Positions 1 to 64,000 of a stretch of 64,000 nt of DNA are shown here, in pieces (positions within the stretch are counted from its first letter, which is position 1; every line of letters begins with the position of its first letter). The notes below the pieces were generated by a model. The model saw only the letters and a program-made list of their open reading frames with translations, searched no databases and was not told where the DNA came from. Made by a program: the position numbers and the translations under genes. Source of the stretch: Rudanella paleaurantiibacter (GTDB taxonomy: Bacteria; Bacteroidota; Bacteroidia; Cytophagales; Spirosomataceae); the NCBI RefSeq assembly GCF_009184635.1, contig NZ_WELI01000010.1, positions 1-64,000 on the forward strand. Direction: 5' to 3'.

Positions 1-110
1 ATTTTAACCGCTTGAAACAGTATCGCCGGGTAGCAACTCGCTACGAAAAAACAGCCAGCAGCTTCTTGGCGATGGTTCATCTGGCTTCAAGTATGATTTT
101 GTTGCTCTGA
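1..110 (+). mobile_element. IS5-family transposase, C-terminal end only (truncated by window edge)
   Basis: Reading from base 3, 35 codons and a TGA stop (108-110) encode the end of a transposase. The pattern RRVATRYEKTA, then SFLAMV, LAS and a hydrophobic end is typical of the C-terminus of IS5-family (IS427/ISL2-like) DDE transposases. The catalytic residues and the rest of the element lie left of the window. No terminal inverted repeat can be assigned because the other end is missing; the right end should fall shortly after base 110, and a CTAG at 133-136 could be part of a target site. The 90 bases between this stop and the galactokinase stop hold nothing else I recognise. Confidence 0.8.
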
Positions 111-201
111 TTGTCCACACACTCTAGTCGAGGACTATTAAACGTTGGACTTTAGAAAGCGGCATAACCGAACGGCCCGGCAAACGTTCACCGTTTACCC
201 T

Positions 202-1371
202 CTACACCGTACCCGTTGGTATGAGGTGTGTGCCATTTTGAACCTGGCAGGTATGAATCAGCGTTTCGGTGCCTGTGCGCGCCCGGAACTGCTCCAGCAT
301 GGTGTTGGTGAAGGTTTCGAGTGCCTCGGCCCGGACCAGATTGATCGTGCAACCGCCAAAACCTCCGCCCATCATGCGGGCTCCGAGTACTCCCGGCACC
401 GTGCGGGCAATATCGACCAGCGTGTCCAGTTCAGGGCAGCTTACCTCGTACCAATGGCTCAACCCCTCATGTGATCCGTACATTAGTTGCCCGAATGCCT
501 CGAGATTACCGGCGTCTAAGTGACCCACGGCGCTCAGAAGCCGTTCGTTTTCCTGCACCACATACGCACAGCGCCGGTAAAGCAGGGGCTCTTGGTCGCG
601 TAGTTGGGCGTCGAGCATGTCCATGGTTACGTCGCGGAGGCTGTGAATAGCGTCGCCGTACGCAGCCCGAACGATTCGGACCCCGGCCTCGCACTCGGCC
701 CGGCGGGTGTTGTATTCCGATGCCGCCAGTGAATGTTTCACCCGTGAGTCGCAGAGAACAATCCGAATACCCTCCATTTGCAAGGGAGCGTAGGCGTATT
801 CGAGCGAACGGCAGTCGAGTTTAATAACATGGTTGGCCCGCCCCATCATGCTCGCAAACTGATCCATGATACCGCACTGCACGCCCACAAACCGGTTTTC
901 GGCCCGCTGCGTTAGCTTCACCATGTGCAGGCGGTCCGTTTGGTCGTGGTTGTATAGGTGGTCAAGGGCGAGGGCGACGCCATTTTCGAGAGCCGCCGAC
1001 GACGATAAGCCTGAGCCAATCGGGATAGTACCACCAAAAACGATGTTCATACCGCCTACCGGCAAACCGGCCTGCGCAAACTCGTTCACAACGCCCAAGA
1101 GATAATCGGCCCAGGAGTTTGTTTTCTGGAGGGCCGTAACCGAACCGGTAAATGTCTCGTTCAGGTCGGCAGCTACCAGGTGCAATTGGTCATCGGGGCG
1201 GGGGCCTACAGCCAGATAAATCGCTTTATCGATGGCGGCCGGTAACACAAATCCTTCGTTGTAATCGGTATGTTCACCAATCAGATTTACCCGGCCGGGC
1301 GAGCAGATAAGGGTTGGATGGGCGTTGAACCGGGCTATGAATGCCTCGCGGAGCGTGTGGGTCAATTCCAT
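202..1371 (-). CDS. galK: Galactokinase
   Basis: Phosphorylates alpha-D-galactose to galactose 1-phosphate with ATP, the first step of the Leloir pathway, in the cytosol. The protein is 389 residues, normal for the family. All three GHMP-kinase signatures are present: GRVNLIGEHTDY at 26-37, the glycine/serine-rich ATP loop PIGSGLSSSAALE near 120-130, and the C-terminal MMGGGFGGCTINLV. I chose the ATG at 1371 (MELTHTLREAF); an in-frame extension of 20 residues upstream (to 1431) is not galactokinase-like. No galT, galE or mutarotase follows inside the window, because the left neighbour is an insertion-sequence end that may have separated galK from its partners. Confidence 0.95.
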   Translation of the reverse strand: MELTHTLREAFIARFNAHPTLICSPGRVNLIGEHTDYNEGFVLPAAIDKAIYLAVGPRPDDQLHLVAADLNETFTGSVTALQKTNSWADYLLGVVNEFAQAGLPVGGMNIVFGGTIPIGSGLSSSAALENGVALALDHLYNHDQTDRLHMVKLTQRAENRFVGVQCGIMDQFASMMGRANHVIKLDCRSLEYAYAPLQMEGIRIVLCDSRVKHSLAASEYNTRRAECEAGVRIVRAAYGDAIHSLRDVTMDMLDAQLRDQEPLLYRRCAYVVQENERLLSAVGHLDAGNLEAFGQLMYGSHEGLSHWYEVSCPELDTLVDIARTVPGVLGARMMGGGFGGCTINLVRAEALETFTNTMLEQFRARTGTETLIHTCQVQNGTHLIPTGTV

Positions 1372-1536
1372 GGGGAGGGAAGGGAAAGGACACAAAAAAA
1401 GGCAAATCGAATGTCTCACCGCTACGACCACCTACCCTTGCTTCGGTCAAGACCTGGGGGATTCAGCGGGAGCTGGTAGCACCGATTTGCCGATGCAAAC
1501 ATACACCAATTTTCGGGGTTTGTAAAGGTCTCGTTG

Positions 1537-1544
1537 TACTTTTG
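1537..1544 (+). promoter_or_regulatory. Bacteroidota-type -7 box (TACTTTTG) for the TPR lipoprotein
   Basis: TACTTTTG fits the Bacteroidota sigma-A -7 consensus TAnnTTTG and lies about 50 bases before the likely start codon. A TTTG occurs upstream at 1519-1522, but its spacing (14) is shorter than the usual 19, so only the -7 element is supported. Confidence 0.45.
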
Positions 1545-1591
1545 TGATTGTTTGGACCCGGTTTTTTGGTGTTTAAACCGAAAAACCATTG

Positions 1592-2329
1592 ATGATCAAG
1601 TTAATAATGAATCTAAAAAATACATGGTACGCAGGCTGTATTCTGCTTTTGCTGCAAGCCTGCACGTCGTCGGACGCGTATCTCGAACAGGGGCGGGCAC
1701 TCCTGAAAGAAGGTAAAACCCGTGAAGCCATTGCGGCCCTGAATGGGGCAGTGGAGGCTGATGAAGAAAATGCTGAAGCCCTGAACACGCGGGGTGTCGC
1801 GTATTTCGAGCAGAAAGAGTACAGTAATGCCCAGCTTGATTACGATCAGGCCATACAGGTGGCCCCCAACTTTTACCGGCCTTATTACAACCGGGCTTTG
1901 CTCAAAATAGCCCAAAACGATCTGGAAGGGGCCCTGAAAGATTACTCCGATGCCATTCGGCTCGTGCCCGATACGGCGCGTTTGGCCAGTTCGGATCTGT
2001 ATCTGAACCGGGGGCAGCTGTTTGCCACCCAGAGTCAGGTGCAGCCCGCTATTACCGACTTTACGAAAGCCATTGAGTTAAATCCCAAAAATGCCCTGGC
2101 CCTGTACAATCGGGGGAATCTGTATTTCAACCAGAAAAATTTGCCGGGCGCTCTGGCCGACTTTCAAAAATCAGTCGAGGCTGATCCGGCATTTGGGAAG
2201 GCGTTTTATGGCCTGGGACTGGCTCAGCTGCTCAACAATCAGCGCGATGCCGCTTGTTTGAGCCTCAAGCAGTCTAAACAGCTGGGGTATGCTGATGCCG
2301 TCAATGCCGTTGCGCAGTATTGTCCTTAA
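1592..2329 (+). CDS. TPR-repeat lipoprotein
   Basis: A predicted lipoprotein of about 245 residues: a hydrophobic leader ending in LLLLQAC (lipobox) is followed by tandem tetratricopeptide repeats with the usual A-x-Y-N-R-G-x and P/NPK-A-L-Y-N-R-G patterns, about five repeats covering most of the mature protein. TPRs form a superhelical scaffold for protein-protein contacts, so the likely role is assembly or scaffolding at the cell envelope, but no partner can be named. Starts are possible at 1592 (ATG) or 1607 (ATG, MNLKNTWY); both give a usable signal peptide. An in-frame TTG lies just upstream at 1589. Divergent from galK. Confidence 0.8.
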   Translation: MIKLIMNLKNTWYAGCILLLLQACTSSDAYLEQGRALLKEGKTREAIAALNGAVEADEENAEALNTRGVAYFEQKEYSNAQLDYDQAIQVAPNFYRPYYNRALLKIAQNDLEGALKDYSDAIRLVPDTARLASSDLYLNRGQLFATQSQVQPAITDFTKAIELNPKNALALYNRGNLYFNQKNLPGALADFQKSVEADPAFGKAFYGLGLAQLLNNQRDAACLSLKQSKQLGYADAVNAVAQYCP

Positions 2330-2425
2330 TCGTGAAAGGCTAGCGTATAAAATGGAGTAGGTGAGCCGGTTTTTTGTGCTTCTTTCCTTAGTCCGAGTAC
2401 TTGAATTTCTTTACCGTACATCCTT

Positions 2426-2770
2426 ATGTTGAAATCACTTTCCATCGTTTTTGCGCTATTGTTTGCCCTGTTCGCTGGGTTTCAGTACAATGACCCCGAC
2501 CCCGAACTCTGGATACCTATTTATGGGCTGGCGGCCGTAGCGAGTGTCATGGCTCTGTTTGGCACCGGCCGACCCTGGTTCTTCTGGCTGATGGCGGCCA
2601 TGTACGTAGTGGCGGCTGTGTATCAGTGGCCTCCGCATTTTGAGGGCTTCTTGCTCGACGAGATGGGTATGAAAACGCTTAATATCGAGTTGGCCCGCGA
2701 ATCGGGTGGCCTGGGTATCTGCGCTGTTGCTATGGGGGTGCTCGGGTGGCTGGTTCAGAAAAAAGGATAA
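2426..2770 (+). CDS. TMEM220-family small membrane protein
   Basis: 114 residues with about four hydrophobic segments. The conserved FQYNDPDP motif after the first helix, the short WIPIYG loop, and the ELARESGGLG segment before the last helix match the transmembrane protein 220 family, known from bacteria and animals and without a defined biochemical function. It lies 96 bases after the TPR lipoprotein on the same strand and ends before a strong terminator, so the two could form a short transcription unit. No enzyme motif is visible. Confidence 0.75.
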   Translation: MLKSLSIVFALLFALFAGFQYNDPDPELWIPIYGLAAVASVMALFGTGRPWFFWLMAAMYVVAAVYQWPPHFEGFLLDEMGMKTLNIELARESGGLGICAVAMGVLGWLVQKKG

Positions 2771-2788
2771 ACTATACGTATTCGCACG

Positions 2789-2820
2789 AAAAAAGGGGCT
2801 GATTCATCAGCCCCTTTTTT
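2789..2820. terminator. Bidirectional terminator
   Basis: Stem AGGGGCTGAT / ATCAGCCCCT with a 2-base loop, flanked by six A on the left and six T on the right. It serves both the TMEM220-like gene (plus) and the convergent GlsB-like gene (minus). Confidence 0.9.
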
Positions 2821-2844
2821 CGTGTATGCTATATGCTCAGTTGG

Positions 2845-3102
2845 TTACACCGTTCGGCGACTTCCTTTAATCAGGGCGGCAATACCTAGAATAATGACAG
2901 CACCTACAAAGGCGGTCAGAATCCGGTCGAGGATACCGCTGGCACCCGTCGTGAACGTGTTACCGAAAATCCAGCCACCAATTAAACCACCAATGATACC
3001 GAGAAGGATCTGGGTTAACAGAGAGAACGAAAACCGCTTGAAAACGAGGTCGGCCAGCCAACCGGCAATGGCACCAACCAGAATGGAGATTAAGAAGCTC
3101 AT
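2845..3102 (-). CDS. GlsB/YeaQ/YmgE family stress-response membrane protein
   Basis: 85 residues with three hydrophobic, glycine-rich helices: AIAGWLADLVFK, then the LLGIIGGLIGGWIFG segment, then AFVGAVIILGIAALI. The G-x-x-G-x-L-A pattern and length match the transglycosylase-associated (GlsB/YeaQ/YmgE) family of inner-membrane proteins, often stress-induced and of unknown molecular function. Despite the family name no transglycosylase residues are present. It stands alone between a bidirectional terminator and pgeF; pgeF is co-directional upstream, with an 81-base gap. Confidence 0.85.
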   Translation of the reverse strand: MSFLISILVGAIAGWLADLVFKRFSFSLLTQILLGIIGGLIGGWIFGNTFTTGASGILDRILTAFVGAVIILGIAALIKGSRRTV

Positions 3103-3183
3103 GACTTTATTAACGTTGAGAGTTGAATCGTTACCCTGCCATAGGGTAATCTACCGTTAAGAACGGTCGAGTTATCGAAATGT

Positions 3184-3948
3184 TTAAGATTTTAAGCCAA
3201 TTACCGCCATTAATCGGCCGGTTTGCCCGTTTTCGTACCGGTGCGAAAAATAATCTTCATTATTCAGTACGGTCGAATAGGTTGATAGGGCAATTTGGGC
3301 CGTTGGAATGCCGAAATTGGTTAATTGACGGGTGTTTGCTGAGCGCAGATTGACAAATGTCCGTTGGGTAAATTCATCGACCCGCTTAAACTCCGGGGCA
3401 AATTTCTCGGCAACTTCGGGGCCTACTTCAAACGATGTTTCGTCGATGCACGTACCCACGTACGCGTAGCAGTCGCCGGGGCGGGTGCCATATTGCTGCT
3501 GCATGGTTTCAAGCGTGAGCCGAACCAGCTCGGCCACGGTGCCTTTCCAGCCCGCATGAATGGCGGCAACCGCTTTGTTCTTGCCATCATATACCAGAAT
3601 AGGCACGCAGTCGGCAATGCTTACGGCTACGTACAGGTCCGGTTGGTTCGTCATAAGGGCATCGTACCCGTCGTAACGGCCCGGTTGGGTAGCTTCCAGA
3701 ATTTCCTTACCATGCACCTGATGCGAGGTAGCAACCCGTTCGGGGTTAATACCTAAGGCCGAAAAAAAACGGAGCCGGTTTTCTTCGACAAAGCGCGGGT
3801 TGTCGGCTGTATTCAGGCCCAGATTGAGCGATTGGTAGGGAGCCGGGCTGACGCCCCCATGCCGTGTACTCTCGGCCGCGATGAGTGTTGAAAACGAGCT
3901 GAACAGGGCAGGTGCCCGAAATAGGGGCTTTTCGGAGGTTGAGAACAT
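3184..3948 (-). CDS. pgeF: Peptidoglycan editing factor PgeF (purine nucleoside phosphorylase / laccase-domain protein)
   Basis: 254 residues of the YfiH/DUF152 fold. In E. coli PgeF removes wrongly incorporated serine-containing muropeptide precursors; relatives (FAMIN, YlmD) act on purine nucleosides. Zinc-site motifs are visible: SHQVHG (about 80-85), ADCVPILVYD (about 112-121) and AAIHAGWKG (about 128-136), which carry the His, Cys and His ligands, followed by the VGTCIDETSFEVG segment and the C-terminal FSHRYENGQTGR. Substrate choice cannot be decided from sequence. Start ATG at 3948; the next gene diverges from it. Confidence 0.88.
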   Translation of the reverse strand: MFSTSEKPLFRAPALFSSFSTLIAAESTRHGGVSPAPYQSLNLGLNTADNPRFVEENRLRFFSALGINPERVATSHQVHGKEILEATQPGRYDGYDALMTNQPDLYVAVSIADCVPILVYDGKNKAVAAIHAGWKGTVAELVRLTLETMQQQYGTRPGDCYAYVGTCIDETSFEVGPEVAEKFAPEFKRVDEFTQRTFVNLRSANTRQLTNFGIPTAQIALSTYSTVLNNEDYFSHRYENGQTGRLMAVIGLKS

Positions 3949-4050
3949 AAAAAAGGAAACCGTTGGCTCAGGTAAACAGACAGATTACCGTTCGTGTTCC
4001 GAAATAAACCGCTTATGTACTTTGTAATGCAAGGTACTGTCTACGGCCTA

Positions 4051-4058
4051 TATCTTTG
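4051..4058 (+). promoter_or_regulatory. -7 box (TATCTTTG) for the small secreted protein
   Basis: TATCTTTG matches TAnnTTTG and lies 40 bases before the start codon at 4099, a sensible leader length. No TTG is found at the standard 19-base spacing upstream (nearest at 4022-4024). Confidence 0.45.
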
Positions 4059-4098
4059 TATCGTCAATAAGGCAAAAAACAACAACTACTATACGCAC

Positions 4099-4506
4099 AT
4101 GAAAACGTTCATCAAATCGCTCGCACTGGCCCTGACCCTGGGTGTTGTATCATTCGCCAACGCTACCGCTGCTCCCGAAAAGCCCGGCAAAAAAAGCAAA
4201 GCCGATCGCTTTGCCGATTACCAAACGGCCGTTTACCCGTCAACGAGCCAATCCGTGATTAACGTCATGCTGGAAAAAGGCGAAGGTGGCCCAGTCCATA
4301 TCAGCTTCAAAAATAAGGCGGGCGAGACGATGGCCGTGCAAACGGTAGGTCGTAATAAAGACCGGGTCTCGTTGAAGTTCCGTGTGAACGAACTGCCCGA
4401 CGGTCAGTACTCGGTTGAGGTATCGAACGGTCGGGATGTGACCTCAAAACAAGTTACTATCACTACGCGTCCTGAGGCTTCGCCCCGTACGATTGTCCTG
4501 GAATGA
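4099..4506 (+). CDS. Small secreted protein with a C-terminal beta-sandwich-like region
   Basis: 135 residues starting MKTFIKSLALALTLG with a clear signal peptide (cleavage near ANATAA). The mature part is lysine-rich at first, then has alternating strands: VINVMLEKGEGGPVHISF, KNKAGETMAVQTV, LKFRVNELPDGQYSVEVSNG and a final VTITT. The pattern of G-E-x-M, then L-P-D-G-x-Y-x-V-E-V resembles sorting- or adhesion-type beta-sandwich domains found in many Bacteroidota exported proteins (DUF3244-like), but I cannot name the family with certainty. The ATG at 4099 is preferred to one 105 bases upstream, since the signal peptide begins here and a promoter box lies between them. Confidence 0.7.
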   Translation: MKTFIKSLALALTLGVVSFANATAAPEKPGKKSKADRFADYQTAVYPSTSQSVINVMLEKGEGGPVHISFKNKAGETMAVQTVGRNKDRVSLKFRVNELPDGQYSVEVSNGRDVTSKQVTITTRPEASPRTIVLE

Positions 4507-4518
4507 GCTGGTTACTAA

Positions 4519-4556
4519 CGCATAAAAAAAGGGCCGTCAGGCCCTTTTTTTATGCG
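4519..4556. terminator. Terminator with 17-bp stem
   Basis: CGCATAAAAAAAGGGCC pairs with GGCCCTTTTTTTATGCG around a 4-base loop. The T run inside the right arm terminates the plus-strand gene; the A run on the left could also serve the minus-strand dioxygenase. Confidence 0.9.
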
Positions 4557-4645
4557 TTGAAGCAAACGTATTCAGTGGGGCGTTAGCTGAATGACAATCG
4601 TTCAGGTTTAACTACTGGCACGTTGCCAAAAAAGTAAACCGTGCA

Positions 4646-5602
4646 CTATTGACCATCCCCAACGGCCCGGCCCCAGTTCTGGAGTTCATCGGGAGTCCAT
4701 AAATCCGGGAAGAAAAACCGTTGTTGCTCCACGGGAGGCAGGTACCGTTGCCAGTTGGTGCCGCCGGTAGCCGCAACTGCTTCGGGGGTTTTGTGTAGGT
4801 AGCGCACCGCCGACCGCAGGTGCGACAGCTTCCACCGCACATTGACCCGCTGATCGAAGTCACGGAGCTCGCGGGCGAGGGCGTCGGTTTGTTCGCCTTT
4901 TTCACGCAGGGCCAACCAGCAGGCGTACAAATTGCGCGACTGGTACTCCGTGGCCAGCCGTACGAGCGAATCACCGTATTTTTTCTCGAACTGTTTTAGG
5001 GTCAGTGTCTTTTGTTGGGTGGCCAGTTCGGTAGCTCCCTGCTTCCAGTAAATAAACTCGTACAACTGGTCGAGTGGAGCGTCGGTCGGAATAGGGGCGG
5101 TTGGGCTGAGCAGGTTCCGAAAATGGGTCGACATGATTTCGATGTGCCGGAACTGCACCGACTGAAACCCGCTCGACGGCAGCAGGGCCATTCGGAATTT
5201 CAGAAACTGGTCTTTGTCCATGCCCTCAACCATAATCGCAAATGACTGCTCCAGAATGGCAAAATAGCGATTGATCCGCTCCATCCGTTCGGTAAAAAAA
5301 TCGGCGGTCAGAGCCGGATGGTAGCCGATCTGCGTCAGCTCGTGCTTCACCAGTTTAAAGTACAGCTCGGTGATCTGGTGATACGTGATAAAAATCAGCT
5401 CGTCGGGGTAGGCTGTTCTCGGATTCTGAAGCGAGAGCAGGGTTTCAAGGTGTACGTAGTCCCAATACGTGAGGTAATCGGCTTGCAGCAGTCCGTCGAG
5501 GTAGGAAGTCATATCCTGCCCCATGGCGGCATATTTTTCGGAAAGTTGATGAAGTTTCTCCACCAGTTCGGGGTGGAGTTCGGTATCCTGTGGTAAAGGC
5601 AT
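4646..5602 (-). CDS. kynA: Tryptophan 2,3-dioxygenase family protein
   Basis: Heme enzyme that opens the indole ring of L-tryptophan to N-formylkynurenine, first step of the kynurenine route. 318 residues, close to bacterial family members. Key positions line up with the well-studied enzymes: FITYHQITELYF carries the distal His four residues after the conserved Phe; the substrate-pocket Phe and carboxylate-binding Arg sit in QFLKFR before LLPSSGFQS; the proximal heme His is in WKLSH; and the ATGGTNWQRYL loop follows. No other kynurenine-pathway gene is adjacent; the aldehyde dehydrogenase next door is divergent. The C-terminus after this loop is short. Confidence 0.87.
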   Translation of the reverse strand: MPLPQDTELHPELVEKLHQLSEKYAAMGQDMTSYLDGLLQADYLTYWDYVHLETLLSLQNPRTAYPDELIFITYHQITELYFKLVKHELTQIGYHPALTADFFTERMERINRYFAILEQSFAIMVEGMDKDQFLKFRMALLPSSGFQSVQFRHIEIMSTHFRNLLSPTAPIPTDAPLDQLYEFIYWKQGATELATQQKTLTLKQFEKKYGDSLVRLATEYQSRNLYACWLALREKGEQTDALARELRDFDQRVNVRWKLSHLRSAVRYLHKTPEAVAATGGTNWQRYLPPVEQQRFFFPDLWTPDELQNWGRAVGDGQ

Positions 5603-5759
5603 ACGGTAATTGCAGGACGGTTAATACGGGTAAAGGTAGTTTTTTTACACCATCGATCGTGAACTAATTTAGGTCGCTGTCTTTATAGTAAGAACCTGAA
5701 ATTCGAGTCGATTCTGTCCCAATCCAGCCCGGTCTCGTCAGGTAAACCTGAATAATTAC

Positions 5760-7388
5760 ATGAACATTACCCAATCACAACTGTCGGCGGCTTTTCCGGC
5801 CCTCGACCAGATCCCGAGTGCCTACCAGTTTGAACCTCTCCACCAGCGTGAGTATCTGATCAACGGTCAGATGCGGGCGTGGGATGGCCCAACGGTCGAT
5901 GTGTTGTCGCCAGTTATGCTCCGTCAGTCGGATGGTACGCTGGAGCGACCCGTTATTGGCAGTTACCCCGTAACGACCGATACCCAGGCGCTCGAAGCCC
6001 TTGATGCGGCCGTGACGGCCTACAACAATGGCCGGGGTGAGTGGCCCACCATGAGTGTAGCGGACCGGATCAGCTGCATGCAGAATTTTGTGGGTCGTAT
6101 GATCGAGCAGAAAGAACAGGTGGTGAACCTGCTCATGTGGGAGATCGGTAAAACGCTGGCCGATTCGACAAAAGAATTCGACCGGACCGTACAGTACATC
6201 TACGATACCATCGATGCCCTGAAAGACGTTGACCGGGCCGGCTCGCGATTCGAAATCACGGAGGGGATCATTGGGCAGATTCGCCGTTCTCCGCTCGGGG
6301 TTGTGTTGTGTATGGGGCCATTCAACTACCCGCTCAACGAAACCTACACGACGCTTATTCCGGCAATCCTGATGGGTAATACTATTTTGTTTAAGCCACC
6401 CAAGCACGGTACGCTCCTGCATTATCCGTTGTTGGAAGCGTTCCGGTCGTGTTTCCCCGCCGGGGTTGTCAATACCATTTACGGCCGGGGCGCATCCGTG
6501 GTGCCGGCCCTGATGCAGTCGGGCAAAATCAATGTGCTCACCCTGATCGGGTCGAGCCGGGTGGCCGATAGCCTGAAGAAAATGCACCCCAAGAGTAACC
6601 GGCTCCGGGCGGTGTTGGGCCTCGACGCTAAAAATGCGGCCGTGGTTTTGCCCGATGCCGATCTTGACCTGACCGTGAAAGAGTGCATTCTGGGTACCCT
6701 TTCGTTTAATGGGCAGCGTTGCACTGCGATTAAGATAATTTGGGTGCATCGGTCGGTGGCCGATGCGTTTCTCGAGAAGTTCAGCGAGGCTGTCAATGAG
6801 CTGAAGTTTGGTATGCCCTGGGAAAAAGGGACGAACATCACCCCCTTGCCCGAACCGCAAAAACCCGACTACCTGACCGAGTGCATTGCTGATGCCAAAG
6901 CGCAGGGCGCGCGGGTTGTCAATGCCGGGGGCGGAACGGGCGCAGGTTCACTGTTCTACCCCGCTGTGGTGTACCCCGTTGCCGAAGGTATGAAACTCTA
7001 CCGCGAGGAGCAGTTTGGGCCAGTGGTCCCCATTGTACCGTTCAACGATGTGGAGCAGCCAATTGAGTACATTATCTCGTCGGATCACGGGCAGCAGGTT
7101 AGCCTGTTTGGTTCCGACCCCGATGAGTTGGCCCGCCTGATCGATCCGTTGGTGAATCAGGTGAGCCGGGTAAACCTTAATGCGCAGTGTCAGCGTGGCC
7201 CCGATACGTTCCCGTTCACGGGCCGGAAAGATTCGGCAGAAGGTACGTTGTCAGTCGAAGATGCTCTGCGGGCGTTTTCAATCCGAACCGTAGTAGCTAC
7301 TAAAGACACTACGGCCAACAAGGCAATTGTGAACCAGATTATTCGGGAGCACGAGTCGAAATTCCTGTCGACGAACTTTATTTTCTAG
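5760..7388 (+). CDS. NADP-dependent glyceraldehyde-3-phosphate dehydrogenase-like aldehyde dehydrogenase (GapN type)
   Basis: 542 residues. Aldehyde dehydrogenases oxidise aldehydes to acids; the GapN group makes 3-phosphoglycerate and NADPH directly from glyceraldehyde 3-phosphate. Visible features are GPFNYP with the catalytic Asn (189), the nucleotide-site Lys in FKPPKH (212), the nucleophile Cys in FNGQRC (321) and the QRGPDTFPFTGRKDS segment near 475-490 typical of GapN-type enzymes. The usual general-base motif ELGGK is LGLDAK here (286-291), so the Glu position is Gly and the nearest acid is Asp289. That may be normal for this subgroup. Monocistronic, with its own terminator. Confidence 0.8.
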   Translation: MNITQSQLSAAFPALDQIPSAYQFEPLHQREYLINGQMRAWDGPTVDVLSPVMLRQSDGTLERPVIGSYPVTTDTQALEALDAAVTAYNNGRGEWPTMSVADRISCMQNFVGRMIEQKEQVVNLLMWEIGKTLADSTKEFDRTVQYIYDTIDALKDVDRAGSRFEITEGIIGQIRRSPLGVVLCMGPFNYPLNETYTTLIPAILMGNTILFKPPKHGTLLHYPLLEAFRSCFPAGVVNTIYGRGASVVPALMQSGKINVLTLIGSSRVADSLKKMHPKSNRLRAVLGLDAKNAAVVLPDADLDLTVKECILGTLSFNGQRCTAIKIIWVHRSVADAFLEKFSEAVNELKFGMPWEKGTNITPLPEPQKPDYLTECIADAKAQGARVVNAGGGTGAGSLFYPAVVYPVAEGMKLYREEQFGPVVPIVPFNDVEQPIEYIISSDHGQQVSLFGSDPDELARLIDPLVNQVSRVNLNAQCQRGPDTFPFTGRKDSAEGTLSVEDALRAFSIRTVVATKDTTANKAIVNQIIREHESKFLSTNFIF

Positions 7389-7434
7389 CCAACTTTCGCT
7401 TTTGTACACGGCCTGGTTGTTGACTGGGTAAATC

Positions 7435-7466
7435 AAAGCCGCTCCGTTACGTAGGAGCGGCTTTTT
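7435..7466 (+). terminator. Terminator of the aldehyde dehydrogenase
   Basis: AAAGCCGCTCC pairs with GGAGCGGCTTT around an 8-base loop, followed by T. The same stem sequence recurs at 10100-10139, on the other side of the ATPase gene. Confidence 0.9.
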
Positions 7467-7582
7467 ATATTGGCTATAAATTACCCCGTTTATAGGTAAA
7501 TAAGACGGATAGATAGGGTGCCCGGCGAACCAATTTTGTTAATATTAGCCGACAAATCCCCCCTTCGACGTTTGTAGAGGTT

Positions 7583-10084
7583 ATGAATACACAATCGGTT
7601 GCGGCTCTTACGGGCCTATCTACAGAACAGGTCACAACTGCCCGGCAGCAGTATGGCGCTAATGAAATCACGACTGCCGAAAGCCAAACGGGCTGGATAC
7701 TGGTTAAAGAGGTGGTTACCGAGCCCATGTTTATGCTGCTGGCAGCGGCCAGTCTGATTTATGTATTGCTGGGTGAGTGGCAGGAAGGAATCACCCTCGC
7801 TGTTGCTATGGTGCTGGTAGCCGGTATCTCGGTGTACCAGACCGTCCGCAGTGATCAGGCTCTGAAAGCCCTGCGCAAACTGACCGAACCAACCATCTCG
7901 GTAGTTCGCAACGGTGAACAGATAACTGTCGGGATAGAAGAAATTGTCGTGGGTGATTTGATCTGGCTGACCGAAGGCCAAACCGCCCCCGCCGATGGCG
8001 TACTGGTGCAGGCAAATGATTGTTCGATTGATGAATCGGTGCTGACCGGTGAGTCGGTGCCGGTTGCCAAGTCGGTACCCGACAAAGATCCGGTGTATGC
8101 CGGTACCATACTGGTTTCGGGGAGTGCCTATGTGCGGGTTACGGCCGTGGGCGACAGCACCTCGCTTGGTAAGCTGGGTCGGTCGTTACAAACGGTAGAA
8201 GTGGAAAAAACGCCCCTTCAGCGGCAGATTGGCCAGTTTGTACAACGGATGGCCTATGCAGGTTTTGGAGCGTTTCTGTTGGTTTGGGGTATCAATTTCG
8301 CGCAATCGGGCGAGTGGGCTACCTCGTTGCTGCTTGGCCTGACCATTGCCATGTCAGTATTGCCCGAAGAGATTCCGGTGGCTTTCAGCAGTTTTATGGC
8401 TCTGGGCGCGGCCCGTATGATTCGGTCGGGCGTGTTAACCCGGCAACCTCAAACCGTTGAGAGTTTAGGCTCCGCAACGGTTATCTGTACCGACAAAACC
8501 GGTACCATCACGCAGGAGGGGATGCGGCTGGCGGTAGTGTACGATTTTCGGAATGGAACCCGAACGAAACTGCCCGACGCACTGGCTCCGACGGGGGCAG
8601 AGGTAGTGGCTTACGCCCGGCTGGCGAGTGAACCTGAGCCATTCGACCCGATGGAAAAAGCCATTACCGACGCCTGGGTGGCCTTGCCCGATAAACCCAT
8701 AGCAACCGACGGGCCGCTTATTTACGAGTACCCGCTGGGTGGCGTACCGCCTATGATGACGCACCTGTATCCGCTGGGTGAGCAAACGGCCCGCGTAGCC
8801 GGTAAGGGCGCTGTGGAGCGAATTATTCGGGTGTGTGGGCTGGATGGAGCCGTAGCGGAGCAGATCAAACAACAGGCTCATCAGTTAGCCACCGAAGGGT
8901 ACCGGGTACTGGGCGTAGCCGGGGCCAAGGTGACTACGGGGGCTTACCCCGCCGAGCAGGACGATTTCGACTGGCAATTTAAGGGCCTGATTGCCCTCGA
9001 AAATCCGCCCAAGGCCAATGCCCGCGCCGTGCTGAATCAGTTTGATGAGGCTGGTATTCAGGTGAAAATGATTACCGGTGACTCCGCCGAAACGGCCCGT
9101 GCCATTGCCGAACAGGTGGGTATGCGCGACGCGCAGGCTGTATTGACCGGCAATGAAGTGATGGCTTTGTCTGACGAAGCCCTGCAAGCGCAGGCCGCTT
9201 CGGTCAACGTGTTTGCCCGGATGTACCCCGAAGCCAAGCTCCGCGTGATTCGGGCCCTGAAAGCGGCTGGTGAGGTAGTGGCTATGACGGGCGATGGCGT
9301 CAACGACGGTCCGGCGCTAAAAGCGGCCCATATTGGGGTAGCTATGGGGCAGCGGGGTTCTGAGCTGGCTAAACAGTCGGCCTCGTTGATTCTGGTTGAG
9401 GACGACCTTAGTAGTATGGTCGACGCTATTGCGCAGGGCCGCCGAATTTACCAGAACTTGAAGCAGGCCGTAGGGTACATCGTTTCGATTCATATCCCGA
9501 TAATCCTGACCGTGACCGTGCCACTGCTGCTCGGCTGGAAGTTCATTAACCTGTTCAACCCCGTGCACGTCATTTTTCTGGAGCTGGTCATGGGGCCAAC
9601 CTGCTCTATTGCTTTTGAAAACGAACCGGCCGAAACGGACCTAATGAAGCAACGCCCCCGCAAACTGAGCGATACGTTTTTCACCTCCCGTGAGTTAGGC
9701 TTCCGGGTAGTGCAGGGGCTCTGTATTGCTCTGGCTACCCTTGGTGTATACTATACACAAATGCATGCCGGTGCGTCGCTGGAGCACGTCCGTACCATGA
9801 CCTTTGCCACGCTGGTGATTAGTAATATCTGGCTGACGCTCGTGAGCCGTTCGAGCCGGGCGTCGGTGTTTACCACCTTGCAGCGACCCAATACGTTGCT
9901 CTGGATCATGCTTTTTCTGACGGCTCTGATGCTGGCTGGTTTCATCGGCTGGCCGGTTTTGCGGAATCTGGGGCAGTTTACCACCCTATCGCTTGCCGAA
10001 CTGGGCGTTTGTGCCGGGGCATCGCTGCTGGGTGTTATCTGGGTCGAGTTTTACAAAATCTGGTTACGTAATCAGCCCGCGTAG
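7583..10084 (+). CDS. Cation-translocating P-type ATPase
   Basis: 833-residue P2-type ATPase of the inner membrane. It has the N-terminal cation-ATPase domain, the actuator motif TGES (155-158), the phosphorylated Asp of DKTGT (304), the nucleotide-domain KGAVERI, the hinge MTGDGVND (from about 568) and four C-terminal helices. The ion-site helices differ from classical Ca pumps: M4 reads PEEIPVAFSS rather than PEGLP, and M6 reads FLELVMGPTCS where Ca pumps have NLVTD. The ion is therefore uncertain (Ca, Mn and others are possible). It is bounded by two terminators with the same stem and is probably transcribed alone. Confidence 0.87.
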   Translation: MNTQSVAALTGLSTEQVTTARQQYGANEITTAESQTGWILVKEVVTEPMFMLLAAASLIYVLLGEWQEGITLAVAMVLVAGISVYQTVRSDQALKALRKLTEPTISVVRNGEQITVGIEEIVVGDLIWLTEGQTAPADGVLVQANDCSIDESVLTGESVPVAKSVPDKDPVYAGTILVSGSAYVRVTAVGDSTSLGKLGRSLQTVEVEKTPLQRQIGQFVQRMAYAGFGAFLLVWGINFAQSGEWATSLLLGLTIAMSVLPEEIPVAFSSFMALGAARMIRSGVLTRQPQTVESLGSATVICTDKTGTITQEGMRLAVVYDFRNGTRTKLPDALAPTGAEVVAYARLASEPEPFDPMEKAITDAWVALPDKPIATDGPLIYEYPLGGVPPMMTHLYPLGEQTARVAGKGAVERIIRVCGLDGAVAEQIKQQAHQLATEGYRVLGVAGAKVTTGAYPAEQDDFDWQFKGLIALENPPKANARAVLNQFDEAGIQVKMITGDSAETARAIAEQVGMRDAQAVLTGNEVMALSDEALQAQAASVNVFARMYPEAKLRVIRALKAAGEVVAMTGDGVNDGPALKAAHIGVAMGQRGSELAKQSASLILVEDDLSSMVDAIAQGRRIYQNLKQAVGYIVSIHIPIILTVTVPLLLGWKFINLFNPVHVIFLELVMGPTCSIAFENEPAETDLMKQRPRKLSDTFFTSRELGFRVVQGLCIALATLGVYYTQMHAGASLEHVRTMTFATLVISNIWLTLVSRSSRASVFTTLQRPNTLLWIMLFLTALMLAGFIGWPVLRNLGQFTTLSLAELGVCAGASLLGVIWVEFYKIWLRNQPA

Positions 10085-10099
10085 GGTAGGGCCGAAAAC

Positions 10100-10139
10100 A
10101 CAAAAAAGCCGCTCCAAAACTTCGGAGCGGCTTTTTTGT
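10100..10139. terminator. Bidirectional terminator
   Basis: ACAAAAAAGCCGCTCC pairs with GGAGCGGCTTTTTTGT around an 8-base loop. Convergent genes (ATPase plus, rpoD minus) share it. The core stem is identical to that at 7435-7466. Confidence 0.92.
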
Positions 10140-10151
10140 AGGTTGTAAAAA

Positions 10152-11015
10152 CTAACCCAGGTACGTTTTCAACGCCTTCGAGCGCGACGTATGGCGGAGC
10201 CGACGAATGGCCTTCTCCTTGATTTGCCGAACCCGCTCACGGGTCAGGTTAAACTTCTCACCGATTTCTTCGAGCGTCATGGCGTGCTCGCCATTCAGAC
10301 CGAAATACAGCGTAATCACGTCGGCTTCACGCTGGGTTAGCGTCGACAGGGCACGTTGCACCTCCTTGCGGAGCGAATCGTTGATCAGACCTGAGTCTGG
10401 TTTGTCTTCACCATCGTTTTCGAGCACGTCGAGCAGGCTGTTTTCTTCACCCTGCACAAACGGCGCGTCCATCGAAACGTGACGACCTGAAATTTTAAGC
10501 GTATCAACCACCTCGGCGGGCGTAATGTCGAGTACGGCGGCCAATTCTTCCGGCGACGGCTCGCGCTCAAACTTCTGCTCCAGATCCGAGAAGGTCTTCG
10601 AAATCTTATTCAGTGAACCTACCCGGTTCAGGGGCAAACGCACGATACGAGACTGCTCGGCCAACGCTTGCAGAATCGACTGGCGAATCCACCAAACGGC
10701 GTAAGAGATGAATTTAAAACCACGGGTTTCGTCGAAACGCTGAGCGGCTTTGATCAAACCGAGGTTACCCTCATTAATCAGATCACCCAATGACAGACCC
10801 TGGTTCTGATACTGCTTCGCTACCGATACCACAAAACGCAGGTTGGCCTTAGTGAGCCGTTCGAGCGACAGTTGGTCGCCTTCGCGGATCTTCTGCGCCA
10901 GAATCACTTCCTCATCGGGCGTCAGCAGGTCAACCTTACCAATCTCCTGGAGGTACTTATCCAGCGACTGACTTTCGCGGTTGGTAATTTGTTTTGAAAT
11001 CTTTAGCTGTCTCAT
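10152..11015 (-). CDS. rpoD: Primary RNA polymerase sigma factor RpoD/SigA
   Basis: 287 residues, the short Bacteroidota primary sigma without region 1.1. In order: region 1.2 ([15 protein letters not shown]), region 2 with the -10 recognition helix ([17 protein letters not shown]), region 3 ([13 protein letters not shown] and the SPEELA segment) and region 4 with helix-turn-helix ([29 protein letters not shown]). The housekeeping sigma of this phylum reads TAnnTTTG promoters, consistent with boxes found in this window. The ATG at 11015 follows a roughly 80-base leader shared with nothing else; pnp lies upstream on the same strand. Confidence 0.97.
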
Positions 11016-11097
11016 GGTACGTACACCCCTTTAGATTGTGCGGTAATATAACGTAAGGATTTGACGGTCAATTACACAAAAAAGTAACAATTCGCTT

Positions 11098-13233
11098 TTA
11101 GTTTTTGTTCTCCGGTTTCGGTAACAAAACCTTGCGCGACAAACGGTATTTTCCGGTCTTTTTATCGATATCAACCAGTTTTACGCGTACTTCTTCGCCA
11201 ACTTCCAGTACCCCATCCATGGTTTCGAGACGCTCCCACTTAATCTCGGAAATGTGCAAAAGTCCGTCTTTGTTCGGCAGGAACTCAACAAAGGCACCAA
11301 ACGGCATAATCGTTTTCACCTTGCCAACGTATTCCTCGCCAATTTCGGGTACGGCCACAATGCCTTTCACGCGAGCAATAGCCTTATCCATGCCTTCTTT
11401 GTTGGTAGCAAAGATGCTTACATAGCCGGCATTGTCGCGCTCTTCGATAACAACCGTGGTACCTGACTCTTTCTGAATTTCCTGTACGACTTTACCACCG
11501 GGTCCGATTACGGCACCAATCTGGCTCTGATCGATCCGAATCACGTGGGCCCGTGGCGCATGTGGTTTCAGGTCCGAACGAACTTCGGCGATGGCTTTCT
11601 TCATTTCGCCGAGGATGTGCAGACGGCCCGCCCGTGCTTGTTGCAGGGCTTCGGTCAACACTTCGTACGACAAGCCGTTTACTTTCATGTCCATCTGGCA
11701 GGCCGTAATACCGTTTTCGGTACCGGTTACCTTGAAGTCCATGTCACCCAGGTGATCTTCGTCACCCAGAATATCCGACAATACGGCGTATTTGTTTGAG
11801 CCGGGCTCGGTGTCTGAAATCAGACCCATAGCAATACCGGCCACAGGCGCTTTGATTTTCACACCGGCGTCCATCAGGGCCATGGTACCGGCGCAAACCG
11901 TTGCCATGGACGATGAGCCGTTCGACTCCAGAATATCCGATACCACCCGGATTGTGTACGGGTTGTCGGCATCGGGAGGCATTACTTTTTTGAGCGCCCG
12001 GTGAGCCAGGTTACCGTGGCCAACCTCACGCCGACCTGGTCCGCGGTTGGGTTTCACCTCACCCGTCGAGAAACCGGGGAAGTTGTAGTGCAACAGAAAC
12101 TTATTGTAACCCTGATACATGGCCATGTCCACAATCTGCTCGTCCATTTTGGTGCCAAGCGTTGCGGTGGTCAGTGATTGGGTTTCGCCACGGGTAAACA
12201 GGGCTGAGCCGTGGGCCATCGGCAGGAAGTCCGGCTCGCAGGTGATCTGACGGATTTCGTCGAGCTTACGGCCATCCAAGCGGGTACGCTCATCGAGTAC
12301 CAACCGGCGCGAAGCCTCCCACACCAGATCGTGGAAATAGGTTTTCACCAGAGCTTCGTTTACTTCTGTGCCTTCGGGCAACGAAGCCATATACTCATCG
12401 CGAACGGCTTTGAACCCTTCGCTACGGGCTTTCTTGTTGGTTTGCTGCAACTGGGCTACCGCATAGATTTTGTCGTAGCAAGCCGCCCGAACGGCCGCGC
12501 GCAACTCCTCATCATGCGTTTCGTGGCTATACTGGCGCTTTTCGGTTTTACCTACTTTCGCTTCCAGCTCTTTCTGGGCCGCACACTGCTGCTTAATCAC
12601 GTCGTGAGCAACACGCAGAGCCTCTACAATTTCTTCTTCTGAGCACTCATTCATCTCGCCTTCTACCATGCAGATATCCTGTGCGGTAGCGCCTACGATC
12701 AGGTCGAGCGAAGCCCGCGATAGGTCGGAGGTTTTGGGGTTGATGTGATAGGCACCATCAATTTTGGCAACCCGTACTTCGGAAATAGGACCGTTGAACG
12801 GGATGTCGGATACCGCTAAAGCTGCCGAAGCCGCCAGGGCTGCTAACTGATCGGGCAGTACTTCGGAGTCGGCTGAGATCATGGTGATCATGACCTGTGT
12901 GTCGGCATGGTAATCTTCGGGGAAGATCGGGCGGAGGGCACGATCAACCAAACGACTAATCAGGATTTCGTGGTCCGACAACCGGCCTTCACGACGCTGA
13001 AAGCTGCCGGGAATCCGGCCCGCTGACGCGAATTTTTCCTGATAATCAACAGACAGGGGGAGGAAGTCGACGCCCTCTTTGGCGTCTTTGGCCGATACAA
13101 CCGTGGCCAGCAACATCGTATTGCCTAAGCGAACCACTACGGCTCCGTCGGCCTGACGGGCGAGCTTGCCCGTTTCGATGGTTATTTCCCGGCCATCGGG
13201 CAGGGGTACTGATTGGGTGGTGATTTGAAACAT
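11098..13233 (-). CDS. pnp: Polyribonucleotide nucleotidyltransferase (PNPase)
   Basis: 711 residues, full length. PNPase degrades RNA 3' to 5' by phosphorolysis and takes part in mRNA turnover. Two RNase PH-like halves are visible, the first from the N-terminus (with [14 protein letters not shown]) and the second with [19 protein letters not shown] and the catalytic [18 protein letters not shown] stretch. A KH domain with [11 protein letters not shown] (about 567-577) and a C-terminal S1 domain ([18 protein letters not shown]) follow. rpsO is immediately upstream, the widespread rpsO-pnp arrangement, which in other bacteria allows processing and autoregulation between the two. Confidence 0.98.
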
Positions 13234-13434
13234 ACCGTTCGTTGAAACACGCTACTACAGCTTTGACCGCTTACTGAACTGGTTTCCTGGTTTTAAGTTA
13301 AGAACGGGCGATGCGTTGAGGCAAACATACTCGTCTGAACAAATAACGAATTGCGAAACCGTTTACTTCTGGTATAAGAACAAAAAGCAGGGAATCTACC
13401 AGTGGCAGATTCCCCGTGTGCGTTGGTTGCAGGA

Positions 13435-13710
13435 TTACTTCCGGATGCCCAACGCTGCAATAATGGCCCGGTACCGGTTAATATCTTTGCGCATGAGGTA
13501 ATCGAGCAGACGGCGACGCTTACCTACGAGCTTCAACAGACCTTGACGGGTACCATGATCGTGCTTGTGCGCTTTCAGGTGTCCGGTCAGGTGAGAGATG
13601 CGGTACGTAAAGAGTGCGATCTGGGATTCGGCCGAACCCGTGTCTTCAGCGGATTTCTTGAAGCCCTGGGTTGCAAAGATTTCTTGCTTCTTTTCGGTCG
13701 GTAATGACAT
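13435..13710 (-). CDS. rpsO: 30S ribosomal protein S15
   Basis: 91 residues starting MSLPTEKKQEIF. S15 binds 16S rRNA early in small-subunit assembly. The signature ISHLTGHLKAHKHDHGTRQGLLKLVGKRRRLL is split here by description: the LTGHLKAHKHDH helix and the GLLKLVGKRRRLLDYL helix are both intact. I use the ATG at 13710 rather than an upstream in-frame codon at 13755, which would lie at the promoter. A TACCTTTG box lies 43 bases upstream of the start, and the heptad-type inverted repeat lies immediately beyond it. Confidence 0.97.
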   Translation of the reverse strand: MSLPTEKKQEIFATQGFKKSAEDTGSAESQIALFTYRISHLTGHLKAHKHDHGTRQGLLKLVGKRRRLLDYLMRKDINRYRAIIAALGIRK

Positions 13711-13752
13711 CTTCAGACAGCTTAAAGTATAAGAAAAAATTAAATGAACGCG

Positions 13753-13760
13753 CAAAGGTA
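13753..13760 (-). promoter_or_regulatory. -7 box (TACCTTTG) of the rpsO-pnp unit
   Basis: On the minus strand, TACCTTTG matches TAnnTTTG. With transcription beginning about 7 bases on, the leader to the rpsO ATG would be about 36 bases. The -33 position holds CTG rather than TTG and falls inside the edge of the inverted repeat at 13771-13996. Confidence 0.6.
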
Positions 13761-13770
13761 CGAAAAAAGT

Positions 13771-13996
13771 GGCAGTAGGCAGTGGCAGTAGGCAGAAAAG
13801 TTAGCAGTAGGCAGGGGCGGTAAGCAGTAGGCAGTGGCAGTAGGCAGAAAGGTTAGCAGTATGCAGTGGCAGTAGGCAGTAAAGTTAGCGTAGACAGTTT
13901 CACTAGCAGCTGACAGTACTATTTACGCGTCAGCCACTGCCTACTGCCACTGCATACTCCTCTCTCTGCTTACTGCCTACTGCTTACCGCCCCTGC
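13771..13996. repeat. Intergenic tandem-unit inverted repeat A (between lptF-like gene and rpsO)
   Basis: Units of 6-7 bases related to GGCAGTA fill 13771-13880, and their complement fills 13936-13996. Two perfect nested arm pairs are visible: 13811-13835 with 13972-13996 (25 bp) and 13858-13880 with 13936-13958 (23 bp). The right arm runs into the 3' end of the LptF/G gene: its stop TAG (13977-13979) and last five codons are part of the repeat. Reading in the gene's direction, the G/A-rich arm comes first after the stop. See the finding on the whole family. Confidence 0.9.
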
Positions 13997-15485
13997 TTGC
14001 TGCCCACTTCCGGCGAAGCCGCTCCCAGGCAATCACGTACACATCTTTATCGAACAGCCGGGAATCGTGCCGGGCCTGATACATAAAATACAGCCCTACG
14101 GGTAGTAGCAGCACGTTGGCCATCCAGGCACCGGCCGGTACCCAAAGCACCCCATCTTTGGCAAATTTGTCGCCATTGAGGGTGAGTACGTAGAGTAGGA
14201 TGAAGAAGATGATGGAAACAAGCACAGGCAGGCCAAAGCCTCCTTTTTTGATGATGGCACCCAGCGGAGCCCCAATCAGAAACATGATGAACACCGAGAT
14301 CGCCTGCGTAAACTTGTGGTGCTTCTCGAGCTCATATTTATAAACCTGCCGTTGTTTCTCCTGTAGATACACGACGTTGGAGTTAGCGTAACTCTGCACG
14401 CTCTGCGCCTGTAATAGAGCTGTAGCGGCCAGTTCATGAGGGCGATAGCTACTCTTCTTCATCACCGAGTCGACCCAGGGGCCATCTTTCAATACAGTGG
14501 TTGAGCTAACCGGCGTAGCTGTGGGGCCCTCATTCCGGAACTGATAACTGTAGTATTGCCGTGAGGAGTTGGCTACGTTGAGGGCGGTACTGCGGAAATC
14601 TTTCTTAAGAGAATCGGTGATGGTAGTTAGCTCGCCCAGATTTTTCATGTACTCGTGGTACTCAAACTGCTGCTCGTCGGTGCGGTGAATGCCAAACGAT
14701 TCGAGGCCGATAACCAGCTTATAATGCCCAAAGCTGTTACGGATAAACTGAGAGGATTGGTTAGGGGTGCCGTTGCTGGCGTAGCTAACATTGTTTGGGT
14801 CTGACTGCTCCTGATAGTCGTTGCCATTATAAAGCTCAAATACCAGATACGAGCGGTCTTTGTCGGTGTACATACGCCCCGAATCGGCCAGAATTACCTC
14901 CCGGTTACCCGACTCAATCCCCGAAGTGGCGTGTTTGTAGATGATAAGCCCCTTGAGCAGGTCGCCGGTAGTGCTGTTGGGGTCGGTGGTAATCTTCTTA
15001 TCGACTTTGATGCTGTAACCCGGCAGGTCGTTGTAAAATATGCCTTCTTTCAGGTTCAACGTGGCCTTAGCAGTTTTAATATCGTATAGCAGACTATACC
15101 CCTTAAGGTTGGCCCAGGGGGCTACCACATTGTTGAACCAGAAGGAAAAGCCACTGATCAAAACGGCTACAATGAGCAGCGGGCGCATGGCGCGTGTGAG
15201 CGAAATGCCCGCACTTTTCATCGCCGTCAGTTCAAAAAACTCACCCAGGTTACCATACGTCATGAGCGACGATAGCAACGTAGCCAGCGGCAGAGCCGTA
15301 GGAATGGTCAACAGGGAAAAGAAAAACAGAACCCGCCCAAACGTTATCAGGTCAACATCCTTCGATACGAAATCGTCGATGTAGAACATCAACAAGCGCA
15401 TCAGAAAGATAAAAATGACCACACAGAGGGTCAGCACAAACGGTCCCCAGAACGATGAGAGGATAAGCTTGTCTATTTTTTTCAA
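13977..15485 (-). CDS. LptF/LptG family permease
   Basis: 502-residue inner-membrane protein of the YjgP/YjgQ family, which forms the membrane part of the LptB2FG exporter that extracts lipopolysaccharide. Three N-terminal helices (LILSSFWGPFVLTL, then TIPTALPLATLLSS, then a third near 95-115) and three C-terminal helices (with FIMFLIGAPLGAIIKKGG) flank a periplasmic region of about 240 residues, larger than in E. coli proteins (about 360 in all). The start is probably TTG at 15485 (MKKIDKLIL), since no in-frame ATG precedes the first helix. The last codons and stop lie inside inverted repeat A, and the start touches inverted repeat B. Confidence 0.88.
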   Translation of the reverse strand: MKKIDKLILSSFWGPFVLTLCVVIFIFLMRLLMFYIDDFVSKDVDLITFGRVLFFFSLLTIPTALPLATLLSSLMTYGNLGEFFELTAMKSAGISLTRAMRPLLIVAVLISGFSFWFNNVVAPWANLKGYSLLYDIKTAKATLNLKEGIFYNDLPGYSIKVDKKITTDPNSTTGDLLKGLIIYKHATSGIESGNREVILADSGRMYTDKDRSYLVFELYNGNDYQEQSDPNNVSYASNGTPNQSSQFIRNSFGHYKLVIGLESFGIHRTDEQQFEYHEYMKNLGELTTITDSLKKDFRSTALNVANSSRQYYSYQFRNEGPTATPVSSTTVLKDGPWVDSVMKKSSYRPHELAATALLQAQSVQSYANSNVVYLQEKQRQVYKYELEKHHKFTQAISVFIMFLIGAPLGAIIKKGGFGLPVLVSIIFFILLYVLTLNGDKFAKDGVLWVPAGAWMANVLLLPVGLYFMYQARHDSRLFDKDVYVIAWERLRRKWAASRGGKQ

Positions 15486-15578
15486 TGGATAATGGTTAAT
15501 GTAGAATGGAAAACGAGTTCGTTAGCAGAACGCGCCTGCCCCGATGAATTGTTCATTATTCATCGCCCATTATACATT
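15484..15578. repeat. Intergenic heptad inverted repeat B (START-like gene to LptF/G gene)
   Basis: Minus-strand reading from the upstream stop gives successive 7-base units GTATAAT, GGGCGAT, GAATAAT, GAACAAT. The opposite arm (15484-15509) reads on the plus strand as GGATAAT, GGTTAAT, GTAGAAT units. The two 26-base arms match at 19 positions. One arm begins at the stop codon of the START-like gene (15580-15582) and the other ends on the TTG start of the permease gene. Confidence 0.75.
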
Positions 15579-15579
15579 T

Positions 15580-15972
15580 TTAACTACCGACAATCTCGCG
15601 GAGTTTTTCCATCAGGCCATCCCAAAGGTCTTGTAAGTCTTCCGGGTCGGTGTTGGTCGAGTAGTCGGTTATGCGGAGATACGTGGATTGTGTCAGTTCG
15701 CTTTGGTCGACCCGAAAGTCCACATAGTTATTATCGTGCCCATTTTCGGCGGTGTCCAGAAACTCGAAGCGGACGCTTTTATTTTGGCGGAGCGACACTT
15801 GACGGGCAATGTGGCTCTCGTTATCCCAGAGAAAGTCGAACCGGTGTTCGGGGAGGGTATTTACTTTGGCTGCAAACCACTGCGACAGGCCCGAGGCCGT
15901 GCTAATATAAGGAAACAGCATTTTGGGCGAGGCCCGAAGCTCGTATTCGGTCACAAACTTAAACTTCTCCAT
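15580..15972 (-). CDS. START-like (SRPBCC fold) domain protein
   Basis: 130 residues beginning MEKFKFVTEYELRASPKMLFPYISTASGLSQWFA, described here in two parts: the strand-turn VTEYELRASP and the helix LFPYISTASGLSQWF. This N-terminal pattern, with PEHRFDFLWDNE and a long C-terminal helix (LQDLWDGLMEKLREIV), matches the START-like/AHSA1 proteins conserved in Bacteroidota. The fold binds hydrophobic ligands or chaperones, but no function is established. Start ATG at 15972; an upstream extension (to 16050) would overlap the tRNA promoter region and looks uncoded. Co-directional with the LptF/G gene 94 bases on. Confidence 0.8.
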   Translation of the reverse strand: MEKFKFVTEYELRASPKMLFPYISTASGLSQWFAAKVNTLPEHRFDFLWDNESHIARQVSLRQNKSVRFEFLDTAENGHDNNYVDFRVDQSELTQSTYLRITDYSTNTDPEDLQDLWDGLMEKLREIVGS

Positions 15973-16040
15973 ATCAATTTGGTAGCATAGGGCTATGGGC
16001 AAAGGTAAAATTTTTTTGATGCGAAAGACAAACCTACCCC

Positions 16041-16070
16041 TTGCGCACAAAATAATTTTCCGTACTTTTG
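16041..16070 (+). promoter_or_regulatory. Promoter of the tRNA-Met gene (TTG - 19 bp - TACTTTTG)
   Basis: TTG at 16041-16043 and TACTTTTG at 16063-16070 are separated by exactly 19 bases, the textbook Bacteroidota sigma-A arrangement. The box ends 11 bases before the mature tRNA. It is the best-formed promoter in the window. Confidence 0.8.
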
Positions 16071-16081
16071 CACTACAAAAC

Positions 16082-16155
16082 GGCGGGGTAGCTCAGATGG
16101 TTAGAGCGTAGGATTCATAACCCTAAGGTCGGCAGTTCGATCCTGCTCCCCGCTA
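16082..16155 (+). tRNA. tRNA-Met (anticodon CAT)
   Basis: Cloverleaf: acceptor GGCGGGG (16082-16088) with CCCCGCT (16148-16154) and discriminator A; D stem GCTC/GAGC; anticodon loop TTCATAA with CAT at 16116-16118; T stem GGCAG/CTGCT around TTCGATC. CCA is not encoded. The acceptor starts with a G-U pair and the anticodon stem is closed by an A-C mismatch. The lack of three G-C pairs in the anticodon stem and the paired 1-72 position argue against an initiator. Elongator Met and Ile2 (lysidine-modified CAT) cannot be told apart by eye; elongator Met is more likely. Confidence 0.93.
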
Positions 16156-16159
16156 CTAC

Positions 16160-16197
16160 AAAAAGCAGTTATAGGTCAGTCCTGTAACTGCTTTTTT
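16160..16197 (+). terminator. Terminator of the tRNA gene
   Basis: AAAAGCAGTTATAGG pairs with CCTGTAACTGCTTTT (one G-U) around a 5-base loop, followed by T. It lies 5 bases after the tRNA. Confidence 0.9.
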
Positions 16198-16283
16198 GTT
16201 TGGTGTTTGGCTGGGGAGGCAATTGCTCACGCGCCCAATTTCAGGCCAAACATGCCAGAAGGTACAAACCGATGTGCACTTTC

Positions 16284-16826
16284 CTACCCGTTTGCCCCGA
16301 ACTTTTTAGGCCACAGATTGAGTCGCTCCTGTAACCCAATGATACAGAGGGGGAAGAACAGAAGGAGTAAAAAGTTGGCTACCCGATCGCTGTTTGAAGG
16401 TTGGGATACGGATTCGGCATAGCTCAACCCATTCGCCACAAAGTAGATACTGTACAGGAGAGCTACGAGGTAAATGATCGTTCCGTAGGTATCGAATAGT
16501 TCAACGGGGATATTGGTCAGCAGGTGGGGGGCTACATAAAACAGCTGTAACCGCAGTACTGGCTCGGCAACGGTCAGAATCTGAATAAACAGGGCCAACA
16601 TGAACAGACTAAATTCGGTCTGGCGCGGAAGGTGGCTTGTTTTGGTGAGAAAATTGACGATAGCCCAAAACCATATAACACGCACAAGCGTCACCCAGGC
16701 ACTACCAATCTGCGAAACAGTGGCATCGATATACGAATCATCAAACGGAATAGCTTTCAGGAGAATCATTGGAGCCATTGTGAGGATAAACAACGGCCAT
16801 GTTTTAAGGCGTAGAATTGTATTCAT
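16284..16826 (-). CDS. Membrane protein of unknown function
   Basis: 180 residues starting MNTILRLKTWPLFIL. About five hydrophobic segments are visible (WPLFILTMAPMILL, WVTLVRVIWFWAIV, LFMLALFIQIL, TIIYLVALLYSIYFV, FLLLLFFPLCIIGL). I do not recognise a family. The alternation of short polar loops and the C-terminal basic end (ERLNLWPKKF) suggests a simple integral membrane protein. The start at 16826 is preferred to 16922, since the extra 32 residues are not membrane-like. It stands alone, 166 bases downstream of the secreted Asp-box protein gene on the same strand. Confidence 0.6.
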   Translation of the reverse strand: MNTILRLKTWPLFILTMAPMILLKAIPFDDSYIDATVSQIGSAWVTLVRVIWFWAIVNFLTKTSHLPRQTEFSLFMLALFIQILTVAEPVLRLQLFYVAPHLLTNIPVELFDTYGTIIYLVALLYSIYFVANGLSYAESVSQPSNSDRVANFLLLLFFPLCIIGLQERLNLWPKKFGANG

Positions 16827-16992
16827 GTGTGGAAATGGTGAATGATACGGGGTCAATATAGGTGTATTACAACAGAAAGTAGCTTTTATGGCTCCTTTTT
16901 TTGGTAGGGTGGGGCAGAACAATTCGGGGTTGGAGTCGGGCCTTTGTATGACCTAACCCCAACCCCGAATTAGTACCCTAACGGCGCGTTAT

Positions 16993-19900
16993 TTACTGCG
17001 CGTTGATAGCGGGCATGCGTTGCTCGGCCACCATTTGGTTGAACGCCGGAATCTGCTTTTGGACTAACTCTTTCAATTTGCCCAAGGCGGTATCGGCTTG
17101 CTTCGATAAGTCTTCAAACACCGTGTACGACGCCTTGGTGGGCTTCGTATCGGCCGATGAGACCACCGAGGCCACCCCGGCCAATTTGTCGTTCAGGCGA
17201 ATGGGGTAAGCCAACGCGTCCTGAAACGCCTTCGATTTGGGCTGCATCAGCGTCGACTCCAGCTGATCGAGTTCATCGAGCATGGGTTTGGTTGCTTTCT
17301 TGAACTTTTCAGCCACCGATGGGTCTTTCACGTCTTTCAGGTAGCCGTTGATCTGGTTGCGAATCTGCCGGATCTGATTTACGCCCTTGTGCGTTTCCGA
17401 AATTTTGTTGTTTATCTTCTGCAACAGCTCGAACTGAGCGCGGTAATCGTCGGCACTGGTATTGATTTTTGGGTTCTTCCGAATCTCAATGGGCTGCTCG
17501 CCTACCACCTTGTTATCAATTAGCAACTGCACTTTGTACATGCCGGGTACTACTTTAGCCCCGGTTCCGCGGCCGGTCCACATGATGTTGGTGCCTTCTA
17601 CGGCCGTAGCGTCGGGGTAGCGCATATCCCACAAAAAGGTGTTCAGACCCGGTTTAGTGGCTACCACGTCGGCGCGTTCATTGTCAGCATCTTCGTAAAA
17701 GTCTTTGATTACTTTCAGTGGCTGCCCTTTCTTGTCCTTCTGGCTGGAGTACGAGATAATGGTGTCGCCCACGGTAGTCATGAACAACAGCTTCACCTCT
17801 TTGTCGGGTTTCGCGTTTAGTGCATACCGCACCAGCACACCGTTGGGTGCATTTTCTCCCTGATCGGTGGGGGCACCGCGTCGGCCACCTGCGCCCCCAT
17901 CCATCCGGTACGCATGGCGGGGTTTGAACAAATGGGCGGTTTTATCGGCAATCGGTGAGCCTGTGTTGGCGGCCATCTCATGGAGGGGCGTAACGTCGTC
18001 CATGATCCAGAACGAGCGGCCGTGTGTAGCTACCACAAGATCTTTCTCACGTTTGTGAATTTGCAAATCGCGTATAGGCGTAATGGGCAGGTTCAGGTTA
18101 AGCGGTTGCCACGAAGCCCCGTCGTTGAACGATACATACACGCCCCGTTCGGTACCGGTATAAAGCAGGCCGGGTTGGTTGGGGTCTTCGCGCACCACAT
18201 GACAATACTCGTCGGCCGGAATCCCGTTCGTGATGGGGGTCCAGGTTTTGCCGTAGTCGGTGGTTTTGAGCAGGTACGGCTTACGGTCGCCCGACATGTA
18301 GCGTTTAGCGGCTACGTAGGCCTTGCCCGTGGTATGGTCGGAGGGGTGGATAATGCTAATCAGGGCCCACTCCGGCACGAGACTGGTAGAAGGGGTAATT
18401 TTTTGCCAGGTTTTGCCCGCATCCCGGCTGATGTGCATCAGACCATCGTCAGAACCGGCCCAGTACACGCCTTTTTCGAGGGGCGACTCCGCAAACGAGT
18501 ACACTGTGGGGAAGGTCTCGGCACCCGTGTTGTCTTTGGTGATTGGGCCGCCGGTGTCACCCTGCGTTTTGGGGTCGTTGCGGGTCAGGTCGGGGCTAAT
18601 GTCTTCCCACGAATGGCCGTTGTCGGTGCTGCGGTGCACAAACTGCGAGGTACAGAACAGGACGTTGTTATCGTGGGGCGAAAAAACAATGGGGTAGGTC
18701 CACTGGAACCGGTATTTCCGGGCCGACGACGGTGCCCCCATGCTGTATTCGGGGTACACGTTGACCACCTGATTCTGGTCGTTGTTTTTGTCGTAGCGGG
18801 TTATCAAACCGTCGTAGCTGCCGCCAAACGTCACGTTCACATCCTTAGGGTCGGGGGTGATGTACCCCGACTCGCCCCCTGCTACCGACCACCAATCGCT
18901 TGGGCCGATGGAGTAGCCCGTGGTGCGGCTCGCAATCCGAATCGATGAGTTGTCTTGCTGAGCCCCGTACACGTTGTAGGGAAAATCGTTGTCGAGGGCT
19001 ACGTGGTAAAACTGGGCTGTCGGGATGTCGATATCCGAAAAGGTAGCCCCGCCATTGTACGTTACCTCGCCACCGCCATCGTCAGCGATAATGTAATTCT
19101 GCGGGTTTTTAGGGTTCCACCAGATGTCGTGCGTATCGCTGTGGTGCACCGGGATATTGGTGAAGGTTTTACCGCCATCGGTCGATTTGAGGGCGCTCAC
19201 ATTGAGCACAATCAGCCCGTTCTCGTTTTGCGGGTCGGCGGCCAGCATCATGTAGTACCAGGGCCGCTGCCAGAGGTTTTTGTCTTCGTTAATCAGCTGC
19301 CAGCTGTTGCCCGCATCGTCGGAGCGGTACAGGCCTCCCTTGGCACTCTCAATCATGGCATACAACCGGTTCGGGTTTGCCGGGGATACCGTAATGCCGA
19401 TTTTGCCAAGCATCCCTTTGGGCATCCCGGGCCGGTTGTTCAGGCTTACCCAGGTATCGCCCCCGTCGGTCGATTTGTACAGGCCACAGCCCGGACCGCC
19501 ACTGCTCATCTGGTAGCTGTTGCGGTAGGCCTGCCAAAGCGAAGCGTACAACACCCGTGGGTTGCTCGGGTCCATTTTGATGCAGGCCGCACCGGTGCTG
19601 TCGTTTTTCGAGAGAATGTGCTGCCACGTTTTTCCGCCATCGGTTGTACGGAAAATACCCCGCTCCTTGTTGGGGGCAAACGGGTTGCCGAGGGCCGCCA
19701 CGTAGGCAATGTCGGGGTTTTGCGGGTGTACCTCAATGTTGCCGATGGCGTCGGCCATTTTGAGACCTATGTGTTTCCACGTCTTCCCGGCATCGGTCGA
19801 TTTGTAGACCCCGTCGCCATTAGCAATGTTCCCCCGAATTTCGGCCTCACCCATGCCTACGTACAGCACGTTGGGGTCGGAGGGGGCCACGGTAATGGCA

Positions 19901-20229
19901 CCCACCGACGACGATTTGAACGTACTGTCGGAGATATGCGTCCAGTTGGCACCCCCATCCACCGTTTTCCAGACGCCCCCGCCGGTGGCTCCGAAATAGT
20001 AGGTGAGGGGTTGGTCGGGGTGGCCGGCTGCCGCCAGGGCTCGCCCGGCCCGGAATGGGCCAATGTTACGCCACCGCATCCCTTCGAGGAGTTTGTTGGT
20101 AGCGGGCGCGGCCGAAGCCGCTACAGTCGCGGTCGGCGCTTTCGTCTTTTTGCGCTGGGCCAGCGTGGGGTTGGCCAGGAGTAGCCCAGCCAGTACGGTT
20201 ACGGATAGGGCAGTACAGGAGTTTAGCAT
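16993..20229 (-). CDS. Secreted sortilin/VPS10-like Asp-box (BNR) repeat protein
   Basis: 1,078 residues with a signal peptide (VLAGLLLANPTLAQ). The mature protein has at least nine Asp-box motifs of the S/T-x-D-x-G-x-T/S-W type, such as KTVDGGANW, KSTDAGKTW, RTTDGGKTW, KSTDGGDTW, RSTDNGHSW, ISRDAGKTW and KTTDYGKTW, spread over about residues 90-720. That implies two or more beta-propellers of the sortilin N-terminal (VPS10/BNR) type. A C-terminal part with predicted helices follows. Such proteins are often labelled glycosyl hydrolase, but the Asp-box is structural and no catalytic residues are evident. Its start lies 18 bases after the hydroxyacid dehydrogenase stop. Confidence 0.85.
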   Translation of the reverse strand: MLNSCTALSVTVLAGLLLANPTLAQRKKTKAPTATVAASAAPATNKLLEGMRWRNIGPFRAGRALAAAGHPDQPLTYYFGATGGGVWKTVDGGANWTHISDSTFKSSSVGAITVAPSDPNVLYVGMGEAEIRGNIANGDGVYKSTDAGKTWKHIGLKMADAIGNIEVHPQNPDIAYVAALGNPFAPNKERGIFRTTDGGKTWQHILSKNDSTGAACIKMDPSNPRVLYASLWQAYRNSYQMSSGGPGCGLYKSTDGGDTWVSLNNRPGMPKGMLGKIGITVSPANPNRLYAMIESAKGGLYRSDDAGNSWQLINEDKNLWQRPWYYMMLAADPQNENGLIVLNVSALKSTDGGKTFTNIPVHHSDTHDIWWNPKNPQNYIIADDGGGEVTYNGGATFSDIDIPTAQFYHVALDNDFPYNVYGAQQDNSSIRIASRTTGYSIGPSDWWSVAGGESGYITPDPKDVNVTFGGSYDGLITRYDKNNDQNQVVNVYPEYSMGAPSSARKYRFQWTYPIVFSPHDNNVLFCTSQFVHRSTDNGHSWEDISPDLTRNDPKTQGDTGGPITKDNTGAETFPTVYSFAESPLEKGVYWAGSDDGLMHISRDAGKTWQKITPSTSLVPEWALISIIHPSDHTTGKAYVAAKRYMSGDRKPYLLKTTDYGKTWTPITNGIPADEYCHVVREDPNQPGLLYTGTERGVYVSFNDGASWQPLNLNLPITPIRDLQIHKREKDLVVATHGRSFWIMDDVTPLHEMAANTGSPIADKTAHLFKPRHAYRMDGGAGGRRGAPTDQGENAPNGVLVRYALNAKPDKEVKLLFMTTVGDTIISYSSQKDKKGQPLKVIKDFYEDADNERADVVATKPGLNTFLWDMRYPDATAVEGTNIMWTGRGTGAKVVPGMYKVQLLIDNKVVGEQPIEIRKNPKINTSADDYRAQFELLQKINNKISETHKGVNQIRQIRNQINGYLKDVKDPSVAEKFKKATKPMLDELDQLESTLMQPKSKAFQDALAYPIRLNDKLAGVASVVSSADTKPTKASYTVFEDLSKQADTALGKLKELVQKQIPAFNQMVAEQRMPAINAQ

Positions 20230-20247
20230 AGATTGTTGTTTGGAGTG

Positions 20248-21177
20248 TCAATAGCCACGGCTCAGCTGAACCGGGTTTTCGAGCGGTTCGCCTTGTTCGA
20301 GGTGTTTCAGGTTACGGACAAATAAAGCCATTTTGCCTTCATCTTCAAATCGTTGGCCCCCAGCGGTGTGTTGCGTGAGCATTACGTTGGGCATGGTCCA
20401 GAGGGGGCTATCTGCAGGCAGCGGCTCCTGCACCGTTACATCAAGAGCGGCCCCGCTCAGATGCCCCCGTTGCAGGGCGTCGATGAGGGCTGTTTCGTCG
20501 GCAGTGTTGCCCCGGCCTACATTGGCAAATACGGAACCCGGTTTCATGGCGGCAAACACCTCCGCATCGACAAACGAGTGTACGGAACCGGGCAGGCAAT
20601 TGATAAGCAGGTCGGTATGGGGCAGCACGGCCAGCAACTCCTCGCGGGTGTGGAGTTGGGCACTCGGGTCGGTGCGGGCCATCAGGCTGATAGAGCACTC
20701 GAAACCGGTCAGGATGGTTCGCACGGCCTGCCCGATGGTGCCTGCCCCTAAAATTACAACCTGCTGTTTGTGTAACAGGCTCATGCCGTAGCGGAGGGGC
20801 GCGCCAATCCATGTTTTATTCTGCTGCAACACGGCCAGTTCGTTGATTCGGCGGTAGAGGGCCAAAATGCCAGCAACGATGGTTTCGGCGCAGGGCCAGG
20901 CAAAAAAGTCGCCCATGTTGCTTACCGGGATGCTCAGATTCAGGCCGCTGTATTTATCGAAGCCCGCCGAGTCGAGTTGCCAGAATTTCAGGTTGGGAGC
21001 CCGGTCGAGCAATTCGGTAGGCGGGTTGCCCATAAGTACATCGGCTTGCTGGAATGCCGTTTGAGCGTCGGTGTCGGTCAGTTCGTTGCGAAACGTAACG
21101 GTGTGGCCGGGGCCAACCTGTGCGCGTAGGGCGGCCCGGTTGGTTTCGTTCAGGGCGGTATGTATGAAAAGGTTCAT
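20248..21177 (-). CDS. D-2-hydroxyacid dehydrogenase
   Basis: 309 residues. This NAD-dependent family reduces 2-oxoacids to D-2-hydroxyacids or the reverse. The Rossmann motif is VVILGAGTIGQAV (about 137-149). The catalytic triad is visible: Arg in VGRGNTADETAL, Glu in VQEPLPADSPLW, and His in LTQHTAGGQ. The pattern is closest to the glyoxylate/hydroxypyruvate reductase-like branch; the true substrate is unknown. I chose ATG 21177 (MNLFIHTALNE) over an in-frame ATG 33 bases upstream, which would overlap holA. It lies 16 bases after holA and 18 before the Asp-box gene, so the three are probably co-transcribed. Confidence 0.88.
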   Translation of the reverse strand: MNLFIHTALNETNRAALRAQVGPGHTVTFRNELTDTDAQTAFQQADVLMGNPPTELLDRAPNLKFWQLDSAGFDKYSGLNLSIPVSNMGDFFAWPCAETIVAGILALYRRINELAVLQQNKTWIGAPLRYGMSLLHKQQVVILGAGTIGQAVRTILTGFECSISLMARTDPSAQLHTREELLAVLPHTDLLINCLPGSVHSFVDAEVFAAMKPGSVFANVGRGNTADETALIDALQRGHLSGAALDVTVQEPLPADSPLWTMPNVMLTQHTAGGQRFEDEGKMALFVRNLKHLEQGEPLENPVQLSRGY

Positions 21178-21193
21178 GACGGAGACTATTTGG

Positions 21194-22228
21194 TCAATGA
21201 AGTACATCAAACACCAGTTCGCGCAGGATGTCGCTTTCGCTCATGGTAGGGCAGTCGATACCTTTGGAGCGGGCGTCGGCCCGGCGGATGGCGTGCACAA
21301 TGTCGGCAACTTTAGCAATCGGGAACGTGCGTGCGGCCGCGAGGTAGTCTTTCACAAAAAATGGATTGACGCCCAGCACCGAGGCCAGCCCCTTCTCAGA
21401 CTGATCGCGCGATGACTGCACCAGTAGCACCTTGGCAAAATAACCGTAAAGTTGCGCCAGAATCACAACCAATGGATTGTCTTTTGGGTTACGGCCGAAA
21501 TAATCGATAATTCGGTTCGCTTTCACCACATCGCGCTGCACGAGGGCTTTTTGTAGCTCAAATACGTTGTACTCCCGGCTGATGCCCACGAGTCGTTCGA
21601 CGGTGGCCGCCGAAATTTCTTCGTTGACGCTCAGGTTGAGCAGAATTTTGTCGATTTCGCCCGCCAGCCGCTTCAGGTCGTTACCAATCGAATCGGCCAG
21701 TAACTGACACGCCTTGGGGCTTACTTTTACGCCCTGCTTGTGGCAGTAATCGGCTACCCAGTCGACGAGTTTGTTTTCGTAGAGTTTTTTGATGCCCAGC
21801 AGTACGCCCTTGTTTCCAAAGGCTTTAACCCAGGTTTTTCGCTCATCGACGCCCGATTTGCCGTCTTCTTTGTTGAAACAGAGCATCAGAATGGTGCTCG
21901 ACAAGGGGTTGAGGGCGTAGTCTTCGAGCAGCTGAGCACTCGATTTATCGTTCAGCCCCCCCATTTGCTGAGCTTCTTTCACAAGCACCAGCTGACGCTC
22001 GGCCATGAACGGATACCGCCGGGCGTAGTTGATAACGGCCCCGACGTCGGTGTCTTTACCGAACAGAACGAACTGGTTAAACCCTTTTTCGGCAACCGGG
22101 ATAGCTACTTTTTCAAGCTGATCGGCAATTAGGTCAAGGTAGTAAGGCTCATCGCCATGAATGAGATAAACCGGGGCAATGCGTTTGTTTCGGATGTCTT
22201 TCAGCAGCGTTTCGACGGCGGGAATCAT
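21194..22228 (-). CDS. holA: DNA polymerase III delta subunit
   Basis: 344 residues. Delta opens the beta sliding clamp as part of the clamp loader. The start has the family pattern APVYLIHGDEPYYLDLIADQL, split as VYLIHGDEPYYLDL, followed by NQFVLFGKDTDVGAVINYARRYPFMAERQLVLVKEA (described: the RYPFMAERQLVLVKEA strand-helix). The AAA+ -like region, then a helical lid (LKRLAGEIDKILL) and the collar domain (PKDNPLVVILAQLYGYFAK) follow. ATG at 22228 is used; a TTG 27 bases upstream is possible. Upstream on the same strand lies an unknown exported protein 101 bases away. Confidence 0.93.
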   Translation of the reverse strand: MIPAVETLLKDIRNKRIAPVYLIHGDEPYYLDLIADQLEKVAIPVAEKGFNQFVLFGKDTDVGAVINYARRYPFMAERQLVLVKEAQQMGGLNDKSSAQLLEDYALNPLSSTILMLCFNKEDGKSGVDERKTWVKAFGNKGVLLGIKKLYENKLVDWVADYCHKQGVKVSPKACQLLADSIGNDLKRLAGEIDKILLNLSVNEEISAATVERLVGISREYNVFELQKALVQRDVVKANRIIDYFGRNPKDNPLVVILAQLYGYFAKVLLVQSSRDQSEKGLASVLGVNPFFVKDYLAAARTFPIAKVADIVHAIRRADARSKGIDCPTMSESDILRELVFDVLH

Positions 22229-22329
22229 GCGGGCAATCGGGGGTTTGAACGACAAAGATACGACCTGACCCGCCAGGTTTGGGTAGGGGGTGGCAAGGTT
22301 TCGAGACTACTGGTCTGTGGTTGGAGCCT

Positions 22330-22992
22330 TCAGTCAAATATTCCTCTGTTTTTCAGGATTCCCGCTTTGTACAGTGAAAACAAGTCTTCGATATAGTTAC
22401 CCATAACCACTATGGCTTTGTTGCCTTCAATTCGGTAGTAGGGGGGCGGAAACAACTCGGCCCGACGCCCATCAAGACCGATTGATACCTCCTCGGTAAA
22501 CTCGATGGGCTCAGGTTTGATGGCTGTATGGACGTTGACGAGTTGATTGTAAAGGTACGTATTAGCATCGCCGGCCCAGCGCCCGTTGGTGGTTGGGTAC
22601 ACCGCGGTGTATAGATTTACTTCAGAAATTAGCTTGCCGTTTTGCCTCGAAATGAACAGCAGCACATGTTTGTAGGGGGCAAATAAAGGTCGGCCATAGT
22701 GGGTATAATCCGTGAACTCGACCGTGTCTCTCGCCAATGAGCCATATACGGGCTTCACAACTCTGTAGGTGGCTACAAATCCCGACCGAAAAGGCACAGC
22801 ATACGTTTTTCCGTACGTGGTGTCTTTACCAATAATCATCGGGATAATTTCTTCGGTAATCGGTTCGCGAGGCAGGGCTTTGAGGGCAATGCGTTCGCCA
22901 ACGAAGACGTAAAAACTGTCGGGGCGGGCCTGTCCGTACACCAGCCCTGCTTGTAGCATCAGCCATAGAAACCCAAAACGTTTAGCGTTCAT
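22330..22992 (-). CDS. Exported protein of unknown function
   Basis: 220 residues with a signal peptide (MNAKRFGFLWLMLQAGLVYGQ). The mature part begins SFYVFVGERIALKALPRE and contains segments such as YGRPLFAPYKHVLLFISRQ and WAGDANTYLYNQL. This pattern is often seen in uncharacterised periplasmic Bacteroidota proteins. No catalytic motif is recognised. Start ATG at 22992; an upstream in-frame start at 23034 would overlap AcpH and lack a clean signal peptide. It lies 22 bases downstream of acpH, suggesting co-transcription. Confidence 0.65.
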   Translation of the reverse strand: MNAKRFGFLWLMLQAGLVYGQARPDSFYVFVGERIALKALPREPITEEIIPMIIGKDTTYGKTYAVPFRSGFVATYRVVKPVYGSLARDTVEFTDYTHYGRPLFAPYKHVLLFISRQNGKLISEVNLYTAVYPTTNGRWAGDANTYLYNQLVNVHTAIKPEPIEFTEEVSIGLDGRRAELFPPPYYRIEGNKAIVVMGNYIEDLFSLYKAGILKNRGIFD

Positions 22993-23014
22993 GCGAGAAA
23001 GCGTTTGGGGGAAG

Positions 23015-23626
23015 TTACGATTCTTTCTCCCCAAACCGGGCGACCTCCGCCACTAATTCGGGCCAAAACCGCCCGAAAGCCTCTCCAATAGGTTCGTAAA
23101 ATTTCTCCAGGTCGAGCACGGCCGTGTCGAGCCCCGACTGGAATTGGGTCCGGCGGGCAATGCCCCGCAATGACCGGTCGACCCCCTCGAACGTGGCGTA
23201 GTGCGGCAGCCAGTTGTGGGCAATCAGGGCGCTCAACATCCGGCGGGCCGGTTCGGGGAAATTAGCTTCGTGCTGTTGGAGGGTCTGGTAATACGTCGGG
23301 ATAAACTCGGCCAAACTCAGCTCTGTGAGAATGGTGAATTGCCGGGCCAGAAAATGGTCGAAGAAAACATCAACGGCCACGCCCGCGTATTTGTGGCAGC
23401 GTGGGTGCAGTAAATCACGCACGAGGGCTACATCGGGGTGGGCGTCCGTAAAGGCGTCGATGATTCGGTGGAGCCGGACACCCGCAATCACGTCGGGTTG
23501 GAGTTGGTGGCGCGGGTGGTCGGGGGCGCCTTTGATAAAGTCGCCCAGAAAGTTGCCCACCATCAGGCCTGCTGTTGGGCGGGTCTGAGGCACTACAGAT
23601 AAGTAGCCGTGCGCCAGTAGGTTCAT
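23015..23626 (-). CDS. acpH: Acyl carrier protein phosphodiesterase-like (AcpH, DUF479)
   Basis: 203 residues. AcpH removes the 4'-phosphopantetheine arm from acyl carrier protein. The family's conserved pieces are present: MNLLAHGYLS at the start, LMVGNFLGDFIKG (about 21-33), GVRLHRIIDAFTDAHP with the metal-binding His/Asp pattern (about 49-64) and FFDHFLAR (about 88-95). Its ATG overlaps the last base of the dCMP deaminase stop (23623-23626, ATGA), so translation of the two is probably coupled. Confidence 0.88.
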   Translation of the reverse strand: MNLLAHGYLSVVPQTRPTAGLMVGNFLGDFIKGAPDHPRHQLQPDVIAGVRLHRIIDAFTDAHPDVALVRDLLHPRCHKYAGVAVDVFFDHFLARQFTILTELSLAEFIPTYYQTLQQHEANFPEPARRMLSALIAHNWLPHYATFEGVDRSLRGIARRTQFQSGLDTAVLDLEKFYEPIGEAFGRFWPELVAEVARFGEKES

Positions 23627-24126
23627 ACGCGCCGGGACAGAGGTGGGTCCGATTGCAGCGTGAAGCCCTCACCGGGCACGTACTCTTCCACCTGAACCCC
23701 AAACCGACGCAGAAAATCGACTCCTTCATCGGTGCCAATGCCTTTGTATTGCGCGTAGGAGTGCAGGTAAATGACCCGCTCAATTTTCATGCTGTAGATA
23801 ATTCGGGCGCAGGCAATACAGGGCGACAGGGTTACGTACAGCGTAGAGCCGGCAATGTCGGAGCCGTTTTTGGCTGCATACAGAATCGCGTTCTGTTCAG
23901 CATGTAAGGCGAGGGAGCAAGAGCCCTTGGAGTCGCGGGGGCAACCCACTTCCGGAAACTCAATGTCGCAGTTGTGCGTACCGGCCGGAGGGCCATTGTA
24001 CCCAATCGAAATGATGCGCGTGTCTTTGGTCAGTACGGCCCCAACCTGCGCTTTGATGCAGTGCGACCGTTTGGCCAGGTTCACGGCTAACTCCATAAAA
24101 ATATCTTCGAAATTAGGGCGGGGCAT
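23623..24126 (-). CDS. dCMP deaminase family protein
   Basis: 167 residues. Deoxycytidylate deaminase converts dCMP to dUMP, feeding dTMP synthesis. The zinc-site motifs are clear: HAEQNAILYA (His ligand and proton-shuttle Glu) and PCIACARIIYS (two Cys ligands). GYNGPPAGTHNC in front is the usual substrate-side loop. ATG at 24126 (MPRPNFEDIFMELA) is chosen over an upstream start at 24213, whose residues do not resemble the family. The stop overlaps the acpH start by 4 bases. An allosteric dCTP site cannot be judged. Confidence 0.92.
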   Translation of the reverse strand: MPRPNFEDIFMELAVNLAKRSHCIKAQVGAVLTKDTRIISIGYNGPPAGTHNCDIEFPEVGCPRDSKGSCSLALHAEQNAILYAAKNGSDIAGSTLYVTLSPCIACARIIYSMKIERVIYLHSYAQYKGIGTDEGVDFLRRFGVQVEEYVPGEGFTLQSDPPLSRRV

Positions 24127-24313
24127 TAGGCGAGCTGTAGTTTTTGGGGAGGCCCTCAATGTTAAGGAACCTCCCATCAAAATAGTTTGATCTGGGAAAC
24201 CGGCTGAAGCCAAAGAGACCAGAAATCAAAAATGAGCCTGAGCTAAATCGCCCTTCCCAGCGACTGTCGGGCCCGTTTGTCATACTGCAATGATAAGACA
24301 AAAAGGCCGCCGG

Positions 24314-25642
24314 TCAAACCGCGAGTACCTTCTTCGACCGGAGCCAATCGGGCTTGCGGGTCACCACAACGGCTTTCAGTTCGTTGAGCATGGCGTACAA
24401 ACCGTAGTAGGTCCGATTGATATACAGGCCATCTTTGGAGCCCCGAACGACTTTCGAGGTGCGTAGCTCTTCGAGCCGGGTCAACTCGTCGGCAAAGGCG
24501 TACACCTTGTTGAAGTACTCGTCGTTGCCAAAGTCGAACGTCTCCACCGCAAAGGGCTCGCCCAGCATGTGAATCATCTGCACAAATAGGTCCGAGAAAA
24601 AGGCCCGATCCTTTGCCGAGTCGACGGGGTGCAAAAACTCTAGATTCTCAAAAATCTGCTGGGTCAACGCCTTGTCTTCCAGCGTGTCGGGGTTGATGAG
24701 CCGGAAGTAGTTATCGTAGTAATAATCCGGAATCACCTTTACACAGCCGAAGTCGATAACGCCCATCGTACCGTCGGGGCGCATCAGGAAATTACCGGGG
24801 TGGGGGTCGGCGTGTACCTGCCGGAGCGAGTGAATCTGATGGTCGTAGAAATCCCACAATAGCTGACCAATGCGGTTGCGGACTTCCTGCGACGGATTCG
24901 TGGCCAGAAACTCCTTCAAGTGCAGCCCTTCGAGCCAGTCCATCGTCAGAATCCGCTTGCTCGACAGGGCGGGGTAGTACTTCGGAAACACCAGCCCGTC
25001 GATATGCGCGCAGGCCTCCGAAATTTCGATAGACCGTTTCAGCTCCAGCTCGTAGTCGGTTTCTTCGAGGAGCTTGGTTTCCACCTCGTCCATGTACCGG
25101 TCAATCTGCCGCTCATCGAGGTTCAGGAGCCGAACCGCGAGGGGCTTGGCGATTTTCAGGTCTGAGCTAACCGAGTCGGCTACACCGGGGTACTGAATCT
25201 TGACTGCCAGGCGTTTACCGTCTTTCCAGGCCTGATGCACCTGCCCAATGCTGGCTGCGTTGACCGATTTAATCTCGAACTTGTCGTACAGTTCAGAGGG
25301 CGACTTGCCAAAATACGTACGGAAGGTTTTAACCACGAGCGGGCCCGACAGGGGGGGCGCTGAGTACTGCGACATGGCAAACTTATCGGTATAGGCCGTG
25401 GGCAGTAAACCCCGGTCCATACTGAGCATCTGCGCCATTTTCAGCGCCGAACCTTTCAGCTCACTCAGGGCACCATAAATGTCGGCGGCATTGTCCTGAT
25501 GCAATTCGTCCTTGGTCAGGTCCGGGTTTACCAGTTTTTTGCTGTAGTGCTTGAGGTAGTTGCCACCGACCTTGATACCCGCCTTTACAAACTGACCCGC
25601 ACGGGCTACTTTGGTGGTAGGGATAGACGATTGTTCTTTCAT
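24314..25642 (-). CDS. ABC1/UbiB (AarF) family atypical kinase
   Basis: 442 residues. UbiB-like proteins are membrane-associated atypical kinases/ATPases needed for quinone synthesis or lipid homeostasis. The diagnostic KxGQ-type segment reads GSALKMAQMLS (about 65-75), followed by the Ala-rich loop SVNAASIGQVHQA, the Lys of LAVKIQYPG, the catalytic loop QVHADPHPGNFL and the metal-binding DFG as VIDFGCV. No C-terminal membrane helix is obvious. The upstream TetR gene is co-directional and separated only by inverted repeat C, so the two probably form an operon. Menaquinone gene menD lies across the divergent promoter region. Confidence 0.9.
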   Translation of the reverse strand: MKEQSSIPTTKVARAGQFVKAGIKVGGNYLKHYSKKLVNPDLTKDELHQDNAADIYGALSELKGSALKMAQMLSMDRGLLPTAYTDKFAMSQYSAPPLSGPLVVKTFRTYFGKSPSELYDKFEIKSVNAASIGQVHQAWKDGKRLAVKIQYPGVADSVSSDLKIAKPLAVRLLNLDERQIDRYMDEVETKLLEETDYELELKRSIEISEACAHIDGLVFPKYYPALSSKRILTMDWLEGLHLKEFLATNPSQEVRNRIGQLLWDFYDHQIHSLRQVHADPHPGNFLMRPDGTMGVIDFGCVKVIPDYYYDNYFRLINPDTLEDKALTQQIFENLEFLHPVDSAKDRAFFSDLFVQMIHMLGEPFAVETFDFGNDEYFNKVYAFADELTRLEELRTSKVVRGSKDGLYINRTYYGLYAMLNELKAVVVTRKPDWLRSKKVLAV

Positions 25643-25650
25643 GGTTTGTT

Positions 25651-25732
25651 GAGTGAATGAGTGAATGAGCGATTGAGGGATTAGTACTGCATCAGTTTAC
25701 CACTCAATCACTCAATCGCTCAATCACTCATT
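25651..25732. repeat. Intergenic inverted repeat C (TetR gene to UbiB-like gene)
   Basis: Built from 8-base units: GAGTGAAT, GAGTGAAT, GAGCGATT, GAGG on the plus strand (25651-25678) and their complement in 25701-25732. About 21 of 22 bases pair between the facing parts (25656-25677 with 25711-25732). The stop TGA of the TetR gene (25728-25730) lies inside one arm and the UbiB-like start codon is 9 bases beyond the other. Confidence 0.88.
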
Positions 25733-26447
25733 TATTTTGGTAGATAAATTTCGCCAGGTCGAGCACCGAGTCGAGGGGGGAGCGGCCAATCAGGTCAAAG
25801 GCCGTGTTGACGGTTTTTTCGATGGCGGTATCGGTTTGTTCAAAGCTTTTGCTCACGTCGCGGACCCAGAAATCGAGAATATAGAGGGTCTGCAACCACA
25901 GCGCATCGGGGTAGCGGTTGGTCACAAAGGGGCGTTGCTCCACTTCGCGGCTTTCGCGGCCCTCGGCCAGCAGGTCTTTGGCGAAATCGTAGAACGCATC
26001 TTTAAACGGAAACAGGGTACGGCTTCCGCTCGCCATGGTGCCGCGGGCGCGCATTCGGGCCAGGGCAATTCGTGAGCCGGGGCGCGTTGGGTTGCCCATA
26101 ACATTCCCGTCGGGTGCGGTCATTTGCCCCCGTACGCGGCCATAACTATACACAACAAAGCTGCGCTGCGCTTTGAGCAGTTCGATCCAGGTGTAGTAAA
26201 ACGCCAGCAGTTTCTCCCGAACCGAGTATGTCTGGTAGGTTTCGTCGGCCTCTACGGTCTGCCGGGCGTCGGTAAAAAACGCCAGCCAGATGTCGGCCTC
26301 GATCGCATCAAACGAAGAATAGTAATTATAAAACTCGGCTTCAGGAAGTTTCAGTTTCTTTGCAAACTGATAAACGGAGGGTGGTTGTATGCCGTTCTCG
26401 AGTACGTACTCAGTGTACGCTTTACGGATTTTTTCGAGCGTTTCCAT
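25728..26447 (-). CDS. TetR family transcriptional regulator
   Basis: 239 residues. The N-terminus has a TetR-type helix-turn-helix (YEFVLENG-like start, SVYQFAKKLKLPEAEFYNYYSSFDAIE described as the AKKLKLPEAEFYNYY recognition region), followed by a helical ligand domain with YSVREKLLAFYYTWIELLK and a C-terminal FEQTDTAIEKTVNTAFDLIG segment. Compared with relatives recalled from other Cytophagales, the stretch GRVRGQMTAPDGNVMGNP to ARMRARGTMASGSR (about 103-145) looks like an extra basic insert. It probably regulates itself and the UbiB-like gene; no operator is evident. Confidence 0.85.
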   Translation of the reverse strand: METLEKIRKAYTEYVLENGIQPPSVYQFAKKLKLPEAEFYNYYSSFDAIEADIWLAFFTDARQTVEADETYQTYSVREKLLAFYYTWIELLKAQRSFVVYSYGRVRGQMTAPDGNVMGNPTRPGSRIALARMRARGTMASGSRTLFPFKDAFYDFAKDLLAEGRESREVEQRPFVTNRYPDALWLQTLYILDFWVRDVSKSFEQTDTAIEKTVNTAFDLIGRSPLDSVLDLAKFIYQNK

Positions 26448-26668
26448 ATAGTTATTGAACGGCCTGTTTTGGCAAAAAGTTTTTAAAAATCTGGGATAAG
26501 AGCACAGAACCGTAGTTCTTCTAGCAAAGAACTAAACCGCCCGACAGAAGAACGGCCCCGGTCCGGGTAAAGTATTGCCCCGTCGGGCCGGGTAGTTTGC
26601 GGAGTGGCTTCGGTAGTTTTTCTTAGAGTAAAGTGCGTAACGTCCAGATAAACAGATTGTAGCGTTTT

Positions 26669-28405
26669 ATGCCTGTATTACAACCCATCGTCAATATTGC
26701 CGAGCTGATTTACCGAAAAGGAATTACGGATGTGGTGATCTCACCGGGGTCGCGGTCGGCCCCACTGACTATTGCGGTGGCCCGGCATCCCGGTTTGCGT
26801 ACCCGCGTGGTGGCCGACGAGCGGTCGGCGGGGTTTGTTGCTCTGGGAATGGCCATGCAGTCGGGCCGCCCGGTGGCGGTTATCTGCACGTCGGGCAGTG
26901 CCGTGTATAACCTGGCCCCGGCCGTAGCGGAGGCTTACTTTGCCGAAGTGCCGCTCCTGTTGCTCACCGCCGACCGGCCGCACGAGTGGCTCTACCAGCA
27001 AGACGGGCAAACGATGGTGCAGGCTGGGGTGTTTGGCCCGCACGTAAAACGGAGCTACGACCTCCCCGCCGACTATACCCATGCTGACAGCCGCTGGTTT
27101 ATTGAGCGGTCAGTCAATGAAGCCGTGAACCTGAGCCGGTTGGCACCTGCCGGGCCGGTGCATATCAACGTGCCCCTGCGCGAACCGTTTTACCCGGCAC
27201 CGGGCGATGAGCTGACATTTGAACCGGTGCGCCTGATCGAAACTCTGGCGACCACAGCGCAACTGCCAACCGATGTCTGGCATCGGCTCCTCGACGAGTG
27301 GGACGATACCGACCGGAAACTGATTGCCGTGGGCCAAATGCCCTACAACCCGGCTCTGTTGGCGGTTCTGCACAAAATCAGCGAGGAGCTGGGGGTGCCG
27401 GTGGTGGGCGAGCTGCCCGGCAATATTGGGCAGAACGGCCTGTTTATCACCCGTACCGATACGTTTTTGTCGGGTGCTGACGAAACCCTGCTCGATAGCC
27501 TCCGGCCCGATTTGCTCATCACACTCGGTGGGTCGTTTCTGACGCGCAACTTGAAAACATACTTCCGGCAGCACCCGGCGCGGGGTCGGCACTGGCACAT
27601 CGGCCCGGATGCCAGCCGTATTTCCGACCCGTTCCGGTCGCTTTCGACGCTTGTGCCGATGGAGCCCCTGCCGTTTCTGGAGAAGCTCTTTGCCGACCTG
27701 GATTACCAGCGGTTTCGGCAGGGCGACGACGATAGCGAGGAGTCGTTTGCGTTTCGGGAGCTTTGGCAGCAGGCCGACCGGCGGGCCGCCCGCGTGATTG
27801 CGCAGTCGCTGGCCTACTCGGCGTTTACCGACTGGACAGCCACGCAAGCCCTGATGGACACCCTACCTCACGGCTCGGTGCTGCACCTGGCCAATAGTAT
27901 GCCGGTGCGATACGCCAACCTGTGTGGCTTACCCGCCGACCGACAGGTGGCTGTGTGCGCCAACCGGGGGGTTAGCGGCATTGATGGGTGTTTGAGCACA
28001 GCAGTTGGGGCAGCTCTGCAAACCGACCGGACCGTGACGGTGCTCATTGGCGACGTGGCCTTTTTCTACGACCGCAACGCCCTTTGGCACGCTCAGTTGC
28101 CGCCGAATCTGCGGATTGTATTGCTCAACAACCACGCGGGGCATATTTTCAGGATGATCGACGGGCCAAGCCGACAGCCCGAACTCGACGAGTTTTTCGA
28201 AACCGAACAGCCGCTGACGGCCGCCCGCACGGCGGAGGATGCTCAAATTGCGTATCTGTTTGCCGATAACCCTGCCGGGCTTGAACAGGCATTACAGGGC
28301 TTTTTTTCGCCTTCAGAAACGGCTAAACTTCTTGAGATTCGAACCGATAAACGGGTCAACGAGCAGGAGTTTAAACGGTATAAAGAACGGCTGAGGGAGG
28401 GGTGA
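26669..28405 (+). CDS. menD: 2-succinyl-5-enolpyruvyl-6-hydroxy-3-cyclohexene-1-carboxylate synthase
   Basis: 578 residues. MenD is the thiamine-diphosphate enzyme that joins 2-oxoglutarate-derived succinic semialdehyde to isochorismate in menaquinone synthesis. Recognisable parts are VVISPGSRSAPLTIA (24-38), the conserved DERSAGFVALG with the ThDP-activating Glu (51), TSGSAVYNLAPAVAEA, and a C-terminal ThDP domain with NRGVSGIDGCLSTAVGAA and the metal site VLIGDVAFFYDRNAL. The other men genes are absent from the window. Transcribed alone or with the metallo-beta-lactamase 96 bases on; divergent from the TetR gene. Confidence 0.96.
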   Translation: MPVLQPIVNIAELIYRKGITDVVISPGSRSAPLTIAVARHPGLRTRVVADERSAGFVALGMAMQSGRPVAVICTSGSAVYNLAPAVAEAYFAEVPLLLLTADRPHEWLYQQDGQTMVQAGVFGPHVKRSYDLPADYTHADSRWFIERSVNEAVNLSRLAPAGPVHINVPLREPFYPAPGDELTFEPVRLIETLATTAQLPTDVWHRLLDEWDDTDRKLIAVGQMPYNPALLAVLHKISEELGVPVVGELPGNIGQNGLFITRTDTFLSGADETLLDSLRPDLLITLGGSFLTRNLKTYFRQHPARGRHWHIGPDASRISDPFRSLSTLVPMEPLPFLEKLFADLDYQRFRQGDDDSEESFAFRELWQQADRRAARVIAQSLAYSAFTDWTATQALMDTLPHGSVLHLANSMPVRYANLCGLPADRQVAVCANRGVSGIDGCLSTAVGAALQTDRTVTVLIGDVAFFYDRNALWHAQLPPNLRIVLLNNHAGHIFRMIDGPSRQPELDEFFETEQPLTAARTAEDAQIAYLFADNPAGLEQALQGFFSPSETAKLLEIRTDKRVNEQEFKRYKERLREG

Positions 28406-28501
28406 GATCCCCCTGGCTGCGTGCTCAGACCGTCGCTGCACTTTTATGTTCGATCTTCTCATCACAGACGAACAAGCCAAAAATAACATCAACTATCTTC
28501 T

Positions 28502-29230
28502 GTGAAAACGCTACTTATTTTTCTGCTTTCGGTGATGGTTTTGCTCAGCAAAGCCCAAACACCGCCCAAAATAGAGGTGACGCCAGTTACGGATCGCCTT
28601 TACGTGCATACCACGTTTCGGACGTACGGGGGTGAGTTGGTACCGTCGAACGGAATTATCGCCAAAACAGCCGATGGTGTGGTGCTGGTAGATACCGGCT
28701 GGGATGTTCTGACCGATCAGAATCAGACCGAACAACTGCTTCAATGGGTGGAGCAAAACCTGCATCAGCCCGTTCGGCTTTGTATTGTCACCCATTTTCA
28801 CGACGACCGGGTGGGGGGAATTGCCACACTCCGGCGGGCGGGTGTGCGGGTGGTAAGCACGGCACTCACGGCTGATAAATCCGAGAAAGCGGGCTTCGAA
28901 CGGCCCGAAGGCCTTTTGCCAAACGATACCACGCTGGTGGTCGGTAAGCTGCCGATCCGGTGTATTTTCCCCGGAGAGGGGCATACGGCCGATAATATGG
29001 TGGTTTGGTTCCCGACCGAAAAACTCCTGCACGGGGGTTGTTTTGTTAAAAGCTATGCGGCTATGGGCCTAGGCAACGTGGCCGATGCCAACCTCCGCGA
29101 GTGGGCTAACTCGGTTCGGCGGCTACAGCGTACCATCCCGAAACCCAGATACGTGATTCCCGGTCATCAGGAATGGGACAAAACCACCTCACTGGAACAC
29201 ACGATTCGATTGCTGGAAATGAAAAAATAG
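28502..29230 (+). CDS. Subclass B1-type metallo-beta-lactamase
   Basis: 242 residues, exported (MKTLLIFLLSVMVLLSKAQ). B1 enzymes hydrolyse most beta-lactams, including carbapenems, in the periplasm using two zinc ions. Every B1 ligand is present: HFHDD gives His98, His100 and Asp102; GHTADN gives His161; LHGGCFVKS gives Cys180; and PGHQEW gives His222. The substrate-carboxylate Lys (183) three after Cys and the Asn in LGNVADA (192) are also there. The start is GTG; no better in-frame ATG precedes the signal peptide. Its stop is 1 base from the stop of the convergent NCS2 gene. Chromosomal setting, no mobile element nearby. Confidence 0.88.
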   Translation: MKTLLIFLLSVMVLLSKAQTPPKIEVTPVTDRLYVHTTFRTYGGELVPSNGIIAKTADGVVLVDTGWDVLTDQNQTEQLLQWVEQNLHQPVRLCIVTHFHDDRVGGIATLRRAGVRVVSTALTADKSEKAGFERPEGLLPNDTTLVVGKLPIRCIFPGEGHTADNMVVWFPTEKLLHGGCFVKSYAAMGLGNVADANLREWANSVRRLQRTIPKPRYVIPGHQEWDKTTSLEHTIRLLEMKK

Positions 29231-29231
29231 G

Positions 29232-30566
29232 TCAGTGACCACTCCAGAGAGCCAGCAGACAGAACGCGTCGATGATGAGCAGTCCGGTGGGAACTTCGTG
29301 CCGTTTGCCTACGGCGAGTTTAATCACGGTCCAGCTCAGAAAGCCCCAAATAATGCCTTGCGTGATGGAATAGCTGAACGGAATGAGCACCAACGCCAGA
29401 AACGCCGGAATGGCCTCGTCGAGCTGATCCCAATGGATGCGCGTGATGGGCTGCATCATAAACGCGCCAACCAGCACTAAAGCCGGGGCTGTAGCAATGG
29501 CCGGTATTACCGACAACAGGGGCGACAGAAACAGGAAGGGCAGAAACAAACACGCGGCAACAACGGCCACCAAACCCGTGCGGCCCCCCTGCGCAATGCC
29601 TACTGCCGACTCAATGTAGGCCGTACCGGGGCTGGTGCCTAACACACCCGCCAGCGTAGTGGCTACGGCATCGGTCAGTAACGAGCGGTTGAGGTTGCGC
29701 GGTTGCCGGACAACGGGTTCGTTGGATGGCTGATGCTCGGGTAGTGGGTCGTACAGATTGCCCGCTTCGGCCACGCCCACAAACGTCGAAATACTATCGA
29801 ACAGGTCGGTGAAAACAAAGGCAAAAATGACTGGCCACAACGCCCATTGCAGCGAGTTGACAAGGTCTAACTGACCGAGCAGGCTGAAATCAGGCGCGGC
29901 AAACAAACCGTTGTAGTTGACCAAAGCTTTCTGGCCGAAGTTGATAGCCGAGGCATCGCCCCACCACCGCCCAATGGGCCATGCCGCCAGCGTGGTCAGT
30001 ACGATACCGATGATGATGGCCCCCGGCACTTGCCGCACCACCAGAACGGCCGTGAGCAACAGCCCAGCCACAAACGTGAGCACAATCGGGTCGTGCACCG
30101 ACGCGATACTGACGAGGGTGGCTGGGTTGCCTACAATAAACCGGGCGTTTTCGAAGCCAATAAGCGTGATAAACAGCCCGATGCCTGCCGATACAGCGTA
30201 GCGCAACGGCACCGGAATAAGCCCTACAATGGCCGACCGGATACGCCCCACCGACAAAAGCAAGAACAGGATACCCGCCCAGAAAACGGCCCCCAAAGCT
30301 ACCTGTGGGCTCAAACCCATGCCTTTGACGGCCGTAAACGTGAAAAACGCATTGAGCCCCATGCCCGGAGCCACCACGATTGGGTTGCGGGCGTAGAGAC
30401 CCATCATCAGACTCCCGAAAAACGACAGCAGCACCGTAGCCGTGAGAACCCCGCTGAACGGCAGGCCGGTCTGACTCAGAATGGACGGATTGACCACAAT
30501 GATGTACATCGTAGCCAGAAACGAAGATACACCGGCCAGAACCTCGGTGCGACGGGAGTACGTCAT
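29232..30566 (-). CDS. NCS2 family purine permease (AzgA/PbuG-like)
   Basis: 444 residues, about 13 hydrophobic segments. The AzgA-type subgroup takes up adenine, guanine or hypoxanthine by proton symport. Family marks are FLATMYIIVVNPSILSQ (about 17-33), VAPGMGLNAFFTFTAVKGMG (about 66-85), and the C-terminal TGTSPGTAYIESAVG-like segment, read here as LGTSPGTAYIESAVGIAQGG. The gene starts 33 bases after the nagB/AgaI-like gene and is co-directional with it, so they are probably an operon. It converges on the beta-lactamase gene with no room for a terminator. Confidence 0.88.
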   Translation of the reverse strand: MTYSRRTEVLAGVSSFLATMYIIVVNPSILSQTGLPFSGVLTATVLLSFFGSLMMGLYARNPIVVAPGMGLNAFFTFTAVKGMGLSPQVALGAVFWAGILFLLLSVGRIRSAIVGLIPVPLRYAVSAGIGLFITLIGFENARFIVGNPATLVSIASVHDPIVLTFVAGLLLTAVLVVRQVPGAIIIGIVLTTLAAWPIGRWWGDASAINFGQKALVNYNGLFAAPDFSLLGQLDLVNSLQWALWPVIFAFVFTDLFDSISTFVGVAEAGNLYDPLPEHQPSNEPVVRQPRNLNRSLLTDAVATTLAGVLGTSPGTAYIESAVGIAQGGRTGLVAVVAACLFLPFLFLSPLLSVIPAIATAPALVLVGAFMMQPITRIHWDQLDEAIPAFLALVLIPFSYSITQGIIWGFLSWTVIKLAVGKRHEVPTGLLIIDAFCLLALWSGH

Positions 30567-30599
30567 GGTGTTTAGAGAAAGTTGGAGGTATCTAATGTA

Positions 30600-31319
30600 T
30601 CAACCGTTATCACACGCGGCATCGATCCAGATGTGCGCATTGGGGTGTTTTTGGATGATACTGGCCGGAAACTGCTCCGTCACGGGGCCGTGTAGGGCCT
30701 GCCGGATCACCTCGGCCTTGCGCTCACCCGACGCCATCAGAATCACCTCGTGGGCTTCCATCAGGTGCTGTAGGCCGAGCGTAATGCCGTGCGATAAAGC
30801 GGTAGGGGTGGAAAAATATTTCTGCCCGACGGTTATGGTTGTTTCCGCTAATTCAGAGATGTGGCAGTAGTTGGTAAAAGGCGTTCCGGGTTCATTGAGG
30901 GCAATATGTCCGTTCATACCGATACCAACCAGCAGTAAATCGAGGCCGCCCCGCTCGTGAATCACAGCGTCGATACGGCGGCATTCGGCGGTGAGGTCGG
31001 CGGCTTTGGCGTCGAAGTAATGAATTTGCTCCGGCCGGATCTGAAGGGGCGCAAACAAGTCCCGAAACAGGTAATAACTGCAACTCCCCTCATCAGTTGG
31101 TCCCATGCCCACCCATTCGTCGAGCCCAACAAACGTACACCGGTCGAGGTTCGCATGCCCCGACTGTGCCAGCTCAACCAGGGCCCGAAAGGTAGCAATG
31201 GGAGTTTCGCCGGAGGCCAGGCAGAGCGTTGCGTCGGGCTTGCGGGTGAGGAGGTGGGCAATGTGTCGGGCTGCGTGGTCGGCTAAGGCCGTTGGGTCCG
31301 AAAATACACGTAAAGGCAT
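30600..31319 (-). CDS. Glucosamine/galactosamine-6-phosphate deaminase-isomerase family protein
   Basis: 239 residues from MPLRVFSDPTALADHAA. The family converts amino-sugar 6-phosphates to ketose 6-phosphate and ammonia. SGETPIATFRAL is the phosphate-binding loop (about 42-53), LDEWVGM carries the proton-transfer Asp, and GIGMNGHIALNEPG is the catalytic segment. NagB has Asp before GH in this segment (DGHIAFNEP); here it is Asn, as in AgaI-type galactosamine-6-phosphate enzymes, so AgaI-like activity is quite possible. A start at 31649 would add 110 unrelated residues and was rejected. Probable operon with the NCS2 gene. Confidence 0.82.
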   Translation of the reverse strand: MPLRVFSDPTALADHAARHIAHLLTRKPDATLCLASGETPIATFRALVELAQSGHANLDRCTFVGLDEWVGMGPTDEGSCSYYLFRDLFAPLQIRPEQIHYFDAKAADLTAECRRIDAVIHERGGLDLLLVGIGMNGHIALNEPGTPFTNYCHISELAETTITVGQKYFSTPTALSHGITLGLQHLMEAHEVILMASGERKAEVIRQALHGPVTEQFPASIIQKHPNAHIWIDAACDNG

Positions 31320-31598
31320 AGGAAATGGGCGTTCGTTCAGAATCGGTTGCAAGTAAGTCACGAACGGCACCTTGCGCAAACGCGCCCCGCAATCAACGTG
31401 CAGAATAGCGGATTCACGGCGATTTATCGTTCGTGACGAGCGTTGGACGTGCGCAATCTTGCTCCCAAAGTGGGTGAAATACGGGTGAGCCACATTGAAG
31501 TGGGGCAATGAATAGGATAATGACGGGATTTGAAACCTTCTCCAATCATTTTTGGACGTTTCCGGTTGTATTGGTTGGATAACAAATACGTAAGAAAT

Positions 31599-32033
31599 AT
31601 GTATCAGAAAGGACCGATAGTTTTCATCAGCGATGATGAAGACGACCAATTGATCTTCAAGCCAATTTTAGAGGAGCTGGCTCCCATGAGTGATATTATT
31701 TTTTTTAACGATGGACATGAGGCTATCGAGTACCTGAAAATAACCCCCGAGCGACCGTTCCTGATTATTTCGGAAGTGAGTATGCAGGTGGTTAATGGTC
31801 TTGAACTACGCCGACAGATCGAAGCCGACAGCAAGCTACGTCGGCGGGCAATTCCATTTATATTTTTTACCCATCCGGTGTACCGGCATCTGGTTGAGGA
31901 AGCCTACGAACTAACTATTCAGGGGTTCTTCGAAAAGAAACAAAGCGTAGAAGAAATGCGCACTCAGTTGGATGCCATTGTGCGGTATTGGTCTGATTGC
32001 CTGCACCCTAACCGTTTTGCCGAGCACGAATAG
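31599..32033 (+). CDS. Stand-alone response-regulator receiver protein with Glu at the phospho-acceptor site
   Basis: 144 residues, a single receiver domain with no output domain. The acidic pair is in SDDEDD (12-13), the conserved Thr is in FFTHP (91) and the Lys is in FFEKK (113). The phospho-acceptor Asp expected in the L-I-x-S-D-x-x-M pattern is Glu59 (IISEVSMQVVNGLEL; codon GAA). The domain may therefore behave as constitutively active, or be phosphorylation-independent. No histidine kinase is next to it. The ATG at 31599 is preferred to an upstream start at 31530. Single-domain receivers of this type are common in Cytophagales. Confidence 0.85.
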   Translation: MYQKGPIVFISDDEDDQLIFKPILEELAPMSDIIFFNDGHEAIEYLKITPERPFLIISEVSMQVVNGLELRRQIEADSKLRRRAIPFIFFTHPVYRHLVEEAYELTIQGFFEKKQSVEEMRTQLDAIVRYWSDCLHPNRFAEHE

Positions 32034-32060
32034 GTGTAGGCACACTGACCTTAAGTATGA

Positions 32061-32098
32061 ACAAAAAGCCCGACACGTGAATGTGCCGGGCTTTTTGT
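32061..32098. terminator. Bidirectional terminator
   Basis: ACAAAAAGCCCGACAC pairs with GTGCCGGGCTTTTTGT, with one A-C mismatch. It lies between the receiver gene (plus) and the RND pump gene (minus), whose stop codon begins at 32098. Confidence 0.88.
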
Positions 32099-35000
32099 TA
32101 GGAATGGCTGGGGGCAGGGTCTTCTGGTTTGTTTTTCCGACGTTGCCGGAGAGCCTCGAGGCCCTTTTTCCCGTAAGCAAGCCGCGTAATGGCCACGTAC
32201 AGCACCGGCACCACAAAAATGGCCAGCGAGGTAGCCGCCAGCATCCCGCCCAGTACCGTACGGCCAATTGTAACGCGGGCTACGCCACCTGCTCCAGAAG
32301 CAATTGCCAGCGGCACTACGCCGAGAATAAACGCCAGCGAGGTCATCAGAATAGGCCGGAGCCGCAACCGAACCGCTTCGATGGTCGATTCTAGGAGGTC
32401 TTCGCCCCGGTCTACGCGCTCCTTGGCAAACTCCACAATCAGAATGGCGTTTTTAGCGGCCAGACCAATGAGCGTAATCAGACCAATCTGCGCGTAAATA
32501 TTATTGGTCAGGTAGGGGAAAAGGGTCAAGGCCAGAATAGCCCCCAAGGCACCAATTGGTACCGAAAGCAACACCGAAAACGGCACCGACCAGCTTTCGT
32601 ACAGAGCTGCCAGAAATAGAAACACAAATCCGATGCTGAGCGCAAAAATGTAGACTGAGCTATTCCCCGCGCTGATTTCTTCGCGGCTAAGGCCCGAAAA
32701 GTCGTACGAGTATCCGGCGGGCAACACCTGAGCCGCTACCTCGCGGAGGACATCGTTGGCCTGGCTACTGCTGTACCCCGGTTTAGCCCCGCCGTTCAGC
32801 TCCACCGACCGAAACAGGTTGAAGTGGGAAATGAGTGGGGCATTTTCAATCACTTTGGTCTGAATGACGTTGCTGATCGGAATAAGCTGCCCACTTGCAT
32901 TGCGGACGTAAAACTGATTCAGGTTCCGAACGTCGCTCCGGTACAGGGTGTCGGCCTGGGCCACAACCCTGAATTTACGGCCGTAGATAATGAAATCGTT
33001 GACGTACTGGCTCCCCAAAAACGTTTGAATGGTTCGGTAGACATTAGACACCGAAACGCCCAGTCGTTTGCATTTCTCCCTGTCAACCTCAACTCGGTAG
33101 GCGGGTGCTTTGGCCGTGAAATACGTGAACGCCCGGCCAATTTCGGGTCGCTTGGCGGCTTCGGCGAGGAAGTTTTGCACCACCGCATCGAACGCCCGCA
33201 CATCGTCGGCGGTCTCACGTTGCTGAATCTGAAACGTGAAGCCCGACGACTGACCCAGGCCCGGAATGGCGGGGGGCTGCACTACCTGCACCCGGGCGTC
33301 GTACAGGCCCGCGAGCGCCCGTTGTAGCTTCGGCACCAGCGAGTCGGCCTGCATACTTCGCTCCTTGCGTTCGGCCCAGGGTTTCAGCTGAATAAACACC
33401 GTACCACTGTTCGATTTCGATGCGAACGTGATGGCGTTGAGGCCACCCAATGCCGAGAAGTGGGCTACATACGGTTGCTTTTTGAGCGTATCCATCACCG
33501 CCCGGAGTACCTCCAGACTGCGGGTAGTAGAGGCTGCTTCCGGGATTTCGTAGGTCACGATCAACCGACCTTCGTCCTCCGTCGGGATAAACCCGGTTGG
33601 TTTTGCCCGAAAGAGTAGTCCGGTGCCAACGTACAGCACAACCAGCCCCACAATCACAAGGGGTGTGGCTTTGATAAGTCGCTGCACACTCGCCGAGTAC
33701 GCATTGGTAACCCGGTCGAACCAGCCATTGAACCGGTAAAAAAACTTGTTTAGCCCTTTCGATTGTGCGTCGATGTGCATAGGCCGGAGCAGCAGCGTAC
33801 ACAGGGCGGGCGTCAGCGTGAGGGCCACAAAGGCCGAAATCAACACCGACACGGCAATGGTTATGGCAAACTGCTGGTACAACCGCCCCACAATGCCCGG
33901 AATAAAGCCCACCGGTACGAATACAGCCGCCAGAATGAGGGCAATGGCAATTACCGGTGCCGATATCTCGCGCATGGCTTCCACCGTGGCTTCGTAGGGA
34001 GTCATGCCTTTGTCGATGTTGGCCTGCACGGCCTCGACCACCACAATGGCGTCGTCGACCACGATACCGATGGCCAGTACGAAGGCAAACAAGGTGAGGG
34101 TATTGACCGTAAAGCCGAGTGGCACAAACAGGGCAAACGTCCCGATAATCGACACCGGAATGGCCAGTAGGGTAATGAGCGTGGCCCGCCAGCTTTGCAG
34201 AAACAGAAACACGACCAGAATCACCAGCACCAGCGCTTCGGCCAGTGTCTTGATAACCTCCGAAATAGAAACCTGAATCACCGACACTGATTCAAACGGC
34301 ACCACGTAATCCACGTCTTTCGGAAACGTCTTTTTGAGGTTGTCCATAGCGGCATATACCCCTTTGGCCGTTTCGAGGGCGTTGCTGCCCGGCAATTGGT
34401 AAATGAGCAGATAAGCCGCCCGGTTGCCATCTACAAACGAGTTGTTGGCGTACGAGAACTTACCCAACTGCACCCGCGCCACGTCTTTCAAATACACCAG
34501 CGACCCCCGCGCCGGGTCGGAGCGAACCACAATCTGGTTAAACTCCTCCTCTTTGCTGAGTCGGCTGTTGGTGAAAACGGTGTACTCAAATGCCTGTGAA
34601 CTGGGTTGCGGAGGTGCCCCCACCGAGCCGCCGGCCACTTGCAGGTTTTGCTCCTGAAGGGCCGCAATGACATCGTCGGCGGTGAGGCCAAGCTGGGCCA
34701 GCCGGTCGGGCTTCATCCAGATTCGCATACTGAAGTCGTCGGCCCGGCTGAAAATATCGCCTACTCCTTCAACCCGCAACAGGGCGTCGCGGATATAGAT
34801 GTTGGCGTAGTTGTCCAGAAACGAAACATTGTGCGAGCCTTTAGGCGAATAAATGGCCACCAGCATGAATAGCGATGGATTACGCTTCCGTACGGTTACG
34901 CCCAGCCGGGTCACTTCCTCAGGTAATTGCGGCTGGGCAATACCGACCCGGTTCTGCACATCGAGGGCGGCAATATTCACGTCGGTGCCCACGTCGAAGG

Positions 35001-35280
35001 TCACGTTCATGCTCATCCGACCGTCGTTGGTGGCATTGGTTTGCACGTACGACATGCCGGGGGTGCCGTTCACCTGCGTTTCGATGGGGGTAGCTACGGT
35101 TTGCTCCACCGTTTGGGCATCGGCACCCGTGTAGGTTGCCGAAACTTGTACTACGGGGGGCGTAATATCGGGATATTGGCTGACGGGCAGGCTCAGCAGA
35201 GCCAGCGTGCCAAGGGCCACAATAACCACCGAAATCACGATGGCCATGACCGGCCGTTTTATGAAGATTTCTGCAAACAT
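32098..35280 (-). CDS. RND efflux pump, inner-membrane permease (HAE1/AcrB type)
   Basis: 1,060 residues, typical for hydrophobe/amphiphile RND pumps that export drugs or lipophilic compounds by proton antiport. The start MFAEIFIKRPVMAIVISV is the family's usual opening. Two repeats of a first helix, a large periplasmic loop and six further helices are visible; TM4 carries the proton-relay acidic pair in GIVVDDAIVVVEA. An in-frame extension upstream of 35280 is translated from inverted repeat D and is not coding. Third gene of the tolC-adaptor-pump operon, separated from the adaptor only by that repeat. Substrates cannot be inferred. Confidence 0.94.
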   Translation of the reverse strand: MFAEIFIKRPVMAIVISVVIVALGTLALLSLPVSQYPDITPPVVQVSATYTGADAQTVEQTVATPIETQVNGTPGMSYVQTNATNDGRMSMNVTFDVGTDVNIAALDVQNRVGIAQPQLPEEVTRLGVTVRKRNPSLFMLVAIYSPKGSHNVSFLDNYANIYIRDALLRVEGVGDIFSRADDFSMRIWMKPDRLAQLGLTADDVIAALQEQNLQVAGGSVGAPPQPSSQAFEYTVFTNSRLSKEEEFNQIVVRSDPARGSLVYLKDVARVQLGKFSYANNSFVDGNRAAYLLIYQLPGSNALETAKGVYAAMDNLKKTFPKDVDYVVPFESVSVIQVSISEVIKTLAEALVLVILVVFLFLQSWRATLITLLAIPVSIIGTFALFVPLGFTVNTLTLFAFVLAIGIVVDDAIVVVEAVQANIDKGMTPYEATVEAMREISAPVIAIALILAAVFVPVGFIPGIVGRLYQQFAITIAVSVLISAFVALTLTPALCTLLLRPMHIDAQSKGLNKFFYRFNGWFDRVTNAYSASVQRLIKATPLVIVGLVVLYVGTGLLFRAKPTGFIPTEDEGRLIVTYEIPEAASTTRSLEVLRAVMDTLKKQPYVAHFSALGGLNAITFASKSNSGTVFIQLKPWAERKERSMQADSLVPKLQRALAGLYDARVQVVQPPAIPGLGQSSGFTFQIQQRETADDVRAFDAVVQNFLAEAAKRPEIGRAFTYFTAKAPAYRVEVDREKCKRLGVSVSNVYRTIQTFLGSQYVNDFIIYGRKFRVVAQADTLYRSDVRNLNQFYVRNASGQLIPISNVIQTKVIENAPLISHFNLFRSVELNGGAKPGYSSSQANDVLREVAAQVLPAGYSYDFSGLSREEISAGNSSVYIFALSIGFVFLFLAALYESWSVPFSVLLSVPIGALGAILALTLFPYLTNNIYAQIGLITLIGLAAKNAILIVEFAKERVDRGEDLLESTIEAVRLRLRPILMTSLAFILGVVPLAIASGAGGVARVTIGRTVLGGMLAATSLAIFVVPVLYVAITRLAYGKKGLEALRQRRKNKPEDPAPSHS

Positions 35281-35290
35281 AGATCTGTGC

Positions 35291-35382
35291 AGGAGTGAGG
35301 AGATAGGAGTGAGGAGTGAGAATACTGACACTTACGCTTGTGGCGGAGCATTCTCACTCCTCACTCCTATCTCCTCACTCCT
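35291..35382. repeat. Perfect 33-bp heptad inverted repeat D inside the RND operon
   Basis: Left arm 35291-35323 and right arm 35350-35382 are exact reverse complements (33 of 33) around a 26-base loop. The unit is 7 bases: GGAGTGA, GGAGATA, GGAGTGA, GGAGTGA, then GAAT. The right arm stops 2 bases from the adaptor's stop codon (35385-35387); the left arm ends 10 bases before the pump's start codon. Confidence 0.95.
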
Positions 35383-35384
35383 CT

Positions 35385-36491
35385 TTAATTTACTTTTACC
35401 CGCGCTCCTTCCCGGATTTTCTGGGTGCCCTCGGTCACGACCAGCTCACCTTCATTGAGGCCGCCTTTGACAATTACTTTGTCGTTGATGCGCGCACCGA
35501 GGGTTAGTTTTTTCTGGGTCACCTTGCTGCTGTCGCCCACGACAAATACAAAGTATTCGCTCATTTGCTCCGTTACGGCTTTGTACGGAATAAGCAGTTG
35601 GGGCTCACCGGTGCTGTTTTTTACCCGGAGGTTGGCGTTGAGGCCCACCTTGAGCTGACGGTTTGGGTTCGGAAACGCAACCCGGACGCGGAGGGTACCC
35701 GTTTGCGGGTCAACCGCCCGGTCGACAATGCGGACCGTGCCGGGGTACGGGTAGCGGCTACCGTCGGGCATTACCAGAACCAGCGTTGAGTCGCGGCTGG
35801 TGTTTTTAGCGGTTTGCAGGCGTAAAAAACGCCCAATTTGTCCTTCATCAACCTGCACATCGGCGGCAATGGGGTTGTCCGACGAGATGGTGTTGAGAGG
35901 GGCGGTGCCCGGTGCCACAGCTGCACCCATACGCACCTGCGAGATACCGATGGTGCCGTCGAGCGGAGCGTAGATGGTTGTGTATTTGAGGTTGGTGGCT
36001 ACGGCGTCAATGCCCGCTTGGGCGGCTGCTACCTGCATCCGGGCGGCCTCGAGGGTAGCGTTGGCGTTGTCTACGAGTTGCCGGGCCACCGCATCCTGCT
36101 GCGCCAGGGTGTTGTACCGGTCGGCGTCTTTCTGGGCGCGGTTGAGATTCGCTTTTTGCACGTTCAGGTTCGCAACGGCCTGATCGTATCCTGCCCGGTA
36201 CTGTTGCGGGTCGATGGTGTACAGTTTTTGCCCTTTCCGCACCACCTGCCCATCCTGAAAGAAAACACCGGTGATATTGCCCGCCACCTGCGGCAGCACA
36301 TCGACTTCGAGCAAGGCCGTGATTGTGGCCGGAAATTCGTCGTAGTAAACGGCATCGCCTTTGGTAGCGCGTACGGCACTCACAAGGGTGGGAGGGGGAG
36401 GCCCCTGCTTTTGCTCATTTTTTTGCCCACCACAGGCAATGGCAAACAGGCAGATGGCTGTCAAAGACAGAGTCTGGATGTGTGGTTTCAT
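35385..36491 (-). CDS. RND efflux periplasmic adaptor (membrane fusion) lipoprotein
   Basis: 368 residues with a lipobox in LFAIACGG, so it is anchored to the inner membrane. It bridges the RND pump and the TolC channel. The order is a beta-barrel/lipoyl segment (VDVLPQVAGNITGVFFQDGQ described as VAGNITGVFFQDG), a coiled-coil hairpin rich in Ala/Gln (about 100-165), the second lipoyl half (YTTIYAPLDGTIG) and a C-terminal barrel with VDPQTGTLRVRV. The ATG at 36491 is used; the in-frame extension would begin at TTG. It starts 12 bases after the tolC stop. Confidence 0.93.
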   Translation of the reverse strand: MKPHIQTLSLTAICLFAIACGGQKNEQKQGPPPPTLVSAVRATKGDAVYYDEFPATITALLEVDVLPQVAGNITGVFFQDGQVVRKGQKLYTIDPQQYRAGYDQAVANLNVQKANLNRAQKDADRYNTLAQQDAVARQLVDNANATLEAARMQVAAAQAGIDAVATNLKYTTIYAPLDGTIGISQVRMGAAVAPGTAPLNTISSDNPIAADVQVDEGQIGRFLRLQTAKNTSRDSTLVLVMPDGSRYPYPGTVRIVDRAVDPQTGTLRVRVAFPNPNRQLKVGLNANLRVKNSTGEPQLLIPYKAVTEQMSEYFVFVVGDSSKVTQKKLTLGARINDKVIVKGGLNEGELVVTEGTQKIREGARVKVN

Positions 36492-36502
36492 GGTCAAACG
36501 AA

Positions 36503-37843
36503 TCAAAACGAAATAGTCCCTAACGCCCGCTGAACATCTAATTTGCTGATGAGCACCTGATACAGAGCGTTGAATACGTTGAGTCGGGCCGTGCGCAGGT
36601 CGGCCTCGGCAATGGTCACATCGAGGTAGGTTTTGATCCCCGAACGGTACTGAAGGTTGATAATGCGGTACACATCCTGCGCCAGCTGGAGGTTTTCCTG
36701 GAGGGCGAGGTAGTTGGCCAGATTGCCTTTGTAGTTCGACAGGGCCTGGGCGTATTCGGCATCAATAGCGCTCACCAAAGCCGTGCGGTCCCACCGGAGC
36801 CTGTCGACCTGCAACTCGGCAATGCGTAGCTGTTGCACCCGCCGGCCACCCTGAAAAATCGGAAACAGCACCGACAGACCAATCAGTGAATTCGGAAAAG
36901 CCTGACTGTAGAGCTGCGTAAACGCGTTGTTCTGAAACAGCAGGTTGTAATTGGCGTTGGCGTTGACCGTGGGTAGGTAGGCCCAGCGATTGTATTGCAC
37001 GTTGGCGTCGAGCAGGCGTCCCTGAGTTTGTAGCAACTGGTACTCAATGCGGTTCTGGGGATCAACGAGCAAGTTGGTATCGAGCGCAGCCTCATTGGCA
37101 AGTTGCAGGGTGTCGTACGTCAGCCTGATTCGCTCGTTGGGCGGATAGCCCATGTACTGTTTCAGAATTTGCTGTTTGGCACCCACCTGATCCTGAAACT
37201 GTTTGCGTTGCGCAACGGCATTGTTGAGGGCAATGCGGGCGCGTTGGGCGTCGGTTTTATCCACCACCCCGCTCTGATACTGATTGGTGGCATCCTGCAG
37301 GCTGCGTTGCAAGCGGGTGATGTCTTCGTTCAGAATATCAACCTGTCGTTGTGTCAGAATCACGTCGTAGAACGCCTTGCTCACGTTCACCACCACATCG
37401 ATCTTGTTCTGGGCCGTAACCTGAGTAGCCTGCACCCGGTAGGCATCGGCGGTGCGGTTGGCCAGCAGTACGTCGCGGTTAAAAATCGCCTGCGACAATG
37501 AGAACGATACCGACGACGTGTTTCGGGCACCCAGAGCCACTGGTCGGCGTTCGCCTGTGTTGGCATCTGGGATAAGCGTGACCGGTAGTTGTAGGTTATG
37601 CACCAGATTGTACCCGGCATTCAGTTGCGGAAGCCAGCCTGCCTGTGCAGAGCGTACGGTTCTGTCGGCTATTTTCTGATCAATGACCGACTGCCGGAGA
37701 AGGGGCTGATTTTCCAGTGCGTATTGGATGCAATCGGATAGGGGGGCTCGCTGGGTTAAAGCATCGGTCGATTTTTGACCAAAAACCATGTGCAGGCATC
37801 CGGTTCCTAGGCCGAGAAGCAGCGTCAACCAACTTTTTTTCAT
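36503..37843 (-). CDS. TolC-family outer-membrane efflux protein
   Basis: 446 residues. Forms the outer-membrane channel and periplasmic tunnel of the tripartite pump. After a signal peptide (MKKSWLTLLLGLGTGCLHMVFGQ), two repeats of the OEP helix-hairpin pattern follow, with SAQAGWLPQLNAGY, FSLSQAIFNRD, VLFPIFQGGRRV and a second hairpin ending YRSGIKTYLDVTIAEADL. The start ATG at 37843 is supported by the signal peptide; an upstream in-frame start at 37867 would precede it. First gene of the operon; a palindrome lies in its leader. Confidence 0.92.
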   Translation of the reverse strand: MKKSWLTLLLGLGTGCLHMVFGQKSTDALTQRAPLSDCIQYALENQPLLRQSVIDQKIADRTVRSAQAGWLPQLNAGYNLVHNLQLPVTLIPDANTGERRPVALGARNTSSVSFSLSQAIFNRDVLLANRTADAYRVQATQVTAQNKIDVVVNVSKAFYDVILTQRQVDILNEDITRLQRSLQDATNQYQSGVVDKTDAQRARIALNNAVAQRKQFQDQVGAKQQILKQYMGYPPNERIRLTYDTLQLANEAALDTNLLVDPQNRIEYQLLQTQGRLLDANVQYNRWAYLPTVNANANYNLLFQNNAFTQLYSQAFPNSLIGLSVLFPIFQGGRRVQQLRIAELQVDRLRWDRTALVSAIDAEYAQALSNYKGNLANYLALQENLQLAQDVYRIINLQYRSGIKTYLDVTIAEADLRTARLNVFNALYQVLISKLDVQRALGTISF

Positions 37844-37864
37844 AACGGAGTGAACGAACAAGGG

Positions 37865-37893
37865 CACCCCGCTGCCAGTTGGTCAACGGGGTG
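37865..37893 (-). promoter_or_regulatory. Palindrome in the leader of the RND operon
   Basis: CACCCCG (37865-37871) pairs with CGGGGTG (37887-37893), 22 bases upstream of the tolC start codon. It could be an operator or a leader hairpin. No regulator gene is nearby, so the role is a guess. Confidence 0.35.
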
Positions 37894-38071
37894 TACTATC
37901 CGATAACTACCGGGTACTACCTTTTTGTTCAGCAACCAGGCGGCCCTACCGTCGGCCTGCCGGGGGTAAAAGGGGGCTGTCGGGAGCCTGAAGCCCGAAA
38001 CACAGCCAGTTAGGGTTAGTGAAAATTTTTAAAAAGTTGTGGGCTAACGCGCCTTTGACCGTCTTAAATAG

Positions 38072-38122
38072 ACAACCCAAACCCTGTCGGTGGTCGAAGA
38101 CCCGGACAGTGGTTTGGGTTGT
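38072..38122. other. Long intergenic hairpin upstream of the RND operon
   Basis: ACAACCCAAACCCTGTC (38072-38088) pairs with GACAGTGGTTTGGGTTGT (38105-38122), with one bulged base. The loop contains a second small stem GGTC-GAA-GACC. There is no T run on either side, so it is not a standard terminator. The 420 bases from 37844 to 38263 contain no gene; besides this hairpin they hold the tolC leader palindrome and inverted repeat E. Confidence 0.7.
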
Positions 38123-38187
38123 TACTTCAGGCTTCCGTACAGAAGCAGGTTGTGTATTGAGTAGTCAAGCAGAGTTAAATGGAGAAT

Positions 38188-38257
38188 GAACAATGTACAA
38201 TGTATAATGAGTGGCTGATTGTCAACAGATAGCCTAATGACGCATTGTACATTGTTC
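38188..38257. repeat. Intergenic heptad inverted repeat E (after the exported amylase gene)
   Basis: Plus-strand units GAACAAT, GTACAAT, GTATAAT (38188-38208) face their complement. GAACAATGTACAATG (38188-38202) and CATTGTACATTGTTC (38243-38257) are exact reverse complements (15 bp). The right arm ends 6 bases from the amylase stop codon (38264-38266). Confidence 0.88.
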
Positions 38258-38263
38258 AATCAC

Positions 38264-40126
38264 TTACTTCTGCAACTCCAGCAGCAGGGCCGTTTGGGCT
38301 GGCACGTTGAGCGTGGTGAGGTTTGAGATTACCTCGCCCGTCAGCACATTGCGAGCGCGGCTGTAGCCTCTCAGGCGCTCGGCAAAACGGGCGGTTTCAA
38401 CGGTTGCGTCTTTTTTGCCGCTGTTCATAAACACCATCACGGTTTGGGCGTCGGTGTAACGAGCGTAGGCATACACGTTGTTTTGGGGCAGAAACTGCAT
38501 CAGCTTGCCCGTTTTCAGGGCCGCCGACTGCTTGCGGTACTGACCCAGCTGCCGCACAAAATCAAACACGTCGTTTTCGACTTTGGTACGCCCGGCAGCC
38601 GTGAATTTGTTCGCTTTATCGTCGGCAAAGCCCCCCGGAAAATCCCGGCGAACCTCGGCATCAGAGGGGTCTTTAAAGTTCTTCATCAGCACTTCGGTTC
38701 CGTAGTAAATCTGCGGAATACCCCGGCTCGTCATCAGAAACACCAGCCCCATTTTAAACTTGTTCATGTCCTCGCCAATCACTGAGAAATACCGGTCGGT
38801 GTCGTGGTTATCGAGGAAAATAAGGTTGCGCGATGCGTCTTTGTACAGATAATCCTGCGCCAGTACACTGTACACCGTTTCGGGATTGTCGCGCTTAAGG
38901 GTTTCGTTCAGGGCGTTGTAGACCTGAAAATCCATGCCACCGGGCAGGTTGCATTTAAACGATGATTCGATGTTGTTGCGGGTGAAATAGGCCTGATTCG
39001 GTACGCTGCCTACCCACGACTCGCCAAACAGGTGAATGTTCGGGAAGTTGTCGAGCAAAGCCTGATTGCACCGGTTCATAAACGCCAAATCGTTGTAAAT
39101 GTACGTGTCGATGCGCCAGGCGTCGATGCCGAACTCTTCGACCGTCCAGAGGGCGTGCTGAATGAGGTAGTTGGCCACTACCGGGTTTTTCTGGTTCAGG
39201 TCGGGCAGGTGAGGCACAAACCAGCCGTCGAGGGTCACTTTTTTGTCCAGTTCCGACGCGTACGGGTCCAGCAGGGGCTGATCTTTATACGACGTATTGG
39301 TGTACGTCGGCCATTGATTGAGCCAGTCTTTGGCCGGCATGTCCTTGAGCAGCCAATGGTTGGCCCCCACGTGGTTGTACACCGCGTCCTGAATAATCTT
39401 GATGCCTTTTTTGTGGGCCTCGTTCACCAGTTTCTTGTAGGCCTCATTGCCGCCCAGCCGCCGGTCTACCCGGTAATGGTCGGTGAAACCGTACCCGTGG
39501 TAAGCCGAGCGCATGGCACCGCCCTCGTTGGTCAGGGGCTGATCGTTTTCGATAACCGGGTTGAGCCAAAGGGCCGTTACGCCCAGCTCGTTGAAGTAGT
39601 CGAGGTGGTTGATAATGCCCTGCAAATCGCCCCCGTGCCGGTAGTATGGGTTGTTTCGGTCGGCGTTAGGGTCGGCCATATCGGGAAACTTGTCGTTGGA
39701 GGGGTCGCCGTTTGAGAACCGGTCGGGCAAAATTAGGTACACCAGATCGGCCGAGGTGAGGCCCTGCACACGGTCGCGGCTCCGGTCGCGGGCGGCAATC
39801 CGGTAGTTGTGCGTAATGGTTTGTCCGCCTACCGTAAACAGGAGCGGAACAGTCCCCGGCTTAGTCGTTGGGGCAATGGTCAGGTCAACCGCGACGTAGT
39901 TGGTGTTGGGTAAAGAAGTGATTTTGCCAACCGTGATGCCCGGATACCGCGTACTCACCTTCGCTTTGCTCAGGTTTTTACCGTACACCAGCAGCTGGAG
40001 TTTAGGGTCTTTCATGCCCACCCACCAGTTGGTTGGGTCAACCCGTTGAATACGAGCATCCTGCGCCAGAAGCGTAGCGGCCGAAAGCCCCAGCAGGCAA
40101 AGCAGGGTTACACAGAATTGTTTCAT
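38264..40126 (-). CDS. Exported GH13 alpha-amylase family enzyme (neopullulanase/SusA-like)
   Basis: 620 residues with a signal peptide (LLGLSAATLLAQ). An N-terminal beta-sandwich of cyclomaltodextrinase type (about 25-115) precedes a GH13 barrel. GH13 signatures: DAVYNHVG (region I), DAWRIDTY with the nucleophile Asp (region II), HLFGESW with the acid/base Glu (region III) and FLDNHDTDR with the third Asp (region IV). Such enzymes cut alpha-1,4 links in maltodextrins or pullulan in the periplasm, as SusA does in Bacteroides. No SusC/SusD pair is adjacent. Divergent from the cytosolic GH13 gene, with 149 bases between them. Confidence 0.92.
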   Translation of the reverse strand: MKQFCVTLLCLLGLSAATLLAQDARIQRVDPTNWWVGMKDPKLQLLVYGKNLSKAKVSTRYPGITVGKITSLPNTNYVAVDLTIAPTTKPGTVPLLFTVGGQTITHNYRIAARDRSRDRVQGLTSADLVYLILPDRFSNGDPSNDKFPDMADPNADRNNPYYRHGGDLQGIINHLDYFNELGVTALWLNPVIENDQPLTNEGGAMRSAYHGYGFTDHYRVDRRLGGNEAYKKLVNEAHKKGIKIIQDAVYNHVGANHWLLKDMPAKDWLNQWPTYTNTSYKDQPLLDPYASELDKKVTLDGWFVPHLPDLNQKNPVVANYLIQHALWTVEEFGIDAWRIDTYIYNDLAFMNRCNQALLDNFPNIHLFGESWVGSVPNQAYFTRNNIESSFKCNLPGGMDFQVYNALNETLKRDNPETVYSVLAQDYLYKDASRNLIFLDNHDTDRYFSVIGEDMNKFKMGLVFLMTSRGIPQIYYGTEVLMKNFKDPSDAEVRRDFPGGFADDKANKFTAAGRTKVENDVFDFVRQLGQYRKQSAALKTGKLMQFLPQNNVYAYARYTDAQTVMVFMNSGKKDATVETARFAERLRGYSRARNVLTGEVISNLTTLNVPAQTALLLELQK

Positions 40127-40263
40127 AAAATTGGTAAAAGATACCCGACAAATGTACTAAAGGGAAATGAGACCCGGATAATGCGCGGCTCTCGTAACCC
40201 AGTAGTCGAGTGACCGGTGCACGACTTGGTCGAGTTTTCGAGGTACTTACGGGATTCCCGTCT

Positions 40264-40271
40264 TAATTTTG
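40264..40271 (+). promoter_or_regulatory. Possible -7 box (TAATTTTG) very close to a start codon
   Basis: TAATTTTG fits TAnnTTTG and ends only 4 bases before the ATG at 40276. If used, the message would begin at or near the start codon (leaderless). No -33 TTG is seen at 19-base spacing. Confidence 0.3.
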
Positions 40272-40275
40272 CCGT

Positions 40276-41982
40276 ATGAATACCACCGTTGCGAAGCCTA
40301 AGCTGGATAAGCTGGTCATCTATCAGATATTTACCCGCCTGTTTGGCAATCAGAACACAACCAATCACCGCAATGGGACATTGGCCCAGAACGGAGTTGG
40401 TAAGTTTACCGATATTGACGAGCGTGCCCTCACGGACCTTCGCGCGTTTGGGGCCACGCATATCTGGTACACGGGTATTCTGGAACACGCCACTGCCACG
40501 GATTATTCGGCCTTCGGCATCCGCCCCGACGACCCGTCGGTGGTTAAAGGACTGGCGGGTTCGCCGTATGCCGTTAAGGACTATTACGATGTTGACCCCG
40601 ACATGGCCGTCGATGTGCCCAACCGCATGGCCGAGTTTGAAGAGCTGCTCAAGCGCACACAGGCCCACGGACTGAAGGTAATCATCGACTTTGTACCCAA
40701 CCACGTAGCGCGGCAGTACCACTCGGACACAAAACCGGGGGGCGTGCGCGATTTGGGTGAGGCCGACGACACCCAACAGGCATTTTCGACCCAGAACAAC
40801 TTTTATTACCTCCCCGGCCGTCAGTTTGTGACGCCGGCTTGTGAGCCCGACCGCCAGCAAATCCGCGAATATCCGGCTAAAGTGACCGGTTCCGGCTCAC
40901 TCACCGAATCCCCCAGTATTGATGACTGGTACGAAACCGTGAAGCTCAACTACGGTCTCGATGTGTTCAATGGCTGGGTTGGCCATTTCGACCCGCCCCC
41001 GGCTACCTGGCATCAGATGCTCGATATTCTCCTGTTTTGGGCCGCCAAAGGGGTAGACGGGTTTCGGTGCGACATGGCCCACCTGATTCCCGTCCAGTTT
41101 TGGCAATGGGCCATTGGGCAGGTGAAAAGCCGGTATCCGCATCTGATATTCATCGCCGAAATCTACGACCCCGGTCTGTACCGGCGGTTTATCTTCGAAG
41201 GGGGCTTCGACTATCTGTACGATAAAGTAGGCTTGTACGACTCGCTCCGGCGGCTCATGGAAGGGCATGGTTCGTGCCACGACATCACCCGCGTGTGGCA
41301 GCAGGAGTCGGGCGATTTTAGCGAACATATGCTCCGTTTTCTCGAAACGCACGACGAGCAACGCATTGCCTCGCGGTTTTTTGCCGGAAACCCCTGGATT
41401 GCTGTACCGGCAATGGTGGTTACGGCCACCTTACACACGGGGCCTCTGTTGCTGTATTTCGGGCAGGAGCTGGGGGTTCGGGCCGAGGGGAGCGAAGGAT
41501 TTAGTGGCGACGATGGCCGGACTACGATTTTCGATTATTGGGGCATTCCCGAATGGCAGGACTATCTGCGGTCGGGGTTTGATAACACGGCCCTCTCGCC
41601 CGATGGACAACGGCTTAAAGCCTTTTATGGGCGGCTGAATGCACTGGTCAATGGGTCCGACGCTATTCAGAACGGCGCTTTTTACGATTTGCAGTGGGCC
41701 AATAACCAGACTCCCGGCTACAATGGCAACCGGCTGTATGCGTACCTGCGGCACACCCCGCAGCAGCGCTTATTGATTGTGTGCAATTTTGACCGGGAGC
41801 AATGGGCCAACACTACGATTCATATTCCGGGCCATGCCTGGCAAACCATGCAACTCGACGAAACGGCGCCCTACCGGTTTGTCGATGTATTTGGTGCCGA
41901 TTTTGATGCGGAGGTAGTCCCTTCGTCGGGCGTACCGGTGACTTTGCCTCCGCTTGGCGTCTTAATCCTTGACATCCGGTAG
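40276..41982 (+). CDS. Cytosolic GH13 alpha-amylase family enzyme
   Basis: 568 residues, no signal peptide, so probably cytosolic. GH13 landmarks are present: DFVPNHVA (region I), DGFRCDMAH with the nucleophile Asp (region II), IFIAEIYD with the acid/base Glu (region III) and FLETHDEQR with the third Asp (region IV). The C-terminal part is an amylase-type beta domain (RLLIVCNFDREQW). The early GNQNTTNHRNGTLAQNGVGKF segment is found in many Bacteroidota GH13 proteins. It may act on imported maltodextrin or glycogen; the exact specificity is unknown. Its start codon is at 40276, 4 bases after a -7-like box. Confidence 0.88.
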   Translation: MNTTVAKPKLDKLVIYQIFTRLFGNQNTTNHRNGTLAQNGVGKFTDIDERALTDLRAFGATHIWYTGILEHATATDYSAFGIRPDDPSVVKGLAGSPYAVKDYYDVDPDMAVDVPNRMAEFEELLKRTQAHGLKVIIDFVPNHVARQYHSDTKPGGVRDLGEADDTQQAFSTQNNFYYLPGRQFVTPACEPDRQQIREYPAKVTGSGSLTESPSIDDWYETVKLNYGLDVFNGWVGHFDPPPATWHQMLDILLFWAAKGVDGFRCDMAHLIPVQFWQWAIGQVKSRYPHLIFIAEIYDPGLYRRFIFEGGFDYLYDKVGLYDSLRRLMEGHGSCHDITRVWQQESGDFSEHMLRFLETHDEQRIASRFFAGNPWIAVPAMVVTATLHTGPLLLYFGQELGVRAEGSEGFSGDDGRTTIFDYWGIPEWQDYLRSGFDNTALSPDGQRLKAFYGRLNALVNGSDAIQNGAFYDLQWANNQTPGYNGNRLYAYLRHTPQQRLLIVCNFDREQWANTTIHIPGHAWQTMQLDETAPYRFVDVFGADFDAEVVPSSGVPVTLPPLGVLILDIR

Positions 41983-42018
41983 TTTACGATTTCATGCTTG
42001 CATTAACCCACCGAGCCT

Positions 42019-42879
42019 ATGCATAACTATTACCTGTTTTTGTTTCAAATCCTGTGGGCCTCCGCTGTGATGGCCCAAACCCTGCCCGAGCCCCGCGAGT
42101 TGGCTTCGGCCTCAGGGCCAACTGTTTCGGAGACGGTGATAGGCGTAGGACGGCTGTTTCTGGGTAAACCCTACGTACCCCATACGCTCGACAAATCCGA
42201 CACCGAGCAACTGGTGGTCAATGTGGGGGAGTTCGATTGCACCACCTTTGTCGAAACGGCCATGGCGCTTACATTGGCGTGGCACGAAGTAGCCGACAAG
42301 AAAAATGGCCCACAAATCGAAACGCTGTTTCGGAAGCAGCTAACCCGAATCCGGTATCGAAACGGACAAATAGACGGGTACGCCAGTCGGTTGCACTATT
42401 TCTCGGAATGGCTACGCGACAACGAACGAAAAGGCATTTTACAGGATGTCACGTCATTACTGACGGGCCATGTGCGGGTATCGAAGCCGTTGTCGTACAT
42501 GACGGCCAAAACGCATAAGTATCCGGCTTTGCAGAACCCAGCGGTGTACAAACAGATTGCTCAGATTGAAACGGCGCTGAGTCAGGAGCGATTTGCGTTT
42601 GTGCCGAAGAAAAACCTGCGTCAGGCAGAGAACAACCTGCGCGATGGCGATATTATTATGCTAACCGCGTCGCGGCCCGGCCTCGATATGAAGCACTGTG
42701 GGTTTGCCGTTTGGCAAAATGGCCGGGTGCATCTGTTGCACGCATCGTCGGATCTGGGGCGTGTCGTACTCACGAGCCAGCCGCTTACCGAGTACGTACT
42801 GGCCAATCGCTGGCTATCGGGTATTCGGGTGGCTCGTTTCAAGCCCGCCGGTAGCCCGCTCACAGCCAGTGCAGAGTGA
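42019..42879 (+). CDS. DUF1460 family exported amidase-like protein
   Basis: 286 residues with a signal peptide (LFQILWASAVMAQ). The DUF1460 family has an NlpC/P60-like fold and includes an N-acetylmuramoyl-L-alanine amidase active on cell-wall fragments. The putative nucleophile is in the conserved GEFDCTTFVE (about 71-80), with LRDGDIIMLTASRPGLDMKHCGFAVWQNGRVHLLHASS carrying the His (described: DMKHCGFAVW) and the polar partner. It follows the cytosolic GH13 gene by 36 bases on the same strand, so co-transcription is likely though functions differ. Confidence 0.82.
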   Translation: MHNYYLFLFQILWASAVMAQTLPEPRELASASGPTVSETVIGVGRLFLGKPYVPHTLDKSDTEQLVVNVGEFDCTTFVETAMALTLAWHEVADKKNGPQIETLFRKQLTRIRYRNGQIDGYASRLHYFSEWLRDNERKGILQDVTSLLTGHVRVSKPLSYMTAKTHKYPALQNPAVYKQIAQIETALSQERFAFVPKKNLRQAENNLRDGDIIMLTASRPGLDMKHCGFAVWQNGRVHLLHASSDLGRVVLTSQPLTEYVLANRWLSGIRVARFKPAGSPLTASAE

Positions 42880-42892
42880 GCCAGTTGCGTTT

Positions 42893-42941
42893 AGCCATAA
42901 AAAAGGGGCGTAGCAATCTGCTACGCCCCTTTTTTATGGCT
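42893..42941. terminator. Bidirectional terminator with 22-bp stem
   Basis: The arms 42893-42914 and 42920-42941 are perfectly complementary around a 5-base loop (AGCCATAAAAAAGGGGCG at the left end). Runs of A and T make it work for both the plus-strand amidase gene and the minus-strand sucC. Confidence 0.93.
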
Positions 42942-42988
42942 GATTTGGATTTACCTGCAAGTGCACGATGAATCCAAAAACCGAACGA

Positions 42989-44206
42989 TTACAGGTTAGC
43001 CACAACCGCCCGAACTTTCTCGGCCGCTTCTTTCAGCTCCACTGCCGACTGAACTTTCAGCCCTGATTCGTCGATAATCTTTGCGCCTTCGGCCGCGTTG
43101 GTGCCCTGCAAACGAACGATGATCGGAACCGGAATATCACCGATTGCTTTATAGGCTTCAACGACACCCGTTGCCACGCGGTCGCAACGAACGATACCTC
43201 CAAAAATGTTGATCAGGATGGCTTTTACGTTCGGGTCTTTCAGGATAATACGGAAGCCAGCCTCAACGGTTTTAGCGTTGGCACCACCCCCTACGTCGAG
43301 GAAGTTAGCCGGCTCACCACCCGACAGCTTGATAATGTCCATTGTGGCCATGGCCAAACCGGCGCCGTTTACCATACAGCCCACGTTACCGTCGAGCTTC
43401 ACATAGTTCAGGTCGTTCGATGAGGCTTCAACTTCGAGGGGATCTTCCTCCGTGATGTCGCGGAGATTAGCCAGATCTGGGTGACGGTAGAGGGCGTTGT
43501 CGTCGAGGTTTACCTTGGCATCAACGGCCAAGATTTTGTTGTCCGACGTTTTCAGAACGGGATTGATCTCAAACATCGAGGCATCCGTATCAACGTACGC
43601 CTTATAAAGCGACGTTACGAACTTCACCATCTCTTTGAATGCTTCGCCCTGCAAGCCGAGGCCGAACGCGATTTTACGAGCCTGGAAAGCCTGAAGACCA
43701 ACCGCCGGGTCGATCCACTCTTTCACAATTTTCTCCGGCGTTTTTTCGGCAACCTCTTCAATGTCCATACCGCCTTCGGTGCTGGCCATGATTACGTTGC
43801 AGGCCTTCGAGCGGTCGAGCAGGATACCCAGATACATTTCTTTAGGCTCCGATTCGCCGGGGTAGAATACGTCCTGGGCTACCAGTACCTTATTTACTTT
43901 CTTGCCTTCTGGACCCGTTTGGTGCGTTACAAGCACTTTGCCGATCAGGTTTTCGGAAATCTGGCGTACGTCTTCGACCGATTTAGCCAGGGCCACACCC
44001 CGCTGCTCTGATCCCTGAACCTTACCTTTACCGCGCCCACCGGCGTGAATCTGAGATTTCACCACGACAAACTTGGAGTTGGTCTGCGCCATAATCTGCT
44101 TGGCGGCCTCAACGGCTTTGTCGGGTGATTCGGCAACAATGCCTTCCTGGATTCGAACGCCGTAGCGCTTTAAAATTTCTTTACCCTGATACTCGTGTAT
44201 ATTCAT
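42989..44206 (-). CDS. sucC: Succinyl-CoA synthetase beta subunit (ADP-forming)
   Basis: 405 residues. With SucD it makes succinate and ATP (or GTP) from succinyl-CoA in the citric-acid cycle. The start [17 protein letters not shown] is diagnostic. An ATP-grasp domain with [15 protein letters not shown] (about 48-62) and MFEINPV (about 215) is followed by the ligase domain with [18 protein letters not shown] and the [10 protein letters not shown] loop near the active site. sucD is not in the window; in this phylum the subunits are often apart. Start ATG at 44206. Confidence 0.97.
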
Positions 44207-44281
44207 GACGGATGCAACCGCTTTAGCGGCCCGAAAGGAATGTTGAAAACACTAATTTTGCGCGGCAATTTACTACGCAAT

Positions 44282-44395
44282 AAGCAGTGAACAGTAGGCA
44301 GTGAACAGTTTTTTCAGTTATCAATGCATAACAAACGCGTATTCACCGGTAACTTTCGAGGGTACACCGTTCGCTGTTCACGGTTCGTTGTTCAC
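44282..44395. repeat. Intergenic heptad inverted repeat F (divergent sucC / LolD-like starts)
   Basis: Plus-strand units GTGAACA, GTAGGCA, GTGAACA (from 44287) face a right arm (44371-44395) whose complement reads GTGAACA, ACGAACC, GTGAACA. About 16 of 22 bases pair, so the match is weaker. Unlike the others it lies between two start codons; its right arm ends 14 bases before the LolD-like ATG. Confidence 0.65.
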
Positions 44396-44408
44396 GTATA
44401 ACTCATTT

Positions 44409-45083
44409 ATGACCCCCATTCTCACCGCTTCCAATATTCAACGTTCGTACGGTACATTGCCCGTTTTGCGGGGCATCGACCTCACCATCCACTCCGGCGA
44501 AATTGTGTCCATTGTGGGGGCGTCGGGTGCCGGCAAAAGTACCTTGCTGCATATTCTGGGTACCCTCGACCGGCCCGATGCGGGCGATGTTGTTCTGGCC
44601 AACCAGAACGTATTTGCGTTGAACGATAATCAATTGGCCCGTTTTCGGAACGAGAAGATTGGGTTTGTCTTCCAGTTTAATAATCTGCTCCCTGAGTTTA
44701 CGGCGCTCGAAAATGTGTGTCTGCCGGGATTTATTGCGGGCAAACCCGAACGTGAGGTGCGCGAGCGGGCGCAGGCCTTGCTACAAACGCTTGGCCTGCC
44801 CGACCGGGGAGGGCATTTCCCATCGCAGATGTCGGGCGGTGAGCAGCAGCGCACCGCCGTTGCCCGTGCGCTGATTAATCAGCCAGCCGTTGTGTTTGCC
44901 GATGAGCCCAGCGGGAATCTCGATTCGCACAATGCGGAAGAACTACACAAGCTCTTTTTCAACCTGCGCGATAATTTTGGGCAAACCTTTATCATTGTCA
45001 CGCACAACGAAGCCCTCGCTGATTTGGCTGATCGGAAGATTGTCATTCGAGATGGGCAGGTCAACCCTCCCGAGGTGGAATAG
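44409..45083 (+). CDS. ABC transporter ATP-binding protein (LolD/MacB-like)
   Basis: 224 residues. ATPase of the LolD/FtsE/MacB group, which drive lipoprotein release or outward transport. Walker A is GASGAGKST (about 38-46), the Q loop is in [18 protein letters not shown] (described: [13 protein letters not shown]), the ABC signature is [15 protein letters not shown], Walker B is [12 protein letters not shown] and the switch His is in IVTHNEALA. The [11 protein letters not shown] string is typical of LolD. The ATG at 44409 is chosen because the upstream in-frame extension (from 44301) lies in inverted repeat F. No permease gene is adjacent. Confidence 0.9.
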
Positions 45084-45214
45084 GAGGGGCCTAACTGACT
45101 CATTTTGTGAATCCTCAGGCGTGTTTTTGTCCGGGTTTTAGGTGAAGTTGAACCTGTGTTGTGTCCATTAATTAGATTTTAATTATTTTTAAGATTCTAA
45201 TAAACAGGAAGTTA

Positions 45215-45222
45215 TACTTTTG
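45215..45222 (+). promoter_or_regulatory. -7-like box (TACTTTTG) in the LolD-like / GH13 intergenic space
   Basis: TACTTTTG fits TAnnTTTG. It lies 132 bases past the LolD-like stop and has no gene after it, only a terminator at 45319-45350. No -33 TTG is seen at 19-base spacing. Confidence 0.35.
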
Positions 45223-45228
45223 TTGAAA

Positions 45229-45350
45229 AATTTCTACAGTGTGGAAAACCTTTCATAGTCCCTTTTGTTATATAATTGCGTCGAAAAGAAAAGTTTTTCA
45301 TAACGTTGAGTAAATCAGAAAGCCAAGAGAGAGTCTCGCTTGGCTTTTTC
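45229..45350 (+). ncRNA. Candidate small RNA of about 120 nt
   Basis: The 371-base gap 45084-45454 contains no credible gene, but has a TAnnTTTG box (45215-45222) and a plus-strand terminator (45319-45350). If the box works, a 120-base transcript would result. The sequence in between is A/T-rich and contains GAAAAGAAAAGTTTTTC (45284-45300), which can form a small hairpin. I do not recognise any known RNA family in it (not tmRNA, 6S or SRP by eye). Alternatively this is just the 3' end of the LolD-like mRNA. Confidence 0.3.
45319..45350 (+). terminator. Terminator on the plus strand
   Basis: AAAGCCAAG pairs with CTTGGCTTT, with a smaller inner pairing GAG/CTC, followed by TTTTCGTTTTTT. It ends either the LolD-like transcript or the candidate small RNA. 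Confidence 0.8.
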
Positions 45351-45366
45351 GTTTTTTATAGGGTAC

Positions 45367-45433
45367 CCAAACAAAAGGAGGCCGGTCAGAAGGGGTAAAA
45401 CTACCACACTCTGACCGGCCTCCTTTTGTTTGG
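45367..45433 (-). terminator. Long hairpin, 24-bp perfect stem, after the lipoprotein GH13 gene
   Basis: 45367-45390 and 45410-45433 are exact reverse complements (24 bp) around a 19-base loop; the left arm begins CCAAACAAAAGGAGG. It lies 21 bases past the stop of the minus-strand GH13 gene and probably terminates it (TTTTGTTTGG lies at its minus-strand end). Confidence 0.8.
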
Positions 45434-45454
45434 ACCTTAAGTACCCCCGTTGTA

Positions 45455-46876
45455 TTAGTTGGTATACACCCGATACTCCCAGGGCTTGAGGGTAATGGTC
45501 ATCCCCGGTTTCATTTCTGATGAAGTGCGGGTAAAAATTTCCATAAAGGTACCTTCGTAGCCTGCTCCTTCGAGCCGGGTGGTTACGGGTTTATCCGACA
45601 AGTTGAGCACAACCGTAACCTGATCATTGTCTTTTTTGCGGTAAAACGCGTAGACTTTGTCGTCGTCGCCGGTTTGAATCTTGACAGCTTTGCCGCCTGC
45701 CTGACCGTTCCAGAGGGCACGGTTTCGGTGTTTGAGGGTTAGCAATGACTTAAAAAAGTCGGTTTTGCTGTACGTGCCCCAGGGAATCGAGTCTTTCTCG
45801 AAGAAAGCCAGCCGCTTGTTCAGGTTCGATTCCATCCCGTTGTAAACCAGGGGCATCCCGTCGATGGTATGGCTCAGCACCACAAAGGCGTCGGCTCCTT
45901 CTTTGAACGATTCGGTGAGGGTGCCATTCCACGAGTTTTCGTCGTGATTCTGCAAAAACTGCATCTGGTAAAACCATTTCGGAAACCGCTTCTGGTTAAG
46001 CACGATCATGGAGTCGATTACGGTAGCCGGGCGGGCTCCCTGCGCTACGGCCTTCATGACCGTGTGCATACCCCATGCGTAGTTGGCGTTGAAGCAGCTA
46101 GAAAAATGACCGGGTTCGTCTTCCCATTCGGCCAGCATGAACACGGTTTTAATCTTATCGAGGGCCGGGCGGACTTCCTGCCAGAAATCGTCGGGCACGA
46201 ACCCCGCGACATCGCACCGGAACCCGTCTATATCGCATTCCCGCACCCAGAACGACATGGCGTCGATCATGGCCTTACGCAGATTCGGGTTGTCGTAATC
46301 CAGATCCACCACATCGGTCCAATCAGTCGGCTTGCCGGTTTTCGGATCGAGTGGGGTGGTCATTTTTCCTTTTACTTTCGTGTAGTAATCGGGGTGTTCG
46401 GTAATCCATTTGTGGTCCCAGCCGGTGTGGTTCGGAATCCAGTCCAGAATAACCCGCAGGCCCAGCGCGTGGGCTCGCTGCACCAGTGCTTTGAAGTCGT
46501 CGAGGGTGCCATACTCCGGGTTGACCGACATATAATCGGCTACAGCATAGGGGCTACCAAGCGGCCCCTTTTTATTTTTTAGGCTGATGGGGTAGATCGG
46601 CATGAGCCAGACAATATCGACGCCCAGCTCTTTCAGCCGAGGCAATTGCGCTGTAACGGCCTTGAAGGTCCCCTCCCGCGAAAACTGCCGGGTGTTTACT
46701 TCGTAGATTGTTGCATTTTTGGCCCAATCGGGTGCGGGTGGAGCCTGCCCAAACTGAACCGTAGTGGTATCGGCAGGGGTAGTGCTCGTTTCCGTCTGGT
46801 CGGTTTGCGTTGAGTTTTTACAGCCTCCGGTTAGTATCAACAGGCTCAGCGCACTGGCCAGCAAGTACTTCGTCAT
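45455..46876 (-). CDS. GH13 alpha-amylase family lipoprotein
   Basis: 473 residues. The leader ends LLILTGGCKNS, a lipobox, so the enzyme is probably anchored in the periplasm or on the surface. The GH13 barrel has WIPNHTGW (region I), DGFRCDVAG with the nucleophile Asp (region II), FMLAEWED with the acid/base Glu (region III) and FLQNHDENS with the third Asp (region IV). A C-terminal beta domain ends LKPWEYRVYTN. It differs from the SusA-like gene in lacking the N-terminal sandwich. ATG at 46876 is preferred to an upstream start at 46945. It lies 40 bases after rpe on the same strand. Confidence 0.9.
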   Translation of the reverse strand: MTKYLLASALSLLILTGGCKNSTQTDQTETSTTPADTTTVQFGQAPPAPDWAKNATIYEVNTRQFSREGTFKAVTAQLPRLKELGVDIVWLMPIYPISLKNKKGPLGSPYAVADYMSVNPEYGTLDDFKALVQRAHALGLRVILDWIPNHTGWDHKWITEHPDYYTKVKGKMTTPLDPKTGKPTDWTDVVDLDYDNPNLRKAMIDAMSFWVRECDIDGFRCDVAGFVPDDFWQEVRPALDKIKTVFMLAEWEDEPGHFSSCFNANYAWGMHTVMKAVAQGARPATVIDSMIVLNQKRFPKWFYQMQFLQNHDENSWNGTLTESFKEGADAFVVLSHTIDGMPLVYNGMESNLNKRLAFFEKDSIPWGTYSKTDFFKSLLTLKHRNRALWNGQAGGKAVKIQTGDDDKVYAFYRKKDNDQVTVVLNLSDKPVTTRLEGAGYEGTFMEIFTRTSSEMKPGMTITLKPWEYRVYTN

Positions 46877-46916
46877 ATAGGTTAGTCGCAAGATCGTTCG
46901 TAGGTAAGAACAAATA

Positions 46917-47600
46917 TTAAGCCATCGGAGAAGGTTGTGGCGCAAAGGGCCGTTCTTTTAGGGTCCGGATAGCCGCAGCCGGGTCGTCGGCCTTGAATAC
47001 CGAAGTACCTGCCACAAATACATCGGCACCGGCTTCGGCCAGGGCTGTGATCGTATTCAGGTCTACGCCCCCGTCAACTTCAATCAGGGCGGGGCTCTGA
47101 TGTTCGGTCAGCAACCGGCGCATTTTACGTACCTTCTGAATCGAGGCTGGTACCAGTTTCTGACCGCCAAAACCGGGGTTAATGGTCATCACCAGCACCT
47201 GATCGATCGAATCGAGTACGTCCTCAATAGCGGTTACGGGGGTTTGCAGATTCAGGGCCACACCGGCCTTGCAACCCAGTTCGCGGATGCGGGTAAGCGT
47301 GCGGTGCAGGTGCGTACAGGCTTCGTAATGAACCGTGATGGTAGCGGCTCCCGCTTTAGCAAACTGCTCCAGGTAGCGGTCGGGCTGCACAATCATGAGA
47401 TGCACGTCGAGAGGTTTTCGGGCGTGTTTCTGGATGGCTTCCAGCACCGGAAAGCCAAACGAAATGTTGGGCACAAACTCGCCATCCATGATATCGATAT
47501 GAAACCAGTCGGCGTCGCTGTGGTTAATCAATTCCACATCGCGTTGCAGATTGGCAAAATCGGCCGCCAGAATTGACGGGGCAATAATCGGTTGGTTCAT
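46917..47600 (-). CDS. rpe: Ribulose-phosphate 3-epimerase
   Basis: 227 residues. Interconverts ribulose 5-phosphate and xylulose 5-phosphate in the pentose phosphate pathway. Signatures are APSILAADFANL (7-18), WFHIDIMDGEFVPNISFG with metal-binding His and Asp, LDVHLMIVQP, VMTINPGFGGQKL, and the C-terminal VDGGVDLNTITALAEAGADVFVAGTSVF (described: EVDGGVDLNT and VAGTSVF). TIM-barrel enzyme with a divalent metal at the active site. Start ATG at 47600. Divergent from ligA across 244 bases with no terminator needed. Confidence 0.97.
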   Translation of the reverse strand: MNQPIIAPSILAADFANLQRDVELINHSDADWFHIDIMDGEFVPNISFGFPVLEAIQKHARKPLDVHLMIVQPDRYLEQFAKAGAATITVHYEACTHLHRTLTRIRELGCKAGVALNLQTPVTAIEDVLDSIDQVLVMTINPGFGGQKLVPASIQKVRKMRRLLTEHQSPALIEVDGGVDLNTITALAEAGADVFVAGTSVFKADDPAAAIRTLKERPFAPQPSPMA

Positions 47601-47779
47601 AGCTCATAACGGGGCAACGGCGAAAAAGAAGTCTGTTACCCCCCGAAACGTGCTTAGCGGTTACTAAGTGGTTTTCTGTCCGTAAAACTAACTTTTTTTG
47701 CCGAAAAGCCCGAGGTGGGCTGTCGGATATTGGCCATCTGAACTGGGGCAGAAGGTATGGAAGGTTGGCCGTTGGGTAG

Positions 47780-47787
47780 TAGCTTTG
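47780..47787 (+). promoter_or_regulatory. -7 box (TAGCTTTG) for ligA
   Basis: TAGCTTTG fits TAnnTTTG, 57 bases before the ligA ATG. A TTG at the 19-base spacing is absent; TTGs at 47765 and 47772 are too close. Confidence 0.45.
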
Positions 47788-47841
47788 TTGTCGGAGGTGC
47801 CCCATCGGTTGGGTACCGGCCTACCCAATACAACGCACTAG

Positions 47842-49971
<2,130 letters not shown>

Positions 49972-50049
49972 TTGACGTAACTTTGTGATAATACGGCTGG
50001 GGTGGCCCGGTTCAGGTCGGAGCCATCTTTGCACAACTAAATCTGATTG

Positions 50050-50946
50050 ATGAACAATCGCTTTCACGGTGTCGGAGTGGCTATCGTCACGCCATTTCAC
50101 GCCGACCATTCTATTGATTTTGACGGCTTTGGCCGTCTGATTCAGCACGTCTCAGACGGAGGAGTGCGCTACATCGTGCTGCAAGGCACAACCGGCGAGT
50201 CGCCGACGGTGACGAAAGCGGAAAAGAAACAGTTGTTGCAGTACCTGAAGGAGAATAATCCGAAACAGCTGCCCATCGTGTACGGGGTAGGGGGAAATGT
50301 GACGCCCGACGTTGTGAACACGCTTAAAGAAACTGACCTCGAAGGCGTTGACGCCATCCTGTCGGTTTGTCCATATTACAATAAACCGGGTCAGCGGGGG
50401 GTGATCGAACACTTCACCCGTGTGGCCGATGCCTCGCCGGTACCCGTAATTCTGTATAACATTCCGCCCCGGACCGGCATCAACATGACCGCCGAGACCG
50501 TTTGTACGCTGGCCCAGCACCCCAACATCATCGGAGTAAAGGAGGCTTCGTGCATTATTGAGCAGTGCATGGAAATTGCCCGCGACAAGCCGGAAGATTT
50601 CCTCCTTATCTCGGGCGACGATGTGCAGGCTGTGCCCATCATCAGTATCGGGGGCGTGGGCGTGATGTCGGTTATTGCCAACGCTTTACCAGCCCGGTTC
50701 AGCGCTCTCGTCGATGCTGCCTTGCACGGTGATTTCGCTTTTGCGTCGAAAGAACTGGGTCATTTCCTGCGTATCGATCCCCTGTTATACGAAGAAGGCA
50801 ACCCAGTTGGGGTGAAAAACATCCTTGAAATTATGGGCCTCATTGAGGGGCATGTTCGGTTGCCGTTGATGAAAGCATCGGATAGCCTGAGCGAGCGGCA
50901 GCGGGCCGTGCTTCAGCAGGATCACCTGCTCGAACTGGTCGCGTAA
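50050..50946 (+). CDS. dapA: 4-hydroxy-tetrahydrodipicolinate synthase
   Basis: 298 residues. Condenses pyruvate with aspartate semialdehyde, first step of the lysine/diaminopimelate branch. The TIM-barrel features are GVGVAIVTPFHADHSIDF, the LQGTTGESPTV loop, the proton-relay Tyr in VPVILYNIPPRTGIN (described: ILYNIPPRTG) and the Schiff-base Lys in IGVKEASC. ATG 50050 is the start; a TTG lies just before it. 78 bases after ligA on the same strand. An imperfect -7 (CATCTTTG, 50026-50033) precedes the start. Confidence 0.95.
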   Translation: MNNRFHGVGVAIVTPFHADHSIDFDGFGRLIQHVSDGGVRYIVLQGTTGESPTVTKAEKKQLLQYLKENNPKQLPIVYGVGGNVTPDVVNTLKETDLEGVDAILSVCPYYNKPGQRGVIEHFTRVADASPVPVILYNIPPRTGINMTAETVCTLAQHPNIIGVKEASCIIEQCMEIARDKPEDFLLISGDDVQAVPIISIGGVGVMSVIANALPARFSALVDAALHGDFAFASKELGHFLRIDPLLYEEGNPVGVKNILEIMGLIEGHVRLPLMKASDSLSERQRAVLQQDHLLELVA

Positions 50947-51002
50947 GTAATAGAGCGATTGAGCGAGTTTCCAAAGAGTGAGACAAGTACCCCGAGATTT
51001 AA

Positions 51003-51024
51003 TGTGCACGACTTGTGCACGACT
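51003..51024. repeat. Two tandem copies of an 11-base unit
   Basis: TGTGCACGACT occurs twice in a row (51003-51013 and 51014-51024), in the gap after dapA. Within each copy GTGCAC is a palindrome. No function is known. Confidence 0.8.
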
Positions 51025-51048
51025 CGTTGAATGGCCGCCAAAATTTTT

Positions 51049-51108
51049 AAGCCCCCAGCGGAGCGTAACAACCCAAGTGGTTTCTGTTACGCCCTGCTGG
51101 GGGCTTTT
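51049..51108. terminator. Long hairpin downstream of dapA
   Basis: 51049-51070 pairs with 51085-51106 (AAGCCCCCAGC with GCTGGGGGCTT, then two mismatches, then GCGTAACA with TGTTACGC) around a 14-base loop, followed by TT. Likely the dapA terminator. The remainder of 50947-51270 has only the tandem 11-base repeat and no gene. Confidence 0.8.
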
Positions 51109-51270
51109 GCTGTCAAAATGTGCTTTCGAGCGCTGGTCGACGAGTAGTTGGTGGGCAGGCTTAGGAAGGATGAGGTAAGCGAAACAAGTAGTTGCAGGCT
51201 TTCCTAACTTTTTACACAAGATCACCACATGTACGTCGATCAACCGACTACCCCCTTTACAACATACCGT

Positions 51271-52503
51271 ATGAGAAGGTTAAAGGCAGGGGCTTCCCTG
51301 ATTTGTTTTTTTCTATTCACTCTTCTGGTTTCCAAACCCGTTACCGCCCAGACCAATTCGCCATCGGCGGCTCCGTTTACCCTCAAAAAAGGTGACCGCG
51401 TGGTGTTTGTAGGCAATTCCCTCTTTGAAAACGACGTTCAGTACGGGTATCTGGAACTGGCCCTGACCACCCGCTGGCCCGACAAAGAGGTTACGTTTCG
51501 GAACATTGGCTGGACCGGCGACAACGTGTACGGTGTAGCCCGCAGCACTATTACCAACCCGCCCACGGCCTACGAACTACTCATGGAACACCTGACCAAG
51601 GCGCAGCCGACGGTTGTGTTTATTGGTTACGGCAACATTGAAGCGCAGGAGGGCGAAGCCGGTTTGCCCCGGTTTGTTGAAGGCTTGAATAAACTGGTGG
51701 ATAAGGTAGACCAACTGGGGGCGCAGGCAGTGCTGCTGTCGACGATTCCGGTGTTGTCTGACTCTATTCCCAACCGGGCTGAGTACAACGCCATGTTGCA
51801 GCGATACGCCGGGGCAATTGCCAAAATAGCCACCGACCGGGGCAAACGGTACGTTGATCTGTTCGGTCCGTTGGCGGCTATCCCCGACAAGCGAACCATC
51901 ACCGAAAACGGTATCCACCTGAACGAAGCAGGCTACTACCGACTGGCCACCCTACTCGAAGACCGGCTGGGCCTACCCGCGCGAAATGAGGCCATTCAGG
52001 TAACGGTGGGTAAGGCTTCGGTCGATGCGTCGGGGCCGGTGCGGGCGGCAACCGCTGACCCAAAAGCCGAGCGGATTCAGTTTACCGTAGATGAACGCCT
52101 GTTGCCACTGCCCAAACCCACCGACCCGCAGGCTGTGCCCGAAAAAGGGAATGTTCTGACCGTGAAGGGCTTGAGAAAAGGCTATTACACCCTCCATATT
52201 GACAAGGCCGAGGTCGTGACGGCATCGGCCAATGATTGGGCCAATGGCGTCGAAATTCGGCAGGGAAGCAGCGTAGAACAGGCCCGCGACCTGCGTCACC
52301 TGATCAATAAAAAGAACGAGCTGTTTTACTTTCAGTACCGGCCGCTCAACACCACGTATATTCTCGGCTTTCGCTCGTACGAGCAGGGCCGGCACGTGAA
52401 AGGACTCGAAGAGCAGAACTTTATTATCCGGTGGCTTGAAAGTCAGATTTCGCTTACCCGCACCCCCAAACCAAGAGTTTATCAACTTACCCTTTTGAAG
52501 TAA
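51271..52503 (+). CDS. Exported SGNH/GDSL-family hydrolase
   Basis: 410 residues, signal peptide MRRLKAGASLICFFLFTLL then KPVTAQ. SGNH enzymes are esterases with a Ser-His pair. Here block I is FVGNSLFEN, so the usual GDS is GNS with the Ser kept; block III is IGYGNIEA; block V is ENGIHLNEAGY with the His, but the Asp two residues before it is Asn. Whether it is catalytic is open. ATG 51271 follows the signal peptide; an in-frame ATG at 51229 adds 14 residues. The heme-binding dehydrogenase gene begins 10 bases after its stop, a pair seen repeatedly in Bacteroidota and Planctomycetes. Confidence 0.85.
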   Translation: MRRLKAGASLICFFLFTLLVSKPVTAQTNSPSAAPFTLKKGDRVVFVGNSLFENDVQYGYLELALTTRWPDKEVTFRNIGWTGDNVYGVARSTITNPPTAYELLMEHLTKAQPTVVFIGYGNIEAQEGEAGLPRFVEGLNKLVDKVDQLGAQAVLLSTIPVLSDSIPNRAEYNAMLQRYAGAIAKIATDRGKRYVDLFGPLAAIPDKRTITENGIHLNEAGYYRLATLLEDRLGLPARNEAIQVTVGKASVDASGPVRAATADPKAERIQFTVDERLLPLPKPTDPQAVPEKGNVLTVKGLRKGYYTLHIDKAEVVTASANDWANGVEIRQGSSVEQARDLRHLINKKNELFYFQYRPLNTTYILGFRSYEQGRHVKGLEEQNFIIRWLESQISLTRTPKPRVYQLTLLK

Positions 52504-52513
52504 ACCGAACGTG

Positions 52514-55500
52514 ATGAAAACAAGCTGGTTTCCCAAGCCCCTCTCAACCCTGTTGAGCGTCCCGGTTTTTCTGATTCTTACCGCCACCGTTCATCAGGAG
52601 AATCTGACCGATATTCCGAAGCCCGACATCAAGCGCGAACTCGAATCGTTTAAGATTGCCGATGGTTTCGAGGTTACGCTTTTTGCCGCCGACCCGCTCG
52701 TGGCCAAGCCCATTCAGATGAACTGGGATGCCGACGGGCGGTTGTGGGTTGTGAGTAGCACAGCCTACCCGCACCTTAAAACCGGCGAAGAGGCCAACGA
52801 TAAAATCTTTGTACTCGAAGATACCGATGGCGACGGCAAGGCCGACAAGTCGACCATTTTTGCCGAAGGGCTGCTCACCCCCACGGGTATTTTGCCCGGC
52901 GACGGGGGCGTGTACGTAGCCAATTCGACCGAAATTCTGCACTTTGCCGATACCGACGGCGATGGTAAAGCCGACCAACGACGTCGGATTGTGAACGGTT
53001 TTGGAACGGCCGATACCCACCACCTCATTCATACGTTCCGCTGGGGTCCCGAAGGGCTACTGTATTTCAATCAGTCAATTTACATCTACAGCCACGTCGA
53101 AACTCCCTCGGGGATCAAGCGGCTCGAAGGCGGTGGGGTTTGGCAGATGAACCCCAAAAAGCGCGAGCTTGATGTGTATGCCAAAGGGCTTGTGAACCCC
53201 TGGGGGCTGCAATTCGATAAATGGGGGCAGTCGTTTTTGACCGACGGTGCCGGGGGCGAAGGGATCAACTACGCGTTTCCCGGTGCTACGTTTGTTACCG
53301 CACCCGGTGCGGCCCGTATTTTGCGCGGCCTGAACCCAGGGCAGCCCAAACACTCCGGGCTCGAAGTGGTGTCGGGGCGGCACATGCCCGATTCGTGGCA
53401 GGGTACGCTCGTTACCAATGATTTTCGGGCGAACCGAATCAACCGGTTTAAACTCGAAGAGCAGGGGAGCGGCTATGCCTCGCGGCAGCTCGACGATTTG
53501 CTCTGGACGGATAACGTAGCGTTCCGGCCCGTTGATATTTCGGTAGGTCCCGACGGAGCCATCTACGTAGCCGACTGGTACAACCCAATTATTCAGCACG
53601 GTGAGGTTGATTTTCACGATCCCCGGCGCGACCAGGAGCATGGTCGTATCTGGCGTATTGTGGCTAAAAACCGGCCTTTGGTGAAAAAGCCCCCCCTGAG
53701 CAAAGCGTCGGTGAGTGAGTTGCTCGACATGCTCAAACTTCCCGAAGACTGGACCCGCCTACAGGCCAAACAGGTGCTCAAAGCACGTGGCGCTGCCGAG
53801 TTAATCCCGGCCCTGCGGCAATGGGTGGATGGGCTGGATAAAAATCACCCTGACCATGAGCACCACCTGCTCGAAGCACTCTGGACGTACCAAACGCTCG
53901 AAGTGGCCAATGAACCGTTGTTGTTGCGGCTCCTGAACGCGCAAAACCACCGGGCGCGGGCTGCGGCCCTGCGTGCCTTGCAGGTATGGCCGGGTAAGGT
54001 TGCCAATGTACCCGCCCTGCTTACGAAGGCGGTGGCCGATCCGCACCCACAGGTTCGGCTCGAAGCGGTGATTGCCCTGCGACAGATAAAAACTCCCGAA
54101 GCGGTGCGGACGGCTCTGGCGGCATTGGATAAACCAATGGATGAGTTTCTGGATTTTGCGCTCTGGCAAACCGTTCGCGAAGGAGAGACGTACTGGGCTC
54201 CCCGGCTAAAAACGGATGCCGACTTTTTCGGGTCACCCCAGAAAACGGTTTTCGCCCTCAAATCGGTGAGTAGCCCCGAGGCCGTAGCGCAATTGGCCCG
54301 GATGTACGGTCAAAATCAGGTGCCTGCCGAGTACCAGAAAGATGTGCTGGCCTCCCTGGCAAAATTTGGTAAACCCGCCGATCTGTCGGTGGTATTCGAC
54401 AAGGCGTTGCAGCAAACAGCGGACTCGAAAACGGTGGCTGCCCAGTTGGGCGCGTTGGAAGAGGCCGCCCGCCGGGGCGAAAAACCATCGGGTAACAACG
54501 CCCGGCTAACCGGTTTGATGAATAGCGACGACGAAGCGGTGGCTGCCAGTGCCGTTCGGCTGCTGGGCCTGTGGAAGATGGAAGACCAAACCACTACGCT
54601 CACGGCTCTGGCTCGTAAAGACGATAAAACGTTGCGTAAAGCGGCTCTCAGCTCACTGGCCGCCATGAATAGCGACGTTGCCCGCCAAGCCCTGGCCGAT
54701 ATGACCGGTGCCAAAAATCCGGTCGAGCTGCGGCTGGCGGCAGCGGCTCAACTGGCTGTTGCTAATCCGGCTGAGGCTGCCCCAATAGCGGGCAACCTGC
54801 TGCGTACCTTACCCGCCGACACCGACGTGACCGATTTGTTTAGGGCGTTTCTGGTGCACAAACAGGGGGCTCGTATGCTGGCTGAAGAACTTACGGCCCG
54901 CAAGGTTCCGGCCGCTCTGGCTACGGTGGGTCGACAGGCAATGCAGCGCCATGTGCCCTGGAATCGGCGCGGTGATGAAACCGTGGCGCAGCTCATTAAG
55001 GCAATTGAGGCATCGGGCGGGGTATTACCGGCCGAAAAAATGCCGCAGGAGCTGAGTGCGTCAGATATTGCGGCCATGGCGAAAGTGGTGAAAGAAACCG
55101 CCGACCCGGTCAAAGGTGAGATGGTGTACCGGCGTGCGGGTTTGGCCTGTCAGTCGTGCCATGCCATTGGTGGGGCTGGCGGGCGCATTGGCCCCGACCT
55201 GAGTAGCCTTGGTACCAGCTCACCGGCCGAAACCATTATTCGCTCGATTCTGTACCCCAGCCAGTCCATTAAAGAAGGATATGAATTGCAGCGGGTGGCC
55301 AAAAAAGACGGCTCCGAGCTGATGGGGTATCTGGTCAGCAACGGCACCTCCGATATTGTTCTGCGCGACGTAACGGGGGCTGAGGTATCAGTTCCGAAAA
55401 GCCAGATCAACGTGATTGAGAAAGTGCCGGGCTCGCTCATGCCTGCCGGACTGACGGCTACTCTGGACAAAGAGGAGTTTATGAATCTGGTGAGTTTTCT

Positions 55501-55993
55501 GACCAAAATGGGTGAATCCGGGCAGTTCCGCGTGCCCAATACGCGGTTTGTGCGTCGGTGGAGCACGGTAGCGCCTTCGCCCGAATTGAGCCGTAAACTC
55601 CGCGACGAAGGGCTGGGTTATCTGGTCCGTGACAATGCCAAACTGGCCGCTCAACCAATCTACAGCACCGTAGCGGGCTCGGTTCCCGTGGCCGAGTTAC
55701 CTGTTATTGAACTGGCTGGTGGGCGTCGGCACAGTGTGGTCCGGTTCGACCTGGAGGTGCTGACCAAAGGCAATGTGAATCTGGACCTGAGCACAACGGC
55801 TGGCCTGACCGCCTGGGTGGGCAACCGTCCCCTCAAACTGACCGACCGGGGCACCCTGCTCGAACTACCCGCGGGTATGCATACCGTGACCCTTGCCATC
55901 GACCGGAATCTGCAAAAGGAGGGCATGTTCAATGTGCAGCTCGGCGAGGCCGACAAAGCGCCCGCCCAAACCCGATTAGTAATGGGACGTTGA
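52514..55993 (+). CDS. PVC-type heme-binding dehydrogenase with HEAT repeats
   Basis: 1,159 residues, exported. Order: signal peptide, a six-bladed beta-propeller dehydrogenase domain (about 40-390; DADGRLWVVSSTAYPHL and VGPDGAIYVADWYNP mark blades), HEAT-like helical repeats (about 400-860), then a cytochrome c-like domain with the heme motif CQSCH (about 880) and the distal-Met region. A carbohydrate-binding-like end follows. Such proteins likely oxidise sugars or alcohols at the cell surface and pass electrons to heme c. ATG 52514 is chosen; GTG 52511 is in frame. The stop (55991) lies in inverted repeat G. Confidence 0.88.
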   Translation: MKTSWFPKPLSTLLSVPVFLILTATVHQENLTDIPKPDIKRELESFKIADGFEVTLFAADPLVAKPIQMNWDADGRLWVVSSTAYPHLKTGEEANDKIFVLEDTDGDGKADKSTIFAEGLLTPTGILPGDGGVYVANSTEILHFADTDGDGKADQRRRIVNGFGTADTHHLIHTFRWGPEGLLYFNQSIYIYSHVETPSGIKRLEGGGVWQMNPKKRELDVYAKGLVNPWGLQFDKWGQSFLTDGAGGEGINYAFPGATFVTAPGAARILRGLNPGQPKHSGLEVVSGRHMPDSWQGTLVTNDFRANRINRFKLEEQGSGYASRQLDDLLWTDNVAFRPVDISVGPDGAIYVADWYNPIIQHGEVDFHDPRRDQEHGRIWRIVAKNRPLVKKPPLSKASVSELLDMLKLPEDWTRLQAKQVLKARGAAELIPALRQWVDGLDKNHPDHEHHLLEALWTYQTLEVANEPLLLRLLNAQNHRARAAALRALQVWPGKVANVPALLTKAVADPHPQVRLEAVIALRQIKTPEAVRTALAALDKPMDEFLDFALWQTVREGETYWAPRLKTDADFFGSPQKTVFALKSVSSPEAVAQLARMYGQNQVPAEYQKDVLASLAKFGKPADLSVVFDKALQQTADSKTVAAQLGALEEAARRGEKPSGNNARLTGLMNSDDEAVAASAVRLLGLWKMEDQTTTLTALARKDDKTLRKAALSSLAAMNSDVARQALADMTGAKNPVELRLAAAAQLAVANPAEAAPIAGNLLRTLPADTDVTDLFRAFLVHKQGARMLAEELTARKVPAALATVGRQAMQRHVPWNRRGDETVAQLIKAIEASGGVLPAEKMPQELSASDIAAMAKVVKETADPVKGEMVYRRAGLACQSCHAIGGAGGRIGPDLSSLGTSSPAETIIRSILYPSQSIKEGYELQRVAKKDGSELMGYLVSNGTSDIVLRDVTGAEVSVPKSQINVIEKVPGSLMPAGLTATLDKEEFMNLVSFLTKMGESGQFRVPNTRFVRRWSTVAPSPELSRKLRDEGLGYLVRDNAKLAAQPIYSTVAGSVPVAELPVIELAGGRRHSVVRFDLEVLTKGNVNLDLSTTAGLTAWVGNRPLKLTDRGTLLELPAGMHTVTLAIDRNLQKEGMFNVQLGEADKAPAQTRLVMGR

Positions 55994-55994
55994 T

Positions 55995-56100
55995 GAGTGA
56001 ATGTACAATAGACGTATAATGGATAATGTACAATGCAAAATAGGGAGTAGGTTATTAACTTGACTGTCAAACTATTAATTGTTCATTGTTCATTGTATTC
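55995..56100. repeat. Intergenic heptad inverted repeat G (after the heme dehydrogenase gene)
   Basis: Units GTACAAT, GTATAAT, GGATAAT, GTACAAT, GCAAAAT run from about 56001 to 56041. The right arm (56078-56099), read as its complement, gives GAATACAAT, GAACAAT, GAACAAT. Pairing is imperfect. The arm begins right after the stop codon TGA (55991-55993), and two further TGA/GTGA lie within 10 bases. Confidence 0.7.
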
Positions 56101-56119
56101 TAACTCGGTACTTATCTGC

Positions 56120-56181
56120 TTTCAAAACGGCAACGCCCCCGGTAACCAATTTGGTCTGCCGGGGGCGTTGCCGTTTTGAAA
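56120..56181. terminator. Bidirectional terminator with 23-bp perfect stem
   Basis: 56120-56142 and 56159-56181 are exact complements (TTTCAAAACGGCAACGCCCC at the left), with a small inner stem ACC/GGT. It separates the convergent heme dehydrogenase (plus) and DUF5916 (minus) genes. Confidence 0.92.
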
Positions 56182-56193
56182 GAGATGTGGTAT

Positions 56194-58365
56194 TTACACA
56201 TTCCACCAGTAGGTCAGCTTGAATACGAGCGCCCGGTTTTTGACCCGAAAATTTTCGGGCAGGTAATTGTCGGTGTACACGATGAACAAGTCAGACGCGG
56301 GCTTGTACCGCCATTGCACGCGGGTGTTGAGGTTTACGTTCTTGGCTTGCTCATTATACTGCATAAAGGCTGTGACAAAAAGCGTGTTGGTCATCGTCAG
56401 ATCAAGCCGGGGACCTACCAGCCAGAACGTCGTCAGGCCAGATAGGTTGGGCAGATCAATGCGGTTGTAGCTGGAAGTGAGGGCGAGGCTGGCGTAAGGC
56501 TGAATCCGGTAGGCCATGTCGGTGGTAATGTTCAGGCGGGTGCCGCCATCGTAAAAGCCGCCGTACCGGGTCGAAAAGCCGTAGGTGAACATGCTTTGTG
56601 GCCGTGACACAAACTCGGTTCCCCAGGCCCGCCAGTAGTGAAGCGTACCGGTGCCTAACCGGGCTTTGCCGCTGTTGGTGGGGTCGAGGTCGGCCAGGAG
56701 TCGTACAAAATTGGAGGCTACCCAGCCTGCAAAGGTGCTTTTGTTTCGGAATTGCAGACCGTATAAAATGTAGTGCTCGTTGTCGAGTTGCCGATCCAGC
56801 TTCGTGTTCATAAACACGGTGGTGTTGAGCTGAGGGCCGTGGCTCAGAATGCTGCCACCTTTCGGAAAAAAGAGATAGCCAATCTGGGCGTTGAACTTCT
56901 GGTAGCCGCGCCGAGGTACGTATCCCACCTCAGGGTTGTAGTTGGTACCAACGTACTCGTACTGACCGTTGATGAGCCATTTGCGGTTATTGTACTGGAG
57001 GTTGCCCGCCATAACGCCATTGTCGGGTTGGCTGTTGGGCGAAAACGATTTCAGGTACAGGGCCTTACCCGTCCAGAGATTATTAGCCGATGCCAGGTTG
57101 TATTCGAGCCCCAGATTGCGGTTGTATTGCGAATAGCTGGGGAAGTTCTCCCGAGGCTCGTAGTTCATCGACTGCTTATTAATCATCAGTAGCCCCACAT
57201 TTGAGCGGGCGGCTACACGCCGTTGCAGAGCCGCTACCGTGAAGTTCTGCCGGGGCAGGTTTACATCGTCGACTTCGCCCGTTTGCATGTGCATGACCCC
57301 AATTCGCCAGTCCTTGTTCAGCTTGCCACTCAGGCGGGCGCCGTACCGGATGGGAACGCCCAACCCGATCCGACGGCTGAAAAACGGCCGGATATTGGTA
57401 TAGCCGAAGTTGGCAAACAGATCACCGTTTTCGAGAAAAAATTGCCGCCGTTCGGGGAAAAACAGTTCGAATCGGTCGAGGTTGGTCACTTGCCGGTCTA
57501 CCTCCACCTGCGAAAAGTCGGGGTTCACCGTCAGGTCCAGATTGAGCGACGAGGTCAGAGCCACTTTGGCGTCGCCCCCAATGGTAGCTTCTGGGGCCGG
57601 CCGACCAGTTTTTGAAAAATCGCGGGCAGTAGAGCCCAGCACGTACGGAATCACCGAAATGTTCGGCCCGGCCTGCGGAGGTGCCTGGTCCCACACGAGG
57701 GTGCCTGTGTAAGCGAGTGATGCCGTCGGAAACTGCCGGGGAATAGGTGTCCACGACGATTTTTCGGTGCTTGTCAGGTCTTGCCGGCTAAAGTTGACAC
57801 CCCATCGGGTAACGCCTTTTTTGTACCGGATGGTCTTGAACGGGATCGCTACTTCGAACACGTACCGGTCGGGGTAGTTGCGTACCACCGAGTACCACTT
57901 GTTGTCCCAGCTGGTATTGATTTTGGCCCCTTCAAACATGAGGCCGTCCCATTGTGCCCCTACGGCGTTGGCCCCGAAACTAAACCCATTAGTCTGGTCA
58001 TCGAACGTATCCAGAAACAGGAGAAAATTGTCATTTTTACCAAAATTCCAGTCCCGTCGGAGCGATTCGACTACGTAGGGCTGATTTTCGGGGTGGTAGC
58101 AAATGGCCACCATGTACAGGTTATTGTCGTCGTAAGCCATCCGAACATCGGTGCGGATTCGGGCCCGGCTGGTGTCCATCGGGAGCACCATGTAAAAGTC
58201 CGTAGCAAGCTGTGCACTCTGCCAGGCAGCTTCGTCGGCGGCTCCGTCGATCCGAATCGGCGAGGTGGCTCTGGAAATATGGTACTGAAAAGCGTCGTTC
58301 TTTTTTTGACCCCAGGCCGGTAACGATAGCCAGCCCAGGCACACTAGTAGCAGTAAACGATTCAC
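56194..58365 (-). CDS. DUF5916 outer-membrane protein with a CBM9-like domain
   Basis: 723 residues. The start codon is GTG (58363-58365), followed by a signal peptide (LLLLVCLGWLSLPAWGQ). The N-terminal 200 residues follow the family-9 carbohydrate-binding pattern: RIDGAADEAAWQSA, then TDVRMAYDDNNLYMVAICY described as RMAYDDNNLYMVA, and FEVAIPFKTIRY. The rest is a predicted beta-barrel (DUF5916; PDFSQVEVDRQVTNL and the LFFPERRQFFLENG segment), with alternating aromatic strands. Commonly annotated as carbohydrate-binding; function is unknown. It is convergent with the heme dehydrogenase gene. Confidence 0.85.
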   Translation of the reverse strand: MNRLLLLVCLGWLSLPAWGQKKNDAFQYHISRATSPIRIDGAADEAAWQSAQLATDFYMVLPMDTSRARIRTDVRMAYDDNNLYMVAICYHPENQPYVVESLRRDWNFGKNDNFLLFLDTFDDQTNGFSFGANAVGAQWDGLMFEGAKINTSWDNKWYSVVRNYPDRYVFEVAIPFKTIRYKKGVTRWGVNFSRQDLTSTEKSSWTPIPRQFPTASLAYTGTLVWDQAPPQAGPNISVIPYVLGSTARDFSKTGRPAPEATIGGDAKVALTSSLNLDLTVNPDFSQVEVDRQVTNLDRFELFFPERRQFFLENGDLFANFGYTNIRPFFSRRIGLGVPIRYGARLSGKLNKDWRIGVMHMQTGEVDDVNLPRQNFTVAALQRRVAARSNVGLLMINKQSMNYEPRENFPSYSQYNRNLGLEYNLASANNLWTGKALYLKSFSPNSQPDNGVMAGNLQYNNRKWLINGQYEYVGTNYNPEVGYVPRRGYQKFNAQIGYLFFPKGGSILSHGPQLNTTVFMNTKLDRQLDNEHYILYGLQFRNKSTFAGWVASNFVRLLADLDPTNSGKARLGTGTLHYWRAWGTEFVSRPQSMFTYGFSTRYGGFYDGGTRLNITTDMAYRIQPYASLALTSSYNRIDLPNLSGLTTFWLVGPRLDLTMTNTLFVTAFMQYNEQAKNVNLNTRVQWRYKPASDLFIVYTDNYLPENFRVKNRALVFKLTYWWNV

Positions 58366-58468
58366 GAAATAGTCTGTAAGTGGTTTTGTAAGTGGGTAAG
58401 CCGGTTGCGTTCAGCACGCATTTGGCCGCTACAAAGGTCGTCGCTAAATCCCTATAGACAAAAACAAA

Positions 58469-58499
58469 AGGTAACCTCATCATACTGATAAGGTCACCT
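58469..58499 (-). terminator. Weak terminator downstream of the VOC gene
   Basis: 58469-58481 pairs with 58487-58499 with two mismatches. On the minus strand it is followed by TTTTGTTTTTG. It probably ends the helicase/VOC transcript. Confidence 0.6.
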
Positions 58500-58553
58500 G
58501 TGAAGAAGCTAAAAAAAGTGAATGGCCCGGTACGGGCTGGTAGGAGAGTCTGT

Positions 58554-58904
58554 TTACAGAGCTTGCCCAAACGTAAGCAGGTTACTGTCGGGATCGAGTA
58601 CCGAAAACTCTTTTTGATGCCACGGCTTTACGGCCAATGCACCGTTAGGATGAATCGGGGTTCCGTTTTGCACCAGCGACTGATAAACCGCATCGATATG
58701 GCTCGTGCGGATGTAAACCTGCCCATAGTTCTGATGCGGGTCAAGGTCGGGGAAATGGAAAAAGTGAATTTCCACCTCATCCCGGTACAGTATCAGGTAA
58801 TCCGGGTAGTTACCACCCACCGTAAAGCCCAATTGATTTACGTAAAACGCCTGCGTGACCTGCTTGTCGCGCATGGGCAATTTAGGGTGAATGGCGCTGA
58901 ACAT
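58554..58904 (-). CDS. VOC (glyoxalase/bleomycin-resistance fold) protein
   Basis: 116 residues. The fold has two beta-alpha-beta-beta-beta modules: the first with AFYVNQLGFTVGGNYPDYLIL, the second with YIRTSHIDAVYQSLVQNG and a final FSVLDPDSNLLTFG. This pattern (F-Y-x-x-x-L-G-F, D-P-D-x-N-x-x-x-F) is that of bleomycin-binding-type dioxygenase-fold proteins, often antibiotic-binding. The metal-ligand positions cannot be assigned confidently. It starts 6 bases after the helicase stop, so it is probably co-transcribed with it. Confidence 0.85.
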   Translation of the reverse strand: MFSAIHPKLPMRDKQVTQAFYVNQLGFTVGGNYPDYLILYRDEVEIHFFHFPDLDPHQNYGQVYIRTSHIDAVYQSLVQNGTPIHPNGALAVKPWHQKEFSVLDPDSNLLTFGQAL

Positions 58905-58910
58905 GGTTCG

Positions 58911-60437
58911 TTATGCTTCAATGGAGGGTTGTACGGGTGCGCCTTCGCCCTGCGTACTGGGCTTACGACCCCGGTTGCGGTTGCGCCGACGCGGCTTTTT
59001 GGCCTCTCCCTCGGTTGTTCCAACGGCTGGGTTAGCTACGACTTCGCCCTCAACAGCTCCGCTTGCCTGAGCGGCAACGGTACCTTCTGGGCGGGGTGTG
59101 CCGGGTTTGCCATCGCGACCACCGCGTTTGCGATTGCGGTTTTTGGGGCGGGGGGTATCGGCATTCGCCTGTGCTTCGGGGCGGGGGGCTTCGGAGCGGG
59201 GCGATTCGTTACGTTCAGGTCGGCGGTCGTTTCGTTTGCCAGACTTGGGTCGGTCGTTGCGGCCGCGCTCACCGGGTCGTTCACCACCGTTTTCCGAGGG
59301 GGCGGGGCCGAGGCCCAGTTCTTCGGTGATGGCTCGTTTTTCAAGCTTTTTGTCGAGAAGCCGCTCGATTTTCCGCACCCGCTGCATATCCATCTCATTG
59401 ACGAACGTGATGGCAGTGCCGGTATTTTCGGCGCGGGCGGTGCGGCCAATCCGGTGTACGTAGTCTTCGGCATCGCGTGGTACATCGTAGTTCACCACGT
59501 GGCTCAGACTGTCAATATCGATACCGCGTGAAAGTACATCGGTAGCGACCAGAATCGGGAATTGCTTGTTTTTGAAGCCCCGCAGCACTTTTTCGCGTTC
59601 GTCCTGCTCAATATCCGACGAGATACCGTGGGCTTCGTAGCCCAGTTTCGTCAGGGCGCGCACAATGGGGTTCACCTCCGACTTACGCGAGGTAAACAGT
59701 ACCATGCTTTGGGCGTTGGCTTGCTGAATGAGGTGCATCAGCAGGGGGAGTTTCTGGTGGTCTTTAGCCAGATAGAACTGCTGGTCAATTTTCTCGGCTG
59801 GTTTCGAAACCGCCAGTGTAATCTCGTCGGGATTCGTCAGCAGCTTCTTCGCAAACTCCCGAATTTTGCCGGGCATGGTGGCCGAAAACATGAGCGTTTG
59901 CCGGTTTTTTGGCAATTCGCGCACAATTTTCAGAATATCGTCGGAAAAGCCCATGTCGAGCATTTTGTCGGCTTCGTCGAGTACCAGATAATTCAGCTGG
60001 TCGAACTTCACGTAGCCCAGCTGCATATGCGCCATCAAACGGCCCGGTGTAGCAATAATAATATCAGCACCAGTCGTAAGGGCATTGCGTTGCTGATCCC
60101 AGTTTTCACCTTTGCCACCGCCATAGAGCGCAATGCTCGTGGCCGACACAAAATAGGCAAACCCCTCGACCTGCTCGTCGATCTGTTTAGCCAGTTCACG
60201 GGTGGGGACCAGAATAAGCGTACTGGTGTGCTGATGCCCGGCATGCGAGATTTTGTCGAGCAGTGGAATGAGGTAAGCGGCTGTTTTGCCGGTACCGGTT
60301 TGTGCGCAGGCGATCAGGTCCTTGCCCTCGATGATCTTGGGAATGGCCATCTGCTGAATCGGGGTGGCCTGCTGATAATTCATGGCGTCGACGCCCGTCA
60401 GTACGTCGTCGTGGAGGTTAAAGTCGTGAAAGGTCAC
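58911..60437 (-). CDS. DEAD-box RNA helicase
   Basis: 508 residues. Unwinds RNA with ATP, in ribosome assembly or RNA decay. Motifs in order: Q motif (ATPIQQMAIP), I (AQTGTGKT), Ia (PTRELAKQ), Ib (TPGRL), II (VLDEADKML), III (SATMP), then the helicase C domain with IV (LFTSR), V (ATDVLSRGIDI) and VI (HRIGRTARA). The C-terminal 130 residues are low-complexity, rich in Arg, Gly, Pro, Asn and Lys, as in RhlE-like RNA-binding tails. The start is most likely GTG at 60437 (MTFHDFNLHDD); the upstream in-frame TTG (60470) was rejected. Confidence 0.92.
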   Translation of the reverse strand: MTFHDFNLHDDVLTGVDAMNYQQATPIQQMAIPKIIEGKDLIACAQTGTGKTAAYLIPLLDKISHAGHQHTSTLILVPTRELAKQIDEQVEGFAYFVSATSIALYGGGKGENWDQQRNALTTGADIIIATPGRLMAHMQLGYVKFDQLNYLVLDEADKMLDMGFSDDILKIVRELPKNRQTLMFSATMPGKIREFAKKLLTNPDEITLAVSKPAEKIDQQFYLAKDHQKLPLLMHLIQQANAQSMVLFTSRKSEVNPIVRALTKLGYEAHGISSDIEQDEREKVLRGFKNKQFPILVATDVLSRGIDIDSLSHVVNYDVPRDAEDYVHRIGRTARAENTGTAITFVNEMDMQRVRKIERLLDKKLEKRAITEELGLGPAPSENGGERPGERGRNDRPKSGKRNDRRPERNESPRSEAPRPEAQANADTPRPKNRNRKRGGRDGKPGTPRPEGTVAAQASGAVEGEVVANPAVGTTEGEAKKPRRRNRNRGRKPSTQGEGAPVQPSIEA

Positions 60438-60715
60438 GTGCAGAGAAATAAAATGTGAATGCAACTGCAACTGACCTTTGGTTCCCGGCCAGTTTACCGC
60501 TTAATTTTTCAAATATACAATTCCTTAACCGGAATATCCACATTATCGTTCGAGTGGCAGTCAGGCATCAGAAGGGGGTAATCTGTTTAACCATAAACTT
60601 TGTTTACCGTACATTCAATTTGTTTTGCTGCGCTACCCCTCAACCACCAATTTTCGCTTACTAACTCACCATCCGACGAGAAACCGTTTTTCTCGTTCTT
60701 ACTTACCTTTTCCCC

Positions 60716-63217
60716 ATGAAACACTTACTACCATTTTTGGGCTTGCTACTTAGCTCGGCTATGGCCTGGGCTCAACCCACGCAAACGCTGCGCGGTCGGG
60801 TTGTCGACCGGGAATCGAAGTACCCTTTGTTCGGCGCGACCGTTCAACTGCTTGATAAAGCCAATAAACCCACCACCGGCACTACGGTCGATACGCTTGG
60901 GCGGTTCCGGTTGCCCAATGTGCCGGTTGGTCGGCAAACAGTGCTCGTTACGCTCATCGGCTATAAAAATGCCCTGTTGAACAACATTGTCGTGGATGCT
61001 GGTCGCGAGACTATTCTGGATGTGGAGCTCGACGAAGCCATAAACGAACTCGCAACCGTGACCGTGAAAGCGCAACGCACGGGCGATGCTAAAAACGAGA
61101 TGGCCCTGGTGTCGGCCCGGCAGTTTACGGTTGATGAGGCCGACCGGTACGCGGGGAGCCGGGGCGAACCCGCCCGGATGGCGTCGAACTTTGCCGGGGT
61201 ACAGGGGGCCGACGACTCGCGCAACGACATCGTGATTCGGGGTAATTCGCCCAGCGGAGTACTCTGGCGGGTCGAGGGAATCAGTATTCCAAACCCCAAT
61301 CACTTTGCCATACCGGGTACGTCGGGCGGGCCGGTGAGCATTATTCGCAACAACACCCTCGCCAACTCCGACTTTTTTACGGGGGCTTTCCCGGCCGAAT
61401 TCGGTAACGGTATTGCCGGGGTATTCGACCTGAAACTACGTAATGGTAACAACGAGCGGCATCAGCGGTCGCTTCAGTTCGGTTTTCTCGGAACCGAAGC
61501 AATGGCGGAGGGGCCACTCTCGCGCAAGTCGGGCGCGTCGTACCTGGTTACGTACCGGTACGCCAACCTGTGGTTGTTCAACAAAATAGGCATCGATATT
61601 GGCACGCAGGCTGTCCCGACGTATCAGGATGCATCGTTTCGGTTTAGTTTTCCGCTCAAAGGGCGCGACGGTGCCCCCGGTGGGCGGCTTTCATTCTGGG
61701 GCTTTGGCGGTACCAGTACGGTTGATATTCTGGTCAGTGAGCAGTCGGTGTCGGATCGGAATATTTTCGGTCAGAACGACCGCGATCAGTACTACACCTC
61801 GCGCATGTTTGTGTCGGGTCTGACGTTTGAAAAGCCACTCAGCCGCCAAACGTTCCTCAAGGCGACGGTAGCTGCGTCGGGTACAGTGCAGGATGCCAAC
61901 CACAACTATCTTTTTTTGCGGAATGGCCCCGACGGTAAGCCTGCCGTGCAAAACGACCGCTTTGTGATTGATCGGATTGCCCCCATTCTCGATTACCGCT
62001 TTGCCGATACCAAGGCGTCGGTATCGCTTGCGTTGACCCATAAATTCAACGCCCGTAGCTCGCTCAAGGCGGGCCTGAACGCAGACACGTACTTTTTCAA
62101 CCTCTACGATAGCGTGCGGGTAGTGGTTACCCGGCCGGGTGTGGTGGCCGAATTACGGCCCTGGCAACCTCGCTGGGATACCCGTACAACGGCTCTGCTG
62201 CTGCAACCGTTTGTACAGTGGCGCACCAATCTGACCGAAAAACTGACCCTAAGTGCCGGGCTGACGAGTACCATTTTTACCCTGAACAAAAACAGTGTAT
62301 CGCCGGTGGAGCCCCGGGCTGGGCTGGTGTACGAGCTGCCTAACCGCCAGAAATTGAGCGTGGCCGTGGGCCTACATAGCCAGATGATGCCAACGTACGC
62401 GTATTTCTACCAGACGCCCGACCTTACGTCGTCGTTCTGGCCCACGCCCATGAGAGAGCTGAACCGCGAGATAGGGCTTACCAAAAGCTGGCATTACGTG
62501 GCTGCTTACGACCGTCTGTTGGGCCGCAACATGCGTCTGAAGCTGGAAGCCTACTACCAGCATTTGTTCAATGTGCCGGTGGAGGAAGGGCGCACTTCGT
62601 TTTCGATTCTGAACACCGGGGCGGGTTTTACACGTGTGTTTCCACAGAAACTCTACAACGGTGGCACCGGGCGCAACTACGGGGTTGAGCTGACGCTCGA
62701 AAAATTCTTCAGCAACAGTTATTACTTTCTTGTGACGGGGTCGCTGTTTGATGCCCGCTACCGGGGTTCCGACGGAGTGTTGCGGAATACTGATTTCAAC
62801 GGGCGCTACGCTTTCAACGCGCTGGTGGCCAAAGAGTTTACGTTTGAACGTGGGCAGGGCAAGCGGAATAGTCTGAATGTAGGGGCCAAATACACGGCTG
62901 TGGGTGGGCGTTGGTACGGCCCGGTCGATGAGGCCGCGTCGCAACTGGCGCAGGAGATTCTGTTCAAGGATGCGACCCGCAATACGCTTCAGTTTGCGCC
63001 GTATCGTCGGTTCGACATTAAGGTCGATTATAAAATGAACCGAATGAACGCCCGGGGTGGCCGCCTGACGCACACCATTGCCGTGGATCTGGTTAACATT
63101 CTGGGTATCGAGAATTTACTGTCGCTCAGCTACGCGCCCCAGCCCGATGGCTCGTTTATCAAGCAGGAGTATCAATTGGGCTTTCTGCCGGTGTTTTACT
63201 ACCGAATCGATTTTTAG
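60716..63217 (+). CDS. TonB-dependent receptor with N-terminal carboxypeptidase-regulatory-like domain
   Basis: 833 residues, exported (LLLSSAMAWAQ). An N-terminal beta-sandwich (about 23-115; LRGRVVDRESKYPLFGATV) precedes the plug, with NDIVIRGNSPSGVLWRVEGI (described: IVIRGNSPSGVLW), and then a large barrel of aromatic strands ending in YYRIDF. Such receptors import siderophores, sugars or other large ligands using TonB energy. The usual SusD partner is absent, and the following gene is a small lipoprotein 84 bases on. The substrate is unknown. Start ATG at 60716; a -7-like TAAACTTTG lies at about 60594. Confidence 0.9.
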   Translation: MKHLLPFLGLLLSSAMAWAQPTQTLRGRVVDRESKYPLFGATVQLLDKANKPTTGTTVDTLGRFRLPNVPVGRQTVLVTLIGYKNALLNNIVVDAGRETILDVELDEAINELATVTVKAQRTGDAKNEMALVSARQFTVDEADRYAGSRGEPARMASNFAGVQGADDSRNDIVIRGNSPSGVLWRVEGISIPNPNHFAIPGTSGGPVSIIRNNTLANSDFFTGAFPAEFGNGIAGVFDLKLRNGNNERHQRSLQFGFLGTEAMAEGPLSRKSGASYLVTYRYANLWLFNKIGIDIGTQAVPTYQDASFRFSFPLKGRDGAPGGRLSFWGFGGTSTVDILVSEQSVSDRNIFGQNDRDQYYTSRMFVSGLTFEKPLSRQTFLKATVAASGTVQDANHNYLFLRNGPDGKPAVQNDRFVIDRIAPILDYRFADTKASVSLALTHKFNARSSLKAGLNADTYFFNLYDSVRVVVTRPGVVAELRPWQPRWDTRTTALLLQPFVQWRTNLTEKLTLSAGLTSTIFTLNKNSVSPVEPRAGLVYELPNRQKLSVAVGLHSQMMPTYAYFYQTPDLTSSFWPTPMRELNREIGLTKSWHYVAAYDRLLGRNMRLKLEAYYQHLFNVPVEEGRTSFSILNTGAGFTRVFPQKLYNGGTGRNYGVELTLEKFFSNSYYFLVTGSLFDARYRGSDGVLRNTDFNGRYAFNALVAKEFTFERGQGKRNSLNVGAKYTAVGGRWYGPVDEAASQLAQEILFKDATRNTLQFAPYRRFDIKVDYKMNRMNARGGRLTHTIAVDLVNILGIENLLSLSYAPQPDGSFIKQEYQLGFLPVFYYRIDF

Positions 63218-63238
63218 GTTTTCTTTGAGCCCGATTCA

Positions 63239-63277
63239 CAGCCAGCGTCGACCCGCAACGCCCGTCGGCGCTGGCTG
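63239..63277. other. Hairpin between the TonB receptor and the lipoprotein
   Basis: CAGCCAGCGTCGAC (63239-63252) pairs with GTCGGCGCTGGCTG (63264-63277), one G-U. There is no T run, so it may be a weak terminator or an mRNA-stabilising stem between the two genes. Confidence 0.6.
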
Positions 63278-63301
63278 TCTGGTTTAGTCTTCGTTTGTGT
63301 T

Positions 63302-63835
63302 ATGAAAAAAAGCGTCCTTACTCTGAGCCTGATGGCCGTTCTGGCTGCCTGCGGCCGTTCCGAAACCGCCCAAACTGACAGTGCATCCACCACCCCGGCC
63401 GACTCGGTGACGGCAGCAGCCCCGGCCAAGCCCGAAAACTGCAAGTCGGTGGTTGAGCCGGCCAAACTGGGTAAAGCCGACGAATACCAGGAGTCGGGCA
63501 AAGACCTGAAAGTGACGTTGACGCTCAACCAGGCCGACAACACAACGCCGGGGCCCGATGGGTGTTACTTTAATAATTTGGTTGATGTGACAGCTACCCG
63601 TAAATCGGGGAAACCGGTTTTTCGACGCACCCTGATTAAAGAAGATTTGGGCTACTTCTCCGAGAGCGACGCCGTGATTGAAAAGGGAGTGCTGCAATCA
63701 GTGCAGTATAAACCGACCTTCAACAGCCAGAAGTATGTAAGCCTGACCATGCGCCTGCGCGACCCTGAAACCGCCCAAACCACCGATTTTACGGTGTATA
63801 TGAACTATAACGGCGAGATTTTACGGGTAAAATAG
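63302..63835 (+). CDS. Small exported lipoprotein
   Basis: 177 residues. The leader ends LMAVLAACGRS (lipobox), followed by a Ser/Thr/Pro/Ala-rich linker to about residue 40, then a compact domain with GPDGCYFNNLVDVTATRKSG (described: GCYFNNLVDVTATR), FRRTLIKEDLGYF and a strand-rich end (VSLTMRLRDPE, FTVYMNYNGEILRVK). This looks like a DUF4738-type Bacteroidota lipoprotein, but I am not certain of the family. It follows the TonB receptor on the same strand; the two may share regulation. Confidence 0.7.
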   Translation: MKKSVLTLSLMAVLAACGRSETAQTDSASTTPADSVTAAAPAKPENCKSVVEPAKLGKADEYQESGKDLKVTLTLNQADNTTPGPDGCYFNNLVDVTATRKSGKPVFRRTLIKEDLGYFSESDAVIEKGVLQSVQYKPTFNSQKYVSLTMRLRDPETAQTTDFTVYMNYNGEILRVK

Positions 63836-63876
63836 TGTGAAGGGTGGCACGCACTAAGCGTGCCACCCTTCACACT
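63834..63876. terminator. Bidirectional terminator with 19-bp perfect stem
   Basis: 63834-63852 and 63858-63876 are exact complements (AGTGTGAAGGGTGGCACGC at the left) around a 5-base loop. The arm begins at the lipoprotein's stop codon. It serves the plus-strand lipoprotein and the minus-strand gene entering from the right edge. Confidence 0.85.
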
Positions 63877-63879
63877 CCA

Positions 63880-64000
63880 TTAAAAGCCAATATCGAGCAC
63901 CAGAGGTTCTATCTGAAACTCGCCCGTATTGAGGGCGTAGGTTGCCCGCGCTCCTACCTCAAACGGCAACCGGAACCGCAGCACGTTAAACACAAACGAA
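63880..64000 (-). CDS. C-terminal end of a beta-barrel-like protein (truncated by window edge)
   Basis: The last 39 codons and the stop TAA (63880-63882) of a minus-strand gene that continues beyond the window. The residues alternate hydrophobic and polar (FNVLRFRLPFEVGARATY, then FQIEPLVLDIGF), and the protein ends in Phe, the usual signal for outer-membrane beta-barrel insertion. No family can be named from this end. Confidence 0.6.
   Translation of the reverse strand, partial: SFVFNVLRFRLPFEVGARATYALNTGEFQIEPLVLDIGF

Follow-up and report, generated by a model that had tools for sequence, protein, structure and literature searches.

Exchange of repeat units in hairpins at gene ends of Rudanella paleaurantiibacter and its relatives

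Seven repeat hairpins in a 64-kb window

The window, by which we mean the whole 64-kb stretch of Rudanella paleaurantiibacter DNA analysed here, contains seven hairpin sites (A-G) that had been listed in a first-pass annotation and were all confirmed on re-reading and refolding. At site A (13771..14009, genes on the minus strand), an lptF/G-like gene (stop 13977) is separated from rpsO (start near 13710-13755) by a long hairpin of GGCAGTA/GCAGTGG-type units; the same junction in a sister genome of the genus has a hairpin of GTGAACA/ACGAACA-type units instead. The inner part of site A, GGCTGACGC, is similar to a recurrent tip described below. At site B (15484..15578), AATG-type 7-base units fill the whole space from a START-domain gene (stop 15580) to an lptF/G-like gene (TTG start 15485); the site is almost unchanged in the sister genome, and in Dyadobacter the junction is a stop/start overlap. 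Site C (25651..25732) consists of GAGTGAAT-type 8-base units between a TetR gene, whose stop (25728) lies within the arm, and an ABC1 kinase gene (start 25642), and site D (35291..35382) of GGAGTGA/GGAGATA 7-base units; the latter follows HlyD (stop 35385) and precedes AcrB, whose ATG lies 10 nt past the hairpin. Site E (38157..38266) is a full-length copy, 74% identical, of a dispersed element of about 118 bp with AATGTAC units, here called beta, and adjoins an alpha-amylase-family gene at its stop (38264). Site F (44282..44396), with GTGAACA/GTAGGCA units, occupies a divergent space between starts at 44206 and 44409, and site G (55995..56100), with degenerate AATG-type units, a convergent space after a DUF7133/HEAT gene (stop 55993); both are conserved in the sister genome, G with a 7-nt indel. 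A separate, perfect 24-bp stem lies near site G, at 56119-56182.

The tandem units repeat every 14 bases at F and every 7 or 8 bases at the other six sites; ungapped inverted repeats lie at A, C, D and E (among the 25 longest of the 33 in the window). Folding stability relative to 100 dinucleotide shuffles gave z-scores of -10.6 (A), -3.6 (B), -7.5 (C), -14.6 (D), -4.1 (E, refolded over 38185-38261), -3.1 (F) and -2.9 (G). An arm at or near the upstream stop codon had been claimed for six of the seven sites, and this holds with a reserve for G: the hairpin overlaps the stop at A and C and ends at most about 5 nt from it at B, D and E; at G about 2 nt separate the stop from the repeats, and about 20 nt separate it from the start of predicted pairing. 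Site F stands between two start codons. Under a strict definition of a periodic stem (arm of at least 14 bp, at least 85% paired, best period of 6-9 with at least 60% self-match), three of the seven sites qualify (C, D and E), the remaining four being more degenerate. In an Rfam search of the window, only the SRP RNA and a tRNA reached the gathering score, and the hairpins matched no family.

A class of periodic stems between genes

The strict definition was applied to about 1.6 Mb, taken from this genome (784 kb) and from the same-genus sister (815 kb), which is 88-91% identical over the window. It returned 105 periodic stems, 104 of them intergenic: 72 in tandem, 28 in convergent and 4 in divergent spaces (849, 203 and 202 spaces sampled). 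Their best period is 7 in 63 cases, 8 in 30, 9 in 10 and 6 in one. The first-pass annotation had proposed a scan for inverted repeats with periodic arms against shuffled sequence; run on this two-genome sample, it places the periodicity far above background, since spaces of at least 35 bp hold 300 stems, 100 of them periodic, and ten dinucleotide shuffles of these spaces yield 2-5 stems and 0-1 periodic ones. The hairpin class is real and not a product of chance.

The expected preference for stop codons was borne out in tandem spaces, where the hairpin is closer to the stop in 59 of 72 cases and closer to the start in 12, and where 50 hairpins lie within 20 nt of the stop against 37.6 under random placement in the same spaces. 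It did not extend to convergent spaces, in which stop distances are no better than random (left stop within 20 nt in 15/28, expected 15.3). The reported purine-first polarity is likewise genuine, G exceeding C in the 5' arm in 94 periodic stems against 10 (111:75 in other stems), but its reading along the gene falls away: as an inverted repeat is identical on both strands, it is purine-first in both directions, and the polarity is no pointer along the gene. The view that unit sequences vary within a constant architecture is upheld, for a real class tied to stop codons. There is no common sequence, simple motif rules separating eight unit types. Hairpins of the GAGTGAAT type sit in otherwise short spacers, the space minus the hairpin measuring at most 30 nt in 17/22 cases against 12/114 for other stems; a preference for TGA stops at these junctions was rejected (9/24 vs 336/1258, p = 0.25).

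The class is patchily distributed. The two main genomes carry 56 and 75 periodic stems per Mb; other genera of the family gave one periodic stem in 342 kb (18 stretches, one of only 1.9 kb), on which ground we reject presence throughout the family, and other families of Bacteroidota gave two in 276 kb (15 stretches, two of them short). The exact GAGTGAAT hairpin pattern, too strict to stand for the whole class, occurs in 2 of 395 genomes of the phylum, namely this one and another of its family.

Hairpins can be kept while their arms are exchanged

Among tandem junctions with non-conserved arms, the sister genome still has a hairpin in 12 of 17, compared with 32 of 210 junctions that are hairpin-free here (p = 2e-6). 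In six of those 12 the unit or the stem type has changed and one genome or both have a periodic stem; two more differ by a dialect shift within one type, and the other four are non-periodic stems in spaces longer than 150 nt. An orthologous space exists for 98 periodic hairpins; in the other genome, 54 of these spaces contain a periodic stem, 24 another stem and 20 none that was called, some of the 20 still holding a degenerate copy. Gain and loss of hairpins occur too, with clean absence outside the beta family at RB 243852 and RB 430481. Units are also genome-specific: in GAGYGA-NN octamers, NN is AA in 1, AT in 25 and TT in 26 cases in this genome, and AA in 34, AT in 15 and TT in 4 in the sister, a dialect difference visible at orthologous loci too. 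These comparisons show that units are exchanged in place and that genomes have units of their own.

Two junctions were followed across genera. At both HlyD-AcrB and TetR-ABC1, the hairpins of different genera are built of unrelated units, and other relatives have 12-18-nt spacers or ATGA overlaps there. Long spacers at the two junctions lack a stem in 10 of 45 cases, and stable folds (z < -2) were found for 23/26 and 13/19 of the long junctions. At a control junction, the space upstream of the gene at 21194-22228, which is hairpin-free here, a stem with an arm of at least 14, no more than 150 nt ahead of the aligned start, was found in 4 of 20 relatives, two of the four being tip hairpins. Some of the aligned starts are misplaced, as the first aligned codon of 7 of these relatives is no start codon; the comparison is weaker than the two-genome test. 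TetR-ABC1 has stems in 11 of the same 20 relatives. This junction reads aaATGAaagaac in genome G002 and aaATGA + 80 nt + ATGAaagaac in G001: the hairpin sits precisely between two ATGA copies, and ATGA is the stop/start overlap in one species of the same genus.

Arm pairing and a possible role in mRNA

The arms pair, with double changes, beyond chance: 26 double changes preserve pairing where about 3.3 are expected. They are concentrated in 10 of 37 hairpins (18.7 at random), in some of which their spacing equals the unit length; adjacent double changes within a hairpin cluster no more than at random.

One explanation is that the hairpins are selected in mRNA, the fold being kept and the letters ignored: a stem behind the stop would shield or end the upstream message, or would set translation of the next gene, by uncoupling or by coupling through a stem that the terminating ribosome opens. 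We consider this somewhat improbable, while recognizing how much of the data it would accommodate, including the new arms at unchanged junctions, the stable folds of long junctions and the rarity of periodic stems in divergent spaces. Among spaces of 50-200 nt (ten shuffles each), the share folding at z < -2 is 46% for tandem (423 spaces), 85% for convergent (106) and 14% for divergent ones (79). The 5' arms contain 86 stop triplets per kb, above shuffled 5' arms (67 ± 2), plain post-stop sequence (44) and 3' arms (21); arms whose stops cover all three frames, as had been claimed, are fewer than that statement implied, at 17 of 128.

The strand test argues the other way. Pairing selected in sense RNA would tolerate G.U over A.C, yet in tandem periodic stems the sense-strand G.U to A.C ratio is 49:47 between species and 34:28 within stems. 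With no such preference, selection for pairing in mRNA, and with it the first-pass proposal of mRNA elements kept for their fold, is unsupported. Nor do related species keep a hairpin at every such junction. Runs of T are few: a Rho-independent terminator was rejected, a T-run of at least five at the stem end being present in 11/128 periodic and 44/278 other stems. A bridging of stop and start by the stem is not supported either, the unpaired path from one to the other being no shorter in real than in shuffled spacers (11.5 vs 12.0 and 14.0 vs 13.2). Structure immediately after the stop is, moreover, reported to reduce coupling in a review (PMC12548453).

Mobile elements and chance as alternatives

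A second explanation, which we find unlikely for the class as a whole, is that small mobile-element families, MITE- or REP-like, insert behind stop codons and replace each other. The beta sub-family fits it: with ends TAAGTGAATG and GAGTACTTA, many copies, two filled/empty pairs at loci other than site E and, by eye, an apparent TA target duplication, it is, judged from its sequence, MITE-like. Its strict pattern has 12 copies in this genome, 18 in the sister and none in G002 and G003, the reversed pattern giving none. A recurrent tip, TTGCTGACGC-N-GCGTCAGCAA, could point the same way; 21 of 200 genomes of the family have it, and its reversed control is found in none. Of 40 hairpins chosen by this tip alone, 32 have arms of at least 14, 28 of these with period 7 (self-match of at least 55%), but an identical tip is joined to quite different arms in different genomes. 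A different palindrome appears, by eye, nested in a beta-like loop at C33 82184.

Beyond beta, 24 GAGTGAAT-type copies share by eye no ends, flanks or loops, and thus lack the fixed ends of a MITE; GACATTAGAC and GGAGTGA types have outer or inner parts in common. Six Y1 transposase loci (two in G000, four in G001) have neither beta ends nor the full tip within about 1.5 kb, and two of the six have a polypurine stem 0.8-1 kb from the gene. REP/RAYT identity was rejected, there being no single conserved palindrome with a terminal tag and no element-flanked Y1 gene among these six loci. Chance simple sequence, which short, low-complexity units might have suggested, is refuted by the shuffle comparison above, in which the real spaces hold 100 periodic stems and each of the ten shuffles at most one; its probability is next to nil.

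A proposed DNA-level origin

The explanation we favour, at about an even chance, is that the hairpins are DNA-level elements situated where open reading frames end, whose repeats grew by slippage, became paired through template switching and are rewritten in place. Slippage would expand arrays of short 7-8-base units in the spacer after a stop codon; template switching during replication (fold-back copying) would copy the first arm, in reverse complement, into the second and keep the two alike; and copying in cis, between arms, and possibly in trans, between loci, would rewrite the units. Rewriting by copying would give each genome its own unit dialect, and a junction would retain its hairpin while the sequence changes. 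The absence of a sense-strand G.U bias fits such a strand-symmetric process. Hairpins would survive mostly behind stop codons because neither gene nor promoter is broken there, through tolerance rather than a selected RNA role. Several considerations count against this DNA-level process: a selected function would also predict hairpins at the same junctions across genera; hairpins are at times absent from the orthologous space, as described above; adjacent double changes show no excess clustering within a hairpin; and copying between loci with different units would require putative low-homology events.

More tentatively, and somewhat short of an even chance, we propose that junctions can inherit a hairpin without its sequence, the arms being rewritten from a genome-specific stock of 7-8-base units, as in concerted evolution at dispersed sites, and that hairpins are born at overlaps such as ATGA, which they split. 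The frequency with which whole hairpins are gained and lost makes this proposal somewhat less probable. The stop/start overlap would then be the seed of the hairpin; the order may also be the reverse, G002 having lost a hairpin between two ATGA copies.

Relation to known systems

We found no description, in the open-licence PMC literature, of repeat hairpins forming a class at the stop codons of Bacteroidota, the phylum that also includes Porphyromonas gingivalis. The STRR of cyanobacteria are short tandem heptamers, intergenic and able to pair, and include a stem in RNase P RNA; to our knowledge they have no tie to stop codons and no in-place swap, and the hairpins described here belong to Cytophagales, in a different phylum. 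Since presence can be conserved without sequence, alignment-based searches would miss such features. If the junctions matter for expression, they would represent a sequence-free control element between operon genes.

Several other systems share single features. REP/BIME elements with RAYT (GTAG and CGTC families) are multicopy intergenic palindromes, and some REPs are described as giving the neighbouring gene its stop codon (PMC3733652); they have, in that account, one conserved sequence and a tag, whereas our hairpins have no common sequence and a linked RAYT was not found. BrickBuilt, reported as a MITE with a minisatellite in P. gingivalis (PMC4596501), resembles the beta family in carrying tandem units inside a small intergenic element, but is described with a 23-base unit, a fixed leader and tail, and a distance of 49-591 nt from coding sequences. 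TAACTGA repeats, reported from Beggiatoaceae, cyanobacteria and five Bacteroidetes (PMC4679880), are also intergenic heptamer arrays; they differ, as presented there, in having a single fixed unit, direct rather than paired, mostly just before starts in the main species. Template switching, the process proposed here for arm copying, has been reported to create and maintain stems (PMC8794818), there as a mutation process in RNA genes rather than in an intergenic element class.

The closest precedent is provided by cyanobacterial heptanucleotide-repeat stems. Stem P6b of the Nostoc tRNA-Leu(UAA) group I intron is reported to consist of heptanucleotide repeats (Class I TDNGATT, Class II NNTGAGT), the entire stem having been swapped for one of another motif class in several lineages with the fold retained (PMC4476775). 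As there, the arms here are 7-base repeats whose unit class is replaced in place while the stem remains, and even the units are similar (NNTGAGT vs GGAGTGA). Whereas that report concerns one intron stem in cyanobacteria, we find many gene-end hairpins per genome in Bacteroidota, with several unit classes of 7 and 8 bases. They offer a natural genome-wide experiment on the origin and replacement of paired DNA structures, on which the published work cited here deals with RNA genes and a single cyanobacterial intron.

Repeat hairpins as a genome-wide class

All seven repeat hairpins (sites A to G) proposed in a first-pass annotation were confirmed in the window sequence, and each, read in gene direction, folds below 100 dinucleotide shuffles (z -2.9 to -14.6). 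Six of the seven adjoin a stop codon, as claimed; pairing at G begins ~20 nt after the stop, and site F sits between two start codons. Sites C, D and E alone pass a strict criterion for periodic stems, and site E holds one copy of a dispersed element. At site B, the predicted stem extends to the apparent TTG start of an lptF/G-like gene (13977-15485), whose Dyadobacter relatives have an overlapping start. Rfam matches in the window comprised only a small SRP RNA (1397-1498, minus strand) and a tRNA (16082-16155, plus strand).

The window covers the initial 64 kb of contig C33 in a genome of 6.72 Mb. By record title, the window's PNPase is closest to those of a Cytophagales MAG, 'Flavobacterium sp.', Rudanella, Fibrisoma, Arsenicibacter and Spirosoma; the name Flavobacterium sp. 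SUN052 (NZ_JAPQNS010000001.1) is probably wrong, because its PNPase is 92% identical to the window's. In NCBI taxonomy, Spirosoma and Rudanella belong to Cytophagaceae and Dyadobacter belongs to Spirosomataceae, both of them families of Cytophagales; for comparison, relatives were grouped as a single family.

We surveyed 784 kb and 815 kb from two genomes, this one and a sister of the same genus (G001; 88-91% identity to the window in alignment), for ungapped stems with arms of at least 14, at least 85% paired, and a loop of at most 120. Genes came from a home-made caller whose starts are approximate (that of AcrB was placed 33 nt late). Among 347 stems, 105 were periodic (units of 6-9 bases), all but one intergenic: 72 in tandem, 28 in convergent and 4 in divergent spaces. 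The class withstood shuffling: spaces of at least 35 bp gave 300 stems, 100 of them periodic, versus 2-5 and 0-1, respectively, in ten shuffles. The best period of the 104 was 7 in 63, 8 in 30, 9 in 10 and 6 in one. Simple motif rules divided them into GAGTGAAT-like and AATGTAC-like units (24 hairpins each), GTTTATGG-like (12), polypurine (9), 9-base ACGCGGATG-like (8), GGAGTGA (7), GTGAACA/GGCAGTA (7), GACATTAGAC (5) and others (8). Tandem spaces hold 22 of the 24 GAGTGAAT-like hairpins, and convergent spaces 7 of the 9 polypurine ones.

Position, polarity and stop content

The proposed tie to stop codons extends to tandem spaces at large, where the hairpin is nearer the stop in 59 of 72 and nearer the start in 12; in convergent spaces its distance to the stop equals random placement. 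Purine-first polarity survives as a G-rich 5' arm (G exceeds C in 94 of the 104 intergenic periodic stems, the reverse in 10), not as a direction along the gene, because an inverted repeat is identical on both strands. Stop triplets reach 86 per kb in 5' arms, against 67 +- 2 after shuffling and 21 in 3' arms; stops in all three frames, proposed for units that contain a stop triplet, occur in 17 of 128 arms.

Stems were also counted at PNPase-matched loci of named relatives, grouped by record title. Fourteen loci of Spirosoma, Fibrella, Fibrisoma and allies held 14 periodic stems; all 11 intergenic ones lay in tandem spaces, closer to the stop than to the start and with the G-rich arm first. 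Thirty Dyadobacter loci held 26. Of the 22 that were intergenic, 10 lay in tandem, 9 in convergent and 3 in divergent spaces, with G over C in 17, C over G in 5, and a position nearer the stop in 9 vs 1. Another 4 came from the four Runella, Arcicella and MAG loci, and eight other Bacteroidota loci (115 kb) held a single one, not intergenic.

Hairpins can be kept while their arms are exchanged

For stems with arms of at least 16, we matched 565 of 612 spaces to the sister, limiting the tandem comparison to sister spaces of at least 60 nt and calling arms conserved at 70% or more. Of 61 tandem spaces with a hairpin here, arms were conserved in 44. The sister nevertheless had a hairpin in 12 of the other 17, versus 32 of 210 tandem spaces without one here (p = 2e-6). 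Corresponding counts were 4/5 vs 7/26 for convergent and 0/3 vs 2/85 for divergent spaces; where a space of 60-150 nt has no hairpin here, the sister had one in 10 of 129 cases. The 12 comprise four non-periodic stems in spaces above 150 nt, two dialect shifts within one unit type and six type changes (here vs sister): GAGTGATT vs GGAGTGA (C12 195012), GGAGTGA vs GAGTGAAA (104641), GGAGTGA vs GATGAGT (169692), AATGCAC vs GAGTGAAA (433515), a non-periodic hairpin CGTAGAGACGCAACATTTTGCGTCTC vs a GAGTGAAA hairpin (C12 507963), and GGCAGTA vs GTGAACA (site A). Of the five junctions where the sister had no called hairpin, two (133815, 407955) show on visual inspection a weaker stem with different units in the sister space. 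Unit dialects differ between the two genomes: GAGYGA-NN arrays have NN = AA 1, AT 25 and TT 26 here vs AA 34, AT 15 and TT 4 in the sister, a shift visible at orthologous loci too. Gain or loss of whole hairpins is likewise common: where 98 periodic hairpins had an orthologous space, the other genome had a periodic stem in 54, another stem in 24 and none called in 20; six more had no ortholog found.

Exchange extends across genera. The HlyD-AcrB junction (site D) matched in 57 of 121 genomes, and 28 of the best 30 of these 57 loci were measurable. Among these, nine, all in one genus, have a 12-13 nt spacer and no hairpin, and 19 have spacers of 61-177 nt, with stems of at least 10 bp in 14 (five genera; arms of at least 14 in 12) and none in five. 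Their units are GGAGTGA, GAGTGAAT-like, polypurine, AATG or other; summed flanking gaps are -6 to 24 nt for the 12 longer stems, and 42 and 60 nt for the two shorter. TetR-ABC1 (site C) matched in 103 of 121; in the best 30 of 103, four spacers measure -4, -4, 18 and 18 nt and 26 measure 37-151 nt (arms of at least 14 in 17, 10-13 in four, none in five). Within the window's genus, this junction is an ATGA overlap in G002 vs ATGA, 80 nt and ATGA in G001. START-lptF/G (site B), obtained from 38 of 56 PNPase-matched loci, is a 1-nt overlap in 28 of 29 Dyadobacter loci (2 nt in one) and 87-116 nt in the nine others, where the scan called a stem of at least 10 bp in Arcicella only; the window's own spacer folds, despite having no stem in that scan. 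A control junction picked as hairpin-less here had a hairpin in 4 of 20 relatives.

Recurrent tips and dispersed elements

A hairpin tip, TTGCTGACGC-N-GCGTCAGCAA, recurs in 21 of 200 family genomes and 5 of 36 genera, and its reversed control in none. It checks the architecture independently, because places were picked by tip with arms ignored. At 40 places picked from those listed in six genomes, 32 had arms of at least 14, with period 7 in 28 and non-periodic in four. Units vary by genome (TACGATG; GGATTTC; GGAGTTA; GATGAGT): in the window's genus, arms are GGAG-type at 6 of 7 places here and 5 of 5 in G001, and AATGCGT, polypurine and short at one place each in G002. Near C1 69,550 of this genome (L184), a long near-pure G run, possibly an assembly fault, lies beside a GGAG-type hairpin.

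The AATGTAC type includes a ~118-bp element with fixed ends: strict copies number 12 here, 18 in G001 and none in G002 or G003, a further genome scanned. Two sister copies face clean empty sites here that fit, by eye, a TA duplication. Another dispersed palindrome, TTGCTGACGC..GGCCTTCGACAGGCTCAG.., mostly with TAACGTGAATTATG-like flanks, lies at C33 82184 (L015), C33 108497, C12 219466, C12 515534, RB 111645, C12 139349, C12 274335 and L197; the C33 82184 copy, in this genome, is apparently nested in the loop of an element resembling the ~118-bp one. In a further dispersed family, GACATTAGACGTTAGAC, the outer parts are conserved (CAGT.CTGGAC.TTCGGAC); copies lie at C12 82975, RB 22056, RA 239835, RB 304704 and RB 530967. 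The 9-base-unit family ACGCGGATGACACGGATT occurs at C33 203308-203664 and C12 229884, with two copies 108 bp apart within one convergent space.

DNA process or RNA role

In 37 periodic hairpins alignable between species, 26 double changes remain paired vs ~3.3 expected (other stems, 55 vs 4.1); they concentrate in 10 of the 37 (random 18.7), and in some of these hairpins they are spaced by the unit length. Selection on the fold at the message level should favour G.U, yet single changes on the sense strand of tandem periodic stems, with each locus compared both ways between the species, in moderate numbers and without a positive control, gave G.U 49 vs A.C 47, and standing mismatches 34 vs 28, also moderate counts. 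The pairing of the arms thus appears to come from a DNA process that treats both strands alike. We favour a scheme in which slippage and template switching would produce the hairpins, their units would be rewritten in place, and the result would be tolerated in the position after a stop codon.

A selected RNA role ranks second. It stays plausible because stable folding (z < -2) is common at these places: among spaces of 50-200 nt, 46% of 423 tandem, 85% of 106 convergent and 14% of 79 divergent ones fold in this way. The sense strand, however, shows no excess of G.U over A.C, which also speaks against the mRNA elements first proposed. A mild RNA effect may accompany the DNA process. Translational coupling is described as distance-dependent (PMC10666635), so reinitiation across a plain spacer of 80 nt should couple the genes less well; PMC12548453 reports that structure following the stop reduces coupling.

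Comparison with known systems

The closest known system is the P6b stem of Nostoc, which consists of either of two 7-base motifs and has been replaced whole in several lineages (PMC4476775). TAACTGA arrays (PMC4679880) are by contrast direct repeats. Relative to known stems of 7-base repeats, what is new to us is the genome-wide scale, the association with stop codons and the swapping of arms at orthologous junctions.
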